IMG/VR virus record: IMGVR_UViG_3300009514_000001
Location: 62,001 to 126,000 of that record
Source: a virus
Length of the DNA: 64,000 nt
Direction: 5' to 3' (one strand)
The notes under the pieces were generated by a model. The model had not been told where the DNA came from. It worked only from the letters and a program-made list of their open reading frames with translations, and did not search any database. Below, piece after piece: positions 1 to 64,000 of this stretch. Numbering within the stretch: the stretch's first letter is position 1; every line of letters begins with the position of its first letter. Made by a program: the position numbers and the translations under genes.

Positions 1-462
1 CCAGTAATGGGCGATGCCGATACTGAACTCGTCCACAGAAACCCAGCTCTTGGGGTCTCGGCTGAACTTGCCCCCCGGCCTCCATCCGCTGACCAAACGG
101 AACATGGCGTCGTGCCACCTACCGTGTGAGGTGAAGGACTCCCAAGCTGGGGCCCTGATGGGATACCTGAGGTCTCCGGGTTCTTGGGCATGGTCGTACC
201 CCCAGCGAGGGACGAAGATGGGCATGGGATGGAGGGTGAGCATCTCCTCGGAGAACGGTCCGTACCGGTGAACCAGCTCCTCTTGAGTGCCCGGTCCAAG
301 CATCCCGTCAACGGTCAGCCTGAGGGCCTTCTGTTGCATCTCCACCCAGGCGACGCCGGCGAGAGTCGTCGGGTCAACCATGACACCGGTGGACTGGCAG
401 AGGAAAGGACCGGGAGCGCGCTTGCGGTTGTAGGCAATGGCCTTGTCGACATTGACAGCCAT
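1..462 (-). CDS. Partial peptidoglycan-binding-domain protein, candidate endolysin or wall-active protein
   Basis: An open frame of 154 codons begins at ATG 462 and runs off the left edge without a stop. An AGGAGGT ribosome-binding site lies just upstream. Residues about 38-65 (GVAWVEMQQKALRL, then VDGMLGPGTQEELV) resemble the PG_binding_1 repeat, which binds cell-wall peptidoglycan. The following segment (SFTSHGRWHDAMFRLVSGW, then VDEFSIGIAHYW) could begin a lytic domain, but I do not recognise a catalytic site. The C-terminus is outside the window, so an endolysin role is only inference. A perfect hairpin reaches into its ribosome-binding site. Confidence 0.7.
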   Translation of the reverse strand, partial: MAVNVDKAIAYNRKRAPGPFLCQSTGVMVDPTTLAGVAWVEMQQKALRLTVDGMLGPGTQEELVHRYGPFSEEMLTLHPMPIFVPRWGYDHAQEPGDLRYPIRAPAWESFTSHGRWHDAMFRLVSGWRPGGKFSRDPKSWVSVDEFSIGIAHYW

Positions 463-470
463 GGAGACCT

Positions 471-497
471 CCTGTGGTGAAGTGTCTTCACCACAGG
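471..497 (-). promoter_or_regulatory. Perfect 12-bp hairpin abutting the ribosome-binding site of the left-edge gene
   Basis: CCTGTGGTGAAG and its exact complement are separated by three bases. Read on the minus strand, the 3' arm ends in CCACAGG and runs directly into AGGTCTCC and the ATG at 462. The Shine-Dalgarno sequence is therefore partly inside the stem. There is no U-tract, so a simple intrinsic terminator is less likely than a translational control element or an RNA-processing site. Confidence 0.55.
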
Positions 498-526
498 CGA
501 TTTCATAGGCTGGCTAGTGTCTCAGT

Positions 527-909
527 TCAGTCTCCAAAGAGGTCGAGTATGCCGCCCTCGGAGGGCGCTGTAGTCCGTTCATTCAACACGAAGAGCCGGT
601 CCAGCACTCCGTCCTCGAAATTCTGGTCGTGTTCGGTGTAGGGCGGGACGTCTAGGTCACCCCACCCGTAGGCTTTGAGGACCTCTCGGTCCATCTCTTC
701 GTGAAGCTGTTGGAGTTCGGGCAGCTCACCGGCCTTGATGGTGTTGTACAACTTCGTCAGGCCTTTCTGGTTCGAGGCCATCCACTTGGCCCGGGCCGCA
801 TAGAGACGCTGAGAACGGTGGAGCCCTGATGAATTGACCCTTCGTTGGCCTCTAGGGGCAAGGGGTCCGGACGCTCAGGACCTCGACGTAGACGGGAGTT
901 CAACGTCAT
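527..909 (-). pseudogene. Internally deleted, frameshifted copy of the type IIG-like recognition protein
   Basis: The ATG at 909 overlaps the stop of the upstream SLOG gene as ATGA. The first residues (MTLNSRLRRGPERPDPLPLE) match the N-terminus of the intact protein encoded at 34551-35525. That frame then stops at 757. In another frame, YAARAKWMASNQKG to the C-terminal GGILDLFGD matches the last ~95 residues of the same protein. About 200 residues of the middle are missing and the two halves are out of frame. An 84-aa product from ATG 781 is conceivable, but I see no ribosome-binding site for it. The retained ATGA coupling indicates that a full-length gene once followed the SLOG gene here. 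Confidence 0.75.
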
Positions 910-1199
910 GCTGCGTTCCTCTCCGTGTGATGTCCGCCTCGTGGCCAGACCTTGGTCACAGGCTTCCTGCGCTGTCGAGTGTACCTCACCGTCGACCAGG
1001 TGTCAGGCGGGTGGACGACGATGAAGAACCCCAGTTCTCTGGCGATGCTGTGGGCCTGCTCGTCGGCCCCGACACAATCTCCATGGTGGAAGACGGGCTG
1101 TGTGTTGCAGCGCTCTACGATGCGTCTGAGGAGCTTGTAGAGGGTCTGTCGCTGGAGGTCCGTCAGACCATCCCGTGTGCCAGTGAACCCTACGTGCAT
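906..1199 (-). CDS. SLOG-superfamily (LOG/DprA-like) protein with an apparent in-frame internal deletion
   Basis: A 97-aa protein starting MHVGFTGTRDGLT. Residues about 39-50 (FHHGDCVGADEQ) form the GD-C-GAD nucleotide-binding signature of short SLOG proteins, and a VVHPP segment follows. As I know this family, VVHPP is followed by about 40 residues containing an RN..IV..D segment and a conserved ...SGTWSTVRYARK element. Here HPP passes directly into DTWSTVRYTRQ, so the middle seems to have been lost in frame. SLOG proteins bind nucleotide ligands or act as nucleosidases. Activity of this shortened form is doubtful. It overlaps the upstream gene by 10 bp and the decayed gene downstream by ATGA. 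Confidence 0.6.
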   Translation of the reverse strand: MHVGFTGTRDGLTDLQRQTLYKLLRRIVERCNTQPVFHHGDCVGADEQAHSIARELGFFIVVHPPDTWSTVRYTRQRRKPVTKVWPRGGHHTERNAA

Positions 1200-1876
1200 C
1201 GCCTCGGCGGGACCAAAACCTCGAAGGAGTAGTCCTCCACCCCGAGGTGTTCGAGATAGAGGTCACAGACCCGAGTGAACCCCTTGTGGACAAGAACCCG
1301 CAGACGCTTCACGACCTGCCAGGTGGCTGGGTACTTGGACGCCAGTTGGCGGTCGCTCGAAAAGGGAGCCTTGGGCTTGAAGAAGTCCGGGTGGAGCTTG
1401 AGGGCCTTGACGATCTCTGCGCCCAGGAACTTGAGGGCGTCCTGAGTCTGCTTTGTCGCGGCCACCAGCAAGGAACCGTCCGTCAGAAGGGCTCGTTGCT
1501 CGCAGAGTTGAATGGCCTGGAAGAGGAATGGCTCTTCACTAAACTTGAAGTTTAGAATCTTGCCACCGGGGAGAAGGTTCTCCGTCGGCTTCACAACCTG
1601 GAGCCCGTCCGACGGAGATGTAGAGACCCTCAGCTTGACCGTGCCGTAGAGCAACATCTGTTTGACCAGATGCCCCGAGAGCGTGGTGAACTCCTCGTTG
1701 AACCTGGCCAGGCCCCCTGCCACGGACTTGTCCGGGGACTCCGTCCACTGGTAGCGAGGGCGAGTGGCCAGGTTGAGCTGCAAGGTCAGGGCTCGAAGGC
1801 GGTCAACAGCCTGTCCGAGGATTGGATAGGTCTGGAGGGCCTGGTTGATGTGTTCGACTTGGTCCACAGCTCTCAC
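1190..1876 (-). CDS. Hypothetical protein (228 aa)
   Basis: Not recognised. The chosen start is GTG at 1876, which gives a 74-bp overlap with the small Cys protein upstream. A later start is possible, but there is no ATG before residue about 74. The protein is soluble, with mixed charge and no visible membrane segment or metal site. It is rich in Leu, Lys and Arg and ends in PPRRCT. It sits inside the accessory operon between the AcrVA2-like gene and the SLOG gene, and its tight spacing supports co-transcription. Confidence 0.6.
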   Translation of the reverse strand: MRAVDQVEHINQALQTYPILGQAVDRLRALTLQLNLATRPRYQWTESPDKSVAGGLARFNEEFTTLSGHLVKQMLLYGTVKLRVSTSPSDGLQVVKPTENLLPGGKILNFKFSEEPFLFQAIQLCEQRALLTDGSLLVAATKQTQDALKFLGAEIVKALKLHPDFFKPKAPFSSDRQLASKYPATWQVVKRLRVLVHKGFTRVCDLYLEHLGVEDYSFEVLVPPRRCT

Positions 1877-2036
1877 CGGATTTCTTGGGACACCACGACG
1901 GCTTCTCCCCTCCTACCTTAGGGTATTTTCCACCAAAGCGTGCACGTTGCGCTGCGTCCTTGTGTCGGCATTGCCCGAAAGCTCTCTTGTGCTGGCCATT
2001 GAACGATACAAAGAAAGAACACTTTGTGCAGGTCAT
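1803..2036 (-). CDS. Small cysteine-rich protein, possible zinc-binding
   Basis: A 77-aa protein starting MTCTKCSFFVSFNGQ. The CxxC pair at residues 3-6, a Cys at 23 and the later WCPKK suggest a small zinc-ribbon-like fold. The ATG overlaps the stop of the upstream AcrVA2-like gene as ATGA, which indicates translational coupling and supports the start. The last ~24 residues are read over the beginning of the next gene and are low in complexity. No function is assigned. Confidence 0.55.
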   Translation of the reverse strand: MTCTKCSFFVSFNGQHKRAFGQCRHKDAAQRARFGGKYPKVGGEKPSWCPKKSGESCGPSRTHQPGPPDLSNPRTGC

Positions 2037-3049
2037 TCCTCTCCTCGCATTCGGTAGGTTCGCCCCTCCACCTTACCCAGGGACTCGTCGCCGCGCTTGT
2101 ACGGCTTGATATATCGGAATTGGTAGCGGGGGTCGTCCCGAGGACCGCACGGAACCCACCGGCCGTGACCTCGGACCCAGTGCTCCCGAAACCCCTTTCC
2201 GGCCTCATGGCGGACGTCGGACAGCTCGCTCTCGATGCCGGGACCCACGTAGGTGATGGTCGTGGGTGGAGGCATCTTGTCCTGGAGACGACTCCTGGCA
2301 GACCGTCCGGGACGCATGCTGGCCATGCGCTTCTGGAGCTTCTGCCGCCGCTTCTGATTCGGTTGGGTGATTTTGAGATCGGGATTGTCGGTCCCGATGT
2401 AAAGCATCATGTTGAACACCGTCCGGATGACCTTGCGACAAGTCCCATCGAGGATCTTGTCAATCTCGGGGTTGGTCTTTTCGAAGGAGACGTAGCCCTT
2501 GTGGACAGGACGATGTCCCGGAGCCCCCAAAATGAGGTCGACAACGGCCTCCAGATTGCCAAGCTCAGAGGCGTTATCCATGTCCATAGTCATCCACAAG
2601 GTGGCGTCGTCCCCCAGGTCTTTGGACCTCTCATTCGGCTCCCCCCAGAACAGGAGATGGAGGACCCGTCGGTCTTCCTCATCGAACCTCTCAGCCATGT
2701 AGACACCACGGACCTTGTGCCACTGACTCCGAGAGCCTCCCCAGAGCAACCACTCGCAATCGGGTAAGGCCACGTAGAAGCCCTGATATGGGATGCTCAG
2801 GGTGTCGACGGGAACCCTGGCAATAGACGTCTGGGAGAACATCTCCTGAAGCTCGGACCCCACACAGAACACCTGGTGGCCGTTTCGACGGTACATCCAG
2901 ATGGCGAAGAGAAGCTCGAATGCCGAACGGTCCTGGCTGTTCGCCTCGATGATTTGCAAGGCATGGTCTGCGGGTAGTGTCTTCAGTGCGTCCAGAGTCG
3001 AGCTGGCCTGGGGCTGAACCCTACGGAACATGTCGTCGTGTGGCTTCAT
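2033..3049 (-). CDS. AcrVA2-like protein (candidate anti-CRISPR or related host-interference factor)
   Basis: 338 aa. I compared it from memory with AcrVA2, the Moraxella inhibitor of Cas12a production (about 320 aa). The order of motifs agrees: a VALPDCEWLLW segment (AcrVA2 has NLPDWCVYVD), then HKVRGVYMAERF. A predicted helix RTVFNMMLYIGTDNPDL corresponds to LLPYLLWLCVAEPDI. A YVGPGIESELSDVR segment and a C-terminal VRGHGRWVPCGP followed by QFRYIKPY correspond to IRRGHWHGYW followed by FRVRWQPA. AcrVA2 relatives occur in many phages, including those of hosts not known to carry Cas12a, so an anti-Cas12a role is not implied. It is first in a compact operon, downstream of 0.6 kb of noncoding DNA. 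Confidence 0.5.
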   Translation of the reverse strand: MKPHDDMFRRVQPQASSTLDALKTLPADHALQIIEANSQDRSAFELLFAIWMYRRNGHQVFCVGSELQEMFSQTSIARVPVDTLSIPYQGFYVALPDCEWLLWGGSRSQWHKVRGVYMAERFDEEDRRVLHLLFWGEPNERSKDLGDDATLWMTMDMDNASELGNLEAVVDLILGAPGHRPVHKGYVSFEKTNPEIDKILDGTCRKVIRTVFNMMLYIGTDNPDLKITQPNQKRRQKLQKRMASMRPGRSARSRLQDKMPPPTTITYVGPGIESELSDVRHEAGKGFREHWVRGHGRWVPCGPRDDPRYQFRYIKPYKRGDESLGKVEGRTYRMRGEE

Positions 3050-3197
3050 GGTTGCCTCTGTGTGCTCTCTGCCGTTACATACGACCCCTGACCAACAATA
3101 GGACCTACCTCACTTGCAAAGACCACCCTCGGAAAGTGAAACGACTGCTGAGAGAGCGATACCGTTCTAAACGGGACAGTTCCTTGGGAGTCGTCCA

Positions 3198-3211
3198 GCG
3201 GCGCAAGCCGC
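3198..3211. promoter_or_regulatory. Stem-loop with GCAA loop
   Basis: GCGGC and GCCGC pair around a GCAA loop when read on the plus strand, giving a 5-bp GC stem with a GNRA-type loop. It lies in the noncoding stretch upstream of the AcrVA2-like operon. On the minus strand the loop is TTGC and no T-tract follows, so terminator function is unproven. Confidence 0.35.
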
Positions 3212-3279
3212 CTAACGCGCCCCACCGTTGGGCCGGAAGCTTACTACCAGGGTACGACCGCCAGGTCGGACTGGCACAG

Positions 3280-3318
3280 CTTCAAATTCGATACCTAGCT
3301 TTGCCTAGGTTTTGAAGA
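3280..3318. promoter_or_regulatory. Two-tier hairpin in the noncoding region
   Basis: An outer stem CTTCAAA (3280-3286) pairs with TTTGAAG (3312-3318). An inner stem ACCTAG (3293-3298) pairs with CTAGGT (3305-3310). They are joined by a 6-nt bulge on one side and a single base on the other, so 13 bp form in 39 nt. A smaller GCCAG/CTGGC hairpin (3260-3275) sits next to it. This could be a structured leader, a processing site or an operator. Confidence 0.45.
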
Positions 3319-3610
3319 ACGGTTGGAAGGGGTTGCCCTCAGCCTCACGAAGTCACGTCTGACGGTACTTTTCGAGGCCGAGGACTTGTAAGGGGGGTCG
3401 GCAAACCCTCCGCCAACTAAAAGTCACCCCCTCTGACCCCATGCAGAATTAGTAGGCAAACCCCCTCTAGACCCCCACGGCCTAGTTCGCCTTTGTTTCT
3501 AGAGACTTACAACACAGGAAGATCCGAAAAGTCGTCTCACTAAGTCGAGGTGGCTTCTCCGGGTCGTTTCGGGCATATTGCCTCAAAACCGCCAGGGGCA
3601 AGGGCACACC

Positions 3611-3643
3611 GTTGTGTCAGTCTTCTGACACAAGCTGACACAA
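3611..3643 (-). promoter_or_regulatory. Nested inverted and direct repeats immediately after a stop codon
   Basis: GTTGTGTCAG (3611-3620) pairs with CTGACACAAC (3634-3643), and a second CTGACACAA copy lies between them. The element directly follows the TAG of the 87-aa gene (3644-3646). Alternative foldings are possible because one left arm can pair with either right arm. It may end or process the upstream transcript, or bind a repressor. No U-tract is visible. Confidence 0.45.
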
Positions 3644-3907
3644 CTACAGGTCGTCCTTCAGCTCCTTCAGCCCCCTCAGTAACTCCGTCATGTCGTTCTG
3701 GAGGGCTCTCACCCTTGACTGACCCTTCCTCGCTTCATACTCCGAGGCCACCATCACCAGGGCCTTTGCCAGGTCTGGGGGCACGCGCTCCAGGACTACA
3801 CCGGGACGCATGGCGGGGAGAATGTCACACCACCTCTGGTCGTCCTCCTCATAGAAGAACATAATCCAGGGCGGCTCGTGATACTGGGGCTTCGGCCGGT
3901 CGTCCAT
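3644..3907 (-). CDS. Hypothetical protein (87 aa)
   Basis: Not recognised. It starts MDDRPKPQYHEPPWIMFFYEED, with a probable amphipathic or coiled C-terminal helix (about residues 44-87) ending LKELKDDL. It is acidic and soluble. ATG 3907 is the first in-frame start after the noncoding patch that follows the metallopeptidase gene. It is the last gene of the metallopeptidase cluster before the structured noncoding region. Confidence 0.6.
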   Translation of the reverse strand: MDDRPKPQYHEPPWIMFFYEEDDQRWCDILPAMRPGVVLERVPPDLAKALVMVASEYEARKGQSRVRALQNDMTELLRGLKELKDDL

Positions 3908-3910
3908 GGG

Positions 3911-4024
3911 TTACCTGAAAGAGAAGCAGTTTCGGCAGAGGGCCTCGTATGCCTCAGAGCCTCCGATGCGAACCTCTGAGCCGGCCTTCTGACCCTTGTA
4001 GTGTGTGGTGTGCTGGAAGTGTAC
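3911..4024 (-). pseudogene. Possible C-terminal fragment of a thymidine-kinase-like zinc-binding tail
   Basis: This frame lacks a start codon but encodes a gene-like peptide ending at TAA 3911-3913. It reads VHFQHTTHYKGQK, then GSEVRIGGSEAYEALCRNC. The pattern IGG.E.Y.a.CR..(C/H) is that of the C-terminal zinc lobe of bacterial thymidine kinases. No upstream kinase frame exists, because that DNA encodes the metallopeptidase C-terminus. If real, it is a remnant. It could also be chance. Confidence 0.25.
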
Positions 4025-4050
4025 ACCAGGGAGGGGAGGGGGGGAACCGA

Positions 4051-4773
4051 TCAGTCGCTGAAAGCCTGAGACACCGACTTGAGGATATAGCGGCGGTTCT
4101 TCTCTGTCAGGTGAGGACTGACTCGGAGCCACGCCTGGCTCGTCCTCATGAACAGCTTGAACCCCTTGGTCGGACCGAGCAACCGCAGGAACTTGTCCCA
4201 CTTGTCGCGGTGCCTCTCCAGCTCGTGGATGATTTCCTGGAGGTACGCCCGCACCTCGGTCGGCTGGTTGTAATAGTCCTCCAGGCTCGTCTCGGCCTCA
4301 GAGGGAACGTCGGAGCCTCCACTGGCATAGCCCTCCGCCGGGTCCGCGATGTGGGTCAGCTCGTGCATCAAGACCTTCTCGACCTCTTTCTTGACGAAGT
4401 CGCCAGTGGAGCGGGCGAACCCGCTCCACTGCGAGGGCGACCACGACCCATTCAGAATGACGACCACTACCGGCTGTCCCGTCCTCTTCACGGTGCCGGC
4501 TCCGCCCGACAACACCGGCTCTTTGGACCGAGGTGCGGGAGAGGTCTCCAGACGCACCAGGATGTCGAGAGTGCGACCGTCCGCCGTGTCGATGGTGAAC
4601 GGCATGCCTCGATGCAAGACCTTACGCCCCCAGGGCCTGTCGGAAGCGGGGAGGCGGACCAGGAACTTGTTGATGTCGTCAGACAGGACAGAGATACGCC
4701 TCTTTGGGATTCGGATGGCTCGGGCGCACACCGAGTAAGCAATGGCCACCCGTCTGGCGATGTGGTGTCTCAT
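4051..4773 (-). CDS. HExxH zinc metallopeptidase-like protein (240 aa)
   Basis: Residues about 135-139 read HELTH within LMHELTHIADP, the zinc-binding HExxH signature. A downstream YNQPTEVRAYLQEI could supply the third (Glu) ligand as in gluzincin-type enzymes. The start is ATG 4773, which overlaps the stop of the upstream gene as ATGA. The longer frame back to 4950 lies wholly inside the neighbouring gene and is rejected. The N-terminus is basic (MRHHIARRVAIAYSV) but is not a clear signal peptide. Substrate is unknown. It lies directly after another HExxH protein, so the pair may act together, for example on a host protein. Confidence 0.7.
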   Translation of the reverse strand: MRHHIARRVAIAYSVCARAIRIPKRRISVLSDDINKFLVRLPASDRPWGRKVLHRGMPFTIDTADGRTLDILVRLETSPAPRSKEPVLSGGAGTVKRTGQPVVVVILNGSWSPSQWSGFARSTGDFVKKEVEKVLMHELTHIADPAEGYASGGSDVPSEAETSLEDYYNQPTEVRAYLQEIIHELERHRDKWDKFLRLLGPTKGFKLFMRTSQAWLRVSPHLTEKNRRYILKSVSQAFSD

Positions 4774-7019
4774 AGTCCGTAGTCGTCCATCTTGCGATGG
4801 AGGAGGTCGATCTGTCGGTCGGTAGGCCAGTCGCGGCCACCTTCCGTGAGCTGTTTGCCCACACTGGCGACGAACTCCATCGTCCACTGGGCGTCCTTCT
4901 CTCGGCGGGGGTCCTTGGTCGACTCGGACCGCTTCTTGGCAGCCACCCACAGCTTGCGCATGTCCCCCAGGAGAGCCTTTCGGCGCTCCTCCTGGGCCGA
5001 GTCCTTCGCGGGAGCCTGGGGTTCGGGGGCGGGTGCTGCGGGTGCTGCCGGCCCCGCCTCTACCGCGGTATCAACGGTCGCATACAGCTCTTCGAGTTCG
5101 CGGTCGCCACCGCCACTGTCCCGGAACCTCTTGTGAGCCTCTGTGACGGCGGGGACTCGTTCTACCCAATCCGGAAACTCCCCGTCGCGAAGCCAGGTGT
5201 CCCAGACCCGTTTGAACTCCGCACGCTCTCCTTTCCTCCCCCTCTCCTCTGCCTCCTGCTCTTCATTGCGGCGGGGAACACCCCGAAGGGCATCCTGGAC
5301 ACGCCCCTCCATGTCGGTCTTCTCCCGGAGGGTCAGGACGCCGCCCCTCTGGACCTTGTAGTAGTACCTACGGAGGTCGTCGTCGCCATCCCATCCGGGG
5401 ACCTGGTCGATGGCCGTGAGAATGGTCGAGGTGTACTTCTCTTTGTCGGCCCGGGAAGGTCCGATCTCAGCGAGAGCCTCATAGAAGGGCTGGCTGTCGA
5501 GGTAGGTCGACTTGAATGCCTTGGCTGCCTTGAGGAGGGTCGTCCGCCAGTTCTTCGTGCGCTTGAAGTGACTCTTGCCCTGGGCCTTCTTGTTCAGGGT
5601 CCGCCCCGTCAGAAGACTCACCAGACGCATCTGCATCGAGCCCTTGGCGTAGCCCACGGACTTGCCCGACTGGGCCTGACTGGAGCCCACCTCGATGCAG
5701 ACGCCCTTACTCAGGTGGATGCGGTAGACGCCTCGGGTGCCCGGCTTGACGTCCCACTTCTTGCCGACGGCGCGTGTGGCGTCGGCTACCCAGTCTTCGA
5801 ACTCCTCGCGGCTGATGTCAACGTAGGTCGTTGCCGCGTCTCGCCACTGGGAACCTTCGTCCCAGAGTTGCTCCAGGGTCTTGGCGGACTTTTTAACCGT
5901 TCGCCACCCCTTGAGTAGGGCATTTTGGACTTCCTTGAGATCGAGACCAGGATTCAAGTTGGACTGCCTGACCCAGACACCGCTATAGGCACTTTGGAGC
6001 CATCTCTTGAGGTCCTGCTCTGTCCACCCTTTCCGCTTGGCCTGTCCACCGACGGCGTAGGCCACGTCTTCCGAAGTCCTGGCCGGGTCGGAGGAACGAA
6101 ACATTGAGAAGGCTTGGACCGCCACTTGGGTCAACCACTTCTCGTCCGGAGCACTCTTGGGCAGGCTGCCCTTCTTCCCCAACACAATTTCTTGAAGAAG
6201 ACCAAACCAGGGCGCATACCTGGACTTCAACTCAGATGGATTCAGGAACAGGGCGGCAAAAGCGTCGGCGAAAGCCTCCTCCGCATTGAACTGGCCGTAT
6301 GGAAGGGACGGTGTGTCCCAAACGTCGATGCCATACTCCGGGGCCTTCGCGGTGTATTTGCGATATCCGTACTCGGAGAGAAAGTAATGGCCGATCTCAT
6401 GAGCCATAACCCAGGTCTGCGCCTCAAAGTCGAGGTCCCAGAACTTAGGGTAAATCTTGATGGAGCGTCCTTGTTGACGCGCCTCGGGATGACTTCCACC
6501 ACCGCCACTCACTTCTCGGATGTCCTTGGGAGCAAATTTGCGAAGGCGGCTGTTCCGGCGAAAGAACTCCTTCAGAAAGGAGTCCAGACGATTGCTAGAG
6601 GCTTCGACCTTCCTGTCGACCACAACAGAACCTTCCACAACAACCTCCTCTGAGAAAGGGAGCGAGCCCCTCGACCAGTAATCCCTCGCGAGGGACTCAA
6701 TCGACTCCCAGTCACCTTTTCGAGCACGCTCCACGGCCATCGTATAGTACTCTGGGTTGGCTACATGTGTCTTCCCCCTCACAGACACCTCGAACACACC
6801 CCCCGGAGCAAACAGACTATCATCAGGACGACAAAAACCCTCTGATTTGCGACACACGAACCGAGCGCCGAGACGAGAGGGTTTTGAAGGATATTGCTCT
6901 CGTCGAACAGCCTCGAACACCTCGTCAACTTTGGCTTGAATACCCGTCGGAGACCAACCCGGCACCCGGAACCCTGGTCTTACGGGGTCTGTCTTTGAGG
7001 CTCTCCAGAAATACCTCAT
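4770..7019 (-). CDS. Large protein with ADP-ribosyltransferase-like N-terminus and HExxH metallopeptidase domain (749 aa)
   Basis: The N-terminal ~120 residues (MRYFWRAS, then FEAVRREQYPSKPSRLGARF and a GGVFEVSV strand) resemble small ADP-ribosyltransferase-type domains of phage proteins. This is a pattern judgement. Around residues 200-265, VMAHEIGHYFLSEYG is followed by FNAEEAFADAFAALFL, which gives an HExxH zinc site with a downstream Glu helix. The remaining ~480 residues are unrecognised: a basic middle (GKSVGYAKGSMQMRL) and a charged, Pro/Ala-rich linker (AAPAAPAPEPQAPA) before a helical tail. No intein or signal peptide is present. ATGA overlaps link it to the genes on both sides. A role in modifying or cleaving host or virion proteins is possible. 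Confidence 0.6.
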   Translation of the reverse strand: MRYFWRASKTDPVRPGFRVPGWSPTGIQAKVDEVFEAVRREQYPSKPSRLGARFVCRKSEGFCRPDDSLFAPGGVFEVSVRGKTHVANPEYYTMAVERARKGDWESIESLARDYWSRGSLPFSEEVVVEGSVVVDRKVEASSNRLDSFLKEFFRRNSRLRKFAPKDIREVSGGGGSHPEARQQGRSIKIYPKFWDLDFEAQTWVMAHEIGHYFLSEYGYRKYTAKAPEYGIDVWDTPSLPYGQFNAEEAFADAFAALFLNPSELKSRYAPWFGLLQEIVLGKKGSLPKSAPDEKWLTQVAVQAFSMFRSSDPARTSEDVAYAVGGQAKRKGWTEQDLKRWLQSAYSGVWVRQSNLNPGLDLKEVQNALLKGWRTVKKSAKTLEQLWDEGSQWRDAATTYVDISREEFEDWVADATRAVGKKWDVKPGTRGVYRIHLSKGVCIEVGSSQAQSGKSVGYAKGSMQMRLVSLLTGRTLNKKAQGKSHFKRTKNWRTTLLKAAKAFKSTYLDSQPFYEALAEIGPSRADKEKYTSTILTAIDQVPGWDGDDDLRRYYYKVQRGGVLTLREKTDMEGRVQDALRGVPRRNEEQEAEERGRKGERAEFKRVWDTWLRDGEFPDWVERVPAVTEAHKRFRDSGGGDRELEELYATVDTAVEAGPAAPAAPAPEPQAPAKDSAQEERRKALLGDMRKLWVAAKKRSESTKDPRREKDAQWTMEFVASVGKQLTEGGRDWPTDRQIDLLHRKMDDYGL

Positions 7020-7126
7020 GACCCACTCCAGGTCGACGTGACAGCCATCTCCTGGCCGTCAAACGTCGTTGTTGTCGGAGGGGCCGCCCCCAGCCTCCAT
7101 GCCTCATTGCAGTGTTCGCAGGTCAC
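7016..7126 (-). CDS. 36-aa CxxC micro-protein between the UvrD-like and metallopeptidase genes
   Basis: GTG at 7126 overlaps the TGA of the UvrD-like gene. The frame runs 36 codons and its stop overlaps the ATG of the next gene (ATGA, 7016-7019). A GGAGGA ribosome-binding site precedes the GTG. The product begins VTCEHCNEAWRLGAAPP, with one CxxC pair. The double overlap and ribosome-binding site support a real gene. It might instead only couple translation across the junction. Confidence 0.5.
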   Translation of the reverse strand: MTCEHCNEAWRLGAAPPTTTTFDGQEMAVTSTWSGS

Positions 7127-10100
7127 ATGTCCTCCGGGAGGAACTCGCCCCACTTGGCCCTCAGTTCCTCGGGACCATTTTGGCGTGAGGAGAAGCGACT
7201 CAGGATGTCCTCTGAGGGCCACTCGACGTCTGGTAGGTCTTGGGCCAGGAGCTGGTCCGCCTCGACGTCAGAAAGCCACGAGGACGTCCTCTCGGTGAAG
7301 TCTTCGCTGGGGATGCAACCCTCGGTGACGAACCGACTGGGCTTGCTCCTAATCGTAACCCCCTTCTTGGTGGTACCCAAAACGTCGGGCCGGACAATGG
7401 TCACCGAATCCTCGCCGCGGGTTACGGCCACGTAGGCCAGGCGGCGCTCGGACGCGATGTCTTCCTCAGACTCCGAATTCGGGTGTGGGAAGCCGCCGTG
7501 CCCAGGACCACCCCCCTCCCACATGGGGACGAACAGATGGGGAGCCTCCAGGCCCTTCCATCCGTGGACGGTGTCGAGCTGAACGGCATTGACCGCAGCG
7601 TCGAAATCGGGGTCATTCGGGTTGTCAGACTTCTGGAGCTTGGCGTTGGCTCGCTCCAGTTCCGACATGTAGGACGCGAACTCGTCGATACTGGGGTATG
7701 ACGAAGCGGCTGTCTTCAGGATGGTCAGAGGGCCTAGAGCATAGTCCTCAATGGCCTGCTCCAGGGTGACATCCTCAGTCCCCTTGAGTGCGCTGGCCGA
7801 GACATCCTCCATCGCCTTAGCGTCGTTCTTGACCCGCTCGACGAGGTTGTCGGTGATGCTCTTGTCGTCCTGACCACCCTTGCGGTCAAGGATGTAGTTG
7901 AGCAGCCCCTGGGTGTCGAGAGGAGTGTCTCGATCTTTGCTGCTGAGGAGAGTAATCTCCTGGAGATAGTCGGCGAAGGGCTTGACGTACTCCCGGTTGC
8001 GTCGCCGTGCACGGCCGACGTAGACCTCATCCCAACCGCCACCGAGGAGCCAGGCCAGGAGGTTCTTACCTCTCGCCTTGGAAGCCGCCTTCTTGAAGGT
8101 GTTGATTGAGATGCCCCAGTTCAAAGACCTGAGGGCATCCAGGACCAGGGGGTCGACCCTCTTGGCCGGCTCCGTGAGAGCCGAAGCCCCCATATTGGAG
8201 AGTTGCATCAGACTCAGGACGGACTTGGCCGGGCCCTTGAAGAAGTTGTACTTGGACCGGAACGGGATGCCGAGCTGAATCATGGCAACCCCGTACTCGT
8301 AGGCCTCGCGGTTGGTCCTCACGGCAATGCCGAAGTCCCGGGCCTTGAGAGAAGCATCGTCACCCTGAACCTGGTCGGCGATGGCCTGAGCAACGTAGGG
8401 ACCGAGGGCCTCCCGGGACGGAACCGTGACCTCTCGGATGCTGCCCTCACCCTTGCGTTCGACGTTCGCCTGGCAGACCATCTTGATCTGCTTCTCGTTG
8501 TGGGCAATCATCTGGTTCGCCGCGTCGACGATGGCCGAGCCGGACCGATAGTTCATCCGCAGAATCTTCGTCTCGAACCCTTCGCCGCCGGGAGTCAGGT
8601 CCGACTTCTCGATGAAGAGGTCGGGGTCAGCTCCGCGGAAGCTGTAAATAGAGTTGTGTGAGAGGATGCCGTTGGCGAAGAAGTTGGAGGCGTCTTCAAC
8701 ATCCAGGTCGACGAACTTGGTGTCCTCCGTCCGATTTACGGCGACCACCTTCTCTTGGACGATGGTGTACTGGGCACCTTCCGGAAGGTTGGGTCCGCTG
8801 ATGGCCCTCCCCTTGAACATGGGGACCAACACCGGAACTGTCATACCGGGCTTGACCGCGGACGCCGTCACCAACCTCATCGGTCCCTCAGGGGTGCTCA
8901 AGCGCCGGGACAGCATTGCCCCGGTCCGTTGCACGACGTCCTGGGCAAATGCGAGCGCGTCGCGATAGTTGGCGAACCACCGGCGAAGACGGTTGCGTCC
9001 TTGGGCGGTCCTCACAAACCGCACCCCCTCCAGGCAGTCGTCCAGGTCGTAGCCGGTCCACTCCATCGCTACCTGAGTGTTCGCTCCAGAGTGGGCAATC
9101 ATGTTGAGGGTACGACGCTTTCGTCCGTGTTTTGTGTAGCTCCGTGACATCCAGTTGGGCAGGTCGAAGCTCAGGTTGCGTGCTTCTAGTAGCCTCCCGC
9201 CGTTCCTTCCGAACTCCCGGAACAAGGTCTCGATACGGTCCTGGTTGAGACCCCTATGCACTCCGTTGAACACTGCGGTGGGGATTCCGTAACGGAGACT
9301 GTACTGAGTCTCTTTCAGGAGGGCCTTTTCGCGGTCCTCACAGACATCGATGACCCAGAGCTTCTCGGCCTTCTCCAGAAAAGCTCTCCCACCGAAATGG
9401 TTGAGGTACTGGGTGTCCTTACCTTTGTTGGTGACACCTACCCGGAACCCCATATCCCGGCGCCACATCAGATAGACGATGTGCTGGCCGCCCTCAGTGA
9501 TGATGTCTCCGACCCACAGCTTATGGTTGGGTGACATCAGGAGGTGCTGTCCACCCTCGGTGATGACATCCAACCCCCAGGTCCACGACGATTTCACAGC
9601 ATGACGTACCTTCTGGGGGACGACTTTGCCGTTGCGGTAGGAAAGGACCACGTCCCCCGGCTGAATAGCCGAGGCGTGCTTGCTGTTTCCTCCTGGTGTT
9701 GCAATGACCGAGTTGGCGGCCACGCACTGCTTGTCGTCTCCAATCAACGCCAGGGTGTCGGCTGTCATGTCTCCGTCTTCCCGTGGCTCCTGTGTTTCAG
9801 GGTCGTAATACCCAGCAACCAGGCCGACAAATAGGTGTTGGCTGTTGTGCGAGAGGATGTCTCCTCCGAAGAAATTGGACGCTCTCTCGACCTCAATATC
9901 GAAGAACTCACCTCCATCGACGAGGGCAACCTCCTCAATTATCTCCAGCTCCACAGAGGATTCGCGCAGAGGAGGCAACGGGTCCTCGGCCCTTCTAAGC
10001 TGCTCTTTCCGCATTAGAGTGTGAAATTTTTCTCTCGCCCCCTTACCCATCCCCGAGCAGTCAATGCCGAGACGAGAGGCCAGTCTTCGGTACTCGGACA

Positions 10101-13100
10101 AGGGGAGGAGTTCGGAATACCTAACATCTACCAACCCGCCAGTCTTCACTACCGGAACGGCCATGCCAGGGAACAGAGAGGAGGCTGTGGTAAGGGGGAG
10201 TTTTTCTCCTCCAATCCTTAGGTTGTCCAGAAGAAAGGAACCGTTTGTCTCAGCGACTTTCTCTGCCAGCTTACGAGCTTCGACATAGGAAGGAACCAAC
10301 TTGTTAAAGGTACGACGACCCCCTTTGACCACATAGGTTGCTAGCCCGCAGCTATCTACGTCGTCTCCAGACCATGACATCGAGACCCTAGAACCGACTT
10401 GATACCGGACAGACCGATGAGCATTGAGAGAAACGACCCTTCGAACCTCCTTGCCCCTAGTACTCGTCTGATTGACCCAATGAGGGTAGTCAAAGTAGAG
10501 ATCATGGGCCTCCAGTATCCGTCGTCCGTTATGTCCGAACTCCAAGAACACCCCGTTGATACGCTCCTGGTTACACCCCCGAACAGAGCCCCGAACAGAG
10601 CCCTCGTAGAGGTAGGTCGGAACCTGGTAGCGAAGGGAGTAGAGCTGTTCCTTGAGGAGAATGTCCTCCTCTTCACCCACTTCCAAGAGCCAAGCGCGAT
10701 CTGCCCTTTCTGAACCAGCCCTACTTGAGGAGCCTCCCGCACTTCGAGAAAAAGGACGAGTCGAGGCACCGATACGAAAACCGAGGTCCTCCCGGTACAT
10801 GAGGTAAAGACCCATTTGACCCTCGGGAAGGAGGCCTCGGAAAGGGGTCGCATAGATGCGGTGGTTGGGGGACATCACCAGCTCACGTCCAGAGGAGGTG
10901 GTGATACGATATCCCCTCGACCAGTTGCTCTTTTTCTTGGCCAACACCCTGTTGTAGACCACCTTTCCATTCTCGAACGAGAGGACTGAGCCGCCCACCT
11001 GGACATCACGGATGGCCTTCTCCCCTTCCGGAGTGTAGACGAGGGTCGACCCTAGGACGCAAGCATTCAAATCCTGAGCTTCGTCGACGACGACCATTTT
11101 GAACCGACGTTGGATGCGAGTCCGCACGTTGCGGTTCTCAATCATCATCTTCGAGGCGCCGATGAGCATGTCATCGAAGTCGCCCTGGCCCTCGTACTCG
11201 CTGGCGTTTCCCTTGAGCCACTCGTAGGCCCCGTAGACTGCCGCATAGATGGAGGCGTTAGACTGGCTGAGTGCCCCGTCTCTGGCCCCATCCTGAACAG
11301 CCTTGCCGTGTTCCTCGTGAGCCGCCTTGCCAGGGGCCAGAAGCTGGCCCTTGGTCTTTGAGACGTAGAGGGCGAAACGACCAATGGGGATGGCCGACTT
11401 GGAGTCGCCGGACCCTTCATGGAAGTCATCGTCCCAGGAGGCCCCCAAGTTGAACCACTGGTTCGCCGGCTGCTCTCCCCAGATGGGATTCTTGCTCTTG
11501 ACCCGACCTGACCACGGGGGCTCGTCGGTTTCATCACGGGCGGTCCTTAGGACCGAACTTGTAGTCGCCACAGAAGCGAGCTTGTAGTGGCCCCACCCCC
11601 GACGTTGGAGGGCTCGACGGGTACCTCCGCGCTCATTCTGGTCGGAGGTGACGGCATAGCCCAAGGCACGGTTGATGAAGTCCTTCTGCTTCTGAGTCAT
11701 CTTGGTGGGGTCGACAGGACTCGACTTCCACTTCTGAATGATGGATTGGGACTGGCGGTTCCACCTACTTGGACCGTACTTGCCTTCGTTCCATTTCAGG
11801 AAGTCCATGACGGCAAGAAACACTGAAGAAAGCTCGTCGATTCGCTCTTGGGACTCGTCGACATCGCCCTGCACCTTGGGGAAGAAGGTGGCTTCCGCGT
11901 CGGGCTGGGGCCAGGAGTCCTGCGAGGGCATCATGAGAACCTGGAGGATGGACAGACGAACCAGCTCGGCCTGGTCATATCCTGAGATGATCTTGCCACC
12001 TCTCCTCTTGCCGTAGGTCATACCCATCTTCAGAGCGACGCTGTGGGTCGTCCCGAAGCCTGACTTGCCCTGGCGGTCGGCGTCGATATCGCCGCCGTAG
12101 TTCTTGACGCGCTCAATAAGCTCGGCGCTCGACTTCTTCGTGAAGGAGCAGGCCAGAATCTGGTTGGCCGTCAGACCCACCTCGTTCATATGGTAGACGA
12201 TCTTGCCCGCCAGAACTCTCGTGTTGTGAGAGACAACACCGTTCGCAAGGAAGCTGTGCGTTGTCGGGACCGTGAAGTCATAGACCCGGTGGGTACCCTC
12301 CACACGACGCACCGACACCACCTCGTCAAGGCACATGTCGGAGAGCTTATGGAGAATAGCCGCCTCTGGTCCTTCTGCACCTTTCACGAGACGTTTGAGT
12401 TGCGCCCTTGACGGAGTTCGGTTGCCGAGCAAGTAGTGCTTGACCTGGACCCATCGGTCATCCATCAACAGCGACTGAGACTTCCCGTGCCATCTACCGG
12501 CTTGCTTCCACCACTCTCGGACACCTTTGAGAAGGTCTCCTACATGGGGTACTCCGATGTTGGGGTTGCAGTCCTTTGCGCACAGACTATTCAGGTCATC
12601 GGCCTTCTTGAAGTCGTATCGGAACCCAACGACCTCCCGGAACCCCCGGAGCTGGTCACCGCTGATGAGGATGCGCCAGTACGTGTGGTCGTACCCCTCA
12701 ACATGCTTGGGCTTGAGCATTCCTACAACGCCGAGGCCCAGGAGCATCTGGTGTACCTGACGGGCAAGCGTCTCTGAGGCTGACAACCACTCGAAAGAAC
12801 GGTCTCCAGTAGCCGTGCCGTCTGTATCAAACAGACCCTGCAAAAACCTGATCCTCTCCGCGTCGGAAGAGGACAGGAGCCACGCTGGGACTATCTTGTC
12901 TCGCGCGGAGGAGAAGAACATTCCCTGCTGACGGAGACGCTCCTGAAGTGAGGCACTCCAAAACGTGTGAGTAACGCTCTTCATGTCCTCTTTGGTTGTC
13001 TCTTTGGTTGTCTCTTTGGGTTGCTCGCCCCAGAATTTCTGGGCTAGGCGATAGAAGTGAGAAGGAAGGAAGTCGCCCCCACGAGACCAACAAACTCTGG

Positions 13101-14358
13101 TCTTCTTCGAATCACACCAACCATCACCCATGAACATGCCCAGGAGGTATGCCTCTTCCGGGTCGACGTTCTCCTTTCCCGTGTCAAGAGCATACCCAGG
13201 CTTGAGGACTACGAACTGCCCCTCTTTCATGACATCGAGACGCGTCCACACGGATTGCCCGTCCCAAGTCAGGAGAGGGTGCTCTGGAGTCCCTCGTAGG
13301 CGGATGCCTGAACGAGTTTGGACTTCGATGACCTTGCTCTCCCCCATGTCGAGCCAGGTGGCCTTCTCCAGAGTTGTGTCCAGGGTTTCCGGATTGACCG
13401 ACTTGACCCAGTCCTTTCCACTACACTGATCTAGGCGGAAGGTACCACCCTCAAGTGCCACAAGGGCATCTCCCGTCAGGCATTTGCCCGATCCCGCCCC
13501 GGCTGCAATGACAGCCCGGCCCCGAACCAGCATCGCATCCTCCTGCTCCGGAGAGAGGTTGATGTGTTTGCCAGTCTGTGTCCTGAATTCCTGGGCGGGG
13601 GGGATGGACTTCGAGGCCGCCACAGCCGCTACTGAGGTAGGAGCTTGGCTCGTCTCGACGACCTCTTCGATGCGAGCGTTCAGGGCCGCTTTTCGCTCCT
13701 TGAGAGCTACGGAGCGAGCTTCTGTGGGGTCTGTGGAGGAGATGGCCTGCTTGACGTCTGCGACCTTCTCAGCCAGTATCGCAACCGTCTCGGCGTCCGA
13801 CTGGGCCTCTTCGGTCTCGCTCAGTCCGGCGCCGAGGTTCTGTGCCGCGACCTTGACCCAGTTGCGTGGCTTGACGATGCCACTGACGGCCGGGATGGCT
13901 GCCAAGGCCCTCAGGACGGCCGCCGGGTCTTCCAGCTTCGAGGCATGGAGAACGCCCTTGACGGCGGCTCGGGAGCGACCCGTGAACACACTGCGTAGGA
14001 CGTCTGCCTTGTTGACCAAACGACTGAGAGCTGTGGTCAGGAAGTCTACCTGAGCGAAGACGACGACGTCGGCGCGACCTTTGGCCCGCTTCGCCTTGTT
14101 CATCTTGCCCTTGACGCCACCAATGCGTCCCTCCTCGACCAAGGGATACATGTGCTTCTTTAGGTTGGCCTCCATCTCCTTGCGATAGAGACGGGCGATC
14201 TCAAAGCCCCGCTTGAGATGGTCGTCGCGACCGCGGGCTTCCATACCTCGGGCGTAAGCCCCGAACCCAACCCAGAAGACACTGAGGTCCACCAGGCGGT
14301 CTGGTGTAGTCACATGGTCGCTGCCTTTCTTCTTCGCCGCTGCTTCGCGAGTAGTCAT
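7123..14358 (-). CDS. UvrD/PcrA-like superfamily 1 DNA helicase interrupted by three inteins (2411 aa precursor)
   Basis: Removing the three inteins leaves a helicase of about 1227 aa. Its first ~265 residues are a helical, charged region I do not recognise. The SF1 helicase motifs follow: Walker A AGAGSGK|T, motif II DEAQDLN, motif III GDDKQ|SIYSFRGAD, motif IV MNYRSG, motif V VHGWKGLE and motif VI ERRLAYVAVTR. Bars mark intein junctions. All three inteins start with Cys and end His-Asn, and the following residue is Thr, Ser and Ser. ATG 14358 has GAGG seven bases upstream. The likely role is 3'-5' unwinding in phage recombination or repair. Catalysis depends on splicing, since the P-loop and motif III are split. 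Confidence 0.93.
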   Translation of the reverse strand: MTTREAAAKKKGSDHVTTPDRLVDLSVFWVGFGAYARGMEARGRDDHLKRGFEIARLYRKEMEANLKKHMYPLVEEGRIGGVKGKMNKAKRAKGRADVVVFAQVDFLTTALSRLVNKADVLRSVFTGRSRAAVKGVLHASKLEDPAAVLRALAAIPAVSGIVKPRNWVKVAAQNLGAGLSETEEAQSDAETVAILAEKVADVKQAISSTDPTEARSVALKERKAALNARIEEVVETSQAPTSVAAVAASKSIPPAQEFRTQTGKHINLSPEQEDAMLVRGRAVIAAGAGSGKCLTGDALVALEGGTFRLDQCSGKDWVKSVNPETLDTTLEKATWLDMGESKVIEVQTRSGIRLRGTPEHPLLTWDGQSVWTRLDVMKEGQFVVLKPGYALDTGKENVDPEEAYLLGMFMGDGWCDSKKTRVCWSRGGDFLPSHFYRLAQKFWGEQPKETTKETTKEDMKSVTHTFWSASLQERLRQQGMFFSSARDKIVPAWLLSSSDAERIRFLQGLFDTDGTATGDRSFEWLSASETLARQVHQMLLGLGVVGMLKPKHVEGYDHTYWRILISGDQLRGFREVVGFRYDFKKADDLNSLCAKDCNPNIGVPHVGDLLKGVREWWKQAGRWHGKSQSLLMDDRWVQVKHYLLGNRTPSRAQLKRLVKGAEGPEAAILHKLSDMCLDEVVSVRRVEGTHRVYDFTVPTTHSFLANGVVSHNTRVLAGKIVYHMNEVGLTANQILACSFTKKSSAELIERVKNYGGDIDADRQGKSGFGTTHSVALKMGMTYGKRRGGKIISGYDQAELVRLSILQVLMMPSQDSWPQPDAEATFFPKVQGDVDESQERIDELSSVFLAVMDFLKWNEGKYGPSRWNRQSQSIIQKWKSSPVDPTKMTQKQKDFINRALGYAVTSDQNERGGTRRALQRRGWGHYKLASVATTSSVLRTARDETDEPPWSGRVKSKNPIWGEQPANQWFNLGASWDDDFHEGSGDSKSAIPIGRFALYVSKTKGQLLAPGKAAHEEHGKAVQDGARDGALSQSNASIYAAVYGAYEWLKGNASEYEGQGDFDDMLIGASKMMIENRNVRTRIQRRFKMVVVDEAQDLNACVLGSTLVYTPEGEKAIRDVQVGGSVLSFENGKVVYNRVLAKKKSNWSRGYRITTSSGRELVMSPNHRIYATPFRGLLPEGQMGLYLMYREDLGFRIGASTRPFSRSAGGSSSRAGSERADRAWLLEVGEEEDILLKEQLYSLRYQVPTYLYEGSVRGSVRGCNQERINGVFLEFGHNGRRILEAHDLYFDYPHWVNQTSTRGKEVRRVVSLNAHRSVRYQVGSRVSMSWSGDDVDSCGLATYVVKGGRRTFNKLVPSYVEARKLAEKVAETNGSFLLDNLRIGGEKLPLTTASSLFPGMAVPVVKTGGLVDVRYSELLPLSEYRRLASRLGIDCSGMGKGAREKFHTLMRKEQLRRAEDPLPPLRESSVELEIIEEVALVDGGEFFDIEVERASNFFGGDILSHNSQHLFVGLVAGYYDPETQEPREDGDMTADTLALIGDDKQCVAANSVIATPGGNSKHASAIQPGDVVLSYRNGKVVPQKVRHAVKSSWTWGLDVITEGGQHLLMSPNHKLWVGDIITEGGQHIVYLMWRRDMGFRVGVTNKGKDTQYLNHFGGRAFLEKAEKLWVIDVCEDREKALLKETQYSLRYGIPTAVFNGVHRGLNQDRIETLFREFGRNGGRLLEARNLSFDLPNWMSRSYTKHGRKRRTLNMIAHSGANTQVAMEWTGYDLDDCLEGVRFVRTAQGRNRLRRWFANYRDALAFAQDVVQRTGAMLSRRLSTPEGPMRLVTASAVKPGMTVPVLVPMFKGRAISGPNLPEGAQYTIVQEKVVAVNRTEDTKFVDLDVEDASNFFANGILSHNSIYSFRGADPDLFIEKSDLTPGGEGFETKILRMNYRSGSAIVDAANQMIAHNEKQIKMVCQANVERKGEGSIREVTVPSREALGPYVAQAIADQVQGDDASLKARDFGIAVRTNREAYEYGVAMIQLGIPFRSKYNFFKGPAKSVLSLMQLSNMGASALTEPAKRVDPLVLDALRSLNWGISINTFKKAASKARGKNLLAWLLGGGWDEVYVGRARRRNREYVKPFADYLQEITLLSSKDRDTPLDTQGLLNYILDRKGGQDDKSITDNLVERVKNDAKAMEDVSASALKGTEDVTLEQAIEDYALGPLTILKTAASSYPSIDEFASYMSELERANAKLQKSDNPNDPDFDAAVNAVQLDTVHGWKGLEAPHLFVPMWEGGGPGHGGFPHPNSESEEDIASERRLAYVAVTRGEDSVTIVRPDVLGTTKKGVTIRSKPSRFVTEGCIPSEDFTERTSSWLSDVEADQLLAQDLPDVEWPSEDILSRFSSRQNGPEELRAKWGEFLPEDM
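8653..9726 (-). mobile_element. Intein 3 of the UvrD-like helicase, sister of intein 2 (358 aa)
   Basis: Precursor residues 1545-1902, inserted inside motif III (GDDKQ^SIYSFRGAD). It begins CVAANSVIATPGG and ends ASNFFANGILSHN with Ser at +1. Block B is MSPNHKLWV. Its centre has IVYLMWRRDMGFRVG, then LLKETQYSLRYGIPT, NQDRIETLFREFG and FDLPNW, collinear with intein 2. A diverged internal duplication of ITEGGQH flanks block B. It is about 50 residues shorter than intein 2. Confidence 0.92.
9844..11061 (-). mobile_element. Intein 2 of the UvrD-like helicase, non-LAGLIDADG central domain (406 aa)
   Basis: Precursor residues 1100-1505, inserted just after motif II (DEAQDLNA^SQHLF). It begins CVLGSTLVYTPEG, has MSPNHRIYA as block B, and ends ASNFFGGDILSHN with Ser at +1. 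No LAGLIDADG helix is seen. Instead the centre has GLYLMYREDLGFRIG, then LLKEQLYSLRYQVPT and FLEFGHNG. All of these recur in intein 3. The YLM(x7)FRIG arrangement recalls the GIY-YIG nuclease core, but this is tentative. A 12-bp tandem repeat encodes GSVR twice (10577-10603). Confidence 0.92.
12223..13482 (-). mobile_element. Intein 1 of the UvrD-like helicase, LAGLIDADG type (420 aa)
   Basis: Precursor residues 293-712, inserted after Lys of the P-loop (GAGSGK^T). It begins CLTGDALVALEGG and ends HSFLANGVVSHN, with Thr at +1. GTPEHPLLT is splicing block B (TxxH). The central endonuclease has two LAGLIDADG-like helices, LLGMFMGDG and LQGLFDTDG. Acidic residues are kept in both, so the nuclease may be active. 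The endonuclease tail (HTYWR, then VVGF, then VPHV) resembles that of the SNF2 intein. A 12-bp in-frame tandem repeat encodes ETTK twice (12988-13019). Confidence 0.93.
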
Positions 14359-14461
14359 CCGCTGGCCTCAATCAAGGTCAAACCGTACGAGGAGGTCTCT
14401 CTCTCTTACAAGATATCGACTTTCTATCGACCCACTAGATCACACAAAGGCGCAGGGGTCT
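14359..14461. other. Short intergenic region upstream of the UvrD-like gene
   Basis: 103 bp. It contains two direct TATCGAC copies (14414-14420 and 14425-14431, 11 bp apart) and the GAGG ribosome-binding site of the helicase gene. The paired repeat could be an operator. I could not identify a convincing promoter. Confidence 0.35.
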
Positions 14462-15055
14462 TTAGTCGGGCATCTCCAGGACGCTCTCAGCCTTGGCCTG
14501 GACAACTTGTCTCTGGCTGTCTTTCCGGGCCAGCTTCTCAGAGCGTCGCATATGCTCGAAAACACGTTGGGTGCTCCCTTTGAGATGCCGGTTCCCCTCT
14601 CGGGTCGTGAGCCCCACCGCGCCGGTCTTGATGTCCTTAACCAGGGAGGGCTCCATGTTCTGGATAGTGATGGTCCACTCGAAGGGCATCACGTCGCCGG
14701 CCCCAATCCAGAGAGCCCCTCCGTCCCCGCCGCGGACGACCTCAGTCTTCTTGAAAAGGAGACGTCCCGGCTTCTTGATAGGGTCATCGGTGCGTAGTCG
14801 CAGCTCCAGGTCGAAGAAGGTGACCGGGATGCGAATCGCAGGAGAGGAGAAGGTCAGGGTGAATCGGAGCTTGAGGTTGGCGTCGCCCTTGATGATCTCG
14901 TCGAAGGAGTTGACCACGCCCCACCCAACGACATGGATGACCATGGCATCCTTGTCGACCAGGCGATCGAGGACCTCCTGTTCATCCTCCGACATCGGGG
15001 CGTAGAGGAAGTTAGGGTTCCCACCACCAAACATGTTGCCGTCAGCCATCGCCAC
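14462..15055 (-). CDS. Hypothetical protein (197 aa)
   Basis: Not recognised. It starts MAMADGNMFGGGNPN. The middle (about residues 60-130) is a beta-rich stretch (LKLRFTLTFSSPAIRIPVTF), and the C-terminal third is basic and helical with SEKLARKDSQRQ. It overlaps the cold-shock-domain gene upstream by 14 bp, so the two are probably co-translated. No membrane segment or metal site is visible. Confidence 0.6.
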   Translation of the reverse strand: MAMADGNMFGGGNPNFLYAPMSEDEQEVLDRLVDKDAMVIHVVGWGVVNSFDEIIKGDANLKLRFTLTFSSPAIRIPVTFFDLELRLRTDDPIKKPGRLLFKKTEVVRGGDGGALWIGAGDVMPFEWTITIQNMEPSLVKDIKTGAVGLTTREGNRHLKGSTQRVFEHMRRSEKLARKDSQRQVVQAKAESVLEMPD

Positions 15056-15494
15056 CTCGATTGAGAATCCGTACGTGACAAGCCCGGGGATTGCCGTCTC
15101 TCAGACCAGGGTAGAACTCTACCTCGTCGCCGGGCTTCGGAACATGATTCTCTCGGACTTCACTTCGATGGAGGAAGAGCGATTGGTCCCCACTCTGGAT
15201 GAACCCGTACCCTCTGACAGTGTCAAACTTCTCGACACGACCCCGCACGGGGGTTGTGTCAGATAGTCTGATGACACGGTCCGCCCGGGGGGCCTTGCGG
15301 CCTGACCCGAGGTCGAAGTCTACATGAACCTCGACATGCTCACCAGCGATAGGCGGTGGTGGGTCATCTCCCCCACCTGGACCGTGTTCGAAACACGCCA
15401 GGTGGAAGAAGGCCTCCCTGCCTTCCTCGTCGCGGAGGAATCCGTACATTTTCGCGACGAGATATCTGTGGATGTGCATGCGTACCGTGGCCAC
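15042..15494 (-). CDS. Tandem cold-shock-domain protein (150 aa)
   Basis: The C-terminal half (about residues 83-145) matches a CspA-like domain: RGRVEKFDTVRGYGFIQ, with RNP1-like GYGFI and RNP2-like SLFLHRSEV, then KPGDEVEFYPG. The N-terminal half (VAKMYGFLRDEEGREAFFHL, then HVEVHVDFD) looks like a second, diverged copy. Such domains bind single-stranded RNA or DNA and can act as RNA chaperones. A role in phage RNA metabolism or host regulation is possible. Confidence 0.75.
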   Translation of the reverse strand: MATVRMHIHRYLVAKMYGFLRDEEGREAFFHLACFEHGPGGGDDPPPPIAGEHVEVHVDFDLGSGRKAPRADRVIRLSDTTPVRGRVEKFDTVRGYGFIQSGDQSLFLHRSEVRENHVPKPGDEVEFYPGLRDGNPRACHVRILNRGGDG

Positions 15495-15501
15495 ACGAGC
15501 C

Positions 15502-15717
15502 TCACTCCGGAGCTTGGTTCAACGCGTCCAGAATCTCGGCTTTGGTGTTCCGACTGGTTACGTCCAGGCCGCGCTCCTGTGCAGCCTGTAGAAGCTCGGC
15601 CTTGGTGTTGCTCATGGAGAGCACCTCGGGTTCCGAGACGGGTTCTGGCACCGGGGCCGGGGACTCGGGGAACTTCCGAGCCCTTCTCTTCATAAATGGG
15701 GGTGTCCACTGACTCAT
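15502..15717 (-). CDS. Small SAP/HeH-like domain protein (71 aa)
   Basis: The C-terminal ~35 residues (SNTKAELLQAAQERGLDV, then RNTKAEILDALNQ) contain two NTKAE helices in the helix-extension-helix pattern of SAP/HeH/Rho-N-like nucleic-acid-binding motifs. The N-terminal part is basic (MKRRARK) followed by a Pro/Glu-rich linker. I chose ATG 15717 because GAGGAG lies nine bases upstream. The ATG at 15726 would touch that motif directly, and the frame extends to 15759. Confidence 0.6.
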   Translation of the reverse strand: MSQWTPPFMKRRARKFPESPAPVPEPVSEPEVLSMSNTKAELLQAAQERGLDVTSRNTKAEILDALNQAPE

Positions 15718-15832
15718 GGATGTCATCTCCTCAAGGACGAGTATCTGGCTGGGGGGCACTTTGCCAAGCGCGCCCTCTTCTTAGAGTACCTGGGTTTGGT
15801 CAAGTTCGCGAACAGCACCCGAGACCAGGGCC

Positions 15833-16228
15833 CTACTGGCTTTCCTCAGGACCATCCTTCCCCCTCAAGCTCGTGGCGACCCCGAGACTGGCATTGATTT
15901 TGGCAATTCGGACAAATTTGTCGAGGGAGGCCTGACCCAGAATTGTGCCCGTTTGGACAAACCCGCTGACGATGATGATCCCCATCATCAGGCCCCATGC
16001 AAGGACAGAAAGATCCCGCCCATACACGAACAGCATGGCAGCCAGAATGGCCTTCCACCCCGCCTCTGCGATAAGGTAGGCAATGAACTTTTTGCTACTC
16101 AGAGGGGACTTCTCAAAGTTGTGGCCCTGTTCGTCCTCGGACTCTGGCCCGGGCTCCACCTCGTCGACGACGATATCGATGTCGTCGGGGTCCACCATCT
16201 CTGGGTCCATCGGTTCGTGGTCTGACAT
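15833..16228 (-). CDS. Small membrane protein with two predicted helices (131 aa)
   Basis: It starts at ATG 16228, sharing one base with the upstream stop (TGATG). The first ~50 residues are very acidic (MSDHEPMDPEMVDPDDIDIV). Two hydrophobic segments follow (about residues 65-80, ILAAMLFVYG, and 83-102, LAWGLMMGIIIVSGFVQTG), then a basic tail. The layout would fit a holin or another phage membrane protein, but no lysis gene is adjacent, so function stays open. The longer frame back to 16543 is antisense-like and inside the neighbour, so it is rejected. Confidence 0.65.
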   Translation of the reverse strand: MSDHEPMDPEMVDPDDIDIVVDEVEPGPESEDEQGHNFEKSPLSSKKFIAYLIAEAGWKAILAAMLFVYGRDLSVLAWGLMMGIIIVSGFVQTGTILGQASLDKFVRIAKINASLGVATSLRGKDGPEESQ

Positions 16229-16680
16229 CAGGGTCCTCCGAAGTATCCACCGCGAGGACCAGTGGTGCGGATGCCAACCGTGTTGAACTTGCGCATGAGG
16301 TCGTCCGCTTCGTCGCGGGTGTCCTTGGCAGGTGTGAACACGAACGGACAGCGGGTGCGCAGATTGTTGAGTCTGTCCTGCTCTTGAGGCAGGAGACTGG
16401 GGAGAACCTTCTCGAAGTCCTCCCGGGCCTTTGCAATGGTCCGGAGTGCATGGAGGATGAACCCATCCTCCAGGTGCATGGGGTTGGCAGGGTCGCCGGG
16501 GTTGCCGGAATTGTCGACCCAGGGGGTCGCTTCCTGACCCCACGTCAGGGCGTAACGCTGAGCCTCGAACTCGGCCCGGAACACAGTCCCGTCAGTTACT
16601 GTCCACTGCGGTGCCCCTCTGAGCGTGTTCTGCCCAGAGTCGTTCACCCACCAAATTCTCGCCAAATCGTCCGCCAGCAT
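16228..16680 (-). CDS. Hypothetical protein (150 aa)
   Basis: Not recognised. It starts MLADDLARIWWVNDSGQNTL, with an AGGAGGGGG ribosome-binding site directly upstream of ATG 16680. The N-terminal half is beta-rich (QWTVTDGTVFRAEFEAQRYALTW in two parts) and the centre is helical (FILHALRTIAKAREDFEKVL). It ends in a glycine-rich GPRGGYFGGP. It is coupled to the membrane-protein gene by TGATG. Confidence 0.6.
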   Translation of the reverse strand: MLADDLARIWWVNDSGQNTLRGAPQWTVTDGTVFRAEFEAQRYALTWGQEATPWVDNSGNPGDPANPMHLEDGFILHALRTIAKAREDFEKVLPSLLPQEQDRLNNLRTRCPFVFTPAKDTRDEADDLMRKFNTVGIRTTGPRGGYFGGP

Positions 16681-16737
16681 ACCCCCTCCTCGGGCTCATA
16701 CACTGACGGACAATATAGAAAGAACCGCAGACCGAGG

Positions 16738-17784
16738 TCAGTCCTCAATAAGAGCGTCGAACTCCGCCTCAGACAACCCAGCGTCTTCCAGGGCCTGGTT
16801 GGGGTCGATCTTGTCGGCGGTGTCGAGCATCTTGCCCATAAACCCCCCCGTCGTCCTCGGGATGACCTGCTTGACCTGCTTCGGCGGAGGAGATTCTTCC
16901 ACGTCCTCTTCCAAACCCTCGAAAAACTCCTCTCCAAGATCATCGTCTTGGCTGTCCGTGTCCAGCCCGTCCAGGAGACCTTTGGGGGCCCTCTTGATGC
17001 CGTTGGTCCCGGACGTCTTGGGTTTGGGCTTGGATGTCTTCACAATGGCCTTCCCGTTGGGTTTGGGCTCCTCGGCCTCGGCCTTCTTGGGTTCCTCGGC
17101 CTCGGCCTTCTTGGGCTCCTCGGCCTTCTTGGGTTCCTCGGCCTTCTTGGGTTCCTCGGCCTTCTTGGGTTCCTCGGCCTTCTTGGGTTCCTCGGCCTCG
17201 GCCTTCTTGGGCTCCTCGGCCTTCTTGGGCTCCTCGGCCTTCTTGGGCTCCTCGGCCTTCTTGGGCTCCTCGGCCTTCTTGGGCTCCTTGGTCGCTTCCT
17301 GACGAGCCGCCTCCGCGACGAGGAACGCCTGAATCTCTGTTCGTACCCGGCCCATGTGACTGATGTCCACTCCCAATTGCCGGGCCCACTGACGAAGAGG
17401 CTCCATAAACATCGTCTTGTGGGTATAGGCCCTCTTGGCCGGGGGGTCGACCAGTGGAGACCTACCATCTTCCTGTGCGGGAACGGAAACGGCGACACCC
17501 TCAAGGATAACCCACAACAAACCATCCGCGTCAACTCGGATGTTTGTGCCTCCTTCGCTCTCCGCCGCCATCTTGGTGAAGGGATTGTTGGGAAGACCGC
17601 GAGTCGCTTCCTTGACCGCCTCTTCGAGTTGTCTCCGACACCGAACCAGGTTGGACCATATAGTGTGGGAGGTCGCCGGGTCGGGGTGGTAGGCCTTGCT
17701 CGGCGCACTCAAGAGATGTTGGGCCAACTTTTGAGGCAAGGGGCGGCGGTTGCCACCATCGCGGTCATCGTCATCATCGCTCAT
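16738..17784 (-). CDS. Hypothetical protein with EEPKKA repeats (348 aa)
   Basis: ATG 17784 follows the upstream stop by 4 bp and has AGGGGGG as ribosome-binding site. The frame back to 17862 reads through that neighbour and is rejected. Domains in order: an acidic start (MSDDDDDRDGG); a globular N-terminal region of ~165 residues with a Lys/Arg-rich helix; about 75 residues of EEPKKA/EAEEPKKA repeats; a basic NGKAIVKTSKPKPKTSG stretch; and an acidic helical tail ending DALIED. The repeats probably form a charged spacer. The ends could be protein-binding modules. No family is recognised. Confidence 0.65.
   Translation of the reverse strand: MSDDDDDRDGGNRRPLPQKLAQHLLSAPSKAYHPDPATSHTIWSNLVRCRRQLEEAVKEATRGLPNNPFTKMAAESEGGTNIRVDADGLLWVILEGVAVSVPAQEDGRSPLVDPPAKRAYTHKTMFMEPLRQWARQLGVDISHMGRVRTEIQAFLVAEAARQEATKEPKKAEEPKKAEEPKKAEEPKKAEEPKKAEAEEPKKAEEPKKAEEPKKAEEPKKAEEPKKAEAEEPKKAEAEEPKPNGKAIVKTSKPKPKTSGTNGIKRAPKGLLDGLDTDSQDDDLGEEFFEGLEEDVEESPPPKQVKQVIPRTTGGFMGKMLDTADKIDPNQALEDAGLSEAEFDALIED
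17066..17287 (-). repeat. 18-bp in-frame repeat array encoding EEPKKA
   Basis: About eleven units of an 18-bp sequence encode EEPKKA. Two-codon insertions (EA) occur at three places, and single-base differences (GAG/GAA, CCC) distinguish blocks. The pattern suggests growth by slippage or unequal recombination. Both strands stay open through the array because the unit length is a multiple of three. Confidence 0.9.
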
Positions 17785-17788
17785 GACA

Positions 17789-18274
17789 TCAACCCCCCTC
17801 AAGCTCGAAAGACACCCTCTCCAACTCGACGAACTCCCCTTCGACGAAGGACACGCGCCCACTGACGTTCATCCGGAAGGGACGGGACTTCTTGAACTGC
17901 TCGATGAGGCGGGTGTCCGTCAGCCGGAACCCTCCGCGCCAACCGAGAAGACTGGCATACAGGAAATCCAAGGCGGTAGGCTCGGAAATCTCGGCCACAT
18001 GACAGACTAGAAGGGGAACGTCCTTGACGTCGGCCCCTCGCTCAGGAACCTCGATCTTGCCCTCCGAGGCCTTCAGGCGTGACCTAGCTTCCAGGTAGTC
18101 GGCCTGGAAGCGGAGACTCTCCTGTTCCCCCTTCGAGAGTCCAGTCCCCTGCGCAATCTTGTCGACGTACAGGGTCTCAATCCGCATGTCCGGGTAGGAC
18201 TCCAGCGCCCACGCCAGGCGGGGGTTGTCCGAAGCCCAGGATTCGTACGCCTCAGTTTTCTTCATGTCACTCAA
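17789..18274 (-). CDS. Hypothetical protein (161 aa)
   Basis: Not recognised. I favour the TTG start at 18274, because AGGAGG lies five bases upstream. The ATG at 18265 would place that site 14 bases away. The N-terminal half is helical (LSKGEQESLRFQADYLEARS) and the C-terminal half is beta-rich (VPLLVCHVAEISEP, then RVSFVEGEFVELERVSFEL). It directly precedes the EEPKKA-repeat gene. Confidence 0.6.
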   Translation of the reverse strand: MSDMKKTEAYESWASDNPRLAWALESYPDMRIETLYVDKIAQGTGLSKGEQESLRFQADYLEARSRLKASEGKIEVPERGADVKDVPLLVCHVAEISEPTALDFLYASLLGWRGGFRLTDTRLIEQFKKSRPFRMNVSGRVSFVEGEFVELERVSFELEGG

Positions 18275-18337
18275 GGTCGCCTCCTTTCGACGGTTCTCTA
18301 GCCTTTCATACGACCGGCGAGACCAGAGTGGACCCCC

Positions 18338-19144
18338 CTAGTCTCCGAACAGGTCCAGAATTCCGAAGGAGTCCTCCGGACGAGTCCGCGTCGACGGCAC
18401 ATGGGGAGCACGTCTCCCATAGGCGGTTAGGGCGTCTTTTTCGACGTCGAATCCGATGAATCTGCGCCCCAGACCCTCCGCAGCGACCAGGGTGGTCCCG
18501 CTGCCGGCAAAGGGGTCGACGACGATATCACCGGGATGACTCGCCTGTCGAATCATGACCTCCATCAGCTCAACCGGCTTCTGGGTCGGATAGAGATCGT
18601 CGCCTCGGGGGGCCTTGAAAGGGAGGACATCCCGCACACCTCTGTCCTCCGCCATAGGACGCTTGCCTTTCTCGGCGAAGAGAATCATCTCGTAGGACCC
18701 CCGGTACGGGTACCCCATGCCCATTGAGCCTTCGGAAAGGACGGCCCCTCCCATTGAACCACAGACAGAGCACTCGGTACCGCTCATCCTCCCAACCTTC
18801 TGCCAGATGAGAGGCTTGCGCAGCTCGAATCCCACCTCCAGAACCATCGGGACCATGGCCAAGAAGGCCTGGTACTCGCACATGATGTACAGGTGCGTCT
18901 TGTTCTTGAGGACCCGATAACACTCCCGAAGCACCTCTTCCAGGTACTCGGCCGGGACCACCGGGAACCACTTGTTCGAGCTTCCCTTCGACTCCTTCAG
19001 TCGGGTCGTCGTGCCCAGGGCCCGCCACTTCTCCATCGAGTCGTAGGCCGGGTCCATGAGGATGAGATCGACCACCCCGTCGTCCAGGGAGCGGAGACCC
19101 TCCAGGGCTCCTATGAGGTGCATTCGGTCCAGTTTGAGACTCAT
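18338..19144 (-). CDS. Beta-class DNA (N4-cytosine/N6-adenine) methyltransferase with C-terminal ILDLFGD
   Basis: 268 aa. Motif IV DPAY (residues 31-34, a DPPY variant) precedes the SAM-binding FAGSGTT (about 212-218). That is the beta-class order of exocyclic-amino methyltransferases. A CSVCG pair (about residues 126-130) may bind zinc. TQKP before the SAM motif is typical. It probably methylates phage DNA to evade restriction or marks DNA for regulation. No restriction endonuclease is beside it. The tail GILDLFGD is nearly identical to the ends of the recognition protein at 34551 and its decayed copy, and resembles the bacterial sliding-clamp motif QL(S/D)LF. ATGA links it to the upstream gene. 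Confidence 0.88.
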   Translation of the reverse strand: MSLKLDRMHLIGALEGLRSLDDGVVDLILMDPAYDSMEKWRALGTTTRLKESKGSSNKWFPVVPAEYLEEVLRECYRVLKNKTHLYIMCEYQAFLAMVPMVLEVGFELRKPLIWQKVGRMSGTECSVCGSMGGAVLSEGSMGMGYPYRGSYEMILFAEKGKRPMAEDRGVRDVLPFKAPRGDDLYPTQKPVELMEVMIRQASHPGDIVVDPFAGSGTTLVAAEGLGRRFIGFDVEKDALTAYGRRAPHVPSTRTRPEDSFGILDLFGD

Positions 19145-19647
19145 GAGGACCTCTCGGGACAGGTGGACTTGTCAGCGGCGGCCTTCCGGATTCTCATCGC
19201 GGCTTCGAGCTGGTGTACGTTCCAGTCGTCGAGGCCACAGGTATTCTCCGTGCCGGGATTGTAGAAGAAGCACTGAGGACACTGCGCCGTCCTCCAGGCC
19301 GTCGCTCCCATCGCTCCCATAATACGCATCCTCTCCTCCTTGAGTTGGTCCGTCTCCGGCTGTCCATACACTTGGACCAAACACCCACGATTCGTCAAGA
19401 GGCCCTCAAGACGAGCCGTCTGAGCGGCCGTGAGAACTACCTTCCAAAGGGTGAACCCGCCGTCATGGACCAGGGGAGGCCCGTTGGATACCTCCAAGGC
19501 CGTGGGCTCGCCTCCCGCGACCTGAAAGGTCCATAGACGCTGGCGCTGCTCCCCGTCGGCCATCACCGGCAAACCAGTGAAGGGGTCGGTCACGAACTTG
19601 TTGTCGTTAGACGTCACTAACCACACCGGTGGAGGGATGCCGACCAC
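19141..19647 (-). CDS. Hypothetical protein with Cys cluster (168 aa)
   Basis: Not recognised. It has a beta-rich N-terminal region (RLWTFQVAGGEPTALEV) and a C-terminal CPQCFFYNPGTENTCG at about residues 122-137 that could bind zinc, followed by a helix. The ATG at 19647 gives a 31-bp overlap with the upstream gene. A GTG nearer that gene's stop is an alternative start. ATGA overlap couples it to the methyltransferase. Confidence 0.6.
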   Translation of the reverse strand: MVGIPPPVWLVTSNDNKFVTDPFTGLPVMADGEQRQRLWTFQVAGGEPTALEVSNGPPLVHDGGFTLWKVVLTAAQTARLEGLLTNRGCLVQVYGQPETDQLKEERMRIMGAMGATAWRTAQCPQCFFYNPGTENTCGLDDWNVHQLEAAMRIRKAAADKSTCPERSS

Positions 19648-20720
19648 CCGACCTGGCGGTCCGAGTATCTATCCACCGTTCCTAGGCGAAGGACCACCGA
19701 CCCTGTGGCCTCCGGAAGACCCTGAACCAGGTTGGTGTGGAGGGCCGAGATGGCGGTACCCAGGGGGGAGAACTTGGACTGAATCTTCCGGGAAACGATG
19801 GTCATCGTCCACTCGGCTGACGAGACCACCGCATCACCCTGAGCGGCCCCGGAGACCACCTTGACACCACTCGCCAGGAGACGGTCCGTCAGGTGTTTGC
19901 GTAGAGCTGGGAGGCTGCTGCGGCGACCTTGGGTCGTCCCTACTGCCGCGAAGGCAAACTTCTCGCTCTCCCCCTCCGACAAGCTCGCCAGAGCACTCCC
20001 CGTCGAAGACTCGACTCGGCGAAGGGCCGGCAAACGACCTCTCTCATACCCCTGGGGGTCCGTCGCCGGATTCTCCCTGACAGTCATCTTCCCTGGAGGA
20101 GACTTCACCAGGTTGCCGAACCTGTCGACCTCTGGAGCCTCCTCGATTTGGGCCGCCTGGGACACTTCCTGCTCTAGGGCGTGCTGGATCTCGTCGGAGG
20201 CTGTGCTGAGCATCGAGCCGATGGCTACTGGGTTCAGAGCATCCGTCTCCACAGGGACGGCTGGTGTCGCCTGTCGAGGCATGGGGCCGTGACGAAGCTC
20301 CGGGGCGTCCCCGTCGAACTGGAGCCTCTCCATCATCCTGGCCATGTACATGGGATGGCCTTGAGGGAGACGCTCCGGGTTAGGCTGGAACAGGACAGAG
20401 CTAGGGTCTTGCAGGTCCGGCGGGGCCGAGGGCGCGGCAAGGTTGTGTCCCGTCGGTCTCGGACCGACGAAGTCCGCCTCGGACAACATATCCGTCACCT
20501 CCGGGCAGAGGGCGAGCTGGGCCAGCTCCATCATCGCGTCGCGCATGTTCAGCTCACCGGACTGGATGCGCTCCGCAATGGGCTTGGTCTTGTCTGCCAG
20601 GACCTTGAGATTCGGGTTGGCCTCGACGGCCTTCTCAAGGGCCTCGACATAGGTTCCGAGGTCGGCGTCCTCCATAAGAAGCTGCTGAAGGGCGAGTTCT
20701 GGTCGTTCGATGTCAGTCAT
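19617..20720 (-). CDS. Hypothetical protein (367 aa)
   Basis: Not recognised. It starts MTDIERPELALQQLLMEDAD. The N-terminal ~90 residues are helical and acidic. A Pro-rich linker with a MERLQFDGD segment follows. The C-terminal ~140 residues look globular: RRSSLPALRKHLTDRLLAS, then VSSAEWTMTIVSRKIQ and SVVLRLGTVDRYSDRQVGW. It overlaps the SWIM-finger gene by 8 bp. Confidence 0.55.
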   Translation of the reverse strand: MTDIERPELALQQLLMEDADLGTYVEALEKAVEANPNLKVLADKTKPIAERIQSGELNMRDAMMELAQLALCPEVTDMLSEADFVGPRPTGHNLAAPSAPPDLQDPSSVLFQPNPERLPQGHPMYMARMMERLQFDGDAPELRHGPMPRQATPAVPVETDALNPVAIGSMLSTASDEIQHALEQEVSQAAQIEEAPEVDRFGNLVKSPPGKMTVRENPATDPQGYERGRLPALRRVESSTGSALASLSEGESEKFAFAAVGTTQGRRSSLPALRKHLTDRLLASGVKVVSGAAQGDAVVSSAEWTMTIVSRKIQSKFSPLGTAISALHTNLVQGLPEATGSVVLRLGTVDRYSDRQVGWSASLHRCG

Positions 20721-21678
20721 CTTTCTTCCCCACTGTGATACGGACCCCAGACTCTACCTTGCGGACCGCGTTCTTCGGACTCCAAGGGTCTCCGCTCGGG
20801 AGAAGGCTCCGGGCAGGACCTCCGTCGACCATCTGGCCACCAGGATGAACCGGAACGTTCTGGAGACGTGGTGGCTGGCGTGGTTCCGAAGGACTGGGAG
20901 GTGTCTGTGGTGACGGGGACCTCTCGGGCTCCGATTCCTGGGATGGCTTCGGAGGTGCCGGAGCGTAGAACGGGTCGCCCAGGTCCTTCACCTGGTCCTG
21001 GAACTGCGCCTGACGGGTAAGGATACGCTCAGCCCACGAAAGGTGCTTGCACTTGCGGTCGTACTTCCCGGCATTGCAGGTACAGGCGACGGCCTTGCCG
21101 TCGTCGTCGAGGCTGACCTCGTAGATGGTCCCAGGATTGGACTCGGACTCGACCTCGATGACCCGATACTCCGGACCCTCGTCGTCCTCGACGGGGACGG
21201 GAACAGGAGCCTCGCCTTCGGTCTCCTCGTCGTGGCTGGGACCCGAGCCGTCCCCCCACTCCTTCCGGAGGGCTTTGACGGCGTCCTCGACAATACTCCG
21301 GTCCTCGACGGACTCCTCGTCCATGGGGAGGTGGTCGACGAGCATATCGAGGCCCTCGTCCTCGCCTGGAACCATCCAGTCGCCACGACGGTCGGCAACC
21401 TCCAGACGGATGGCCTCCCGAATCAGGGAGGGGAAGTCGATAGCACGCATGTGTTTCCAGCGGGGATCGTCCAGGGAGGCAGTCTGTCTCAGGGGACCGA
21501 ACATGCGGTCGACCTGGGTCCGCATGCGCTGTTCCCATTCGAGGTTCGCCAGCTTCGCGTAGTCACAGGTGTGGTTGCGGCAGGCCTGGCAGAAGGTCTG
21601 CCGAAGCTCCATCTCTGAGACCTTCTTCCCAGCCTGTTTGCTGAGGTCCTCAAGACACCCTGATGTCAGGTCCGGCAT
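20713..21678 (-). CDS. SWIM-type zinc-finger protein (321 aa)
   Basis: Around residues 188-212, YEVSLDDDGKAVACTCNAG followed by KCKH gives CxC(n)CxH, the SWIM zinc-finger signature seen in DNA- and protein-binding proteins. An extra cysteine cluster near the N-terminus (FCQACRNHTC, residues 29-38) may bind another metal ion. The C-terminal ~90 residues are a Pro/Ser-rich disordered tail. Its position next to DNA polymerase suggests a DNA-related accessory role. No catalytic domain is visible. Confidence 0.7.
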   Translation of the reverse strand: MPDLTSGCLEDLSKQAGKKVSEMELRQTFCQACRNHTCDYAKLANLEWEQRMRTQVDRMFGPLRQTASLDDPRWKHMRAIDFPSLIREAIRLEVADRRGDWMVPGEDEGLDMLVDHLPMDEESVEDRSIVEDAVKALRKEWGDGSGPSHDEETEGEAPVPVPVEDDEGPEYRVIEVESESNPGTIYEVSLDDDGKAVACTCNAGKYDRKCKHLSWAERILTRQAQFQDQVKDLGDPFYAPAPPKPSQESEPERSPSPQTPPSPSEPRQPPRLQNVPVHPGGQMVDGGPARSLLPSGDPWSPKNAVRKVESGVRITVGKKDD

Positions 21679-21927
21679 CGTCTTCTCTCGTCTTGTCTAT
21701 CTTCTCATCGAGAACGCGCAGGTGTCTCTCTTGCCTGGCAAGGGACTTCTCCTGGGCCCTGAGGGCACCATTGTGCACCTTACCGAGGGTGGCGCGGATT
21801 CGTTCCACGCGCCTCTCGACGAGACGAGCCCCTCCCTGCACTCAGCGAGGTCACCTGGACACTCGGACGAAGGTCCAATACCCAGAGCGGCCTCCAAGAC
21901 AGCTAGGCGTCTTTGGGTGTCATCCAT
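21650..21927 (-). CDS. Small coiled-coil protein, possibly one frameshifted gene or two overlapping frames
   Basis: Two frames share this interval. One starts at ATG 21927 within the polymerase end and reads gene-like for ~30 residues (MDDTQRRLAVLEAALGIG). It then degenerates into unlikely sequence (to 21697). The second, from GTG 21841 to 21650, is a convincing charged helix (LVERRVERIRATLGK, then LARQERHLRVLDEKIDK). A -1 shift near 21800-21840 would join them into one ~90-residue coiled-coil protein. No canonical slippery heptamer is seen, so a mutation, a sequencing error or two separate genes are all possible. Confidence 0.4.
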
Positions 21928-24900
21928 CCATCAACTCGACGAAACGACCGCGGTCGACCAGGACCGGCTCGGGGAACCATCCGTCAAGGGGTACCCCATC
22001 GGGGGCGAACAGCTCCAACCGGAACCCTTCGGGGTCGTGGGACCCTACGATGGCCTGGGCGATTCTCTCCCCCTCCTCCTCGTCTACCTTCGAGAGTCGG
22101 TACGGGATGACTCGGCTTTCCAGAGAATCCTCCGCGGGTCCCTTTGGGACTCCCTGGGAACCCGAATGGAACATGTCCCAGGCCCTCGCCAGAGCCGCTT
22201 TCTCCTCCTCTGTCAGAGGGTTCTCGCGGTCGTGTCTGCCGCTCTCGAAGTAAGGTTCGAGGGTCGGTGGCCACCTGATGTCCTCGAAGGACCCAAACTT
22301 CCCTTTGACGTCCTCAGAGTTTCCGTAGAACCCACGGACACGACGTAGGAGGGCCCAAATCTGGTCGTCGTCGAGCCCTGGCTGCTGAAGCTCTCTGCGC
22401 AGGCCGACAGCATACCGGAAGGCCGTCATGTTGTGTTTGACCGTCCAGTTCGGACCAAGCTCGACGTCCACAGTAAGGGGGACCGCCCAATTTCTGCCTA
22501 GGATGATCGGGTTGGATACCATCAACCCGGAGAACAAGTCGCAGGCTTCCTCAAGGATGTCATTGCGGATCTCAAACACCAGCTCATCGTGCATGGTGAT
22601 GATCATCCGAACCTTGTCCTGCCACTTTCTCCTGCGGACCTCCTTGTAAATGAGACCCATCGCCAGTTTGGTGATGTCAGCGCTCGACCCCTGAATCGGG
22701 CTGTTCACTGCGTTGCGTTCCGCCTTGGCCCGGATGAACCTCTCTTCGTGCTTGATATCGGGGAGCGGGAACTTGCGCTGGAACGCCGTGATGACGTAGC
22801 CGTGGTCCTTGGCGAACTTACGGGTTCTCTTCCACCACTCTTGGAGGGAGGTATATGCCTTCTTGAACTGGTTGGCGATGCGGTAGGCCTCGTTCTCACC
22901 ACACCCGGTGTTGCGGTGGATGGCCTTCGGCCCACCCCCATACGAGAGGGCGAAGTTGGCGCTGTTGTGGACCACCAGGCCATTGGTCCAGTAGACGTTG
23001 GGTTCCGCAACATGAAGGTCGACGACGTTCGACGTGCCAGCAGGCAGGATGACCCTGACCTTATTTGCCCCTGTCGCGGACTTGTATTCCTTGGCCTCGC
23101 GGAGACGACTCCGCTTCATCGGGTGGCGAAGATAGGCGTAGAGCCCCCAGGCCTGTGAGGCCCGAATGTGTGTCCGCACATACCACCTCTGATAGGTCTT
23201 GTTGAACGTCGGTTCCACACACGGAGTCATACCAAGGGCGTGACACACTGCGACCAACTGACCCGAGAACACGAAGTCCTTGGAGGTCCATGACATGCGG
23301 CCGTCCTCTCCGACCGTCCCATCCGTGTCGACCAGACCGCCGAGGAAAGACCACAAGGCTGTGGGTCCGCGACCCAGAACCCAGTCCGGAATCCGAAGGC
23401 ATCTCTTACCCTCGACTCCTTCGACGAGCCCAAGAGCAGACAGGAAGCGCATCGTGTGACGACTGCCCAAGTAGACCAGCTGGTCCTTTCGAGTCGGCAG
23501 GAATCCCACCTTCTCGCAGGACTCGACGATAATGTCCTGCCAGGTCTTGTAGGGCAGTCCGAGCTGGTCGACCTTGTCGACGTGGCCATGAGTGATTGAC
23601 ACGGAAGTCGACCCCTGCTTCGCCCCGTCGCCAGAGAACATGCCGGCGAAATAGGCCATGTCGGGGGACAATGACACCCCCATCTCAGGCAGGTTCTTGT
23701 AGGGTCGATACCCGACTCTACGCCAGGGTTTCGTCTCCACATAGGGAGTTCCAACGGGTTCTGCGAGGACATCGCCTGTGTCGAGGCCCTGTTCGATAGA
23801 CTTGAACGTCCCATCGGCCAGGAGAAAACGATGCTGAGCGGTACAGGTCAAGAGGCCTCGACGGGAGACCACATGGTAGACCTCTTGCTCCCCTCCCTGG
23901 TAGGTCTCCAAAAGACGCAGCTCATCCTCTTCGCCGTCCTGGCCGGTAAACACCGTCCCAGGATACTTGAGGAACGTGTCGGGCTCCTCCGCGAACTTCA
24001 AGGAGCCGATGCGCCGGAGAGCCCCGCTCATACCGAGGATGCTGTCAGGGTGGACGCACTTGCCCTGTTTCCTCTTTTCTTTCCAGTCCTTACGCCTCTG
24101 AGCGGACTCCCCGAAAATCTGAATGGCGGTCAGAGTGTGGATGTCCCCGATCTTGTCCTCGCCGCATTGGGGGCAGAAGAGGGGAGGGGCTGGGGGTGTG
24201 GTCTTGCCGTCTCCCCGGTCGAACTCCAGGTCACATGCACTGCACCGGAAAAACGCGTCAATCCACTTCTTCTCGCCGGAGAGATTGGCGGCCAAACGCA
24301 ACTCGACGCCACCGAAATCGATAGCGACCATGGTCCACCCAGTGGGAGCCACGATACACTCACGAATCCTCAGCAGTGCCGGAGGCCTATTGGTGTCGTA
24401 GGTCGCAGGCATTGACTGGAGGTTGAACCGGGTCCCCCCTGTCTTCGCCGGCTCCCTCTCTCCCTTCGAGCTGAAACGTCCTGTCGCTGTAGCGAACTGG
24501 CGGAACCCGATCTTGAGAGTGTTGTCGTGGCGGTAGGTGTCCTCGAAGATGGCGTAGAGCTTACCGAGGGCGTTCTGGTTGCCGCGCATCCACTTGATGC
24601 GATTGACGAATGGGTAGTCGTGGATTGAGTTCTCGATGACCTCTTCCAGGACTTCCTTGCCGGTAGCCACCTGGCCACTGGGGGTCTTCTTCAGACCTGG
24701 AACAGCCAGGTCCCACATGAGCGTCCCGAGCTGGGCCGGCGCAAGGACGTCGTAGCTGTCCTTCAGTTCGACGCCCTTGCGCGGGGGTGGTGCTTCCCGA
24801 GCAATCAGCTCGCCGAACTTCGGTGCGTCCAGGACGATGCGGAGACCTCCCTTTCCTGAGTGGTTGGCGACGGACACTTGGCCCGTCTGACACATCTTCA

Positions 24901-26017
24901 GGACGCCGAGGTCCTGTCGCTGGAACCGCTTTTGGAACTTCTTGGCCTCCCCCCGAAACCGGTCGACCATAGCCTGGAAGGTCTCTCCAGTGTCGTCCGT
25001 GACTGCCATCTCTGGGTTGGTCACCTCGATGTACAGGGACATGAGGTAGAACGACAGAGGCGTGATGTCGCGCTCCAGGATGTCGGAGGCCCCTCGATAC
25101 ACCTCCTTAACGGCCTTGTAGAGGTCCCCCTGGCCGAGCTGAATCAACTCAGCCACCTTGGCCAGGTCGATGTGGAGGCGATTGCGCTCCATCCAGCGGA
25201 CACTAGGGAGGCAGAGCTTCTCGACCTTGTGGATGAACCCCTGGCTATGGGGTCGATTTGTGCTCTCGTTCTTGCTTGTCAGAGCAAGGGCCTTCTTCTT
25301 GAGCTTCTCATAGAGCTGGAGAGTGCAGATGGCGTCGGCCGCAGCGTACTCCAAGATGCCTGGGTCGGTGGGGTCCAACTCAGCGAAGTTCAGGTCCTTC
25401 GTCTTGGGCGGGAACAGCTCCTTCAGCTCGATTTGCTTCTTCCCCAGGAGGGCGTCTGACATCACCTTGAGGGTCTTCGCTCGACGGGTGCTGTCATCGA
25501 GGTAGGCCAGGATGAGGACGTCTTCCCAGGAGTCTGGGTTGTCCCACGTGCCGTACGGGAGACCCCCGTTGTAGGTCATCAACTCGCCCTCGAACTTGCA
25601 GTTGAAGACGAGGGGGACTGACCTGTCCTTGCCCTTGCGCTTCATGCCCTCCATCAGTCGACGGACCTCGGCATCGAACTCGTGGAAAGGGACGTTGTGC
25701 TCTGACGGCTCGTCGTTGGGGCAGTGACGGACTGGGATGTAGTAGCCGGTCTTGGTGTTCGGGGACAGACAAAGACCGACGATGTCGCAGTTGGTCTTGT
25801 ACTGCGTCCCTTCTGGAGTCTCCCGAGGGAACACGCGGGTGTCGAGGCCTGTGGTCTCCAGGTCGAGGGCGTAGTAGGGCTTCGACAGACACTCGTCGAT
25901 GACCTCGCGCAGCCTGGCGCCGGTCGTAACCAGCTCCATGCGGACCTTCTTCATCCACGGATGGAGGGCGACCTCAATCTTGGGCTTGTCCAGGAACCCG
26001 GCATCAAACAACGACAT
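21920..26017 (-). CDS. Family A DNA polymerase (PolA-like) with 3'-5' exonuclease domain and one intein
   Basis: About 1365 aa; about 1000 aa without the intein. The N-terminal exonuclease has ExoI ALDLETTGLD and ExoIII YAAADAICTLQLYE. ExoII reads VFNCKFEGEL, with Glu where Asp is usual. Polymerase motif A is VAIDFGGVELR (about residue 565), motif B is K|SANFALSYGGG split by the intein, and motif C is MHDELVFEI (about 1142). A Cys4 zinc-ribbon-like insert (CSACDLEFDR, then FCPQCGEDKIGD) sits between motifs A and B. No 5'-3' exonuclease domain is present. I prefer ATG 26017 (AAGGGG five bases upstream) over GTG 26023. It is the phage replicative polymerase candidate. Confidence 0.93.
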   Translation of the reverse strand: MSLFDAGFLDKPKIEVALHPWMKKVRMELVTTGARLREVIDECLSKPYYALDLETTGLDTRVFPRETPEGTQYKTNCDIVGLCLSPNTKTGYYIPVRHCPNDEPSEHNVPFHEFDAEVRRLMEGMKRKGKDRSVPLVFNCKFEGELMTYNGGLPYGTWDNPDSWEDVLILAYLDDSTRRAKTLKVMSDALLGKKQIELKELFPPKTKDLNFAELDPTDPGILEYAAADAICTLQLYEKLKKKALALTSKNESTNRPHSQGFIHKVEKLCLPSVRWMERNRLHIDLAKVAELIQLGQGDLYKAVKEVYRGASDILERDITPLSFYLMSLYIEVTNPEMAVTDDTGETFQAMVDRFRGEAKKFQKRFQRQDLGVLKMCQTGQVSVANHSGKGGLRIVLDAPKFGELIAREAPPPRKGVELKDSYDVLAPAQLGTLMWDLAVPGLKKTPSGQVATGKEVLEEVIENSIHDYPFVNRIKWMRGNQNALGKLYAIFEDTYRHDNTLKIGFRQFATATGRFSSKGEREPAKTGGTRFNLQSMPATYDTNRPPALLRIRECIVAPTGWTMVAIDFGGVELRLAANLSGEKKWIDAFFRCSACDLEFDRGDGKTTPPAPPLFCPQCGEDKIGDIHTLTAIQIFGESAQRRKDWKEKRKQGKCVHPDSILGMSGALRRIGSLKFAEEPDTFLKYPGTVFTGQDGEEDELRLLETYQGGEQEVYHVVSRRGLLTCTAQHRFLLADGTFKSIEQGLDTGDVLAEPVGTPYVETKPWRRVGYRPYKNLPEMGVSLSPDMAYFAGMFSGDGAKQGSTSVSITHGHVDKVDQLGLPYKTWQDIIVESCEKVGFLPTRKDQLVYLGSRHTMRFLSALGLVEGVEGKRCLRIPDWVLGRGPTALWSFLGGLVDTDGTVGEDGRMSWTSKDFVFSGQLVAVCHALGMTPCVEPTFNKTYQRWYVRTHIRASQAWGLYAYLRHPMKRSRLREAKEYKSATGANKVRVILPAGTSNVVDLHVAEPNVYWTNGLVVHNSANFALSYGGGPKAIHRNTGCGENEAYRIANQFKKAYTSLQEWWKRTRKFAKDHGYVITAFQRKFPLPDIKHEERFIRAKAERNAVNSPIQGSSADITKLAMGLIYKEVRRRKWQDKVRMIITMHDELVFEIRNDILEEACDLFSGLMVSNPIILGRNWAVPLTVDVELGPNWTVKHNMTAFRYAVGLRRELQQPGLDDDQIWALLRRVRGFYGNSEDVKGKFGSFEDIRWPPTLEPYFESGRHDRENPLTEEEKAALARAWDMFHSGSQGVPKGPAEDSLESRVIPYRLSKVDEEEGERIAQAIVGSHDPEGFRLELFAPDGVPLDGWFPEPVLVDRGRFVELMDG
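22964..24058 (-). mobile_element. Intein in DNA polymerase motif B, LAGLIDADG type (365 aa)
   Basis: Residues 654-1018 of the precursor, inserted at K^SANF of the O-helix that binds incoming dNTP. It begins CVHPDSILGMSGA and ends VYWTNGLVVHN with Ser at +1. LLTCTAQHRFLLADG is block B. The LAGLIDADG helices are YFAGMFSGDG and LGGLVDTDG, with both acidic residues kept. Unlike most other inteins here, I see no tandem microduplication in it. Confidence 0.93.
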
Positions 26018-26026
26018 ACACACCCC

Positions 26027-26461
26027 TTACTCTTCCGTATCTTCCTCGAACACGATGACGTAACACCCATCCCGCCAAGCGAGTACGACCAACGTCGCTG
26101 CCCAGGACACCTTCCGGGAACCCGGAGCCTCGTAGCAGTCGAGGAGATTCCTCCCAGGCCGACACGAGGGCTTTCGCATCGCACAGGACTTGTCCTGGAG
26201 GAGGCGACACGCACCCTCCGAGTGCGGAACTCGTCGAGCCAACTCCTCCGGAGGGAGGCCCAACTCGCGCTCCAGAGGCATAGTATGCCCCCGCAGAGCA
26301 TGCTGGAGCAACTCCTCAGACACATCAGGGATGAGATCACCCCAGGGAGTGCCCCTCAGAGGAGCCAGAACGCCCCAGGAGTCCCCGTCGCGAGGGAGGG
26401 GGCGGGCGATGGTCTGGAACCCCCAGGGAAGGTCCAGAGAGAGTCTACTAAGACCCTTCAT
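26027..26461 (-). CDS. Hypothetical protein (144 aa)
   Basis: Not recognised. The start ATG 26461 overlaps the upstream stop as ATGA. The longer frame back to 26581 lies inside that gene. Several cysteines (GACRLLQDKSCAMRKPSC, about residues 88-105) could bind metal. The tail is a beta-rich, acidic segment (AATLVVLAWRDGCYVIVFEED). It sits between the primase-type zinc finger and DNA polymerase, so a replication accessory role is possible. Confidence 0.55.
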   Translation of the reverse strand: MKGLSRLSLDLPWGFQTIARPLPRDGDSWGVLAPLRGTPWGDLIPDVSEELLQHALRGHTMPLERELGLPPEELARRVPHSEGACRLLQDKSCAMRKPSCRPGRNLLDCYEAPGSRKVSWAATLVVLAWRDGCYVIVFEEDTEE

Positions 26462-27054
26462 GCAGCCGAAGCCGCTAGGCTGATGACCTGTTCCCTCATC
26501 TCCGCGAGGCGTTGTCGCCCTTCCTTCTCCGACCAAGTCTCTTGACGGACTTCCCAGTTGATGTGGTCGAACCTCTCCCACAAGGAGAGCATTTTCGACA
26601 GGGAGAGATCCTTGCCCTTGGTCTGACTCAGGAGAAGTTTCTCGGTCCGCTTACGGTCCTCCTTGAAAGACCCCTCCTCGGGCACGGCGATGACTGATCT
26701 AGGGTCCTTGGGCTCAGGACGAGGACGGTAGGTTGTCTTCCACCGCGGAAGGTCGTAGCGCTCTTCCAGAATGCCACAGGCCTTCCAGAACTCGACTCCC
26801 TCCTTAGCCTTGACCGTTTCGATGGCGTCACGCTGCTCTCCGCAACCGAAGCAGTAGAAGTGGTTGCTGTCGGGATAGACACGAGCCGAAGGCTTGTTGT
26901 CCATGCCGCTACCATGAAGGTCGCAGCGGAACTGCTGAGGGACGTCGTAGTCCTGCACCTCGTACCCATAGTCGATGAGTACCTGGAGGATGGACACCTT
27001 CTCGTTGATGCGGTCGGCCCTCTCTCGGGCAGCGTTATGGTCGTCGTCACTCAT
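26458..27054 (-). CDS. Primase-type (DnaG CHC2) zinc-finger protein (198 aa)
   Basis: Residues about 43-77 contain FRCDLHGSG, then KPSARVYPD and NHFYCFGCGEQRDAIETVK. This is the zinc-binding CHC2 module with which DnaG primases recognise the template. The TOPRIM catalytic domain is missing: the rest is a charged helical region of ~100 residues. It may act with a separately encoded polymerase or helicase as a split primase, or as a regulator. It overlaps the HD-domain gene by 8 bp and lies within the replication cluster. Confidence 0.8.
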   Translation of the reverse strand: MSDDDHNAARERADRINEKVSILQVLIDYGYEVQDYDVPQQFRCDLHGSGMDNKPSARVYPDSNHFYCFGCGEQRDAIETVKAKEGVEFWKACGILEERYDLPRWKTTYRPRPEPKDPRSVIAVPEEGSFKEDRKRTEKLLLSQTKGKDLSLSKMLSLWERFDHINWEVRQETWSEKEGRQRLAEMREQVISLAASAA

Positions 27055-27679
27055 GGAATAGCTCGTTGTAGCGTTTCAGGAGACGCCCCTTGGCCTCCTT
27101 CCAGGGAAGCGGGACAATGTAGTCCGAGAACCACCCTGTGTGAATGTTGGTGGCGAACAAGCGCCCGTTGACGGGCCGAGGAAGAGGTTGTCCCCCCACT
27201 TCCTCGGGGAGGTCCCACGACTTCACCGGGTCCCTATCCCCGAAGAAGCTGTGAATCTCCAGAACCAAAGCCGCCAGGTCTGCCCACCGTACACTGGGAG
27301 GCATCTCCGGGACATCCGGGTCGAAGGGAATGCCCAGGGCGCTCCATATGGTCTGGGTGGTCTCCCACTCCACGTCGTCGAACCAAGTGATTCCGTCCTG
27401 TCTCATCCTGTGCTTGATGGGCTCTCCGAGGTCCCCCAGGTAGGCCTCGGCGAAGTCATGGGTGAGTCCTTTCCTGGCGTCCTCGGGGGCGCATAGCTGA
27501 CTCACCATGATACTGTGCTGGGCCACGGAGAAAGGCTCCGGGGTATGGCCGTTGTAGCGAGGCTGGGCGGACAGCGAGTGCACGATATCGAGGATGTGAA
27601 CGTCCTCTCGGGCGAGACGGTGGGGGTAGAGGAATCGGCGCTGGTAAGCGGTCTTGAGGCGTGGTTCTTTCTTTCTCAT
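27047..27679 (-). CDS. HD-domain phosphohydrolase (YfbR-like) (210 aa)
   Basis: ATG 27679 shares one base with the helicase stop (TGATG). The frame back to 27805 lies inside that gene. Metal-binding motifs of HD phosphohydrolases are visible: FSVAQHSIMVSQL, then GLTHDFAEAYLGDLGEPIK with the HD pair. YfbR-type members hydrolyse deoxynucleoside 5'-monophosphates. In phages such enzymes adjust nucleotide pools during replication, which fits its place among replication genes. The substrate is inferred. Confidence 0.78.
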   Translation of the reverse strand: MRKKEPRLKTAYQRRFLYPHRLAREDVHILDIVHSLSAQPRYNGHTPEPFSVAQHSIMVSQLCAPEDARKGLTHDFAEAYLGDLGEPIKHRMRQDGITWFDDVEWETTQTIWSALGIPFDPDVPEMPPSVRWADLAALVLEIHSFFGDRDPVKSWDLPEEVGGQPLPRPVNGRLFATNIHTGWFSDYIVPLPWKEAKGRLLKRYNELFHE

Positions 27680-30552
27680 CAGTCGTCGCTGCTCATGAAA
27701 TCGGTGGATAGTTCCTCGGCCTTGCGCACGGTCTCTTCGGCCTTCTCTGCGTTGGCCAGGGCCTCGAAGTCTACCGGGTCCGTGCAGGTCATGACGCGCC
27801 GACAACGCCAGTCAACGGCTGTGTAGAGAGGTTCGAACTTCTCGTCGTCTCTGGTCTTGATGCACTGGACTAGGAGACGATTGGTCTTCCGAAGGACATC
27901 ATTGATGAACCCGGCCGTGATGACGTCGCTGGAGCGTTCGATCTCGTTGGAGTAACTGAGGTCGTAGGCCTCATAGATGCCCACGCGGCCTCCGTTCTTG
28001 CCCATGTTGGCGCGCTTGAACCCCTCGCGGCTGATCTGGAACAGGGCCACGACGGCGATGCCTTCCCCTCGGTTGAAGTTGTTGGACAGAATCTTGAGAT
28101 CACGGACGACCTCATTGGCCCTGGCTGTCGTACTCGGGTTGTACTGCTTGGGGTCAACCAGGAGGACGTGGTCGACCACAATCATGTTGAACGGGCTCTG
28201 GCGATAGAGCAGCTCTGACTTGGACCGAATGTCGCTGACCCGGAAGCTGTCCTCATCCGGGTTGTACCCCACGAAGTGCATCTTGCCGTAGCCGTTGGCC
28301 GGGTCTTTCAGGTCTGGGAGGACGAACTGGGTGAGGAACTCCTCCTCGTTCGGCGGCAGACACCCATCCCGGAGGAAACGGTAACGAAGCCCCAGGTCAA
28401 CCTCTCCCTGTCTCTGGATGGCCAGACGGAGGCGAGCCTCCCGGAACTTCGGGTGCATCGAGTGCATCGCGATAATGATGCGACGACATTGGTCGTAGGA
28501 CATCTCCAGGGTGAAGTAGCAGGAGCTGTACTTGAACCAGATGGCCTGGTTGTAGACCCAGTTGAAGGCGACGCTGCTGTTGTGGACGATGAACCCATCC
28601 GCGACGAAGTTCTCGGGTCCCGGGACGGACAAATCGTAGGTCATCTCCTCCCCGTCGTAGGTGACCTCATCCACCTGGGTCCACCAGACGTCACCGTCGG
28701 CCTGCCGGAGCAGACCATCGTCCTGGGCCGCCTCTGCGAGACGACGAACCGTGTCCCGGTGAACTGACCGGCGCTCTTTCGCCCAACGCGCATATTGCCA
28801 ACCCCCCTTGCGAGTCTGGGTGCGGACGTCATCACCAAGGTGGGCCAGAAGGGCCGTGGGCATCTTGTCGTCTTCGGTGCGGTCAGGGAGGTGTCCGAGA
28901 GCTTCCTCCACAGCATCCTCCACAGCATCCTCCACAGCATCCTCCTTGCCGAAGATAGTAGACCGCGTAAGGAACCGGCGCTTCGACTCCGTGGTCCGAA
29001 CAGAGACGTTCCAAAAGACTCTCCTCTCCCCCTTGTACATAATCTGTACGGGGGAGAGAGTGGTCACTACCCCGACTCGTTGGAGGAGGAGTTGGATATC
29101 CGAGGCCAACTGACGGCTCTTACTCGTGTAGTAGATGTTGACCTGGTGGCGATCTTGCCGACCCTCACGTCGCCGGAACACGGACCCCACGGACCCGTCC
29201 GTCGACCACAAGGCCGAGAGAAACAGCCACGTCTGGTCGTCGGTCATCGACCACAACTCACCCGGGACGAACTTGTCCTCGGAACCCTTATCCCAGAGAC
29301 CAAGATCCTCAGCCAGGACACGAAGGGGGGAAGTCCATGGATGGTACTTACTTCGGCCAGTGGAAGTACTCAAATCAACCCTGTCCGAACGCTCTCGGAA
29401 ATAAGCATATCGAGCCTTCCCTCCCTCCGGGGCACGCCTATACCCCATCCTGCGAAGACGGGCGATGAAGTCGGAGCGGATGCCTGGATTCGATACGGAT
29501 AGTTGCAGACACTCCCTCAGGCAGCCGTCCCCCAGGAGATATCCGAGACACACCACTTGGTCGTCACTCCACTCAGAGTCCTCGGGGGAAGTGGTCATGT
29601 GCTTGGCCAAACCCACCCAAGAGCCCTTCTGAAGACCATCCGCACGCACCCAACCTCCGGGGGTGAGGAACGGATGGTTCTCCGACACACGGATGGTGTG
29701 GCCTGTCTTGGTTCGCACCTTGAGGATGGGCTTGACTCCGTTCTTCGCCACCCTACTCGTGCGGGTCTCCGCCAGCTTGACAGAGCCCTCGTCGAGGGCA
29801 TGGAGCCGCGCGCAACGACGGCTCTTGTAAAGATCACCTATCGTTTTCAATTCTCCTGTGTAAGTGTCGAATATCTTTACGGAATTCGCGACGCATTTTA
29901 AGTGACCTGTAAAGCCAGCATGGGTCCAGAGCTGCTTCTTGCGGGCACCGCCGAGGGCGACGTCAATCTGCTTGATGCCCATGTACTGGCCGATACCGAA
30001 GTTGGGGTCATCGCGCCGTCGTTTGTAATCCTCCCAGTAGTCTTCGGTGTCCTCAGTGACCTCGCCGTCTGTGCGCATCCCACCTGGTGGGCGACCGATG
30101 AGGGAGGCCTCCCGCTGGAAGTAGGAAATGGCGTCACGAGGGCCCTTGAAGATGCGGTCCTTCCCGTCCTTCCCTGGGAGCTTGAGGCCCTGCATATTGA
30201 TGTGGTTGGCGTTTTGGAGACGCTCCTGGAGCTTGGCCTGGAGTCTCTCCTCTGAGCGTTCGTAGAGGCGGGCTCGGAAGTCGCCCCGGAACAGGGGTCG
30301 GAGCTGTTTGAGAATCTCAAGCTGGTCTACGATGTCGCTCTGCTTCTCCCGACGGAAGTGAGAGGTCAGGGTCGTGACGTCGGGGGCATGGTTGTGGGCA
30401 CGGAAGAACTCTCTAACGTACTCCCAGATGGTCTGGTGCTCTGGGATGAGGAACTCAAGGCCCTCGGCCTGGGTGTCCAGGATGTTGGCCAGGAGGAGAT
30501 CAGGGTCATCGGTATGGTCGACCCTGAACATGGACCGCAACAAAATCTTCAT
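27679..30552 (-). CDS. DnaB-like replicative helicase with one intein (957 aa precursor)
   Basis: About 518 aa after intein removal. The N-terminal ~200 residues are a helical DnaB-N-type region (IWEYVREFFRAHNHAP). The RecA-like ATPase has a phage-style P-loop AGFTGHLK|SSVAFNW, a Walker-B-like MIVVDHVLLVDP (about residue 794 of the precursor) and a late FQISREGFKRA arginine segment. GGAG precedes ATG 30552. It should be the hexameric fork helicase, working with the polymerase, the primase-type protein and the candidate loader encoded nearby. Splicing is needed to restore the P-loop. Confidence 0.88.
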   Translation of the reverse strand: MKILLRSMFRVDHTDDPDLLLANILDTQAEGLEFLIPEHQTIWEYVREFFRAHNHAPDVTTLTSHFRREKQSDIVDQLEILKQLRPLFRGDFRARLYERSEERLQAKLQERLQNANHINMQGLKLPGKDGKDRIFKGPRDAISYFQREASLIGRPPGGMRTDGEVTEDTEDYWEDYKRRRDDPNFGIGQYMGIKQIDVALGGARKKQLWTHAGFTGHLKCVANSVKIFDTYTGELKTIGDLYKSRRCARLHALDEGSVKLAETRTSRVAKNGVKPILKVRTKTGHTIRVSENHPFLTPGGWVRADGLQKGSWVGLAKHMTTSPEDSEWSDDQVVCLGYLLGDGCLRECLQLSVSNPGIRSDFIARLRRMGYRRAPEGGKARYAYFRERSDRVDLSTSTGRSKYHPWTSPLRVLAEDLGLWDKGSEDKFVPGELWSMTDDQTWLFLSALWSTDGSVGSVFRRREGRQDRHQVNIYYTSKSRQLASDIQLLLQRVGVVTTLSPVQIMYKGERRVFWNVSVRTTESKRRFLTRSTIFGKEDAVEDAVEDAVEEALGHLPDRTEDDKMPTALLAHLGDDVRTQTRKGGWQYARWAKERRSVHRDTVRRLAEAAQDDGLLRQADGDVWWTQVDEVTYDGEEMTYDLSVPGPENFVADGFIVHNSSVAFNWVYNQAIWFKYSSCYFTLEMSYDQCRRIIIAMHSMHPKFREARLRLAIQRQGEVDLGLRYRFLRDGCLPPNEEEFLTQFVLPDLKDPANGYGKMHFVGYNPDEDSFRVSDIRSKSELLYRQSPFNMIVVDHVLLVDPKQYNPSTTARANEVVRDLKILSNNFNRGEGIAVVALFQISREGFKRANMGKNGGRVGIYEAYDLSYSNEIERSSDVITAGFINDVLRKTNRLLVQCIKTRDDEKFEPLYTAVDWRCRRVMTCTDPVDFEALANAEKAEETVRKAEELSTDFMSSDD
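28579..29895 (-). mobile_element. Intein in the DnaB-like helicase P-loop, LAGLIDADG type (439 aa)
   Basis: Precursor residues 220-658, inserted at GHLK^SS of the Walker A motif. It begins CVANSVKIFDTYTGEL and ends NFVADGFIVHN with Ser at +1. VSENHPFLTPGG is block B. The endonuclease helices are VCLGYLLGDG and LSALWSTDG. Three 12-bp tandem units (28905-28940) encode repeated EDAV inside it. Confidence 0.93.
28905..28940 (-). repeat. Three 12-bp tandem repeats inside the DnaB intein
   Basis: The 12-mer CCTCCACAGCAT occurs three times in perfect tandem and a fourth copy begins at 28941. In frame it gives an EDAV tetrapeptide repeat between the endonuclease region and the C-terminal splicing block. 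Comparable 12-bp tandem repeats occur in UvrD inteins 1 and 2. Confidence 0.9.
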
Positions 30553-30567
30553 GAATGAGGCGCTCCG

Positions 30568-31506
30568 TTAGCTTCCTTGCTTCTTGCTCTTCTTCTTGGC
30601 CTTCTTTTTCTTCCACTCCTTCTCTGGGTCCCGATGAACCCGAAGTGAAGACTTCCGACTCTCTTTCACGAGGCCAGTCTTCGAGGGCAACTCCTGGTCG
30701 AACCCGACGGTCCCTGAGGTGACCGGAGACGGCATGTCGGGGTAGTCGGTCTCGCGGTCGTCACCCAGATCGATTCCGACGTACTCCCACATCTCGATGT
30801 GGTCCATCAGGTGGTCGGAGTAGCACAGATGGCCGGGAGCTAGGGGGGTGTGGGGCTGGTCGAAGAGCCAGGTGGGCTTGCCCTCGTGGAACCGGCTGCT
30901 CAGAGCCTCCCCCAACACCCCGGGCATCTCCTTGTTGTTCGCCGCCTTCATCCCCAGATGGATGATGAGCAGCTCTGGAGGAATCACCAGGTCCTGGAGG
31001 GTGTAGAAGGACATGGAGACCGGAGCGGCGTCCGAATCAAAAATCTCGCCACCCCCCAGAGGAACGGTCGCCAACCAGGCGGTTATCAGGTCAGTGTCGC
31101 TAGCGACCTTGAAAAACCACCGGCTCCCTTTGCGAATGGCGACATGACGGAGGTGCTCTCGGAACACCCTCGTCGGCGCCGTCACCCACACGTTCTTGTC
31201 GGTCAGGTCCCGCAAAGGCGAGGACTCGATGTTGGCGGCCCGACTCAGACCACGCCACCCGGCCTCGACGTTGTCGAGGATGTCCCGTGCGGCCATGCAC
31301 TCACAGCGCATCCGTCCTGGGGGAATGGTGGAGTCGTCTTGAACGAACCCGTGACCGAAACATTGGGGGCAGTTGGGGTCCCCGGGACCCGTGTCGTCGA
31401 CCTTCTCCCGATAGTCAGGGTGGTTGAGTCCTGACGTCTCTGCATCGAAAGCCACTCGACGTCTTTTGTAGTTGGAGCCGTAGCCGTCGTGGTCGTCGTC
31501 CTTCAC
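30568..31506 (-). CDS. Candidate helicase-loader-like protein lacking a P-loop (312 aa)
   Basis: Near the N-terminus, CPQCFGHGFVQ followed by RMRCECMAARDIL gives the paired Cys pattern of DnaI/DnaC-type loader N-domains. The following ~150 residues have the rhythm of an AAA+ domain (NVWVTAPTRVFREHL, then PPELLIIHLGMKAANNKE and KPTWLFDQP). I see no GxxxxGK(S/T) Walker A, so ATP binding is doubtful. The C-terminus is a Lys-rich tail (KKKKAKKKSKK). It lies directly upstream of the DnaB-like helicase and overlaps the SNF2 gene by ATGA, so helicase loading is a reasonable guess. Confidence 0.5.
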   Translation of the reverse strand: MKDDDHDGYGSNYKRRRVAFDAETSGLNHPDYREKVDDTGPGDPNCPQCFGHGFVQDDSTIPPGRMRCECMAARDILDNVEAGWRGLSRAANIESSPLRDLTDKNVWVTAPTRVFREHLRHVAIRKGSRWFFKVASDTDLITAWLATVPLGGGEIFDSDAAPVSMSFYTLQDLVIPPELLIIHLGMKAANNKEMPGVLGEALSSRFHEGKPTWLFDQPHTPLAPGHLCYSDHLMDHIEMWEYVGIDLGDDRETDYPDMPSPVTSGTVGFDQELPSKTGLVKESRKSSLRVHRDPEKEWKKKKAKKKSKKQGS

Positions 31507-34500
31507 TTCTTCCTCCTTGATTTCCGCGCGTCCTCCAGAACGCCCTCGTAGATGGCCTTGAGGTCTCCGTCTGCGCTAATAGTGACTGGCTTGGACTCGC
31601 CCTTGATGCGCCGGCCGAGGACAGCTTCCACCAAATCCATCTTCTTGCGCAAGACCTGATTGACACGCATGTCGATGGAGCCGATGCCGCACAGGTGGAT
31701 GGCATAGACCCGGTCGTGCTGACTGCCGATGCGGACCATCCGCCCCAGGAGCTGGAGGTAGTCACCGGCGCTCCAGGGGGTGTCGTAGCAGATGAGGCCC
31801 TTGGCGGCTTGGAGGTTGATGGCGTCCGATCCCGCCGTCGTAATGACGATGACCTTGGTGTCTGAGTTGGGGTCCTGGAAGAGACGCTGCGCCTCTGCGC
31901 GCCTCTTCGGATTGCTGTCGTGCCCCGTGATACTCACCGCGTAGCGGTTCTTCCGCCGCTCGTCAGTGTTGTTGAGCGCGGGCATGATGAGCTTAACCAT
32001 CTCGGCGAACCGGGTGAACACGATGACCTTCTCATCGGCCAGGTCGCCCTCTGACAAGAGGTCCTTGAGGAGGCTGAACTTCTTGGACTTGCCATCCCTC
32101 CCCAACAGCTCTGGGTGGTTGACAATCTGCTGGAGGCGCGTACACGCCGTGAGGTGGTCGACCTCCTTCTGCTCCATCTCCCCCGTCTCTTTGTCCTGGA
32201 CCCAGAGGAGGCCGGAGAGGGCTTCGCTGTACAGACGAGTCTGGTCGCCGTGCATCGAGAACTTGAGCATCCGGAAGGTCACGTTCGGAAGCTCTGTCGC
32301 GACCTCGTGCTTGGGCCGCCCCAGGAAGAACGGGTCTATCACCCGCCGGAACCTCTCGATGTCCTCGTCCCGGTATCCGATGATGACCGGAATCTGTCGG
32401 CCGCTCTTGGGGAGCTTCTGCAAGCGGGTGATGCAGTAGTCCTTCATGAAAGAGGTCTTCGTCCCAAACAGCGGAGGCATGACGACCTTGTAGATGCCAT
32501 AGCCCTCGATGAGGTTGTTCTTGATGAGAGTCGCTGTCAGACCCCAAACCCAGGCAACCCCTTCCTTTTGGGCCAGGGCCTTGCAGACCTGGTGGATACG
32601 GGCTCTCGGATTCTTGAACGCAGTTGCCTCGTCGTAGACGACGACCCTGAAGTCGAGTTCACCGTGGATTTTAGTAAAGTCTGCCCTCGCCAGGGCATAG
32701 TTCATGACGATGACTGCCGGTCCTTTCTCGGCGAGAAACTCAGCGTATTGCTTCTCCCTCTTCTTCGGATTTCCTCCGGTCATCGCTGTGACGTGCACCC
32801 CTGTGGTGAACTTCTGAAACTCGCCGGCCCACTGGGGGACGGCTGACTTCGTCGTCAGGATGAGCGCCTTCTGGTCTGGGTTGGTCCTCCAGAGGACACA
32901 GAGGGAGGCGATGGTACTGAGCGTGTTGTGGTTGACAACCCCATTTCCGACATAGCAATGAGACGGGTCGTCGACTGTGATGTCGTACACCTCGGCCTCT
33001 CCCCTCTCGATATTCCTCACAGGATCGTAGAACCACTCTCTCTGACGAACCCGACTCAACTCTAGGAGGGAGGGGGAGTCTTGTGGCACTCCCACCTCTA
33101 ACGCAACCCCCAACATGGTATCGAGGAACGAATAGGAGACATTACGGCGCCCTGCCCGGACATGTCCAAGGGTGGTATAGAAAGCATTCCCGAATCTCTT
33201 CGAAGTGCCTCCCCCCTTGTACCCCTGACGTCCACAACGAGCGTAAATCTCCTCCCGCAAGGCCTCCACCTCTGGCTTGAGATGGGGGACTACATCGTGG
33301 TTGGTGTTCTCCTTGTGCTGTGTCAGGGGAAGGATGGCGTCCCGCTTGCGTTGAGAGATGAGACCCACGTGCTCCATGAACACTCGGGCGTCCTCCCCCA
33401 GGATTGTCAGCCTCCAGTAGGTGTGGTCTCGCCCCTTAACCGCCTTCGGAGACCTACGGGACACAACCCCAAACCCCAGAAGGACAATCTGGAGCTGTTT
33501 GGCCAATTTCTCCGAGGCAGAACTGAACTCGATACCGTTCTTGGTAACGTGGCTCTCCGCATCCACTAAAGCCCGTACAAACTGACGCACGCACTCCCGG
33601 TCTGCCCGAAGGACCGACCACGGGATACACTTGTCTTTGGCGACTCCTTTGGGGACACCTATCGCCTCCAGCCACCGAATCAGATAGGTGCTGGCTATGG
33701 GATAATCGTTCCCATGTTTTCGTACGGGATATTTGAACAGAGTGTCAATGAGGTATTCGATGTCCGCACTGGTCTCAGGATTACTAAGGGAGCACTGGCT
33801 GATAGTAAAAAACCTTCCATCCTTGTGGTTAAACCACCCCTCTCCATCCTTGTGGTTAAACCACCCCTCTGCGATCAGATACCCCAGGAACCTGGCCAGC
33901 TCTGGAACCATCTTGAACTGGGTGGGGTACGTTTTCTCCCCATTCCGAGCGACCTCAGAGGGGAGGGACACGGGGACCCTTCCAAACTTGTAAGGGCTCC
34001 GATCAATGCAAAGGTAGTCCCCCTCACGAACCTCTGCGAGCTTAACCCAGACCTCACCTCCGCCACGACGAACCCGGACCGGGTGGACGAGAGACCCTTC
34101 GATCTCAAAGCCGTGATGCGTCTGGACTTTCCGGGTAGGCTTCACACCTCCATGGTAGAACTGTGAGACCTGGAGTTCCTTCCCCCCGACCTGAACGCTC
34201 CAATGATCCACGGGAGCAAAGGTGTCTGGTTTCGTGATCCCTGGGTTGATATCCTCGATAGGGACCAACCCATTCGACCCCGTTCGAATCAGGGTGTCTC
34301 CTCTGGTGCACTTACCTAATCCGGTGTCGTCGCCCAGGATGAACCGCCCCATGGAAGCCATGTGCAGGATGCCGATGACCTGGTAGTCCCGAATCTTGAG
34401 GGGGCGCTCCACCCCATCGAACCCGACGAAGGTCTCCCGGAGGTTCGGCGGCTTCCTCTTGATGGCCAGGCCCTTCTTCTTCCGAATGGCCGAGAGGCGC

Positions 34501-34544
34501 TTGTACCTCTTCTCGGTCGTCGGGTTCATCTTGTACTTGCTCAT
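31503..34544 (-). CDS. SNF2/superfamily 2 helicase-like ATPase with one intein (1013 aa precursor)
   Basis: About 551 aa after intein removal. SF2/SNF2 motifs in order: KIRDYQVIGILHM (Q/motif I region), Walker A GDDTGLGK|T, DEAT (about residue 637), LTATLIKNN (motif III) and a C-lobe with KVIVFTRFAEMVKL. ITTAGSDAINLQ and QLLGRMVRIGSQHD (motif VI) follow. A DNA translocase role in phage replication, recombination or defence evasion fits. The protein is basic at the N-terminus (MSKYKMNPTTEKRYKRL). It is linked to the loader-like gene by ATGA. Confidence 0.9.
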   Translation of the reverse strand: MSKYKMNPTTEKRYKRLSAIRKKKGLAIKRKPPNLRETFVGFDGVERPLKIRDYQVIGILHMASMGRFILGDDTGLGKCTRGDTLIRTGSNGLVPIEDINPGITKPDTFAPVDHWSVQVGGKELQVSQFYHGGVKPTRKVQTHHGFEIEGSLVHPVRVRRGGGEVWVKLAEVREGDYLCIDRSPYKFGRVPVSLPSEVARNGEKTYPTQFKMVPELARFLGYLIAEGWFNHKDGEGWFNHKDGRFFTISQCSLSNPETSADIEYLIDTLFKYPVRKHGNDYPIASTYLIRWLEAIGVPKGVAKDKCIPWSVLRADRECVRQFVRALVDAESHVTKNGIEFSSASEKLAKQLQIVLLGFGVVSRRSPKAVKGRDHTYWRLTILGEDARVFMEHVGLISQRKRDAILPLTQHKENTNHDVVPHLKPEVEALREEIYARCGRQGYKGGGTSKRFGNAFYTTLGHVRAGRRNVSYSFLDTMLGVALEVGVPQDSPSLLELSRVRQREWFYDPVRNIERGEAEVYDITVDDPSHCYVGNGVVNHNTLSTIASLCVLWRTNPDQKALILTTKSAVPQWAGEFQKFTTGVHVTAMTGGNPKKREKQYAEFLAEKGPAVIVMNYALARADFTKIHGELDFRVVVYDEATAFKNPRARIHQVCKALAQKEGVAWVWGLTATLIKNNLIEGYGIYKVVMPPLFGTKTSFMKDYCITRLQKLPKSGRQIPVIIGYRDEDIERFRRVIDPFFLGRPKHEVATELPNVTFRMLKFSMHGDQTRLYSEALSGLLWVQDKETGEMEQKEVDHLTACTRLQQIVNHPELLGRDGKSKKFSLLKDLLSEGDLADEKVIVFTRFAEMVKLIMPALNNTDERRKNRYAVSITGHDSNPKRRAEAQRLFQDPNSDTKVIVITTAGSDAINLQAAKGLICYDTPWSAGDYLQLLGRMVRIGSQHDRVYAIHLCGIGSIDMRVNQVLRKKMDLVEAVLGRRIKGESKPVTISADGDLKAIYEGVLEDARKSRRKK
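32925..34310 (-). mobile_element. Intein in the SNF2-like P-loop, LAGLIDADG type (462 aa)
   Basis: Precursor residues 79-540, inserted at GLGK^T. It begins CTRGDTLIRTGSNG and ends YVGNGVVNHN with Thr at +1. GSLVHPVRVRR is block B. The endonuclease helices LGYLIAEGW and VRALVDAESHV are diverged, but an acidic residue is kept in each. SASEKLAKQLQIVLLGFGVV and DHTYWRL closely match UvrD intein 1. A perfect 27-bp tandem duplication follows the first helix. Confidence 0.92.
33816..33869 (-). repeat. Perfect 27-bp tandem duplication in the SNF2 intein
   Basis: Two adjacent identical 27-bp copies (33816-33842 and 33843-33869) encode EGWFNHKDG twice, just after the first LAGLIDADG-like helix. Absence of any mismatch suggests a recent event. 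It adds nine residues next to the nuclease active-site helix. Confidence 0.95.
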
Positions 34545-34550
34545 CGTCTT

Positions 34551-35525
34551 CTAGTCTCCAAAGAGGTCGAGGATACCGCCCTCAGAGGGCGCTGTGGAGC
34601 GCTCTTCGTTCAAGACGAACAACCGGTCGAGGAGTTCGTCCTCGAAGTCCTGGTCGTGTCCAGCATAGTTCGGGACGTCAAGGTCGCTCCATCCGTAGCT
34701 TCTGAGGACCTCTCGGTCCATCTCTTCGTGGAGCTGTTGAAGTTCGGGTAGCTCACCGGCCTTGATAGCGTTGTAGAGCTTCGTCAGGCCTTTCTGGTTC
34801 TCGGTCATCCACTCGGCTCGGGCGGCATAGAGCCGCTGTCCGATGCCTTCCAGAGAGAGGACGACCTCTTTGGGGTCCTTTTGGGGAAAGGGGAACGTCT
34901 CAAAACACGTCTCCGCCGTATAGCGGGAAGTTCCTTGAAGAGAAGAGCCCATGATGCGAGCCCAGTACTCGTGAACTCTAGACTGGAGAACTGAAAACGC
35001 AGTCCAGGACTCCAGAGGGAACACGTAGAGTGCTTCAGAGAACACTCGTCCCGTCGGCTGGAAGGAGAACATCACATGCTTCGACACCCGACCCGTCACC
35101 AAACAACGATGGAAGGGGGCGAGGGAACGATAGAGCCCGGGACGTGGGTCTGAGTACTGCCACCAACGCTTGCAGCGAGCGTTTGTCCTCTCCCTTTCTG
35201 GTTTGACCAGCCTGCGAACCCTCTCAAGCAGGTCGGGCCACTGTTCGGCATCCTCCAATGACATCTGGTCGAAATTGATGACGTATCGGTAGAAATCTTG
35301 GGTAGGAGAGGAGTTGACCTCCTTCCCGCCGATGTAGGGGAAAATCCTTTCTCCGTTCTTCGGGTCCTTGTCGATGAGGGCATTTCGCTCCCTTGGGGTC
35401 AATGTGAACCCGTCCACATTCAGGACGAAGGAGCCGTTGAAACTCAGACCCTCATTGGCCTTGAGAGGCAACGGGTCTGGACGCTCCGGACGCTGACGTA
35501 GACGAGAGTTCAGGCCCGGGCTCAT
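34551..35525 (-). CDS. Orphan recognition/C-terminal half of a type IIG-like restriction-modification protein (324 aa)
   Basis: The sequence follows the part of Eco57I/MmeI-type methyltransferases that comes after the NPPY catalytic motif: RPDPLPLKANEGLSFNGSF, then IFPYIGGKEVN, YRYVINFDQM and VKPERERTNARCKRWWQY. ETCFETFPFPQKDP and a coiled ENQKGLTKLYNAIKAGELP complete the match. No SAM-binding or NPPY motif and no nuclease domain is present. It therefore has DNA target-recognition parts without a catalytic engine, unless the partner is elsewhere. It ends GGILDLFGD, a clamp-motif-like tail shared with the DNA methyltransferase at 18338. ATGA links it to the upstream gene. A decayed paralogue lies at 527-909. 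Confidence 0.7.
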   Translation of the reverse strand: MSPGLNSRLRQRPERPDPLPLKANEGLSFNGSFVLNVDGFTLTPRERNALIDKDPKNGERIFPYIGGKEVNSSPTQDFYRYVINFDQMSLEDAEQWPDLLERVRRLVKPERERTNARCKRWWQYSDPRPGLYRSLAPFHRCLVTGRVSKHVMFSFQPTGRVFSEALYVFPLESWTAFSVLQSRVHEYWARIMGSSLQGTSRYTAETCFETFPFPQKDPKEVVLSLEGIGQRLYAARAEWMTENQKGLTKLYNAIKAGELPELQQLHEEMDREVLRSYGWSDLDVPNYAGHDQDFEDELLDRLFVLNEERSTAPSEGGILDLFGD

Positions 35526-36070
35526 TCAGGCGGCTCCTCGTAGAACGGACACTCTTCCCCGCCGGCACAGTCTCCCGTCGTGTCCCCACAGTAGAGACAG
35601 ACCCCCGGGTCCGGGTCTTCCGCCCTGGGCTTTGGAGTCCGGTCCCCCGAGGAAGCGACGAACACCCCCTCCGAGAGCATCCTCTTGAGTTTGGCGAGAG
35701 TGAGGTCCTGCATCGCGGCCAAGCTGTCCGCCTGTTCCTGGGTGATGTACTTGTCCTTGACGTACAGCTCCAGGCGCTGATGGACCGTCGCCGCCTCCTC
35801 GGGAGACACGACGACCTCCCCACCATCCTCGACACTTTCCTCGGCCTCCTCGGGCGAGAGGGTGTACTGGACCACAATCATCACCTCTGGTTGACCCTCG
35901 AAAGAGAAGTGAACCACGTCGCGGACCATCCAGAAGCGTTCCCTCAAAGAGACCTTCTCCCCAATGCGGGGCACTGGTGGCTGCTCTCCAAAGAGGAACG
36001 CTTTGGACTCGAACCAGTCGCCAGCGTCGGCTCCGTGGTAGAAGTTGTAGTGGATTCGTCGCTTAGCCAT
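35522..36070 (-). CDS. Hypothetical protein with C-terminal Cys cluster (182 aa)
   Basis: Not recognised. I chose ATG 36070 because GGGAG lies seven bases upstream. The ATG at 36088 is inside that motif's 5' side. The N-terminal half is beta-rich (AKRRIHYNFYHGADAGDWF, then ERFWMVRDVVHFSFE), followed by acidic helices. CLYCGDTTGDC and a nearby EECPFY at the C-terminus may bind zinc. It overlaps the neighbours on both sides. Confidence 0.6.
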   Translation of the reverse strand: MAKRRIHYNFYHGADAGDWFESKAFLFGEQPPVPRIGEKVSLRERFWMVRDVVHFSFEGQPEVMIVVQYTLSPEEAEESVEDGGEVVVSPEEAATVHQRLELYVKDKYITQEQADSLAAMQDLTLAKLKRMLSEGVFVASSGDRTPKPRAEDPDPGVCLYCGDTTGDCAGGEECPFYEEPPE

Positions 36071-36890
36071 CGATATCTCCCCCGACATCGACTACGACGC
36101 GTCCCGGGCCATCGATGACCAGTCCGACCCCGTGAGGGGTGCCCAAGGTCTTGACACCTCCGTGGGCTTCGATGGAGACCTGGCGACCTGGTATAACCAC
36201 GTGACCATGGACCCTGCTCAGACGGCGAGGAACCCCCGTAGAGTACTCTGAGAGTGCCTCTGCAATCTGCTCCAGCGTCATCCCCTTGAGACCTGCCTCC
36301 TGGACAGCAGCGGCCGTCCTGGGGCCGATGTAGCCGTCAACGGGACCAGGGTTGCGGCCGATCCTGTGGAGCTGGGCCTGGACGAACCTCTCCAGAGATC
36401 GGGTCCCCTCCCACTTGCCGACGTCAGCCTGGGCCGCAGCGACCACTGAGAGTTTGGCGACCTCTCCCCTCCCCTCTGCGATGAGACGCTCGTAGAGGAC
36501 CTGCCAGGGGCCGTAGTAATAGAACACGGTCTGGAAGGGAGATGGAAGCGGGTCCCGGTCGTGGGGAACGAAGTTCAGGGGAACGACCACTGACCAGAGG
36601 AGGCCGAGCTTGCGGACGTCAACCACCTCCTCCTCGAACACTGACTCGAACCGGACCTGTCGACCGGCCCGCAACATCGAGAGGTGGGTGGGAAAGGGGT
36701 CCTCGTCCGGGGCTGAGATGTCGATCTTGAATCCCAGGTCCTTCGTCGCTTCGATGACCCGGTCCAGGGCTTGGGCAGTGTCCCTGGTCACGACCAAGCG
36801 GCCGTACCTAATGAGTGTCTCGCGTTGCACAGAGTCCTCCAGGGTCGTCAGATAGAGATACGACACGGGACCAGAAACTGGACCCCCCAA
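36063..36890 (-). CDS. Protein with a peptidoglycan-binding-like domain (275 aa)
   Basis: Residues about 165-205 (LERFVQAQLHRIGRNPG, then VDGYIGPRTAAAVQEAG) fit the PG_binding_1 repeat. The N-terminal 150 residues, with a VVTRDTAQALDRVIEATKD segment, and the C-terminal beta-rich ~60 residues (HGHVVIPGRQVSIEAHGGV) are unrecognised. No signal peptide is seen. It might be a baseplate or lysis-related protein. It is the first gene after the hairpin that closes the structural block. Confidence 0.6.
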   Translation of the reverse strand: MGGPVSGPVSYLYLTTLEDSVQRETLIRYGRLVVTRDTAQALDRVIEATKDLGFKIDISAPDEDPFPTHLSMLRAGRQVRFESVFEEEVVDVRKLGLLWSVVVPLNFVPHDRDPLPSPFQTVFYYYGPWQVLYERLIAEGRGEVAKLSVVAAAQADVGKWEGTRSLERFVQAQLHRIGRNPGPVDGYIGPRTAAAVQEAGLKGMTLEQIAEALSEYSTGVPRRLSRVHGHVVIPGRQVSIEAHGGVKTLGTPHGVGLVIDGPGRVVVDVGGDIDG

Positions 36891-36895
36891 ACGCG

Positions 36896-36919
36896 AAGAA
36901 CCCGCCGGAGCGGGTTCTT
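36896..36919 (-). terminator. Hairpin terminator-like element after the structural block
   Basis: AAGAACCCGC and GCGGGTTCTT form a perfect 10-bp stem around a 4-base loop. It lies between the stop of the 59-aa gene and the start of the 275-aa gene, the only gap at this boundary. The minus-strand 3' side reads TTCTTCGCGTTTGG, a weak T-tract. Because the stem is symmetrical it could act on either strand. Confidence 0.65.
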
Positions 36920-36938
36920 TGAGTGCGTCGGAGTTCGG

Positions 36939-37118
36939 CTAACTTCTGGCCTCTCGTATCTGCTCATCGATGCGCTCGATACGCTCCAAGACAGCTTCTC
37001 TCTGCTCGGCGGAGAGCGCTGGGTCGAAGAGTTGTTGGCGCAGTTGCCGACGCCTCTTTGTGAGGTGAGGAAGCCGAGTGGATCCCGGAATCTCACTCCG
37101 ATGGATGAAGTACGCCAT
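36939..37118 (-). CDS. Small coiled-coil protein (59 aa)
   Basis: MAYFIHRSEIPGSTRLPHL is followed by a charged helix with LTKRRRQLRQQL and AVLERIERIDEQIREARS, a likely coiled coil. GTG 37121 directly before ATG 37118 is an alternative start. It follows the 1942-aa gene by about 20 bp and is the last gene before the hairpin, so it probably belongs to the structural transcript. Function unknown. Confidence 0.55.
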   Translation of the reverse strand: MAYFIHRSEIPGSTRLPHLTKRRRQLRQQLFDPALSAEQREAVLERIERIDEQIREARS

Positions 37119-37138
37119 CACAGGTCCAAGGTCAAACC

Positions 37139-40100
37139 TTACGGGTCGTTGCCGGGGAATACGGCCAGGGTCACCGAAGACGGGTCAGGAGTAGCTCGAC
37201 TGAAGCCCGTGAACATCGGCTTGCCTTCACAGCGGTACCGGTCCGCCGCCGCGTACCCTTCACCATACCCCGTCGGTCCGATGACGCCATCGAGCTGGAT
37301 GCCGTTGGTCTGACCCAGGCCATCTCCGAGGATGCCGTAGGTCAGGACAACCATCTGAATCTCGTCCCCGTGGCTCGTCGTGTTGACGGTCGCGAAGGCC
37401 TCCTCCTTGTAGTTGCGTACAAGCATGGCCTTGCAAGCCAGGATGCCTCCCTTGAGGACAGGGAGAACTGACGCCGGGAAGGACTCGCTGACCCAGTCGA
37501 TGGGGCCACCAGGGTTCTGTCCAGAGAGGACGAAAGACGAGCCGCCGCCTCGGTACAAGCGGAACCGCTTGGTTCCCGTCGGGGCCGTGGATGCGTTGAA
37601 CGCCTCATAGCGAAGGATGGCACCGTCGCTCATCGCGACGAGCTGCCCCGGGTCGCCCATGAACCGGTCGAAGCTGTCGCCGCCAGTAGTCAGAGGGAGG
37701 ACCGTCTGCACCGGCCTGAGGCGAGGAGTCGCTGTCGCGAACGCGCTGGCCTGGTCGTTGAGGGGGTTCTCCCCGATGAAGTCCGAGTCCTGGAGCAGGA
37801 TGCCCAGGGGCAGACGCTCCGTCATACCCGTGAGCTGGAGCTGGCTGGTGCCGTCTCCGGCATTGTTGACCAGGTCCCTGCCCCCCGCGAAATTGGCTCG
37901 GGTGACCCGTGAGTTCTTCGGCTCGTTGAAGGGACCGACGTTGTCGAACGGAACCGCCAACGTGAGGGAGCGGTCGCTTCCTGTCCCCGGCGTCCACGAG
38001 ACCTCAATGCCGTTGCCCCGGCTGCCATCCACCAGGGAAGTGAGGATGACGTTGTTGCCCTCCGCGTTGGCGTTCAGGGTGAAGCGAAGGTCAGGGTGGG
38101 CGCTAAGGACGGCAGCCAGATCTGCTGTCGTCGCCTCTCGATCTGCCGGAATCTCTCGGAACTCGGTGATGGTCGCAGGAGTCGTAGACACCCCCGTGAA
38201 TGTAACGACGGTGCCGTCCAACTTGTGGATGGTGATTGTCGCTCCGATGAGGGAGAGATCCTCGCCGCCTTGGAGGGTGGCCCCCGAGACCACGAGCTGG
38301 GCTGTCGAACTCACCAGGGTCACCGCATTGCCGACAGCTCCAGGGGCAAAGGCCGTTAGGATGACGACATCCCCGTTTCTCGTTGCGGTCACGGTTCCCG
38401 TGAATGAATTGGCTCCGTCGTTGAGGGCGGCCACGATGTCGGCCGCCGCGGTTGCCCCGCCGCCCGTCACATCGAAATCATCAGAACCCGGAGTCCTGGA
38501 GCCGGCAACGCCGGTCAGGGGGACACCACCAATCGTGAGGATGTCGCCGGGAAGAGGCGCCAGAACCTGGACGGTACCGGTCGCCTTGATGTCACCAGGC
38601 GAGGCCACTGCGAGGGCCAGACCACCCCGGTCTACGCCCTCCTTCTGCCCCTCAGTGAAAGTCCTGGTCAGGACCCTGTTACTGGGGGTCGTCTGGCTCG
38701 GCGGGAGGCGGGAGGACGCGCTGACAGTGTCCTCCGTGTAGCCGGCGTCGAGAGGCGTTCCGGGGAACAGCTCGCCACCGACCTTGCCAGTGCCCAAGGT
38801 CGTGAAGAAGTCGATACTCGCCAGAACTTCGAAGGCCCTGGGGTTCGGGGTCTCGACCTGGAGGTCGCCGTTGGAGTCGAACTGCTCGATGGGCTCGTTC
38901 AGGAAGAACGCATCAGAGGTGGCGACCTGTCCGTAACGGGCCTCATAGTCCGAGGTCGTCCTCGTTGAACCCTCGCGGGACATGAAGGGGTCACCCTGGT
39001 ACGGCGTCCGGTTGAACCCGGCGTACCAGCGGTCGTTGAGCTGTGCCGCCGAGGGGACGGTCATCTGAATCAGCTCCAGCTCGGGGTTGGAACCGTCCAG
39101 GACCAGAGCACCCGTGCCCGTGTGGCGTCGAGCGATGACGTAGTTGTTCTCGTTGATGAACCCCTGGGCGAACCCGAACACGGCCGCCTCGACCACGTAC
39201 TCGAAGTCCGTGAACTGGTCCTTCGAGCCCGAGACGAAGTTGGGGCTCAGGGAGACATCAAGGGCCTCCTGAGGGATGATGTAGGTGTGGTCACCGTCCG
39301 TCAGGGTGAGGTCCTTGGCGCCGTCCTGGAGCACGAACAGCGTCTGCTGCTCCGCGTCCGTCTTGAGGAGGTTTGTCGGCGGGTCCGCCACTGCCGTCAC
39401 ACGGTCAGCCCCGAAGGTCAGACCGCCCTTGGCGATGAAGTCGTCGCGGTCGTAAACCCCGTAGAGACGGGCAATGCCAAGGTATGGCGGAAGCTGGATA
39501 CCAACGAGACCCGCACCAAGGTCCGAAGACTGAACTGAGGCCAGACGGGCCGTGATATCCGCCGCCTCCGAGGTCAGGGTGCCGACAGTGGTAGTCAGAC
39601 GAGCCTGGTAGGCCGCCGTGCCCGGACCGACGATGGTCCCGTAGACGGAGTAGGCGTGTCCACTGGTCGTTCCCGTCTGGAGGTAGAGAGGAAGGACCAG
39701 GTTGCCGGCACTGGTGTTGTCCTGACCACCGATGGCGCTGAACACCGGCAACGTCGGGTCGACGGCGTCAGTGAACAGGTGGTTGATGCCGTTGAGGAAC
39801 GTGCCCGAGCCGACGCCGGTGATGTCGACATGGAAGGGGATGTCCTGGCGGCCGAACCGGGGCATATACTCCGAAGGCACCGGGAAGCCCATCTTGAGGC
39901 CGGTGGTGAGGATGCCCGCACCGTCCTTAGGGATGGCGCCCGGATAGGTCGTGCTGCCCAAGAGACTCGGGTCGGCCTCCGTGGTGATGGCTTTGAGGGT
40001 CATCGACTGGTCCTGGAACGGACGAATGACCAGGGTCTTCGACCCCTTGTCGACGAAGACCTCGTGCTCGCGGTCCTGCTCGCTGAAGGCTACGACGTTG

Positions 40101-42967
40101 CCGCCAAAGTCCGTCGCCTTGGGGGAGCTGTTCTCCCCCAGGCCGAGAGACGGGAGGCGGTTCCAGAGACCGACAGGAGCCGTGTCGAAGAACGTCTCCT
40201 GATCCGGGATGCCCGACTCCGAGGGGAACGAGGTGTCGACCGTGCCGATGGCCTGGCGCAGGTAGGTGTTGCCGCCCTGGACCAGGCTGACCCTCCAGAG
40301 GTCATCTGGGATGCGGGCCATGCCTCCGCGGCCGGGATGGTAGAGCAAAGCGCAGGATATTTGCAGCTTGCTCGCAATCTGGCTCGGGATGCTGTGGTCG
40401 AACCCAGTTCCGGCACCGAGGTTGGTGGAGTTCCATGGGTTCGCCGTATCCAGCACCGAACCCTGGATGTCCGTGAGGACAACGGCCAGGGCTGGGTCGG
40501 AGGCAGCGAAGCCGGAACCGTCTTCGGCGTTCGTGATCTGGCTTCGGAATTCAGCCGTGAGCGTCTCGCCCGCAGCGATGGTGAAGTCCGTCACACCCGC
40601 ACTCAGGGGCTCTACAACGACGCTGGTGGCGTTCGAGGCATCCTGAGTCGTGTATCCCGCTGTACCCGCTCCGACGACCTTGAAGCAGCCGTTGTTCTCC
40701 CTGAAGGCCGTGTCTCCATAGAGGACGATGTAGACCTCGGAGCTGCGCCCCGTGTTGTCCCGCCCGCCGTTGGTGAGCATGTCGAACAGGGTTCTCTGAT
40801 TTCGCAGGAGAGCCGTGGTGACGGCCGTGGGGTCGTTGGCGAAGTTGCCAGAGCCGTCCAGAGTGTAGAACCCTCCCAGGACATCGAAATCGATGCCCAG
40901 GTCAATCTCCGGACCGGCGACAAGGCCAGGGGACGCACTGCCGACAGAGTCGGAGTCCAGACCCGCAATCTTGAGTGAGGAGTCCAACAGGCCGCCAAGC
41001 ACGATGAATGGCCGTTCGAAGTTGGTCTCTCGTAGGGGGTAGAACGGCCCCGGGTGCTTCGCATCCGCCGCCGGGTCTGCGGTCAGCTCGCCAGGCGCCA
41101 GGGGGTGTTGGGCGTACTGGTCGAGGGCCCTGATGGACACCGGGTGCTGGAGGCCGGTACCGTCATCGGGGAAGCTCGTCTTCCAGTACTCTGCCGGGGC
41201 CACGAAACGGACAGCGCGCTCACTGCCATCTCGGAACGTCGCTCGGGCACCCTGGGTGCCGTTGTCGCCTCCGATATGAAGGAAGAACACCGAGCCGTCG
41301 CCGAAGCTGCCGGTAGCGCCGAGGTTGTTTACGAAGCCTGAAGGCTTGAAGTCGGCTCCGACGTCCCAAGAGACTGTGCTGTCGAACTGGTCCGTCGTAA
41401 ACCCGCCAGTGAGGGCAGCGTCGTTGTCGCAGAGGACGGTGACGTCCGTCTGCAAAGAGGCGCTGTCAGAGAACACCGTGCGAATGCCGTCAGGGCCATC
41501 CACGGGTTCGGTCTGGTTGAGGGCTGCCGTAGTTCCATCAGCATGGAGAAGGTCGACCTCGACCACACTCGGTCCCTGGGTGTCGCCCACTGCACTCTTC
41601 TTCCAAGAGGAGCGGAGGCGGTTCTCAGCGAGAGCAGCGATGTTGTGGAGGAGAATGCGCTGGTAGTCCCACTCGCCCGGAGTTACCGAGCGACGCAGGT
41701 CATGGATGTCCCGCCCCCCAACCTCGTCGGCGAACAGGCCGTCGGGACGGGCGCTGAAGAACTCAATGATGGCACCCGCCTCGTGGCGGGTTGCCCGAGT
41801 AGCCCCTCGACCGCGGCCACCTGACGGGATGGTGATGGTTCCTGGAGTAGGGGCGGAGTCGACCGACGAGACGCCGATGATTTCGCCGTCGATGACCATG
41901 AAGACGTTGGACAGGATATGCTTCGGGTCGTCGAAGCCGCTGTCGACCAGGTTGTCCACCTGGATGACGCCCGTAGCCGTCGGACTCAGGGCATTCGTCA
42001 GAGTTGCCGTCGCCAGGGTCTTGGCGCCCTCTCTCGGGTCCGTCAGGAAGCTCGCCGAGGGGTTGCGGTTGAACGCGCCGTTCTGGTTCGGGTTGCCAGC
42101 GAGGTTGGCCGCCGTGAACGTGCTGGTGTTGCGTCGGAACACAACGCACAGAGGGATGGCGTAGACGTAGCCGTCAGCCGTACCCAGGGCACTGTTCGAG
42201 TTGCCGTCGCCGGCACGCCAGAGGCTGGGGTCTCCCAACTCGTCTCGCATGTTGGAGAAGGCGAACCCAGTGACTGGAGAGGTCGACGTCCCCTGTCCGA
42301 GCACGTTGGGATCTCCGAGGCCATCCGGGTAGACATCCAGAGCCACACTGGAGCCCAGACCTTCTCCCGAGCCGAAGACACGAAGGCGGTACTGAAGCTG
42401 AACTCGACGGGTCGTCTCGAACCCGATGGCCGGATCTTGGAGATCGTCATCGAGATTCGCTTGACCAAATTCGACGTTGCCAAACTTCCAAATCTTGTCC
42501 GCAGCGGGCTTGTTGGTCGTCGCGGGGTTGGGTTGGATCAGAGCGAGCCAGGCCTCCAAGAACACGAAGTCAGTGCGGCTGTCGGACGACGGAGGGGGGC
42601 TGAGGCGGATGCGATTACTGACGTCACCAGTGGTAGAAAGCTGGGTGCCTCCGACTGGAATGAGCCATCCATTGATGTTGGCCCACAGCACTGGAGTGGT
42701 CTCCTCCGCAGCCGGGTTACCGACCTTGAAGAAGTTCGACCAGCTCTTGTCGGTCAGGAAGTCCTGACTGGCCAGGGTCGGGTCGATAAGCCATCCAGAG
42801 GGCATCACCCGACGAACGTAGTTCGAGAGGGACTCGAACTGGACCTGTTGGGCCAGGTTGAATTCGTGGTCGAGGGGTGGCTTACCCCTCTGGGCGACCA
42901 CAGTGATGAACTGTCGCTGCTCTGGGGTCAGCGTCCGTGCAACGCCGTTGCCAAGATTGATGCTCAT
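37139..42967 (-). CDS. Very large virion structural protein, paralogue of the 1228-aa protein (1942 aa)
   Basis: The N-terminus (residues about 15-45, FITVVAQRGKPPLDHEFNLA) and the DFVFLEAWLAL and RVQLQYRLRV segments match the 1228-aa protein encoded at 58376-62062. Most of the chain is Gly/Ser/Thr/Asp-rich beta sequence typical of tail, baseplate or fibre proteins. No signal peptide, membrane helix or Cys pattern is present. A beta-domain found in other giants occupies about residues 1462-1569, and a diverged second copy follows (ATITIHKLDGTVVTFTGV). GAGGAC precedes ATG 42967. The exact virion position is unknown. Confidence 0.7.
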   Translation of the reverse strand: MSINLGNGVARTLTPEQRQFITVVAQRGKPPLDHEFNLAQQVQFESLSNYVRRVMPSGWLIDPTLASQDFLTDKSWSNFFKVGNPAAEETTPVLWANINGWLIPVGGTQLSTTGDVSNRIRLSPPPSSDSRTDFVFLEAWLALIQPNPATTNKPAADKIWKFGNVEFGQANLDDDLQDPAIGFETTRRVQLQYRLRVFGSGEGLGSSVALDVYPDGLGDPNVLGQGTSTSPVTGFAFSNMRDELGDPSLWRAGDGNSNSALGTADGYVYAIPLCVVFRRNTSTFTAANLAGNPNQNGAFNRNPSASFLTDPREGAKTLATATLTNALSPTATGVIQVDNLVDSGFDDPKHILSNVFMVIDGEIIGVSSVDSAPTPGTITIPSGGRGRGATRATRHEAGAIIEFFSARPDGLFADEVGGRDIHDLRRSVTPGEWDYQRILLHNIAALAENRLRSSWKKSAVGDTQGPSVVEVDLLHADGTTAALNQTEPVDGPDGIRTVFSDSASLQTDVTVLCDNDAALTGGFTTDQFDSTVSWDVGADFKPSGFVNNLGATGSFGDGSVFFLHIGGDNGTQGARATFRDGSERAVRFVAPAEYWKTSFPDDGTGLQHPVSIRALDQYAQHPLAPGELTADPAADAKHPGPFYPLRETNFERPFIVLGGLLDSSLKIAGLDSDSVGSASPGLVAGPEIDLGIDFDVLGGFYTLDGSGNFANDPTAVTTALLRNQRTLFDMLTNGGRDNTGRSSEVYIVLYGDTAFRENNGCFKVVGAGTAGYTTQDASNATSVVVEPLSAGVTDFTIAAGETLTAEFRSQITNAEDGSGFAASDPALAVVLTDIQGSVLDTANPWNSTNLGAGTGFDHSIPSQIASKLQISCALLYHPGRGGMARIPDDLWRVSLVQGGNTYLRQAIGTVDTSFPSESGIPDQETFFDTAPVGLWNRLPSLGLGENSSPKATDFGGNVVAFSEQDREHEVFVDKGSKTLVIRPFQDQSMTLKAITTEADPSLLGSTTYPGAIPKDGAGILTTGLKMGFPVPSEYMPRFGRQDIPFHVDITGVGSGTFLNGINHLFTDAVDPTLPVFSAIGGQDNTSAGNLVLPLYLQTGTTSGHAYSVYGTIVGPGTAAYQARLTTTVGTLTSEAADITARLASVQSSDLGAGLVGIQLPPYLGIARLYGVYDRDDFIAKGGLTFGADRVTAVADPPTNLLKTDAEQQTLFVLQDGAKDLTLTDGDHTYIIPQEALDVSLSPNFVSGSKDQFTDFEYVVEAAVFGFAQGFINENNYVIARRHTGTGALVLDGSNPELELIQMTVPSAAQLNDRWYAGFNRTPYQGDPFMSREGSTRTTSDYEARYGQVATSDAFFLNEPIEQFDSNGDLQVETPNPRAFEVLASIDFFTTLGTGKVGGELFPGTPLDAGYTEDTVSASSRLPPSQTTPSNRVLTRTFTEGQKEGVDRGGLALAVASPGDIKATGTVQVLAPLPGDILTIGGVPLTGVAGSRTPGSDDFDVTGGGATAAADIVAALNDGANSFTGTVTATRNGDVVILTAFAPGAVGNAVTLVSSTAQLVVSGATLQGGEDLSLIGATITIHKLDGTVVTFTGVSTTPATITEFREIPADREATTADLAAVLSAHPDLRFTLNANAEGNNVILTSLVDGSRGNGIEVSWTPGTGSDRSLTLAVPFDNVGPFNEPKNSRVTRANFAGGRDLVNNAGDGTSQLQLTGMTERLPLGILLQDSDFIGENPLNDQASAFATATPRLRPVQTVLPLTTGGDSFDRFMGDPGQLVAMSDGAILRYEAFNASTAPTGTKRFRLYRGGGSSFVLSGQNPGGPIDWVSESFPASVLPVLKGGILACKAMLVRNYKEEAFATVNTTSHGDEIQMVVLTYGILGDGLGQTNGIQLDGVIGPTGYGEGYAAADRYRCEGKPMFTGFSRATPDPSSVTLAVFPGNDP
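38262..38583 (-). repeat. Shared beta-domain, copy in the 1942-aa protein
   Basis: About 107 residues beginning GTVQVLAPLPGDILTIGGVP and ending in LQGGED. It has the core TIGGVPLTGVAGSRTPG, then ADIVAALNDGANSFTG and GNAVTLVSS. It matches copies in the 1228-aa and 3789-aa proteins. Similar modules are common in phage tail proteins. Confidence 0.8.
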
Positions 42968-43067
42968 CGATACGTCCTCAGCGCTCTGTCAGCAGATGTC
43001 CGTCGGTCAGGTTCGGAGCACTCTCCTAGCCTCAACCATAGACAGGCTAGCGACAACCATACAGCGC
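42968..43067. promoter_or_regulatory. Gap with a 7-bp hairpin upstream of the 1942-aa gene
   Basis: CTAGCCT (43026-43032) pairs with AGGCTAG (43044-43050) across an 11-nt loop. The gap otherwise holds only the ribosome-binding site of the next gene. The hairpin may be a processing or attenuation site within the structural transcript. Confidence 0.35.
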
Positions 43068-43850
43068 TCAGAACAGGACAGCATAGGCCCCCAGGTAGAC
43101 CTTGTCCGAACCTGTGTTGGTGAAGGCCAGACGCAACTCTGTACTGGGGGCACAGTTGGTGAGAGGTTCCAGGAAGCCTACAGGCATGAAGGAGGCTCCG
43201 TCATCGAGACTCAGAGCCACCACAATCTCCGGGGCCTCCTGGTCGATCTCTTCGATAGACCTTACCGCGGGCTGGTTGATTCCGTTGAACACTCCGAACG
43301 ACGACATGATGTCCTGGCTGGTCGAGTACCTGTAGACCTTCCAGTAGACCATGAACTCGGTAGCCCCCGAAGGAGCTATGGCCGAGATATCGATGGTGTC
43401 CGTGATGATAAGCCCAGGCCTCGGAGGGGTCGTCTGGTTGTTCGGTGCCAGGACGGCAGTCGAACCAGGGGTCAACCCTGTCTGGGGACCCGAACCCCTC
43501 CCGGTCTGGAATCGAGGAGAGAAGGACCCCGTGAACGGTGCCGCAATGACCTGGTTGGTCGTGTTGTCGAGCACCGCCGACGGGTCGAGGTCTGCCGCGT
43601 CGCCCGCCTCCAAGAGGGGATTGAACACGATGTTCTCGAACATCGGGAACCGGGCCAGAAGCTCCTGCATCGCCAAGCTGGTGAAGTCGCCTCCATCTAC
43701 AGGGAGGACGTAAGAGGAGCTGTCCACGGTGATAGACCCCGCCGGTGCCTCGATGGGGTACTTCCCATTGATCTGGGTGAAGTCTCCCACAGCCGGAGAG
43801 CGCTCCACCTGGAGGATTTCATTCGTTGGTAGGTCTACCAGGACTCTCAT
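43068..43850 (-). CDS. Structural protein (260 aa)
   Basis: Beta-rich and soluble: MRVLVDLPTNEILQVERSP, then FMVYWKVYRYS and LRLAFTNTGSDKVYLGAYAVLF. The C-terminal ~25 residues share their rhythm with the end of the 1228-aa protein (TVRFTDTDNRTCVALYRT). It sits 3 bp after the 3789-aa gene, so it is co-transcribed with it. A minor tail or fibre-associated virion protein is the likely role. Confidence 0.6.
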   Translation of the reverse strand: MRVLVDLPTNEILQVERSPAVGDFTQINGKYPIEAPAGSITVDSSSYVLPVDGGDFTSLAMQELLARFPMFENIVFNPLLEAGDAADLDPSAVLDNTTNQVIAAPFTGSFSPRFQTGRGSGPQTGLTPGSTAVLAPNNQTTPPRPGLIITDTIDISAIAPSGATEFMVYWKVYRYSTSQDIMSSFGVFNGINQPAVRSIEEIDQEAPEIVVALSLDDGASFMPVGFLEPLTNCAPSTELRLAFTNTGSDKVYLGAYAVLF

Positions 43851-43853
43851 CTA

Positions 43854-46800
43854 TCAGCTCCCGTCGTCACCCAGGACATTCACGTTGTTGCTGTAGGCTG
43901 TGCCATCAGCAGTTTCGACATCGAACCCGACCTTTACAGCACCCACCCAACACCCGCTGGCGCTCGGGTCATCTTCCGCCGTACCCGCTGTCGGTTCCGG
44001 CTTCGCAGCGGGACCCGGCCCCACCGTCACCTCCAACCATACCCGGGCACCAGGCGGAAGCATCGAGCCCGAAGGCGTTGCGATACCGTATTTGTCCAGG
44101 ATGTTGTCAAGCCAGTTACCGACCTTGAACGGACGGGCCTCAGGCTGCTTGTTGTAGGGACGAGTCGTCTCCAGCGTCCTTCCGTGGGTCGCCAGGGTCA
44201 GGCTTCCAGACGTCGGGGGTGTGGCCGGGTCTACTGCCACCCGGTTGCCACCGCCGTCCTTGGGCGTGTCGAAGAAGTCGCCGACCGGGGTCAGCGCCAT
44301 CGTGAACGCGTGACTGCAAGTGCGTCCGCCGTAGGCCTCGGGGTTGCCGGCCACCGCACGGAACGAACCCGCGGTGCCCGACTGAGGCGCAGGGTACTGG
44401 GCCGAGTGAGTGACCGTGATGCCGGTCATCGTGGCCGCAGACAGAGAATCCGGAGCTGCTCGTCGGAACACCTCACCGTCCGCCACGAGACCGGAAGTGA
44501 ACGCCGAGCGAACACCGCCGGAGACTCTTGAGTCACGGGGGTGGGGGGACGCAAGGACTCGACTGAATCCAGGAGCCGTGAACGGACCTCCATTACCCGC
44601 GGTTGCGGTGTCGATACCACCCCACAAGACGGGCGTAGGCGGGTTGGCAAACAAACCAACGTCCTGATGGGAGTCTTGCGGGTTGCCGGCATCGCTACCT
44701 ACACCGAAGCCGTACTCTGGGTCACCGAGGACCCAGTCTGCGGCAGGGTTGCTGCCTGCACCAGAGTCAGAGTTGTAGCGAGGCTCCGGGCCACCGGTGA
44801 TGAACCGCTCCATGACGTTCGGCATCAGGTCGCCGGCTTCTCGGTTAACGTACAGAGGTACGACCACCGTGCCTCCCGGCCAGATGTCATCCCCGGAGTT
44901 GTCCGGGTGGGTGTAACTCGCCGTGGGAGCGCGGTCTCCGAAAGGAAGACCGGAAGTGCCAGAGGCCTGGGAGCGGACGAGGGAGAACAGACCCGTTCGT
45001 CGGACCTGAGACCCCGGTATCTCCACGACCAGGTTGAAGCACATGTAGAATTCGTCCAGGATATCGTTGACTGTCCCGCCCGTATTGTAGCCGGGGAGGT
45101 CGTCCTGGTTGCGGCTCGGGACGTCGTTGCCCCAGACGCCGAAGTTGACCCAGAGACGGGTCAGGCGAGCCCCCTTCGGAGCCTTGCCCGGGAACGGACT
45201 GTTGATACCACCACCAGGCTGCATGGCCTGGGTGAAAGCCTCCGACAGGTCGATGCGCAGCGTAGGCGGCGGCACCGAGGCATCGTAAATCCAGGAGTCG
45301 CGGACGGCCTTGGGCCAGTAGAGCTGCCACCACTCACCAGCTGGCGTCCAGCTGTAGGTGCTGTCCGCCAAAGTGGCCGGGAACGTGGAGGGTGCCAGGC
45401 TGTTGGCGTTGTGCAGCTCGGTGTGAGAACCGTAGTCGTTGCCGGCGCCGAACTGGTCCGCAAACCAGCCGTTCGCTATGAGACGAAGGTCTCCGACACG
45501 GCTCCTCGTTGCCCGGTGTCGGTCCATAAGGACCCAAGGCTCTGCGATGCCCAGAGGAGTCGACTCACGGGAGTCGACGACACCGACGGAGTCGACCATG
45601 GACACGGCCTTACCCATGCCGTCAGGACCGATGCCACTCGGGTTGTCGCTTGAGTGGCCGAGGATGACCGAGGACTTGGCGTGGCGGGGAGACACCGTGA
45701 CGATGCGCTCGCGCCCAATCGGCTGCAAGGCATACTGAGGAGGACGATTGTTCGCCCCCGTACTTGGAAGGTCCCCAGTGACGGTGTCTTGCCAGCTTCC
45801 CAGGACTCCCAGCGGGGAGTAGAGAATGACCTTCTCGGACAGGAGGGTCGCCCCTCCATCGACAGGACTCTGGTTGGGGAAGAAAATCTCGCAGTCGCCG
45901 CCGAGCACAATGTGGCCCGTGTTGGGACAGCGATTGATGCGGTAGAGATCGGTTTTGAGGGTCTCCACATCACCGCTTCTCGGCCAGCCCGAGGTCCACG
46001 CCTGGGTGTTTGGCAGAGTGCCTCCAAACCCGGAGTCGTCCTGGCTGCTGAGCTGGACACCGAACCGATGTAGGGCGGGCTTGATCAGGTGCAGGTACGA
46101 CCCGACGTTCTCCTCCAGCAGGGGGGCGCTGAAGACCCAACGAATACCCCGAGCTGCGGAGTACGCCTCGTAGTCGCCACCACTGTTCGGGTTGTTGGGG
46201 GCCGGAGAGCTGATGAACGCGGCGTTGTTTCGGTCGCCCGCACCGCGGTCAATCTGGGAGTTGTGTCCCTTGTAGCTGTAGAACCCAATGGAGAGAGCCG
46301 TGTCCTGGGTGCTGTGGTCGCGTCCGGCCCCGAGGTTGGCATCCATCGTCAGGAACTGAATGCGTAGTGTAGCGTCCTCTCCGGTGACCTCGGCCTGCTG
46401 AGTAGCGTCCAAGAGGGAGAGGTCATAGGTGACCTCCAGAGAGACACCCAGGGGGTGCATGGGGTTCGTGATTGCCGTCCAGACAATCCACCCCGCAACC
46501 GGACCACCCGTCAGACTGACGTTGTTACCGTTGAGGCGCACGTCACCGTTTGCGAACGTCGCGAGGGCGTCGCAGTCCGTGATGGTGGCCCCGTCAATCT
46601 CAGCGGCTGTGACAACCACGCTGAGAATGTTGGTTCCATCACTCTTCGTGACTTCCATGGTCAGGTCAGAGACCGAACCCGTCACGTTATCCCAGAGGGG
46701 AGCGGCACCATTGCTTGCTTCCGAGGCGTCGTTCCACTGGGTGTCTGCTACCGCGCGAATCAGAGGTGATCTCTCTACCAGAGGGAGGGCTCCGTCGAAC

Positions 46801-49800
46801 GTCGCAGAGTCGCGGAGGGCACCACTGGAATCACGGCGCCACTTGCGGAGGACAGCGACATCGCGTTGGACCGTGCTGTTGCCCTCGGACAGGACCTTGT
46901 TGGCCAGGACATCGATGATGTACCACCACCCCGTGTAACGGTAGTTGTGCGTACCACAGATGTAGATGAACCGGCCGATGTCGGTGACGTTGAAGTTGTA
47001 GCTCGTGGCCCCGATAGAGTAGAAGATGGCGTCGGCGTCGGGGATAAGGTTGTCCGAGTTGTCCCGCGGCGGAAGAAGACCACCGTCGACACCGCGAGGA
47101 CCGAGCACCGGAACGAACTCAACGTTCGGGGTGATACGGATTCGGTGTCCCGAGAGCGGCCGACGAACATCCCCATTGTCCACGCGGTCCCCAAACCCGT
47201 TGGAGATAGTCGTCGTCGGGTCAACCAGGGGGTCCGTGTGTTGGTTGAGGTCGTAAAAGATTTCCTGCTCCCTGGGGGAGCCTGCGTTGTTGAGGTTGCT
47301 GGCCGGGGAGAGGCTGAACGCAGCACCGTTCGAGGTCGACCAGGAGATAGTATCCGCGGACCCACGCCACCCGATCTTGCGAGCGATGACGTTTACGACA
47401 GCACCCGGAGCCGGGAGGTTGGCCGCAATGACGCGAGGGACGTTGGCGTTGATGACCGGGGCCAGGTTGGCCGCCGTGGTGGCGACCGCGCCACCGATGC
47501 CGAACTCCGTCCCCAGAGTAGGCACGGCCCGGGCCGTAAGAACCACGCCGTCGATGGTGACCGTGTCTCCGTCGCCTGGGAGGAGGGAGACCGTGATGGT
47601 TCCGTCCTGGTGCCGACCGCCACTGACTGAAATCGTCCCGTTTGTGGAACTACGGAACCCGTCGCCGGGCTGTCCAAGTCCAGTGGCTGTATTGGCGTCA
47701 GTAGAGCCGGAGTCCTGGAACGTTTTCCAGCGACCGACATCGCCGACTGTGTAGAAGGTGCCGTTGTCGACATCCTCGATGACCATGCCAGGGAGCAGCC
47801 TCATCTGTTCTTCGACATCGAAAAAGATGTCGGAGAAGTTCCCGTCATATCCGTAAGTCAGGCCGTTCTCCTGACTCAAGGCATGGCGGTAGGAGACTGA
47901 GACATTGCCCGGGACGCCCAGATGGCGACCATCTCCCGCCGCCGGAGAAGCCCCTACAGGGTCTGTGTTGAATACTGGCGTCGGGTCAATAGGGAAGAAG
48001 GGGGAGAGGTGAGTACGTCCTCTCGGCCCATTCGAGAACTCATACATCGGGACGTCCAGGGGCGTCCTTCCCGTACTCGAAGATCCGAAGTCGGCCGTCC
48101 CACTACCCTTGAGGGTGGGCGGGCCCTTCGGGAGGAGCATGACCTCTCCGAAAGCCGGAACCTCCATGCCCTTGATGCCGCCTTTGGCCGGCCGCCCTCG
48201 GAACGAGGAGAGAGCCGCATTGCCGCCCGTCGCATCCAGGGGGCGGAAGGGGCGCTCGTACACCAACGAACCCGGGGTACCCATCCTGAGACCAGAGGTC
48301 CCGAAGGGGAACAAGGCGTCGTTCGGGTTCAGGGTGAGGGCCGAAGACTGGGGTGCGTCGAGGTCCTGGCGGTGATCCGCCAGGATGGCCGGGGAAGCCC
48401 AGCTCTGAGCCGCTGCCACATTCTCACGGAGCCTGAACAGAGGTCCGTGGGAGGCCCTAGAGTCCTCGAAAGTGAGTGTCGCGTTGGGGGACACCACCGT
48501 GATGTCGTCGTGGAACTCGGAGCGGTTGAACGTCGAGACGACATCGACCCCGGGCTTGTCTACCAGGTCCTTCTGGAAGTTCGGAAGAGGGTCTGCGGCG
48601 CCATGGCCCCAGACCGTCAGAGAACCGAGGGTGTCTGTGACGATACTCCTCGGATTCGCACGAAAAGCAGTTGCCTGAACAGTGCCCAGACCCCCGTCAA
48701 TCAGGACACCCTGACTCAACCGAGCAGGGTGGCCGACGAAGGTCACACGACCCGCATCGTCCCGCTGGAACTCTCCCCTTGTGTGGGCCAAGGAGACTTC
48801 GTCGAGGCGGTCCGCACGTTCAGCCGAGTAGATGACCAGGCGGGCATAGGCTTTCGGGAGGAGGTCCGTGGTCGGCGTCCCCGCCGCGTCCATGGCGAAA
48901 TACGCCACGGAAGTGTACCTGCCCTTGGAGTCGGCATTCTCGTGGATGCCCAGGAGGCGTCCGCGGCCCGTGAACTTGAACTGGGCTGTCGGGTCAGAGT
49001 TGGTGAACACCGACACGAGGTCCATGGGCAAGGATCCTCGACCGGAACCGATGGCCGCCGGATTGATGCTCAGACCTCGCAGAGAAGTCGGAGAACCCGT
49101 CGGAGAGCCCCCAGGATCCACTACGTCGGCGACGTAGATGGGGCGTGTTGCGCTCTCGTCGTAGTAGATAGTCCACGGGTGGCCGTCATCGTCTTCCGTA
49201 ATCTGCTGCTCGAAGAACAGATTCGGGAGACGGGCGAACTTCTCAACCCGGAGCTGGAGGTAGCCGACGATGGTTGCCGCAGGGGCATGTCCAGCCACGT
49301 CCGTGCCCGAGGCTACGAAGTCAACATTGAGACCGTCACCAACTGTCGGGTTGAGTGGCGTGTGGGGGAAGAATTCGCTGGGGGTGACGCTCGACGGGTT
49401 GACGAAGCTGTCCACCACCGACTGGGTCAGCAGAGGAGCGCCGACGATGCGCCAGACACCTTCGTTCGCAGCGTCGTTCGGGCCTGGGCTGGCAAAGTTG
49501 GCCGTACCCAGCTCGATGTAGCACCCCTTGAGGAACGGGACGAACATCGGAAGCGAACCGGCGCGAGCCGACTGGGCCATCCGGAAGGATGCGGTACCCG
49601 GGTCTGTCGTGCTGAACACGTCGTCGCCGACGCCATCTCCGGGCCACTCGATGTTTCCGACCGCCGACTGGAACGCCACCCAGTCCGACTGGGTGAGGGC
49701 AACAGAGACGACGGCCTCCATCTGAACGTCATCGGCAAGGACACGAGCTGGGTGGAACGCACCAGCCTGGGGAGAGTGCCCAGAACCAGGGCCTTCATCC

Positions 49801-52800
49801 AGACGATTCGTCGGGTCAGTCCTGCGGATGACGGCCGTCGTGAGATCTGTTCCCAGGAGGCGGAGGTTGGAAATCCAAACCTGTGTGTCGCCCGAAACGC
49901 GGAGGCCGGCGACACCGCCAGCCTGATGGCCGCCGTACTGCCCCTGTTTGTCGGTGTCGCTGAAACGGAAAGCGTCGAAGATTCCCGCGTCCTGCAAACC
50001 AGTCCCGAACCCCTGGCTGCCCAGGGAGGCGGAGGTGGTGAATACACCGGATTCGACGAAAGTGGTGTGGAACCTGATGTCCGGGGAACCGCCGGGATCA
50101 ACGGAACCCATGACGGGGGAGCTGAAGGAGATGCCTGCCGCCGAATGTGGCCCCAAAGGTGAGAACAGCCCCATCCGACCGCCGGAAGAGACCATGGTGC
50201 TGCCTTGCAGCTCCAAGGCAGTGGAGGCACCTCCATCGAGACCGGAGCTGTCGTCCGGACCAAAGGCAGCGAACGTCGAGGGACCCCTCAGGTTGGTCGC
50301 CAGGTGTTCCAGGGCCGAGGCCATCGTCACCACATTAGGATTGGCGATAATGGACACGGGATACGTTGTGTTCGACGAGACACCGGTGACAGGACTAGGG
50401 GCACCGCCAATGAGCGAGGGCTGGAAAAACTTGGACTGAATGTGGTCGGTAGCGACGGTGAAGCTCCTGGAAGGCAGGAGCATCGCCGTCATATTGACGT
50501 CTGAGAGAGTTGACCCGCCTCCGACGCCAATCGCCAGCGGACTCTCATTGAGAATCACACCCTCGAAGGTCAGTTCCAATCCCGTCCTAGAACCAAAGTC
50601 CAGATTACCGAGGATAAGATCACCCTTGGCAATGCTTCCGGGAGCCACGACTGGCGCATCCGCCGAGTTGTTCTGGGCCGCTCCGTAAATGAGGAAAGAG
50701 TCGTAGCCCCTGTTGGGGACCTCCGTCAGGAACGACGTGAACCTGGTCTCGTCGTATGGCTGGATGCCATAGCCCACCCAGATATGAGCCAGCCCCGCGG
50801 CGCCCGCAGAGAAAATGAGCACGGCCTGTGTGTCGGACTGGACGTAGGTTCGCCTTCCCAGGAATGGGAAACTGCGCTGCTGTACGGACGACCGGTACGG
50901 CTCCTGCTGGGCGAGAGTCTCGGCACTGACCTCGTAAGTGGTCGCAATGGTCTGGTCGCCAGAGAAATAGGGAGTCCGTCCTCTGGGGATGTCGACACGG
51001 AGGATTGTCGTGTCCGCGTTGTCCGTAGCGCTGACGATGGGATAGGAGCCGATGGGGACAACCGGACGGAGGCCGTCGCGGAAGAACCCCAGCTCTTCAT
51101 TGGCGTTCGCCTCGGAGACGTCCCCAGGGAAGTCCGTCGTCGCCGGGTTGGTGAACCCGCCTTCGTTCTTCTCTGTCGCGTAGTCTCCAAAGAAGAGACC
51201 GCACCTGGACTGAGAGGTGAACTCCCCGCCCAAGAGGTCACGCACATCGTTGGCGGTGTTGAGGTCATGGACCTCGATCAGCACATTGAAGAAGTCCCGG
51301 ACATTGGGAATGGCGTCCGTTGTACTTGACCCCCAACCACCACAGAGGAGAGCGACCGTAGTGCTTCCCGTCGGGTGGCGTGGGTCGTTCGGGCCCACGA
51401 AAAGGAACTGGCGTTCGCCAGAGCCGTTACCCGCCAGGTCAGGGTTTGGGGATACTTCGACACCCGTGCTCACCTTATAGAAGCCGGCGTCGTCGAGAAG
51501 GCCGTCGACCGGGTCCGGGTGGGCATTGGTTCCATAAAGGGCGTCGTTCAGGAACTCGGCAATGACGTTGGCGTCCGAAGACGGACCGAAGGGCCCACCT
51601 TTGGTGACCTCGACGTTAAGAGTAATCCAGCGATTGCGTGTCGCCGTGGTCGGGTCGGCCGAATAGACCGTAATGGTGATGAACGAGGCGTCCGGGAACG
51701 TGATGCCACCGCTGACATCCGCCGACTCCAAGTAGGGCTTGGAGGGTAGGATGTCGATTTGGCGCTCAGTCAGGAAGACACGACCAGTCGTGCCGTTGTC
51801 CGTCTCGGCCGGGACGGCCGACTGAACAAGGTCGGCACTGAGACGAGAGTTGATGCCCGCAACGATGGTCGCCGGGGTGTCAGCCCCTCCGCCGGTGGCC
51901 GTGTAGGTGACCCAGTTGACCGGGTTGGTCGGGCCTTCGTCGGACAGAAGGAGGTCCTTGCCTCTCGCATTACGGTTCGAACGGTCGGCAAACTCCTTGA
52001 TGTTGACCACGAACCGAACGTCGGCAGCCGATAGATCACCACCCCCAGAGTTCCACTGGGAACGCTCCGCGGTCATGACCGTATGGCCCTCGACAGTGGC
52101 ACAGAGGCCGCCGTCCTGGGCTTCTGTCACGGGAGCGATGGGCATCACGCCCGAAGGCAAGAGACCAGTCACCTGGCCCTTGTCGATGGTGATGTCCCAC
52201 TGGTTGGGAGGAGTTCCCGCTCCCGTCGGTCCGGAGACTACCGGTGCGAGGCGGTAAGCCCTGTTCCAGTAGACCTGGAACTCGAAATCATTCTCGTCCA
52301 GTTCGAGGGACGTCGCTGTCGAGACCTTGCCTCGGACCACCTCCAGACCAACCTCGTGAGCACCCGAAGCGAGATACGGGGGAGATGAGGCCGTCCACTT
52401 CTGGGTGGTCGGGTCGAGATAGAACCGACCCACGTCGCCGGCCGTGCCGTCCGGCTGGATGCCCAAGGGGAACGGAGAACGAAGCTCTTCGGCCGGTCCT
52501 CCAGCTCCCTGAGGAGTAACCGTGACGCTGCCGTCAGCGTTCTGTCGGAAGCTCGCGAAGGAGAACCTCAGAGCACCCGTCCTAGAGGCCGAGCCGTATG
52601 TCGTATCCAGGTCGAAGTCCGTCTCGGGCTCGCGCCTCAGGACGATTTGTGCGTCAGTCGTTGCGACTGGGAATGCCGTCGAACTGTAGATACCCGTCAG
52701 CCGGGTCGCCGAGGTGAGGGTAACACCGCCGGAGAGAGTTGCTCCCGAAAGGGTCCAACCGGCTCCAATGGCTGTCAGCGTGACCGCATCGCCGTCAGTA

Positions 52801-55223
52801 CCTACAGGAACTGCCGTCAGAAGGACCGTCGCCAGGTTGATTCCGGACTTGGCGGCCGTGATGATACCAGTGAAGCTGTTGAGGGGATCACTGAGAGCGG
52901 CAGCTAGCTCTGTGGCAGCAGGGTCTCCTGCGAGAGCCTGGAAGTCGTCGGCACCCGGAGTCCTCGCACCGGCGACGGCGGTCAGGGGAACACCACCGAT
53001 GGTGATGCTGTCACCAACACCGATGATACCCGAGGTTACCGTAGCCGTGGCCGCGGTACCTGTCCTGGGATAGAGGGCCTTGCCGGTGTACCCAAAGGTA
53101 CCGAGGGCAGGCGCCGCAAAGATGTCCGTGGGGTCGTCGACGATCTCGACAAAACCGGTCGGAGGAAGGACACCCTCTGTATCCTCGGCATCGAGGTCGA
53201 TGACCGGATTGATCGCCGTGATGCTGTGACCGTCGAAGATGGCCAGGGAGACGCGCCGACTGTAGGCATCGACTTGACCGGCAGCATCCGGGTTGCCCGA
53301 GTCTGCGCCACGGAGGTCGCCACCGGTAACTCTCAGACCACCAAGCTGCCCCTTTTCCTGGGAGAAGGGGACACATGCCGCGAAGAGAACCACCTCTCCA
53401 CGAGGGTTGGTCGTCCCGCCCGTGATGACACCTGCCGGGGCGATGTCGCCGCCGGACGCCGGTTCGTGGGACAGACACACAACACCGGACGAGTAGTCGA
53501 TGTCGATGAACTGCTCCCCGGTGACTGAGGGGTCGATGACCGCGCTCTGGGAGGCAATCGGCCGGTCGAAGTCGGGGATAGGGTCACCGCCGCCGTCGTC
53601 CTTGGCTGGGAACAGGACCATCCTGAACCCGAGGTCAAGGAGGCTGCCCGGGTCGGCATTCGTGCCGGAAGCACCAGCCCCGCTGCTGGAAGTGTCGAAG
53701 ATGGCGCGGTCAGCTCGGGCCGAGGTGGCGCCGGAGACGAACCCACGAGTCTTCGTAGTGCGCTCGACCCACGAAGGGTCGATGAGGTTCGTCAGCCTGG
53801 TCGCCTCAACCTTGTCGAAGTCGAGGGAGTCGCTCAGGTAGAGATCGGAGACGGAGTCGTGAACTGTGAACTCGACGTCGATGGGACCACCAGCCGTGGC
53901 CAGCTGAAACGGTCCCGGACCGAAGAAGACAGCGCCCGTAGCCGGGTCGACTTCTGGTATGCGCATCAAAAGAAGGGCTTCGCCGAACGAAGCCGTTCTT
54001 GACAGAACCTGGAACCAACCTGTAACGCGCCTCAACTCCGCATTGGACTCCAAGTTCTCGGAGACCGACCCAGAGCGAGATACCCTGGTCACGTGAATGA
54101 CCTTACCGTCCAGACCGATAACCAAGTCTCCGATATTGTGGAGACGCCAGACACCAGCGTCAGAGTTCGGAGGTGAATCCGCGTCCGGCTCAAGCTCTCC
54201 TGTCAAAAGGTCGTCGCCGTTGATGGTCCGGACGGGGATGGGAATAGGAAGGTTGAACTCGCCTCCGTAAGCGACCGTCTCACCTGGTGTCCCGGTAGGC
54301 TCGAAACCCCCATTGAGCCACGACCCAACCCCGTCAAAGGGAGGGTAGAGATCACTATTCGCAGACTGCTCCGGAGGAACCGTCACAAACAGGGTCTCTT
54401 TCCCGGCCCCCGAGGAGGACGGAAGGGCGACGAGACGAGCCACATGAGGCTTGATGAGGGTCAGACCCCTCAGAACAGGGGTGCCCGGGATGCTGAAGTA
54501 GGTGGCAAGCCGCTTACCTGGGTCCAGCGTAAGGGTCTGTCCGGCAATGCCCACAACACGAAAGACCTCGAACTTCGCAAGGTCCACGTACGGAGCAGTC
54601 TCCGAGATGGCGGCCCGACCACCTGTCGTGTTGACTTCCCCATCTCCGGCCGTGCCCGTCTGAGACACAAAGAGGTATAGCCCCCCGTCCGGGACGGAGC
54701 CGAGGTTGTAGAGATCAACAATGTTGAGGGCGATGGCAGACCCGTCGACATTGATGTCAACGGTCAGGGTATCGCCCACTCCAGGCGACCCGCTATTGTC
54801 GGCAACTGCCCACTGCCAGGTGACAAAGGGACTCTTGAGGGTGGGGCCAACGACGGAGAATGAAATCGGGTGGCCGATGAGGCTTGCGCCTCGGTTCCCG
54901 CCCCGATTGGTTCGGAAGTCGTACGGAGGAAAGTTGATTTCTGGAAGACCGGGCTGACCGAGACGGTAGTTGCCCTGCTTCTTGGGCGTCGGGAGGGACG
55001 CGTCTCCGGGACCCTCACCAGATTTGATGATGGGGTCGTAATTGAACGTGGATGCCCAGGAGCCCGAAAACCCCTGAATGACCTCCGCGGCCTGGACCGC
55101 CTTAGCCGAAGCAACACTCTGGTTACGCTCCAGGAATTCCTGCCAAGGCTGGCGGGAGTCGCTGGTGGCGACCTTCTTCTGCTGGGCTTTGCGGAGCTTC
55201 TTGGTGTCGTCTTGGTTGGCCAT
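43854..55223 (-). CDS. Giant virion structural protein (3789 aa)
   Basis: An 11.4-kb frame without interruption. The first ~55 residues are charged and helical (DDTKKLRKAQQKKV). Almost all the rest is Gly/Asp/Thr/Pro-rich beta sequence, as in phage tail-tip, baseplate or fibre proteins. Two copies of the beta-domain shared with other giants lie at about residues 724-836 and 2538-2648. No catalytic motif, transmembrane helix or collagen repeat was found. A cell-attachment or tail-shaft-decorating role is plausible. Its length (about 400 kDa) is unusual even for large phages. It starts at ATG 55223, 63 bp after the 1029-aa gene. Confidence 0.75.
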   Translation of the reverse strand: MANQDDTKKLRKAQQKKVATSDSRQPWQEFLERNQSVASAKAVQAAEVIQGFSGSWASTFNYDPIIKSGEGPGDASLPTPKKQGNYRLGQPGLPEINFPPYDFRTNRGGNRGASLIGHPISFSVVGPTLKSPFVTWQWAVADNSGSPGVGDTLTVDINVDGSAIALNIVDLYNLGSVPDGGLYLFVSQTGTAGDGEVNTTGGRAAISETAPYVDLAKFEVFRVVGIAGQTLTLDPGKRLATYFSIPGTPVLRGLTLIKPHVARLVALPSSSGAGKETLFVTVPPEQSANSDLYPPFDGVGSWLNGGFEPTGTPGETVAYGGEFNLPIPIPVRTINGDDLLTGELEPDADSPPNSDAGVWRLHNIGDLVIGLDGKVIHVTRVSRSGSVSENLESNAELRRVTGWFQVLSRTASFGEALLLMRIPEVDPATGAVFFGPGPFQLATAGGPIDVEFTVHDSVSDLYLSDSLDFDKVEATRLTNLIDPSWVERTTKTRGFVSGATSARADRAIFDTSSSGAGASGTNADPGSLLDLGFRMVLFPAKDDGGGDPIPDFDRPIASQSAVIDPSVTGEQFIDIDYSSGVVCLSHEPASGGDIAPAGVITGGTTNPRGEVVLFAACVPFSQEKGQLGGLRVTGGDLRGADSGNPDAAGQVDAYSRRVSLAIFDGHSITAINPVIDLDAEDTEGVLPPTGFVEIVDDPTDIFAAPALGTFGYTGKALYPRTGTAATATVTSGIIGVGDSITIGGVPLTAVAGARTPGADDFQALAGDPAATELAAALSDPLNSFTGIITAAKSGINLATVLLTAVPVGTDGDAVTLTAIGAGWTLSGATLSGGVTLTSATRLTGIYSSTAFPVATTDAQIVLRREPETDFDLDTTYGSASRTGALRFSFASFRQNADGSVTVTPQGAGGPAEELRSPFPLGIQPDGTAGDVGRFYLDPTTQKWTASSPPYLASGAHEVGLEVVRGKVSTATSLELDENDFEFQVYWNRAYRLAPVVSGPTGAGTPPNQWDITIDKGQVTGLLPSGVMPIAPVTEAQDGGLCATVEGHTVMTAERSQWNSGGGDLSAADVRFVVNIKEFADRSNRNARGKDLLLSDEGPTNPVNWVTYTATGGGADTPATIVAGINSRLSADLVQSAVPAETDNGTTGRVFLTERQIDILPSKPYLESADVSGGITFPDASFITITVYSADPTTATRNRWITLNVEVTKGGPFGPSSDANVIAEFLNDALYGTNAHPDPVDGLLDDAGFYKVSTGVEVSPNPDLAGNGSGERQFLFVGPNDPRHPTGSTTVALLCGGWGSSTTDAIPNVRDFFNVLIEVHDLNTANDVRDLLGGEFTSQSRCGLFFGDYATEKNEGGFTNPATTDFPGDVSEANANEELGFFRDGLRPVVPIGSYPIVSATDNADTTILRVDIPRGRTPYFSGDQTIATTYEVSAETLAQQEPYRSSVQQRSFPFLGRRTYVQSDTQAVLIFSAGAAGLAHIWVGYGIQPYDETRFTSFLTEVPNRGYDSFLIYGAAQNNSADAPVVAPGSIAKGDLILGNLDFGSRTGLELTFEGVILNESPLAIGVGGGSTLSDVNMTAMLLPSRSFTVATDHIQSKFFQPSLIGGAPSPVTGVSSNTTYPVSIIANPNVVTMASALEHLATNLRGPSTFAAFGPDDSSGLDGGASTALELQGSTMVSSGGRMGLFSPLGPHSAAGISFSSPVMGSVDPGGSPDIRFHTTFVESGVFTTSASLGSQGFGTGLQDAGIFDAFRFSDTDKQGQYGGHQAGGVAGLRVSGDTQVWISNLRLLGTDLTTAVIRRTDPTNRLDEGPGSGHSPQAGAFHPARVLADDVQMEAVVSVALTQSDWVAFQSAVGNIEWPGDGVGDDVFSTTDPGTASFRMAQSARAGSLPMFVPFLKGCYIELGTANFASPGPNDAANEGVWRIVGAPLLTQSVVDSFVNPSSVTPSEFFPHTPLNPTVGDGLNVDFVASGTDVAGHAPAATIVGYLQLRVEKFARLPNLFFEQQITEDDDGHPWTIYYDESATRPIYVADVVDPGGSPTGSPTSLRGLSINPAAIGSGRGSLPMDLVSVFTNSDPTAQFKFTGRGRLLGIHENADSKGRYTSVAYFAMDAAGTPTTDLLPKAYARLVIYSAERADRLDEVSLAHTRGEFQRDDAGRVTFVGHPARLSQGVLIDGGLGTVQATAFRANPRSIVTDTLGSLTVWGHGAADPLPNFQKDLVDKPGVDVVSTFNRSEFHDDITVVSPNATLTFEDSRASHGPLFRLRENVAAAQSWASPAILADHRQDLDAPQSSALTLNPNDALFPFGTSGLRMGTPGSLVYERPFRPLDATGGNAALSSFRGRPAKGGIKGMEVPAFGEVMLLPKGPPTLKGSGTADFGSSSTGRTPLDVPMYEFSNGPRGRTHLSPFFPIDPTPVFNTDPVGASPAAGDGRHLGVPGNVSVSYRHALSQENGLTYGYDGNFSDIFFDVEEQMRLLPGMVIEDVDNGTFYTVGDVGRWKTFQDSGSTDANTATGLGQPGDGFRSSTNGTISVSGGRHQDGTITVSLLPGDGDTVTIDGVVLTARAVPTLGTEFGIGGAVATTAANLAPVINANVPRVIAANLPAPGAVVNVIARKIGWRGSADTISWSTSNGAAFSLSPASNLNNAGSPREQEIFYDLNQHTDPLVDPTTTISNGFGDRVDNGDVRRPLSGHRIRITPNVEFVPVLGPRGVDGGLLPPRDNSDNLIPDADAIFYSIGATSYNFNVTDIGRFIYICGTHNYRYTGWWYIIDVLANKVLSEGNSTVQRDVAVLRKWRRDSSGALRDSATFDGALPLVERSPLIRAVADTQWNDASEASNGAAPLWDNVTGSVSDLTMEVTKSDGTNILSVVVTAAEIDGATITDCDALATFANGDVRLNGNNVSLTGGPVAGWIVWTAITNPMHPLGVSLEVTYDLSLLDATQQAEVTGEDATLRIQFLTMDANLGAGRDHSTQDTALSIGFYSYKGHNSQIDRGAGDRNNAAFISSPAPNNPNSGGDYEAYSAARGIRWVFSAPLLEENVGSYLHLIKPALHRFGVQLSSQDDSGFGGTLPNTQAWTSGWPRSGDVETLKTDLYRINRCPNTGHIVLGGDCEIFFPNQSPVDGGATLLSEKVILYSPLGVLGSWQDTVTGDLPSTGANNRPPQYALQPIGRERIVTVSPRHAKSSVILGHSSDNPSGIGPDGMGKAVSMVDSVGVVDSRESTPLGIAEPWVLMDRHRATRSRVGDLRLIANGWFADQFGAGNDYGSHTELHNANSLAPSTFPATLADSTYSWTPAGEWWQLYWPKAVRDSWIYDASVPPPTLRIDLSEAFTQAMQPGGGINSPFPGKAPKGARLTRLWVNFGVWGNDVPSRNQDDLPGYNTGGTVNDILDEFYMCFNLVVEIPGSQVRRTGLFSLVRSQASGTSGLPFGDRAPTASYTHPDNSGDDIWPGGTVVVPLYVNREAGDLMPNVMERFITGGPEPRYNSDSGAGSNPAADWVLGDPEYGFGVGSDAGNPQDSHQDVGLFANPPTPVLWGGIDTATAGNGGPFTAPGFSRVLASPHPRDSRVSGGVRSAFTSGLVADGEVFRRAAPDSLSAATMTGITVTHSAQYPAPQSGTAGSFRAVAGNPEAYGGRTCSHAFTMALTPVGDFFDTPKDGGGNRVAVDPATPPTSGSLTLATHGRTLETTRPYNKQPEARPFKVGNWLDNILDKYGIATPSGSMLPPGARVWLEVTVGPGPAAKPEPTAGTAEDDPSASGCWVGAVKVGFDVETADGTAYSNNVNVLGDDGS
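47280..47612 (-). repeat. Shared beta-domain, diverged second copy in the 3789-aa protein
   Basis: The pattern TVTIDGVVLTARAVPTLG, then FGIGGAVATTAANLAPVINA and IGWRGSADTISWS keeps the family order but with low identity. Confidence 0.6.
52715..53055 (-). repeat. Shared beta-domain, first copy in the 3789-aa protein
   Basis: The core ITIGGVPLTAVAGARTPGAD, then LAAALSDPLNSFTG and GDAVTLTAIG, ending in TLSGGVT. Collinear with the other copies. Confidence 0.75.
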
Positions 55224-55286
55224 TGAACACAGTCCCTCAGTCGCTGCCTACAACGTCCGAGCTATAAGGTCGTCACCGCGGCGGAC

Positions 55287-58200
55287 TTACGGCCGGATGA
55301 TTTCGAGACCAAGGAGGCCTCGAAGGCTGCCGGGGTCACCTGTGGCTGACACCTGAGTGAAATCCAAAGCCTTCGCGCCAGCCGTGTCTTTCAGGATCAC
55401 CTTGATCAGGACGGGAACCTCACTGTTGGCGCTCTTGAACAAGTTCACCGTCGGGCCCACATTGACGCGGACTTGACTATAGACGATACCCCCGTCAGTG
55501 ACCGTACCGTCCAGAGTCAACGGGTCACCAACCAGCTTGCATCCAGCACCGTCGAGGAAGTTGTCTTGCTTGCTCGGCCCGTCGCCGTCCGCCCGGCCGG
55601 CGTCCATCCAGGTCGTCATGCCTGGGACCTTGACCATGATGGCGATGTCCGCTGTTCCTGGTCCGGGGGCCGCATAGGCAAAGTCGGCCAACTGGAGCCC
55701 GTAGACGCGCAGGGTGAAGAACGGTTGGCCTTCGGCAACAACCACCGTGGCAGAGCGGCTGAAGGCCACGTCGAATGTCCGGACGTAGTTCACGATGCCC
55801 GTGACCGCGGAGTAGTCCTTCTGGGCATTCGACAGGTCACCCGGGAATGCAGGACGGAACCCCGTAGAGTAGTCCGTCTTGGGGTACAGCAGGATGCCCC
55901 GGGAGGGGAACGGGGACGTCGCCGGGAAGTTGAAATCGGTCGCCCTCTCGGGGAGACCGGCTACCTGAGAGTTGGCCCCAATGATGCCGGTGACCGAGAT
56001 GTCCTTGATGAAGTCCCTCTCCTGGAACCAGCTGACGGAGTCGTAGGGAGCCACCGCCAGGGCAGCCTGGACAGGAACCTCGATGGGAGACACCGGATGG
56101 CCCTGGAAGCCAGGACCGAGGAGCCTGAGGGCGTCGCTGGCCGGGACAAATCCATTCCAGTTCTCGCGGTAGCGGTAGGACTCGTCGAGAAACCGCTCCT
56201 CAACGTCCTTGGCCGCACTCTGGAGACCGGCCACGGGGACGGCGGAGCCGATTGCCGTCTCGATGTTCCCGTACTTGGCGGCCGCTGTACCCCGCGTGCT
56301 GTGGAGCAGGATGTTGTCGCCACTGATTTCGGCAAGAGCCGTCGAGGGGAACGGTAGGAAAGTCGTACCGACCACATCGTGCCCCAGGGGACGACGGAGG
56401 AACATCCGCATCCGGGCGTCCGTGGAGAACGCCGGACTGTCGATGTCGCCGTCCAGGAAAATCTGGTCCGGGGACAAAGCGATAGCGATGGTGTCCGCAG
56501 GAAGGGGGCCATCCGCCGCTGTGTAAGAACCCATCTCCTGGTAAGTGAACTCGATGCGTTGTCGGCGTACCTTGCCGGCGTCTTGGACGAACGCCAAGGG
56601 CACGGTCATCGTAGGCGAGCCTGCATCCAGGTCATAGGAGAACGGGGCCAGGTTGAGCACCGCCGGGTTCATGTTGCCCAGGTAGGTGTCTCCTGTGATG
56701 CCCTCTTCGGATGTCCGATAGGTGTTGTCGAAGTAGTCAGTGGCATCGAACTGGATTTCGTCGATGGACAGCGTGAGGCCAAGGGTGTCGATAGGCAGGA
56801 AATAGGCGATACCGGAGACGAACATCGACCGGTTAGCGAGGGCCGCGAGAGTGTAGTCCGCCGTCGTTGGGGTCGGGCCCGTCGTGCCGTCCGGGTCTTC
56901 GAAGATAGCCGCCCGAATGACGTGATAGCCGCTGGCGATGGGGAAGTCGTTGGCCGAGTCGTCCGCCGCGATGTTGGTTGGGTTCTCCGGGTCCGTCCAA
57001 TCCACCAGGTTGGCACTGTACAAATCACTGTCTGCCGGCGCCGTACCGTCCCTCACCAGAGCCTCGAACGCAGCCTCCGTCTTGAAATGGAGGAGCATGT
57101 AGGCGCCGTCCTCGCGAGGAGTCCCCGGAGGCAGACCCGTGTTGTCCATCGTGAACCGATGGCGGTAGCGAGCGAGCTGGTAGGTCCAGTAGTCCTTGGT
57201 GAACCCCGTGCCGTAATCTCCGGCCTCCGTCAGGTCCGTTCCCGCATCAAGAGCGAGGGTCGGCTTCAGGAAGTACCTCGGTGCCTCCGCTGTCGGCGTG
57301 AACTGGAGGGAGGTGTAGTCCGAGAGGTACGGCAGGCGGTAGCGGAAGAAGTTGTCGTCGTCGCCACCACCCGTGGCAACACTTCCAGCTCCCAGGATAG
57401 GAATGCCGCCCACGACGGGGGTCTCCCCCGCATTGGGGTCGGTGCCCAGGCGGACCTGGCCAGCCGTCGTGTCGGCGACGATTGGAAGGGCCGAAGCGTC
57501 GATGGTCGACAGAGCCGTGTGCAGCTCTCGCAGGTCATACTGGCCCGTGGCCTGGCCTGGGAACGCAAACGGGTCGAATTCGCTGCCGCTCAGGCCAGAC
57601 TCGAAGACGCCGCCGGGGAGACCGTCGCACTGACTTCCAACACCCCCACCCATGAGGATGGCGGCAGGACAGCGAGTAGTCAGGGCTTGGGCGAGGAATG
57701 CCGTGGTGTCACCACCTGCGGGCCAGCAGACGAGAGCAAGGACTCCCCGGTCAGCCGGATAGGTCGCACCAGAGGCCACAACACCCTGGCCACCGCCAGA
57801 GTCCGGAATGATGCGGTGAGACTGCGTGATGGGGTTGGGGCCACCGACGTCCCTGGTAAAGGCTCCTGCATAAGCGGAACCCTCACCGCCTCCTGTGTAG
57901 GTGCCGTCGACAACGTTGAACGTGAGGTCCGTTGCCGGGTCCGCTCCCAGAGGGCTGAAGGGTGGGTTGTCGTCTGCGGGCTCCGGGGCTCGGTAGTAGT
58001 AGCCGTAAGCCTCGGTCATGTCGATGGGCTCGGCTGTCGCTCCCGGACGCAGGTCGATCTGGCTGTCGTTGAGCTTCAGGACACCCCAGTCCGTGATACC
58101 ACTGACCTGAGTGACCACCGTCGAGAACTTCCCCAAGCCTGGGGGCTTGGGAGGAACCAGGGCCGCCAGGGCATCCAGGGCGTCCTCTACGTTCGTCGCG

Positions 58201-58376
58201 CCGATGACATCGGGGGTGAGGTCCACGCTGATGGAAGCGGCCGTGTGAGCCCCCTGGGTGGAGCCTACATGGCTCGTCAGACCAGGACTTGTCCCGCCGA
58301 TGTCCGTCGACTCCTTCTCCGCCGAGTCGAAGCCTGGGCCAGTGTTGAGTGTACCTGGGTCAAGTGGACGAGGCAT
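55287..58376 (-). CDS. Large virion structural protein (1029 aa)
   Basis: Beta-rich, with an N-terminal VDLTPDVIGATNVEDALDAL segment that is common in phage tail and fibre proteins. No membrane or catalytic motifs. It ends GLLGLEIIRP. Its ATG shares the last base of the 1228-aa stop region (58376). I cannot place it more precisely in the virion. Confidence 0.65.
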   Translation of the reverse strand: MPRPLDPGTLNTGPGFDSAEKESTDIGGTSPGLTSHVGSTQGAHTAASISVDLTPDVIGATNVEDALDALAALVPPKPPGLGKFSTVVTQVSGITDWGVLKLNDSQIDLRPGATAEPIDMTEAYGYYYRAPEPADDNPPFSPLGADPATDLTFNVVDGTYTGGGEGSAYAGAFTRDVGGPNPITQSHRIIPDSGGGQGVVASGATYPADRGVLALVCWPAGGDTTAFLAQALTTRCPAAILMGGGVGSQCDGLPGGVFESGLSGSEFDPFAFPGQATGQYDLRELHTALSTIDASALPIVADTTAGQVRLGTDPNAGETPVVGGIPILGAGSVATGGGDDDNFFRYRLPYLSDYTSLQFTPTAEAPRYFLKPTLALDAGTDLTEAGDYGTGFTKDYWTYQLARYRHRFTMDNTGLPPGTPREDGAYMLLHFKTEAAFEALVRDGTAPADSDLYSANLVDWTDPENPTNIAADDSANDFPIASGYHVIRAAIFEDPDGTTGPTPTTADYTLAALANRSMFVSGIAYFLPIDTLGLTLSIDEIQFDATDYFDNTYRTSEEGITGDTYLGNMNPAVLNLAPFSYDLDAGSPTMTVPLAFVQDAGKVRRQRIEFTYQEMGSYTAADGPLPADTIAIALSPDQIFLDGDIDSPAFSTDARMRMFLRRPLGHDVVGTTFLPFPSTALAEISGDNILLHSTRGTAAAKYGNIETAIGSAVPVAGLQSAAKDVEERFLDESYRYRENWNGFVPASDALRLLGPGFQGHPVSPIEVPVQAALAVAPYDSVSWFQERDFIKDISVTGIIGANSQVAGLPERATDFNFPATSPFPSRGILLYPKTDYSTGFRPAFPGDLSNAQKDYSAVTGIVNYVRTFDVAFSRSATVVVAEGQPFFTLRVYGLQLADFAYAAPGPGTADIAIMVKVPGMTTWMDAGRADGDGPSKQDNFLDGAGCKLVGDPLTLDGTVTDGGIVYSQVRVNVGPTVNLFKSANSEVPVLIKVILKDTAGAKALDFTQVSATGDPGSLRGLLGLEIIRP

Positions 58377-61300
58377 CAGACCCCCCCAATAGTCAACAGC
58401 ATGTTCCGGGTCCTGTAAAGGGCCACACAGGTCCGGTTGTCTGTGTCGGTGAACCGCACTGTGTTGTCCGCGTCCAGTTCCGCGAACCGAGTCAGAACCA
58501 GGAGAAGCATCTCGTTCTCTCGGAACAAACGAGTCTCCTGAGTGGCTCGGGCGAGGAACGGCACAAACACCTTGTGGCGAACGGCTCCACTCAGCTCTTG
58601 CGACATGAGCGTTGGACGGTAGGCCGCGGTGTCGGCGAAGTCATAGAAGGCTCGGAACTCCAGGTCCACCTGAGGCGGGTTGGAGCCGTCACCGAAGCTG
58701 AAGGTCTCGGTCTCGTCCGCCGGCACCAGAGTATGCAGGTTGAGCATGCCCGTCTCGGCGTTGAAGTCGGCGATTGACACCTGGGCCGAAGCGCAAAAGA
58801 ACCACTCACCGGGGAACGCCGAGGTCCCTCCATCGTTGACCGGAATTTGATCCATCGGCACCGAGTAGGGGAATGGCAGGTCGATGGAGCCCACACCCGT
58901 CTGGGCCGTCCACATGTTGTCGCCCATGAGGAGGGGCTCCACGAGGAGGTTCGTCGGCAAGCCTCCGGGAACGCCGTGAATGGCTCCGGCCTGAACACCC
59001 GCCGTCTGCGGCGAGTTGGTTCGGTAGTAGACAGTGACCTGGTAGCCGCCGCCGACCGCCCCGTAGTTGGGGATGGAGTCCTGGGCGAAGTAGGTCACCG
59101 TCGAGAGGGTCTGACCACCTCCGGAGAGGGCTCCCGCTAGCTTGAGAAGGCGAGAGCTGCTGCCATACTCCGTCGTCGTCGTGTCGACAGCCACCGGGGT
59201 CGAGATGACCGCGTCGGTCACGCCCGCCACCAGAGTGCCGGAGCCGAAGAGGCGGCGCAGAAATACGATGTCCGTCGCATTGCGGCTGACGAACTGCTCC
59301 GTCGTAATACCCCCGATGGGGGACCCCCCGCCATTCTCACTGGCAACATACTCGACGGTCGCCTCACGGAACCCATTGCGGAACCGAGGAGCCAAGGGGT
59401 CCTCCATATCCGCTGGGCGCTGGCTTGGGTCGTTCTGGAGCATCGGTCCGAAGCTGTAGTTCGTCGAGTCCGGAACCACCTCCAGGTCAGGAGTGTCCGT
59501 GAGGCCCGCACCCTTCGGGTAGGTGACCTCGATCTCAACGAACACGCGACGAGGAGAGCCGACGTCGCCGGCCCCCGTGTCACCCGCCATCGGATAGGTC
59601 GGGTTGCCGTCGACACCACCAACCAGGGCGCCGCCGGAGAGGGTGAAGCTCACCACATCTGAGGTCGCCAGGGTCACCGCGTTGCCAAGGACTCCAACAG
59701 GAACGGCCGTCAGGATAATCGTACTGCTCACAGGCGAGGCCGTCACAATGCCGGTGAAGCTATTGGCGCCGTCGTTGAGAGCCGCCGCGATGTCCGTTGC
59801 GATGGCACTGGTGGGGCCGGTGACGTCGAAGTCATCGGCGCCCGGAGTTCTTGCTCCGGCAACACCAGTCAGAGGAACCCCTCCGATGGTGATGGTCACA
59901 CCAGGGGCGGGAACACCCGCCACGATGATGGAGCCGGTGGCCTGGATGGCACTGAGGTTGAGACCACCGGAGACCACCGTTGGGTTGTTGTCCAGGGTGA
60001 TCTCGACGTGGCCCGTTCCCAGACCAATGATGGACGTCGCCTGGAGGTCCTGGGTCACTGCGGAATCGTAGTGGCCGTCGTCGTGAAACACGCTCAGGAC
60101 ATCCGTGATGACCGTCCCCGGAGGGGCGAAGTCGAGCACGTTCTCCAGGATAGTTGCCAGGCTGGCGGTGGCCGGGTCGAAGGTACCATCCGTCGAGGCG
60201 TTCAGAGCCGTCAGGTCGACGTGGATGACATCGCCGTCGTGCCACCCGACATCCGTACCAACACCCCCCGCCCGGACGACATAGAGGCCCGGGTTGACGA
60301 TGCCTGGCGCCGGGGCTGGCCCCGTCTGTCGGTCCTGGGGCTGGAGACCGAACACTGCCCGCTCGACCACCGGTTGGGCGCCGAAGCGGCGAGCGACATG
60401 GTCGAAGTTGCGGACGGTGACACCACGTCCGGTGTCGCCCGAGGTGGCGTTGTTGCCTCCCGAGGAGCTGTCACGGCCGATCTCGTTGGCCACCAAAGGT
60501 CGGGTCGACACATCCCCGGAGCCGGAGCCCAGGGTCTGTTTGTCGGCCATGTCGATGGCCCACGTCTGGAAGTTGCCATCGAGCAGGCTCTTCATCTGGA
60601 AGGCCAGTTCACTCTGGAGGTCGTGGCCGATGGCGGACGTGTGGCGTCGAAGGTCCAAAACGTCCGTGTCGGCGATGGCGTCGAAGAACAGGTCATCCGG
60701 CCTGTCGCTGGTGTCAACCGCAATGGTTCCTACAGCTGGATTCACGAAGAGAGCGTGAGTCGCAGGAAGAGCACCATTGGTGTTGTTGACCGGGTCGAAC
60801 CCGGCACCGGCACCGGCCAGATAGGCGTCATTGCGCCGGAACACGAAGCAGATGGGGATGGCGTAGACGAACCCGTCGAGGGTGTCGAGGGCCCCTGCGG
60901 CCGTCGAGGAGCCGTCTCCGGCAATCCAGAGGCCTGGGTCGGACAGTCCGTATGCGGTCGAGTCGCTCGAAGACATCGAACTGGCGTTGTCCGCTGGGAC
61001 GAAGGGGTAGCCAGCGACCGGAGACGACTGAGCGCCCTGGGCCAAAAGGACCGAGTTACTGAACCCGTCCGGCGAGGTCTTGAAGTTCACCGCCTCTGTC
61101 TGACCCGTGACTCGAATGCGGTACTGGAGCTGCACCCGCTGGGCTGTCTCGGAAATGATGACCGGGTCCGCGAGGTCGTCGGCGAGATTCACCGAGGAGT
61201 CCGCCAAGACGTTGCCGTGGCGGTAGAGGGTGTCTTGAGTCGGCTTGTTCGGACGGTCTGCACCACCAGAGAGGGTAGCTCCACTTATGACAAGGACGCC

Positions 61301-62062
61301 AGGCACTGAGCTGACCAAAGTGACGGCATTGCCGGCAGTTCCTGCCGCTTGAGCGGTCAGGGTGACCAGGTCGACGCCATCGTCGCTCGCAGCGACGTCG
61401 GTATCGAACGAGTTGGTGCCCAGGTTGATAGCCGCACGGAGGTTGGCCGCCGTGGCGGCGATAGAGCCGCCAATCTGAAACTCGTCAACGGCGGGGGCTC
61501 CGGCCACTGCCGTGAGCACGTTACCGTTGATGGTGACCGTGTCCAGAGCGGAGGGCTGGGAGGCTACCTGAATAGTGCCTTGGGCGCGGGGGCTCGGAGC
61601 AACCAGCGCCAGCCATGTCTCCAGGAACACGAAGTCCGTCCTCTTGACGTCCGGGGCCGGCCCGCCGAGGACCGGAGCGGAGTCGAGCTGGACGATGTTG
61701 TCACCAACCGTCGAGGAGTTGGTGTACTCGATGACGAGGGGGTACCCGGCGACACAAGCAATCTGCTTGGCCAGGTGGAGCTGGTCGACAGCGAAGCTCG
61801 GGTCTCCGGGGGCGTCGAAGCTATAGTCGGCGTAGCCGTCCTTGCGGGACTGCCCCTTGATGAACCCGGAAGGCATCGTGCGCTGGCGAACCAACTCCCG
61901 CAGACGCTGCTGGATGTCCTGCTCCAGGTTGAACTCGCAATCCAAGGCGGGCTTGCCGCTCTGGGCGACGACCCCAACGAAGGAGCGCTCATCAGGCGTC
62001 TTGTCCGCAGACACCGTGTTCGGTGTCGCCTGGCTGCTGTAATGCTTGTCGTGGATTGGCAT
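58376..62062 (-). CDS. Large virion structural protein, paralogue of the 1942-aa protein (1228 aa)
   Basis: Residues about 28-50 (FVGVVAQSGKPALDCEFNLE), then DFVFLETWLAL and RVQLQYRIRV, align with the 1942-aa protein. Two copies of the shared beta-domain lie at about residues 161-270 and 709-819. The C-terminus (VRFTDTDNRTCVALYRTRN) resembles that of the 260-aa protein. ATG 62062 shares a base with the homing-endonuclease stop (TGATG), so the mobile gene sits tightly inside the structural operon. Confidence 0.7.
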   Translation of the reverse strand: MPIHDKHYSSQATPNTVSADKTPDERSFVGVVAQSGKPALDCEFNLEQDIQQRLRELVRQRTMPSGFIKGQSRKDGYADYSFDAPGDPSFAVDQLHLAKQIACVAGYPLVIEYTNSSTVGDNIVQLDSAPVLGGPAPDVKRTDFVFLETWLALVAPSPRAQGTIQVASQPSALDTVTINGNVLTAVAGAPAVDEFQIGGSIAATAANLRAAINLGTNSFDTDVAASDDGVDLVTLTAQAAGTAGNAVTLVSSVPGVLVISGATLSGGADRPNKPTQDTLYRHGNVLADSSVNLADDLADPVIISETAQRVQLQYRIRVTGQTEAVNFKTSPDGFSNSVLLAQGAQSSPVAGYPFVPADNASSMSSSDSTAYGLSDPGLWIAGDGSSTAAGALDTLDGFVYAIPICFVFRRNDAYLAGAGAGFDPVNNTNGALPATHALFVNPAVGTIAVDTSDRPDDLFFDAIADTDVLDLRRHTSAIGHDLQSELAFQMKSLLDGNFQTWAIDMADKQTLGSGSGDVSTRPLVANEIGRDSSSGGNNATSGDTGRGVTVRNFDHVARRFGAQPVVERAVFGLQPQDRQTGPAPAPGIVNPGLYVVRAGGVGTDVGWHDGDVIHVDLTALNASTDGTFDPATASLATILENVLDFAPPGTVITDVLSVFHDDGHYDSAVTQDLQATSIIGLGTGHVEITLDNNPTVVSGGLNLSAIQATGSIIVAGVPAPGVTITIGGVPLTGVAGARTPGADDFDVTGPTSAIATDIAAALNDGANSFTGIVTASPVSSTIILTAVPVGVLGNAVTLATSDVVSFTLSGGALVGGVDGNPTYPMAGDTGAGDVGSPRRVFVEIEVTYPKGAGLTDTPDLEVVPDSTNYSFGPMLQNDPSQRPADMEDPLAPRFRNGFREATVEYVASENGGGSPIGGITTEQFVSRNATDIVFLRRLFGSGTLVAGVTDAVISTPVAVDTTTTEYGSSSRLLKLAGALSGGGQTLSTVTYFAQDSIPNYGAVGGGYQVTVYYRTNSPQTAGVQAGAIHGVPGGLPTNLLVEPLLMGDNMWTAQTGVGSIDLPFPYSVPMDQIPVNDGGTSAFPGEWFFCASAQVSIADFNAETGMLNLHTLVPADETETFSFGDGSNPPQVDLEFRAFYDFADTAAYRPTLMSQELSGAVRHKVFVPFLARATQETRLFRENEMLLLVLTRFAELDADNTVRFTDTDNRTCVALYRTRNMLLTIGGV
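59608..59937 (-). repeat. Shared beta-domain, second copy in the 1228-aa protein
   Basis: The core TIGGVPLTGVAGARTPG, then IAAALNDGANSFTG and GNAVTLATS is almost identical to the copy in the 1942-aa protein, which points to recent domain exchange. Confidence 0.8.
61256..61580 (-). repeat. Shared beta-domain, first copy in the 1228-aa protein
   Basis: A more diverged copy: GTIQVASQPSALDTVTINGN, then LRAAINLGTNSFDTDV and GNAVTLVSSVPGVLVISGAT. It precedes a GGADRPNKPT linker. Confidence 0.75.
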
Positions 62063-63153
62063 CAGCTATCCCTACCAAACAGGCCTGGGTGGGTCTTGAG
62101 GTTCCTACGCGGAAGTTCCCAGAGGTCGATGATTTCCGAGTATACCCTCTCTATCACCTTCCACAGGGAGTCGTGCTGCGTGAGGACAAACACCTTGTCG
62201 CCTGTCAGCTCCTCGAACTCTTTGATCTTGTCGTCCGCGTCACCAGGCAGAGACCCGTCCGCGTGTTTCCACCCCTTCAACTCTACCCACCCGGAAGGAA
62301 TATGGTGGAGGAAAGGGTCGTACAGTTTGAATTCGGGGGTGTAGTGTCTACCTGAAGGGAGCCTGAATAGAGTCGGCTCATGCTCGTAGGGGATGCCCTC
62401 GTGAGTCAGGATGCGAGCGAAGTTCGCCTCAAGAGTCGACCGACAGTAGTGGTCAAGACCCTTGCGGAACCCGCAGATACCTCGACCCGAGCCTTGGGGT
62501 GGGAAATTTCCGTTACTGATTCTGGTATCGAATCCTTTCTGCCACGTCTCGGGGTTCTGGAACCCAATTAGCTCACCCGACTTAGCAGCCTCTCGATAGC
62601 GCCTCTTTGTGCCTTGAGAGAGAGCTTCGCGGAACTCCGGAGTGTTTCGAACCCTCTCCAACGCCAGGCGACCGGCTCGTCCTCGCCGTTTCCGCTCCTC
62701 TTCGGATAGGTTGTGAGACACCCCCTTACCGCCCTCAGAAATGGCCTTACGGTGCTCTGGGGAAAAGGTCTTGCCCTTCCAGGGCGCCGCCTCTTTCAGT
62801 CTCTCAGACTGTTTCCGACGCTCCTCTTTCGAAGACCACCGACGTCGGGCGGCCTCTGCCTGCTTGCGGCGAGCCTCCGGAGAGCGGGTCCGAGTACCTG
62901 GGACTTCAACCTCCGCCCCGGAATGCGCCTTTCGATAGGCCTCAACATCCATGTCGTGAGCTGTCTTCAGATGTCTCTGAAGACGTTTGCGAACAATCCC
63001 ACACACCTCACAGCGTACCTTCCCCTCTACGGGCTTTTGGTGGCGCTTGTGTTTGGTGGGAGTCGTACGACAGGAGTCGCACTTCACGTTCCCTGCCTTC
63101 GGCGAATACCCCTCGACCTTTATGCTACACGACACGCAAGTCTTCACAGCCAT
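62062..63153 (-). CDS. Free-standing homing endonuclease with NUMOD3 motifs and a PD-(D/E)XK/Vsr-like core (363 aa)
   Basis: N-terminal paired cysteines (CVSCSIKVEGYSPKAGNVKC) and a C2H2-like RCEVCGIVRKRLQRHLKTAH suggest DNA-binding zinc modules. Two NUMOD3-type helices follow (SPEARRKQAEAARRRW and SPEHRKAISEGGKG). The catalytic region has STLEANFARILTHEGIPYE, YTPEFKLYDP and WVELKGWKHA, matching the E...(P)D/E...ExK order of PD-(D/E)XK or Vsr-like homing nucleases. ATG 63153 has GGGAGG eight bases upstream, so the frame back to 63249 is not used. It would cleave a cognate phage locus and spread itself. Confidence 0.8.
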   Translation of the reverse strand: MAVKTCVSCSIKVEGYSPKAGNVKCDSCRTTPTKHKRHQKPVEGKVRCEVCGIVRKRLQRHLKTAHDMDVEAYRKAHSGAEVEVPGTRTRSPEARRKQAEAARRRWSSKEERRKQSERLKEAAPWKGKTFSPEHRKAISEGGKGVSHNLSEEERKRRGRAGRLALERVRNTPEFREALSQGTKRRYREAAKSGELIGFQNPETWQKGFDTRISNGNFPPQGSGRGICGFRKGLDHYCRSTLEANFARILTHEGIPYEHEPTLFRLPSGRHYTPEFKLYDPFLHHIPSGWVELKGWKHADGSLPGDADDKIKEFEELTGDKVFVLTQHDSLWKVIERVYSEIIDLWELPRRNLKTHPGLFGRDS

Positions 63154-63230
63154 GACACTTGCCTCCCTGAAGTGAGGTTCAACTACGTCATGTTCACTGT
63201 AGTGAGTTGCTGTGAGACCTGCAAGGACCA

Positions 63231-63872
63231 TCAAAAAGTCAGCCTCCACGTGATGGTTAGCCGACTTGCGCTCGGTTTCGCAACGACCGCAAATGGCAAA
63301 TAGTTCAGAAGGATGTCGTACTGCGAGACGTCGACCGTGACGTCCCGAGTAGGGAACGTATCCGGGTTTGGATTGGTCGTCGACGGGTTCGCACTGATGG
63401 GGCTGATGATGCCCATCTCGTTGAGCGGACCAGCGGCCTCCCCCTCGATAAACTGAGTCGTGAAGTCGACGATGTTCGTCGGGATGGCGGAGGCCACGCC
63501 CAGGGTGTCCCGGAAGGTCGTGCTGGCGAAGGTCTTGCGCTCAATTTCGGCGTTGAGCTTGCGCTGCCGAGGGTCAGGTGAGTTGGGCGACAGAAGCGCA
63601 CCCGAGGCGCCCGTCCCCACCGCCAGCATGTAGGCGCCGAAATTGGGCTCGGCGTTGTCCTTGAACAACCTCGCCGCGTGGATGCCAGCATCCAACACGA
63701 TGAGGTTCGTCTTCTTGAAGTAGTGAAGCTGGTTGCCGTCGAGATCGCGCAGGTCGAAGATGAACTCGCCCTTGGCCTTCAACATGCCAAAATCGTCGGC
63801 GTACCTCATCCCCATACTGATTGCCACGGCCTCTCCAGGCTGAGTCATTTTATCGTCGAAGCGCATACCCAT
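63231..63872 (-). CDS. Structural protein (213 aa)
   Basis: Beta-rich, with NLIVLDAGIHAARLFKDN, a conserved-looking MLAVGTGASGALL and a helical RQRKLNAEIERKTF segment. This is the style of phage tail or neck proteins. It is unrelated in sequence to the giants. It ends in TITWRLTF. It lies directly upstream of the homing endonuclease gene. Confidence 0.6.
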   Translation of the reverse strand: MGMRFDDKMTQPGEAVAISMGMRYADDFGMLKAKGEFIFDLRDLDGNQLHYFKKTNLIVLDAGIHAARLFKDNAEPNFGAYMLAVGTGASGALLSPNSPDPRQRKLNAEIERKTFASTTFRDTLGVASAIPTNIVDFTTQFIEGEAAGPLNEMGIISPISANPSTTNPNPDTFPTRDVTVDVSQYDILLNYLPFAVVAKPSASRLTITWRLTF

Positions 63873-63928
63873 CTCTCGCCGACTGAACTCCTATTCTCTG
63901 GTCACCATAGGACGCCTAACGGCTCCCA

Positions 63929-64000
63929 TCAGTTGGCGGCCTCGACAGGAATGACAGTAACTGTTGGGCCTGGAAGGGCGGTTCCACCCGACCATGTGAA
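63929..64000 (-). CDS. Partial gene at the right edge (C-terminal 23 aa)
   Basis: The minus-strand frame from the window edge reads FTWSGGTALPGPTVTVIPVEAAN and then TGA at 63929-63931. Only the end is visible. The Gly/Thr/Pro-rich style matches the structural neighbours. It is probably the next gene of the same operon. Confidence 0.5.
   Translation of the reverse strand, partial: FTWSGGTALPGPTVTVIPVEAAN

Follow-up and report, generated by a model that had tools for sequence, protein, structure and literature searches.

Six class 1-type inteins in four DNA-metabolism genes of a large phage and a proposed GIY-YIG-like endonuclease domain in two of them

Genes, inteins and their insertion sites

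The window is the complete 64,000-nucleotide stretch of the phage record analysed here. Translation of its open reading frames yielded six class 1-type inteins with a total length of 7,350 bp, three in a UvrD gene and one each in PolA, DnaB and SNF2 genes. The genes and inteins are listed below; slashes mark the intein boundaries.

7123..14358, minus strand: UvrD/Rep-family helicase precursor, 2411 aa with three inteins, predicted spliced length 1227 aa (UvrD-helicase E 1.8e-24, UvrD_C E 1.2e-18)
12223..13482, minus strand: intein UvrD-a, 420 aa, LAGLIDADG type, Walker A, GAGSGK/C..HN/T (Pfam and boundaries)
9844..11061, minus strand: intein UvrD-b, 406 aa, VVVDEAQDLNA/C..HN/S, with a proposed GIY-YIG-like endonuclease domain (Pfam Hint and boundaries)
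8653..9726, minus strand: intein UvrD-c, 358 aa, motif III, GDDKQ/C..HN/S (GDDKQ/SIYSFRGA), with a proposed GIY-YIG-like endonuclease domain (boundaries and AF2)
21920..26023, minus strand: Family A DNA polymerase (PolA) precursor, 1367 aa, predicted spliced length 1002 aa (translation and Pfam)
22964..24058, minus strand: intein PolA, 365 aa, LAGLIDADG type, motif B lysine, KRKQGK/C..HN/SANFALSYG (boundaries and motifs)
27679..30552, minus strand: DnaB-like replicative helicase precursor, 957 aa, predicted spliced length 518 aa (translation and Pfam)
28579..29895, minus strand: intein DnaB, 439 aa, LAGLIDADG type, atypical Walker A FTGHLK/SS (TGHLK/C..HN/S) (Pfam and boundaries)
31503..34544, minus strand: SNF2-family helicase precursor, 1013 aa, predicted spliced length 551 aa (translation and Pfam)
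32925..34310, minus strand: intein SNF2, 462 aa, LAGLIDADG type, Walker A DTGLGK/T (GLGK/C..HN/T) (Pfam and boundaries)

All six inserts lie within uninterrupted minus-strand reading frames, and each has the complete set of splicing residues: Cys at position 1, the block-B His (TPEH, SPNH, SPNH, TAQH in PolA, SENH and SLVH), the C-terminal His-Asn, and Ser or Thr at +1. The terminal residues given by the initial annotation are confirmed, and its total of 7,350 bp is reproduced exactly. The same holds for the sites it named: four inteins interrupt a phosphate- or nucleotide-binding lysine (P-loops of UvrD, DnaB and SNF2, and polymerase motif B), and the remaining two are situated just downstream of UvrD motif II (UvrD-b) and in motif III (UvrD-c).

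Hint/intein Pfam models match the UvrD-a, UvrD-b, UvrD-c, DnaB and SNF2 inteins, as the initial annotation would lead one to expect, and the inteins are also matched by NCBIfam models. The PolA match is weak (E 1e-4, 18 bits vs the curated cut-off of 35.8); this intein is backed by C1, the block-B TAQH, the HN/S junction and two LAGLIDADG motifs. The Hint fold of UvrD-c was modelled by AF2 with pLDDT 93 and pTM 0.90, and in Foldseek the model resembles the solved inteins NpuDnaB and gp41-1 (TMt 0.81 for both).

For every one of the six insertion points there is at least one related phage in which the site is precisely empty (related records are given here by L numbers), so that the segments are insertions and not chance resemblances. 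The UvrD-a site is empty in LR745208 (L011) and L024 and filled in L098 and L015. For UvrD-b, allelic inteins occur in LR745208, L018 and L019, and the site is empty in L014, L016 and L098. The UvrD-c site is empty in LR745208, L098 and L024. The PolA site is empty in L036 and L037, and L038 has an intein at the same site, 46% identical. DnaB relatives, none of which came from the pattern scan and which were obtained through a search of related records, have the site empty in L101, L102, L103, L105 and L107 and filled in LR745208 and L110. The SNF2 site is empty in L096 and filled in L097. Hence the segments are not kept by relatives as fixed non-splicing domains, a situation that the initial annotation had named as incompatible with its reading. 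By residues, Hint fold and exact in-frame insertion, all six inteins are of the class 1 type, and their splicing is predicted.

LAGLIDADG endonucleases are present in four of the six inteins (UvrD-a, PolA, DnaB and SNF2), each with two motifs, read directly from the sequence, that have acidic residues. PF14528 scores above its cut-off in three of them (UvrD-a, DnaB and SNF2); the PolA domain scores 19 bits vs a cut-off of 22.5.

12625..12852, minus strand: LAGLIDADG_3 domain of UvrD-a, motifs MFMGDG and LFDTDG (E 1.4e-14)
23174..23350, minus strand: LAGLIDADG_3 match in PolA, motifs GMFSGDG and GLVDTDG (E 3.2e-4, below the curated cut-off)
28966..29226, minus strand: LAGLIDADG_3 domain of DnaB (E 1.1e-11)
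33363..33596, minus strand: LAGLIDADG_3 domain of SNF2, with Glu as the catalytic acids (AEG, AES) (E 2.3e-15)

These four are like known LAGLIDADG class 1 inteins (DnaB inteins as in NCBIfam PRK07773; TliVMA/PhoVMA, PI-SceI), sharing the Hint domain, C1, the block-B His, HN, the +1 Ser/Thr and a LAGLIDADG domain after the block-B/GD strand. Nothing essential differs, apart from the weak PolA score and the Glu residues replacing both catalytic acids in SNF2.

The middle domain of UvrD-b and UvrD-c

In UvrD-b and UvrD-c, Pfam detected no LAGLIDADG motifs, and profile comparison with LAGLIDADG domains gave no match. Their middle domains correspond to no Pfam family (a relaxed E-value gave chance matches only), and the PDB sequence profile search returned no match. 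Foldseek against the PDB produced nothing significant, with weak LAGLIDADG matches on top and no GIY-YIG domain among the 50 matches listed. The relevant regions are as follows.

10606..10815, minus strand: GIY-YIG-like core of UvrD-b, LYLMYREDLGFRIG...R..E...E..YSLRY (family profile)
9268..9483, minus strand: GIY-YIG-like core of UvrD-c, IVYLMWRRDMGFRVG...R..LEK...A..KE (profile comparison and AF2)
8860..9513, minus strand: whole middle domain of UvrD-c, comprising the GIY-YIG-like core, one helix and an accessory module rich in beta structure (no Pfam match)

A distant GIY-YIG nuclease in these two inteins is indicated alike by profile-profile comparison, a GIY-YIG HMM, the predicted topology and structure matches among viral proteins. 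Profile-profile alignment (hhalign) with 29 bacterial GIY-YIG domains yielded a score of 38.0 (Prob 91, E 9e-7, 62 columns), a match that lies below every Pfam cut-off. The alignment is in register, with VYLM at GIY, FRVG at YIG, and A..E at A..E. The best of 200 column-shuffled controls scored 18.9, and the reversed, LAGLIDADG and Hint controls gave nothing. When a plain GIY-YIG HMM was run over 5,546 ORFs, domains of the UvrD-b/c type were found in register among the first matches after the true members. The AF2 topology of the core is beta-beta-alpha-beta-alpha (pLDDT 90). In the viral structure library BFVD, the Foldseek matches beneath the family's own members are rich in GIY-YIG endonucleases, the named ones being weak individually (E 0.01–0.2).

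Invariant or nearly invariant positions in the domain family are Y85, G93, R95, G97, R114, E118 and E139. Y85 and G97 are invariant and R114 and E139 are conserved in at least 90% of members; all four, that is, the first-strand Tyr, the second-strand Gly, the helix Arg and the distal catalytic Glu, are present in both window copies. The literal YIG tyrosine is missing, with an invariant Arg in its place, and for this reason we term the domain a proposed, distant GIY-YIG-like one outside the named families. Sampled T5orf172/MUG113 members have Lys at this position, so the literal tyrosine is not required across the superfamily. T5orf172/MUG113 was considered as the closest branch given the K/R-I-G motif, and was rejected since a small profile gave no match. 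A UvrC-only profile matches the domain weakly.

Compared with GIY-YIG endonucleases (bacterial UvrC, YhbQ-type, T5orf172/MUG113), the domain has the same predicted core topology and Tyr, Gly, Arg and Glu positions, whereas it is embedded in an intein and has R...E instead of R...H in addition to the Arg for the YIG tyrosine. Its place in the Hint fold is after block B and before the next 'A..L..GM.V' strand, a location that precedes the canonical endonuclease position.

Distribution and density of the inteins

Members of the UvrD-b/c-type family share one site, in UvrD motif III, in SPO1, in phi92-like and huge phages and in rare bacteria, and inteins allelic to UvrD-c include ones from CPR bacteria. 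The SPO1 gp34.33 helicase intein and the UvrD inteins of phi92-like phages, annotated as inteins in GenBank, share both the site and the middle domain of UvrD-c. The SPO1 intein matches the UvrD-c-type family HMM with E 7e-20; it differs in being 275 aa long and in the absence of the C-terminal accessory module. In the part of its GenBank note available here, the endonuclease class is not named.

At site c, inteins from different phages are 47–61% identical vs 29–38% for the UvrD proteins, and at site b the values vs LR745208 are 49.6% and 35.8%, the extein identities being computed over entire proteins, poorly conserved ends included. Inteins at these sites are thus more conserved than the host protein, consistent with ongoing homing. 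In the four LAGLIDADG inteins the identity is similar to or below that of the exteins, and these values give no sign of recent transfer. On the phylogenetic tree, site-b inteins form one clade and site-d inteins another, each with 100/100 support (the site-d inteins of L024 and L015 are 51.5% identical). This indicates that the lineage moved within the UvrD gene to further sites, the direction of moves being inferred from a tree rooted at the midpoint only.

The six inteins make up 27% of 27.4 kb, and the whole 222-kb record contains nine inteins (two of them split), three of which lie outside the window. The initial annotation regarded this density as unusual. That is upheld by comparison with crAss-like Zeta phages, for which an 'unprecedented density' of introns and inteins was reported and a genome has at most 3 inteins (PMC7886860), vs six in 27 kb here. 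It does not hold relative to related huge phages (L097/L038, L019, LR745208), which have similar loads, so that density is a trait of the phage group and not of this phage alone. Core genes are laden with splicing elements in both cases, but group I introns (up to 14) predominate in the Zeta phages, while our count of nine refers to inteins only.

Interpretation and alternatives

We consider it highly probable that the six segments are full-length, probably self-splicing and probably still mobile inteins, four with LAGLIDADG endonucleases, and UvrD-b and UvrD-c forming a separate lineage with a distant GIY-YIG nuclease. Their host genes form the replication and repair module of a large phage. 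As the intact catalytic residues suggest, each intein would splice out after translation and restore the interrupted active site. Its endonuclease, LAGLIDADG in UvrD-a, PolA, DnaB and SNF2, would cleave the unoccupied allele when a relative co-infects, and repair would copy the intein in; such homing is inferred from the sporadic, allelic distribution. The UvrD-b/c lineage would have its centre at UvrD motif III in phages ranging from SPO1 to huge ones, with spread to other sites of the same gene. Somewhat favoured is the further proposal that it represents an undescribed class of contiguous inteins with a GIY-YIG-type homing endonuclease at a non-canonical Hint position, found in huge phages, in phages of Bacillus, enterobacteria and Vibrio, and in a few bacteria, with spread through four or more UvrD sites.

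The inteins might be real and the middle domain of UvrD-b and UvrD-c unrelated or degenerate, its likeness to the beta-beta-alpha-beta-alpha fold of GIY-YIG being due to chance. The lack of Pfam and PDB fold matches and the Arg at the YIG tyrosine would fit this, but the in-register profile score is twice that of the best shuffled control, the domains are enriched in the HMM scan, the BFVD matches are rich in GIY-YIG, and the Y, R, E and G positions are conserved; we regard chance likeness as unlikely. Even less probable is the reading of the segments as Hint-like domains that do not splice, or as artefacts of assembly. The analysis gave nothing in its favour, and we practically discard it given the exact empty sites, the intact frames and catalytic residues, and the homologues that occupy the same codon in phages sequenced independently, the isolates SPO1 and JohannJBalmer among them.

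Any active-site intein makes its host protein need splicing. The unusual dependence of the replication enzymes on splicing, proposed in the initial annotation, is presumptive in any regulatory sense. A rival reading is that the inteins have been domesticated as conditional-splicing switches that hold the enzymes inactive until a signal, with density resulting from selection on the phage. All six inteins do interrupt or adjoin active sites, and conditional splicing has been described in mycobacterial DnaB inteins (PMC6195587, PMC7360933). However, relatives lacking each intein imply that none is required, occupancy is patchy, and the endonuclease domains still have their catalytic residues, which mobile elements would be expected to keep. 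Because each intein is absent from relatives, we rank such switches low and consider them quite improbable; mobile inteins are the preferred reading.

Two further known systems are close to the UvrD inteins. The split class 3 intein AceL NrdHF, on a phage-like contig, is also associated with a GIY-YIG endonuclease (PMC7891396), but its nuclease is encoded separately, by a gene lying between the halves, whereas in UvrD-b and UvrD-c it would be part of a contiguous class 1-type intein. In haloarchaeal MCM, four intein sites are likewise crowded in one helicase gene, and the studied inteins have LAGLIDADG domains (PMC10643990); unlike MCM, UvrD would hold two endonuclease classes, with two of its three inteins being paralogues. 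A survey of the GIY-YIG superfamily from 2006 reported that its members were not found in inteins (PMC1564403), and within the accessible literature we found no inteins with an embedded GIY-YIG domain.

Homing is directly testable, since a member is present in the laboratory phage SPO1 and BSP10 has a helicase intein absent from its relatives phiNIT1 and Grass (PMC5977233). The radiation within one gene, at sites b, c, d and e, provides a natural experiment on how inteins gain new sites. If the assignment is true, GIY-YIG-type inteins would be new splicing and cutting modules, and the partnership of Hint and endonuclease would have arisen again with another nuclease, in a different Hint loop.

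Six inteins in four minus-strand genes

Six inserts that start with Cys, end with His-Asn and are followed by Ser or Thr, as the initial annotation described, are present in four minus-strand genes within bases 62001–126000 of the virus record (222,005 bases). Their boundaries give exactly the annotated summed length of 7,350 bp, or 27% of the 27.4-kb stretch. Removal of the inserts leaves continuous motifs in the UvrD helicase (inteins UvrD-a at Walker A, UvrD-b beside motif II and UvrD-c at motif III), the family A polymerase (PolA), the DnaB-like helicase and the SNF2 helicase. The Hint-domain search proposed in that annotation yielded clear matches of Hint/intein models to five of the six inserts and a weak one to PolA. 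All six segments are insertions; each site is uninterrupted at the exact codon in at least one related phage.

Occupancy of the intein sites in relatives (L numbers, sequences compared; LR745208, a related huge phage)
UvrD-a: empty in LR745208, L024; homologous intein in L098
UvrD-b: empty in L014, L016, L098; homologous inteins in many relatives
UvrD-c: empty in LR745208, L098, L024; homologous inteins in many relatives
PolA: empty in L036, L037; homologous intein in L038
DnaB: empty in L101, L102, L103, L105, L107; homologous inteins in LR745208, L110
SNF2: empty in L096; homologous intein in L097

Identical sites are occupied in some relatives and empty in others, the pattern that homing generates, and homing is suggested by this distribution together with intact endonuclease residues. 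Intact residues likewise predict splicing of all six inteins, and each host enzyme would be inactive until spliced, given the active-site position of its intein. No evidence was found for regulation.

Relatives also contain inteins at other sites (carets mark intein boundaries). UvrD sites d (ANQLIKHN^C..HN^SKQIPM; L015, L024) and e (motif V, GTCH^C..HN^STKGAEW; L019) are empty in the window. The polymerase ORFs of L038 and L039 have a second site, GPIQG^C..HN^(S/T)SADI, and in the L097 SNF2 ORF the DE box holds another intein (DE^CFQ..SN^CTAF), the second in that ORF. In UvrD of Klebsiella phage KP13-16 (L013:1444-2454) a second intein is located at the P-loop (GTGK^AQPLT..HN^TST); the class 1 mechanism cannot apply to it because its first residue is Ala, not Cys.

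A proposed GIY-YIG-like domain in UvrD-b and UvrD-c

LAGLIDADG_3 domains are clear in the UvrD-a, DnaB and SNF2 inteins, and PolA has both LAGLIDADG motifs with a LAGLIDADG_3 score below the cut-off. LAGLIDADG was not found in UvrD-b and UvrD-c, which are 33% identical to each other, and their 210-residue middle domain had no match in Pfam or PDB sequences. Related domains were found in phi92-like phages, a Klebsiella phage, huge phages, one Myxococcota genome and three Patescibacteria-type genomes, and a diverged member led to further ones in SPO1 and Vibrio phage RYC. Nearly all occupy UvrD motif III, GDxxQ^C..HN^(S/C). The conserved core is [V]YLMxRxDxG[FY]R[VI]Gx[TS]...R...E.A...W.L......A...E..YSL.YGIPT..F; the C-terminal accessory module is absent from diverged members (L029–L031, SPO1).

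We propose that the middle domain is a distant GIY-YIG-like nuclease, as predicted by models and profiles. Its AF2 model has a confident beta-beta-alpha-beta-alpha core. An hhalign comparison with 29 bacterial GIY-YIG domains gave Prob 91 and E 9e-7 and aligned VYLM with GIY, FRVG with YIG and A...E with A...E. The score was 38.0 versus at most 18.9 for 200 column-shuffled versions, and neither the reversed profile nor the LAGLIDADG, Hint and accessory-module controls gave any match. When 5,546 ORFs were searched with a plain GIY-YIG HMM, real members ranked top, and the hits below threshold that followed included UvrD-b/c-type domains aligned in register. In a viral structure library, named GIY-YIG endonucleases recur below the family's own members, each match being weak alone. 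The wording "proposed, distant" is used because a PDB fold search with the middle domain gave no significant hit, a small T5orf172/MUG113 profile did not match it, and Arg replaces the second tyrosine of the GIY-YIG motif.

In UvrD-a, block B (TPEH) is followed by the Hint strand 'WTRLDVMKEGQFVVLKP' and then by the LAGLIDADG domain, whereas in UvrD-c the GIY-YIG-like domain directly follows block B (SPNHKLW) and precedes the equivalent strand, 'LVTASAVKPGMTVPV'. Thus the putative nuclease of UvrD-c interrupts the Hint fold at an earlier point than is usual. Over its Hint part, the full-length UvrD-c model still resembles inteins of solved structure (TMt about 0.8).

According to a 2006 survey, GIY-YIG nucleases had not been found in inteins (PMC1564403). 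One GIY-YIG gene has been described that lies between the two halves of a split intein (PMC7891396), and in Jug phages 55 of 55 GIY-YIG genes are stand-alone (PMC12363816). A phrase search for a GIY-YIG intein, in literature poor in subscription papers, gave no match, and an earlier description may exist. The L036 polymerase locus, whose polymerase gene has no intein, also contains a probable free-standing GIY-YIG gene (frame with GLYEIRNTQTGKFYLGSSRHMRSRWWRHRKD).

Probable movement of the UvrD inteins

In the maximum-likelihood tree of 27 members, site-b and site-d inteins each form one clade (both 100/100), and the remaining diversity is mostly at site c. Drawn with a midpoint root, the tree places the b and d clades among c members, the grouping of d with c not being starred. 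The simplest reading, which depends on the root, is that the intein was first at motif III and reached other sites by spreading within UvrD. UvrD-c inteins are 47–61% identical versus 29–38% for the host proteins, and UvrD-b 49.6% versus 35.8%, as expected if inteins pass between phages. LAGLIDADG inteins have no such excess.

Other genes and intein density

Other genes in the window, all on the minus strand, are:
18338-19144, N6/N4 DNA methylase (E 2e-35)
34551-35525, MmeI-type target recognition domain protein (E 7e-16)
37139-42967, giant ORF, 1942 aa, no PHROGs or Pfam match
43854-55223, giant ORF, 3789 aa, no PHROGs match
55287-58376, giant ORF, 1029 aa, no PHROGs or Pfam match
58376-62062, giant ORF, 1228 aa, PHROGs unknown family only, no Pfam match
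The methylase and the MmeI-type protein hint at phage DNA modification. The sign of the GC skew switches near 36 kb.

Beyond the window the record has more matches to the Pfam intein model, and two stretches from there, L009 and L010, were analysed. A phage actin-like gene (L009:5447-7564; Pfam Volactin, E 9e-68) contains a LAGLIDADG intein ending HN^C. A probable structural gene (L010:3806-7524, record bases 202806-206524) is in three pieces, interrupted by a pair of split inteins. Their N-halves are very short, at 30 and 33 aa, and Ser is the first residue of the second intein; between the halves of each lies an endonuclease-like gene (TnsA-like; DUF559/Vsr-like). Among relatives the structural gene is a single ORF in L121 (297 aa) and L123 (319 aa), and L120 and L122 have the second break alone. 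These three bring the record to nine inteins.

The density that the initial annotation called unusual is indeed high, but it is not peculiar to one phage. Pfam intein matches, which are not one per intein, number 5 in LR745208 and 7, 5 and 6 in the related phages G005, G006 and G007; crAss-like Zeta phages have up to 3 inteins with 14 introns (PMC7886860). Since related phages are also intein-loaded, the density is a trait of the phage group.

Follow-up and report, generated by a model that had tools for sequence, protein, structure and literature searches.

A helicase gene with three inteins

The window, by which we mean the whole stretch of 64,000 nucleotides of viral DNA that was analysed, encodes a UvrD/Rep-family helicase in an open frame at 7123-14358, on the minus strand like all the other features of the window described below. 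The precursor has 2,411 aa, of which about 1,227 are extein, and matches the Pfam profile PF00580 (UvrD-helicase, E=1.4e-21). Three inteins interrupt the gene. I1 (12223-13482, 420 aa) lies in the P-loop, at GSGK/T (slashes mark insertion points), and is of the ordinary LAGLIDADG type, with Pfam matches to PF14528 (LAGLIDADG_3, 6.3e-16) and PF14890 (1.7e-16). I2 (9844-11061, 406 aa) is inserted in helicase motif II (DEAQDLNA/SQHLF) and I3 (8653-9726, 358 aa) in motif III (GDDKQ/SIYSFRGA). The extein segment that leads from one motif to the other (9727-9843) counts 39 codons, one more than the 38 given in the initial annotation, and the span 8653-11061 corresponds exactly to I2, these 39 codons, and I3.

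Pfam and NCBIfam recognise the splicing domains of inteins in both I2 and I3; the Intein_splicing score is 35.8 bits for I3, at the cut-off, and 28.5 bits for I2, below it. I3 has Cys1, SPNH in block B, and a C-terminal HN/S. C1, H68, and N358 are invariant in the alignment of 23 family members, and both I2 and I3 are followed by Ser at +1. By these residues and by their predicted fold, I2 and I3 are Hint-type inteins, and they are predicted to splice. Their homology extends over the entire sequences (BLASTP 206 bits, E=2e-67, 33% identity; 39% identity in the MAFFT alignment). All the motifs that they had been reported to share are present in this alignment, in identical order, with a corrected spacing for one of them: YLM-x5-GFR[IV]G, that is, seven residues between M and R.

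The central domain of I2 and I3 resembles GIY-YIG nucleases

Pfam and NCBIfam scans agree with the earlier observation that the central domain of I2 and I3 lacks the LAGLIDADG and HNH motifs, whereas I1 has LAGLIDADG. Scans of I2 and I3 with Pfam, NCBIfam, and PHROG, and of 28 isolated cores with Pfam and PHROG, revealed no nuclease family, and the GIY-YIG models of Pfam gave a direct match to none of the family members. The AlphaFold2 model of I3 (pLDDT 93.7, pTM 0.90, with 23 aligned family members as input) has a core of two strands (residues 82-89 and 93-99), a helix (113-117), a strand (122-129), and a helix (132-146), as assigned by DSSP. This beta-beta-alpha-beta-alpha order is that of GIY-YIG domains, and it is identical in the model of a compact relative (pLDDT 88.4). 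We delimit the domain to residues 82-150 in I3 (9277-9483) and 83-149 in I2 (10615-10815), where it reads YLMYREDLGFRIG, followed at some distance by R and then by LLKEQLYSLRY. In I3, the domain is followed by an extension (residues 151-283; 8878-9276) that combines a long helix (162-182) with a beta-rich subdomain, the latter absent from compact relatives. This extension probably binds DNA. Foldseek searches with two whole-intein models relate them to solved inteins: the splicing domain fills the lists, and the matches listed are only intein-type or intein-bearing (Hint) proteins.

The residues of the core are very conserved. Y85, M87, R95, G97, R114, and E139 are invariant in 43 sequences from phages and Patescibacteria, while E118 is present in 42 and A135 in 38 of them. 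Y85 is the tyrosine of the GIY motif in strand 1, R114 the arginine of helix 1, and E139 the glutamate of the metal-binding type in the later helix (A-x3-E). The tyrosine of the YIG motif in strand 2 is R95 in all 43 sequences, with Gly97 retained, and a conserved terminal Asn was not found. Since one of the defining features is thus systematically replaced, we call the domain GIY-YIG-like and not simply GIY-YIG. The classical spacing of the two motifs is GIY-x10-11-YIG, and that of I2 and I3 is shorter.

Profile comparisons give a link to bona fide members of the superfamily. A profile of the intein core alone retrieved a stand-alone protein (L054; E=3.6e-5 per genome, or about 0.01 over the whole search of 287 genomes) that is assigned to GIY-YIG by Pfam at 3e-18. 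HHalign matched the core profile to one merged from 30 GIY-YIG domains with a probability of 85.6% and a score of 33.8, against 17.5 for the best of 100 column shuffles and 11.0 for the reversed control. The same core scored at shuffle level against profiles restricted to UvrC or to YhbQ and showed no direct profile similarity to T5orf172/MUG113 (probability 0.6 for MUG113). Searched against PDB profiles, the core gave nothing beyond weak matches to a cilia protein, which we took as chance.

The domain might be an unrelated nuclease, or an extension of the splicing domain, whose resemblance to GIY-YIG stops at a short motif. This would account for the missing Pfam match, the short spacing, and the subfamily scores, but it leaves aside the topology of the models, the match of the intein profile to a real GIY-YIG protein, a merged-profile score nearly twice that of the best shuffle, and the members from Patescibacteria, which read YVYLMHRKGLGWRIGKTDDLISRLRME, close to the canonical GIY-YIG consensus. 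We regard it as very improbable. The suggestion that the domain is related to GIY-YIG, made initially from the motif spacing, is largely supported by the predicted topology, the invariant Tyr/Gly/Arg/Glu pattern, and the profile link. Its nuclease activity is inferred.

A probably unusual position of the domain in the Hint fold

Once the GIY-YIG-like domain is removed, the remaining sequence aligns to solved mini-inteins. In the canonical layout, as in I1, the endonuclease comes after the A-x-x-L-x-x-G strand, whereas here this strand follows the GIY-YIG-like domain. By this alignment and the predicted model, the domain appears to be placed upstream of the usual endonuclease site. Its position would thus differ from the one conserved site that all homing endonuclease domains of inteins are stated to occupy (PMC6801210). 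At the canonical endonuclease position, I2 has about 52 additional residues (310-361; 9979-10134), and insertions of about 50 aa at this place are common to I2 and its relatives of the motif-II site. The one in I2 might represent a further DNA-binding unit or what is left of a different nuclease.

Relatives and insertion sites

A tblastn search with I3 found homologs in 42 phage records, including Justusliebigvirus and other Stephanstirmvirinae, Bacillus SPO1-like phages, Vibrio phage RYC, and an uncultured phage of 485 kb. Using the SPO1-type intein as a query added streptococcal prophages, in which the interrupted gene encodes a DNA methylase, and the IMG/VR search gave 19 loci. The intein-core profile matched 12 of the 287 genomes of the phylum of one Patescibacteria member; one of these matches is the stand-alone GIY-YIG protein, so that the intein core is present in 11 of the 287, the centre genome included. 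The family is thus distributed among huge phages, relatives of SPO1 and phi92, streptococcal prophages, and Patescibacteria. No relative was found in the plasmid records searched. An intein in a terminase gene (L002) was set aside because it shares the splicing domain alone. The family includes two UvrD inteins that are already annotated, in Bacillus phage SPO1 (gp34.33) and in coliphage JohannJBalmer; their records mark the intein and name no nuclease domain among the features listed.

These inteins occupy at least six sites in UvrD (DE/CQDL, DLN/SQH, GDxxQ/SIY, QQLY/CFRG, IAHN/SKQ, and GTCH/STKG) in addition to the DNA methylase. Most relatives share the motif-III site of I3, and the survey of both sites in related phages, proposed at the outset, also found same-site relatives for I2. 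Several copies may coexist in one gene: three in L019, and two in each of L015 and L023. The inteins of L018, L025, L029, and L031 end in TSN, SSN, or GN instead of HN and are thus without the usual penultimate His. The copy of phage phiBsKO1-1 (L014) matches the SPO1-type intein in two pieces covering only residues 83-275 (76% identity), and the helicase gene is matched over a slightly smaller length. This intein may be decaying.

I2 and I3 belong to separate site lineages of one family

The initial annotation regarded I2 and I3 as sister copies, one of which had invaded a second, nearby site. We tested this with a tree of 42 inteins. I2 clusters with the other inteins of the motif-II site (support 100/100), and I3 joins the motif-III inteins of L015 and L018 (98/94). 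A tree constrained to pair I2 with I3 is worse by 135 log-likelihood units, and the AU test rejects this arrangement under the model used (p=0.0009). I2 is 48% identical to its ortholog at the identical site in LR745208 (L027) and only 33% to I3. A recent duplication in this phage lineage, with a jump of one copy over 39 codons, would explain why two neighbouring sites of the gene carry homologous inteins; given the clustering by site, the cost of the sister arrangement, and these identities, we consider it extremely improbable. The sister relationship is thus rejected, since each intein joins those occupying its own site elsewhere.

The more general idea of an invasion of further sites holds at the level of the family, where one lineage colonised several sites of the gene. 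It does not hold for a passage between the sites of I2 and I3 within this phage, as shown by the same-site orthology in other phages and by the AU test. Motif-III inteins are scattered over the tree, and the clades of motif II and of IAHN/SKQ lie inside one part of it. Only an older jump, from an ancestor of the motif-III type to motif II, fits this topology. In this unrooted tree, the pattern suggests an older occupation of motif III.

Probable traces of homing

Helicase genes of Justusliebigvirus that are about 96-98% identical occur with and without the intein, and the same is found among SPO1-like phages; the identity of the flanks across both groups is about 95-98%. In all the intein-bearing alleles of Justusliebigvirus that we compared with empty ones, the mismatches are concentrated between -27 and +51 bp around the junction (78 bp), with an identity of 60-73% within 30 bp and few differences elsewhere. 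Within this tract, intein-bearing alleles resemble one another, and the two empty alleles agree at most positions. This is as expected if the flanks had been co-converted during homing. No such divergent tract was found at the junction in the SPO1/Goe9 pair.

Selection on empty alleles for target sites that are no longer cut could also produce a tract in the coliphages. The differences near the junction are mostly synonymous (VVVGDEYQ/SIYQFRGS versus VVVGDEFQ/CIYQFRGS), which would suit such selection, but the agreement of the empty alleles with each other, and of the intein-bearing ones among themselves, is what a single imported block would give. We therefore judge selection to be rather unlikely and prefer co-conversion from a donor. 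Either reading implies a nuclease acting at the site. In L004 and L028, the intein-free motif-III sites read GDDKQ/AI. With Ala at +1, splicing would not be possible, and such alleles may therefore resist the intein.

It could further be argued that the GIY-YIG-like fold has lost its role in homing, or never had one, and stabilises the intein or regulates splicing, in which case the patterns of presence and absence would result from loss or from ordinary phage recombination. The Arg that replaces the YIG tyrosine throughout and the SPO1/Goe9 flanks devoid of a co-conversion tract are compatible with this. However, drift after loss of function would have erased the catalytic-type Tyr, Arg, and Glu, which are invariant across phages and Patescibacteria, and the sharp tract of the coliphages points to the repair of a break at this very place. 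This alternative seems to us unlikely.

We consider it quite probable that both I2 and I3 are mobile members of a single intein family, with a GIY-YIG-like homing domain nested in the Hint domain, and that they represent separate, old site lineages. Each would splice out of the helicase precursor by means of its ordinary Hint domain, while the nested endonuclease would cut, at the corresponding motif, helicase genes that lack the intein. When the break is repaired with the occupied gene as template, the intein would be inserted together with some flanking DNA. Each intein would have been maintained in its own site-specific lineage, that of motif II having presumably split off from an ancestor resembling those of motif III.

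Relation to known systems

To our knowledge, the mobility of inteins is known almost entirely from LAGLIDADG nucleases and a few HNH ones, which are always placed at the same point of the splicing domain. I2 and I3 resemble the LAGLIDADG inteins (PI-SceI, PI-PfuI, and I1) in associating a Hint domain with a nested, here putative, homing endonuclease in conserved motifs of replication and repair genes; they differ in their GIY-YIG-like nuclease domain and in its probable location before, rather than after, the A-x-x-L-x-x-G strand. They share the order of the core fold, the Tyr/Gly/Arg/Glu pattern, and the mobility in phages with I-TevI, found in group I introns, and with the free-standing Seg proteins, but their domain is in frame within an intein and has Arg for the YIG tyrosine. 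A basic residue at this position is also found in T5orf172/MUG113, Pfam families related to GIY-YIG (KIG, versus RIG or RVG in the present inteins), and the MUG113 sequences that we collected have Lys there; we know of no intein nucleases in that group.

In 2006, members of GIY-YIG had not been found in inteins (PMC1564403). Closest in this respect is the AceL NrdHF split intein of a phage-like contig, with a putative GIY-YIG homing endonuclease gene between the intein halves (PMC7891396); the nuclease is there a separate gene, whereas it is a domain of the intein in I2 and I3. A helicase gene with several intein sites at short distance from each other is also found in the haloarchaeal MCM inteins (PMC10643990). 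The type of nuclease is different there, and in UvrD it is a single intein family that moved among several sites. A phrase search of the literature on GIY-YIG inteins, which covered few subscription papers, returned nothing relevant, and an earlier report may exist. We think it likely that the family represents a class of mobile inteins as yet unnamed, defined by a divergent GIY-YIG homing nuclease with Arg for the YIG tyrosine, a novel position in the Hint fold, and repeated jumps within the same gene in phages and Patescibacteria.

If so, mobility was acquired by inteins on more than one occasion, and their endonucleases are not strictly confined to one insertion site. Homing is directly testable in laboratory phages, namely SPO1 and relatives of phi92, which have natural intein-free sister strains. 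With as many as three members of the family in different motifs, a single gene provides a rare opportunity to study how homing enzymes change target.

Other inteins in the window and in the phage record

Three more replication genes of the window have signals of inteins, and it therefore carries about six of them when those of the helicase gene are included. The gene for a family-A DNA polymerase (21920-26023, minus strand) has a weak splicing match, and those for a DnaB-like helicase (27679-30552) and an SNF2-type helicase (31503-34544), also on the minus strand, each contain a LAGLIDADG intein. Further Intein_splicing matches are found in the same 222-kb phage record at 188866-189765, 203028-203369, and 204756-205139 (positions in record C1), the last two within frames of only 226 and 298 aa.
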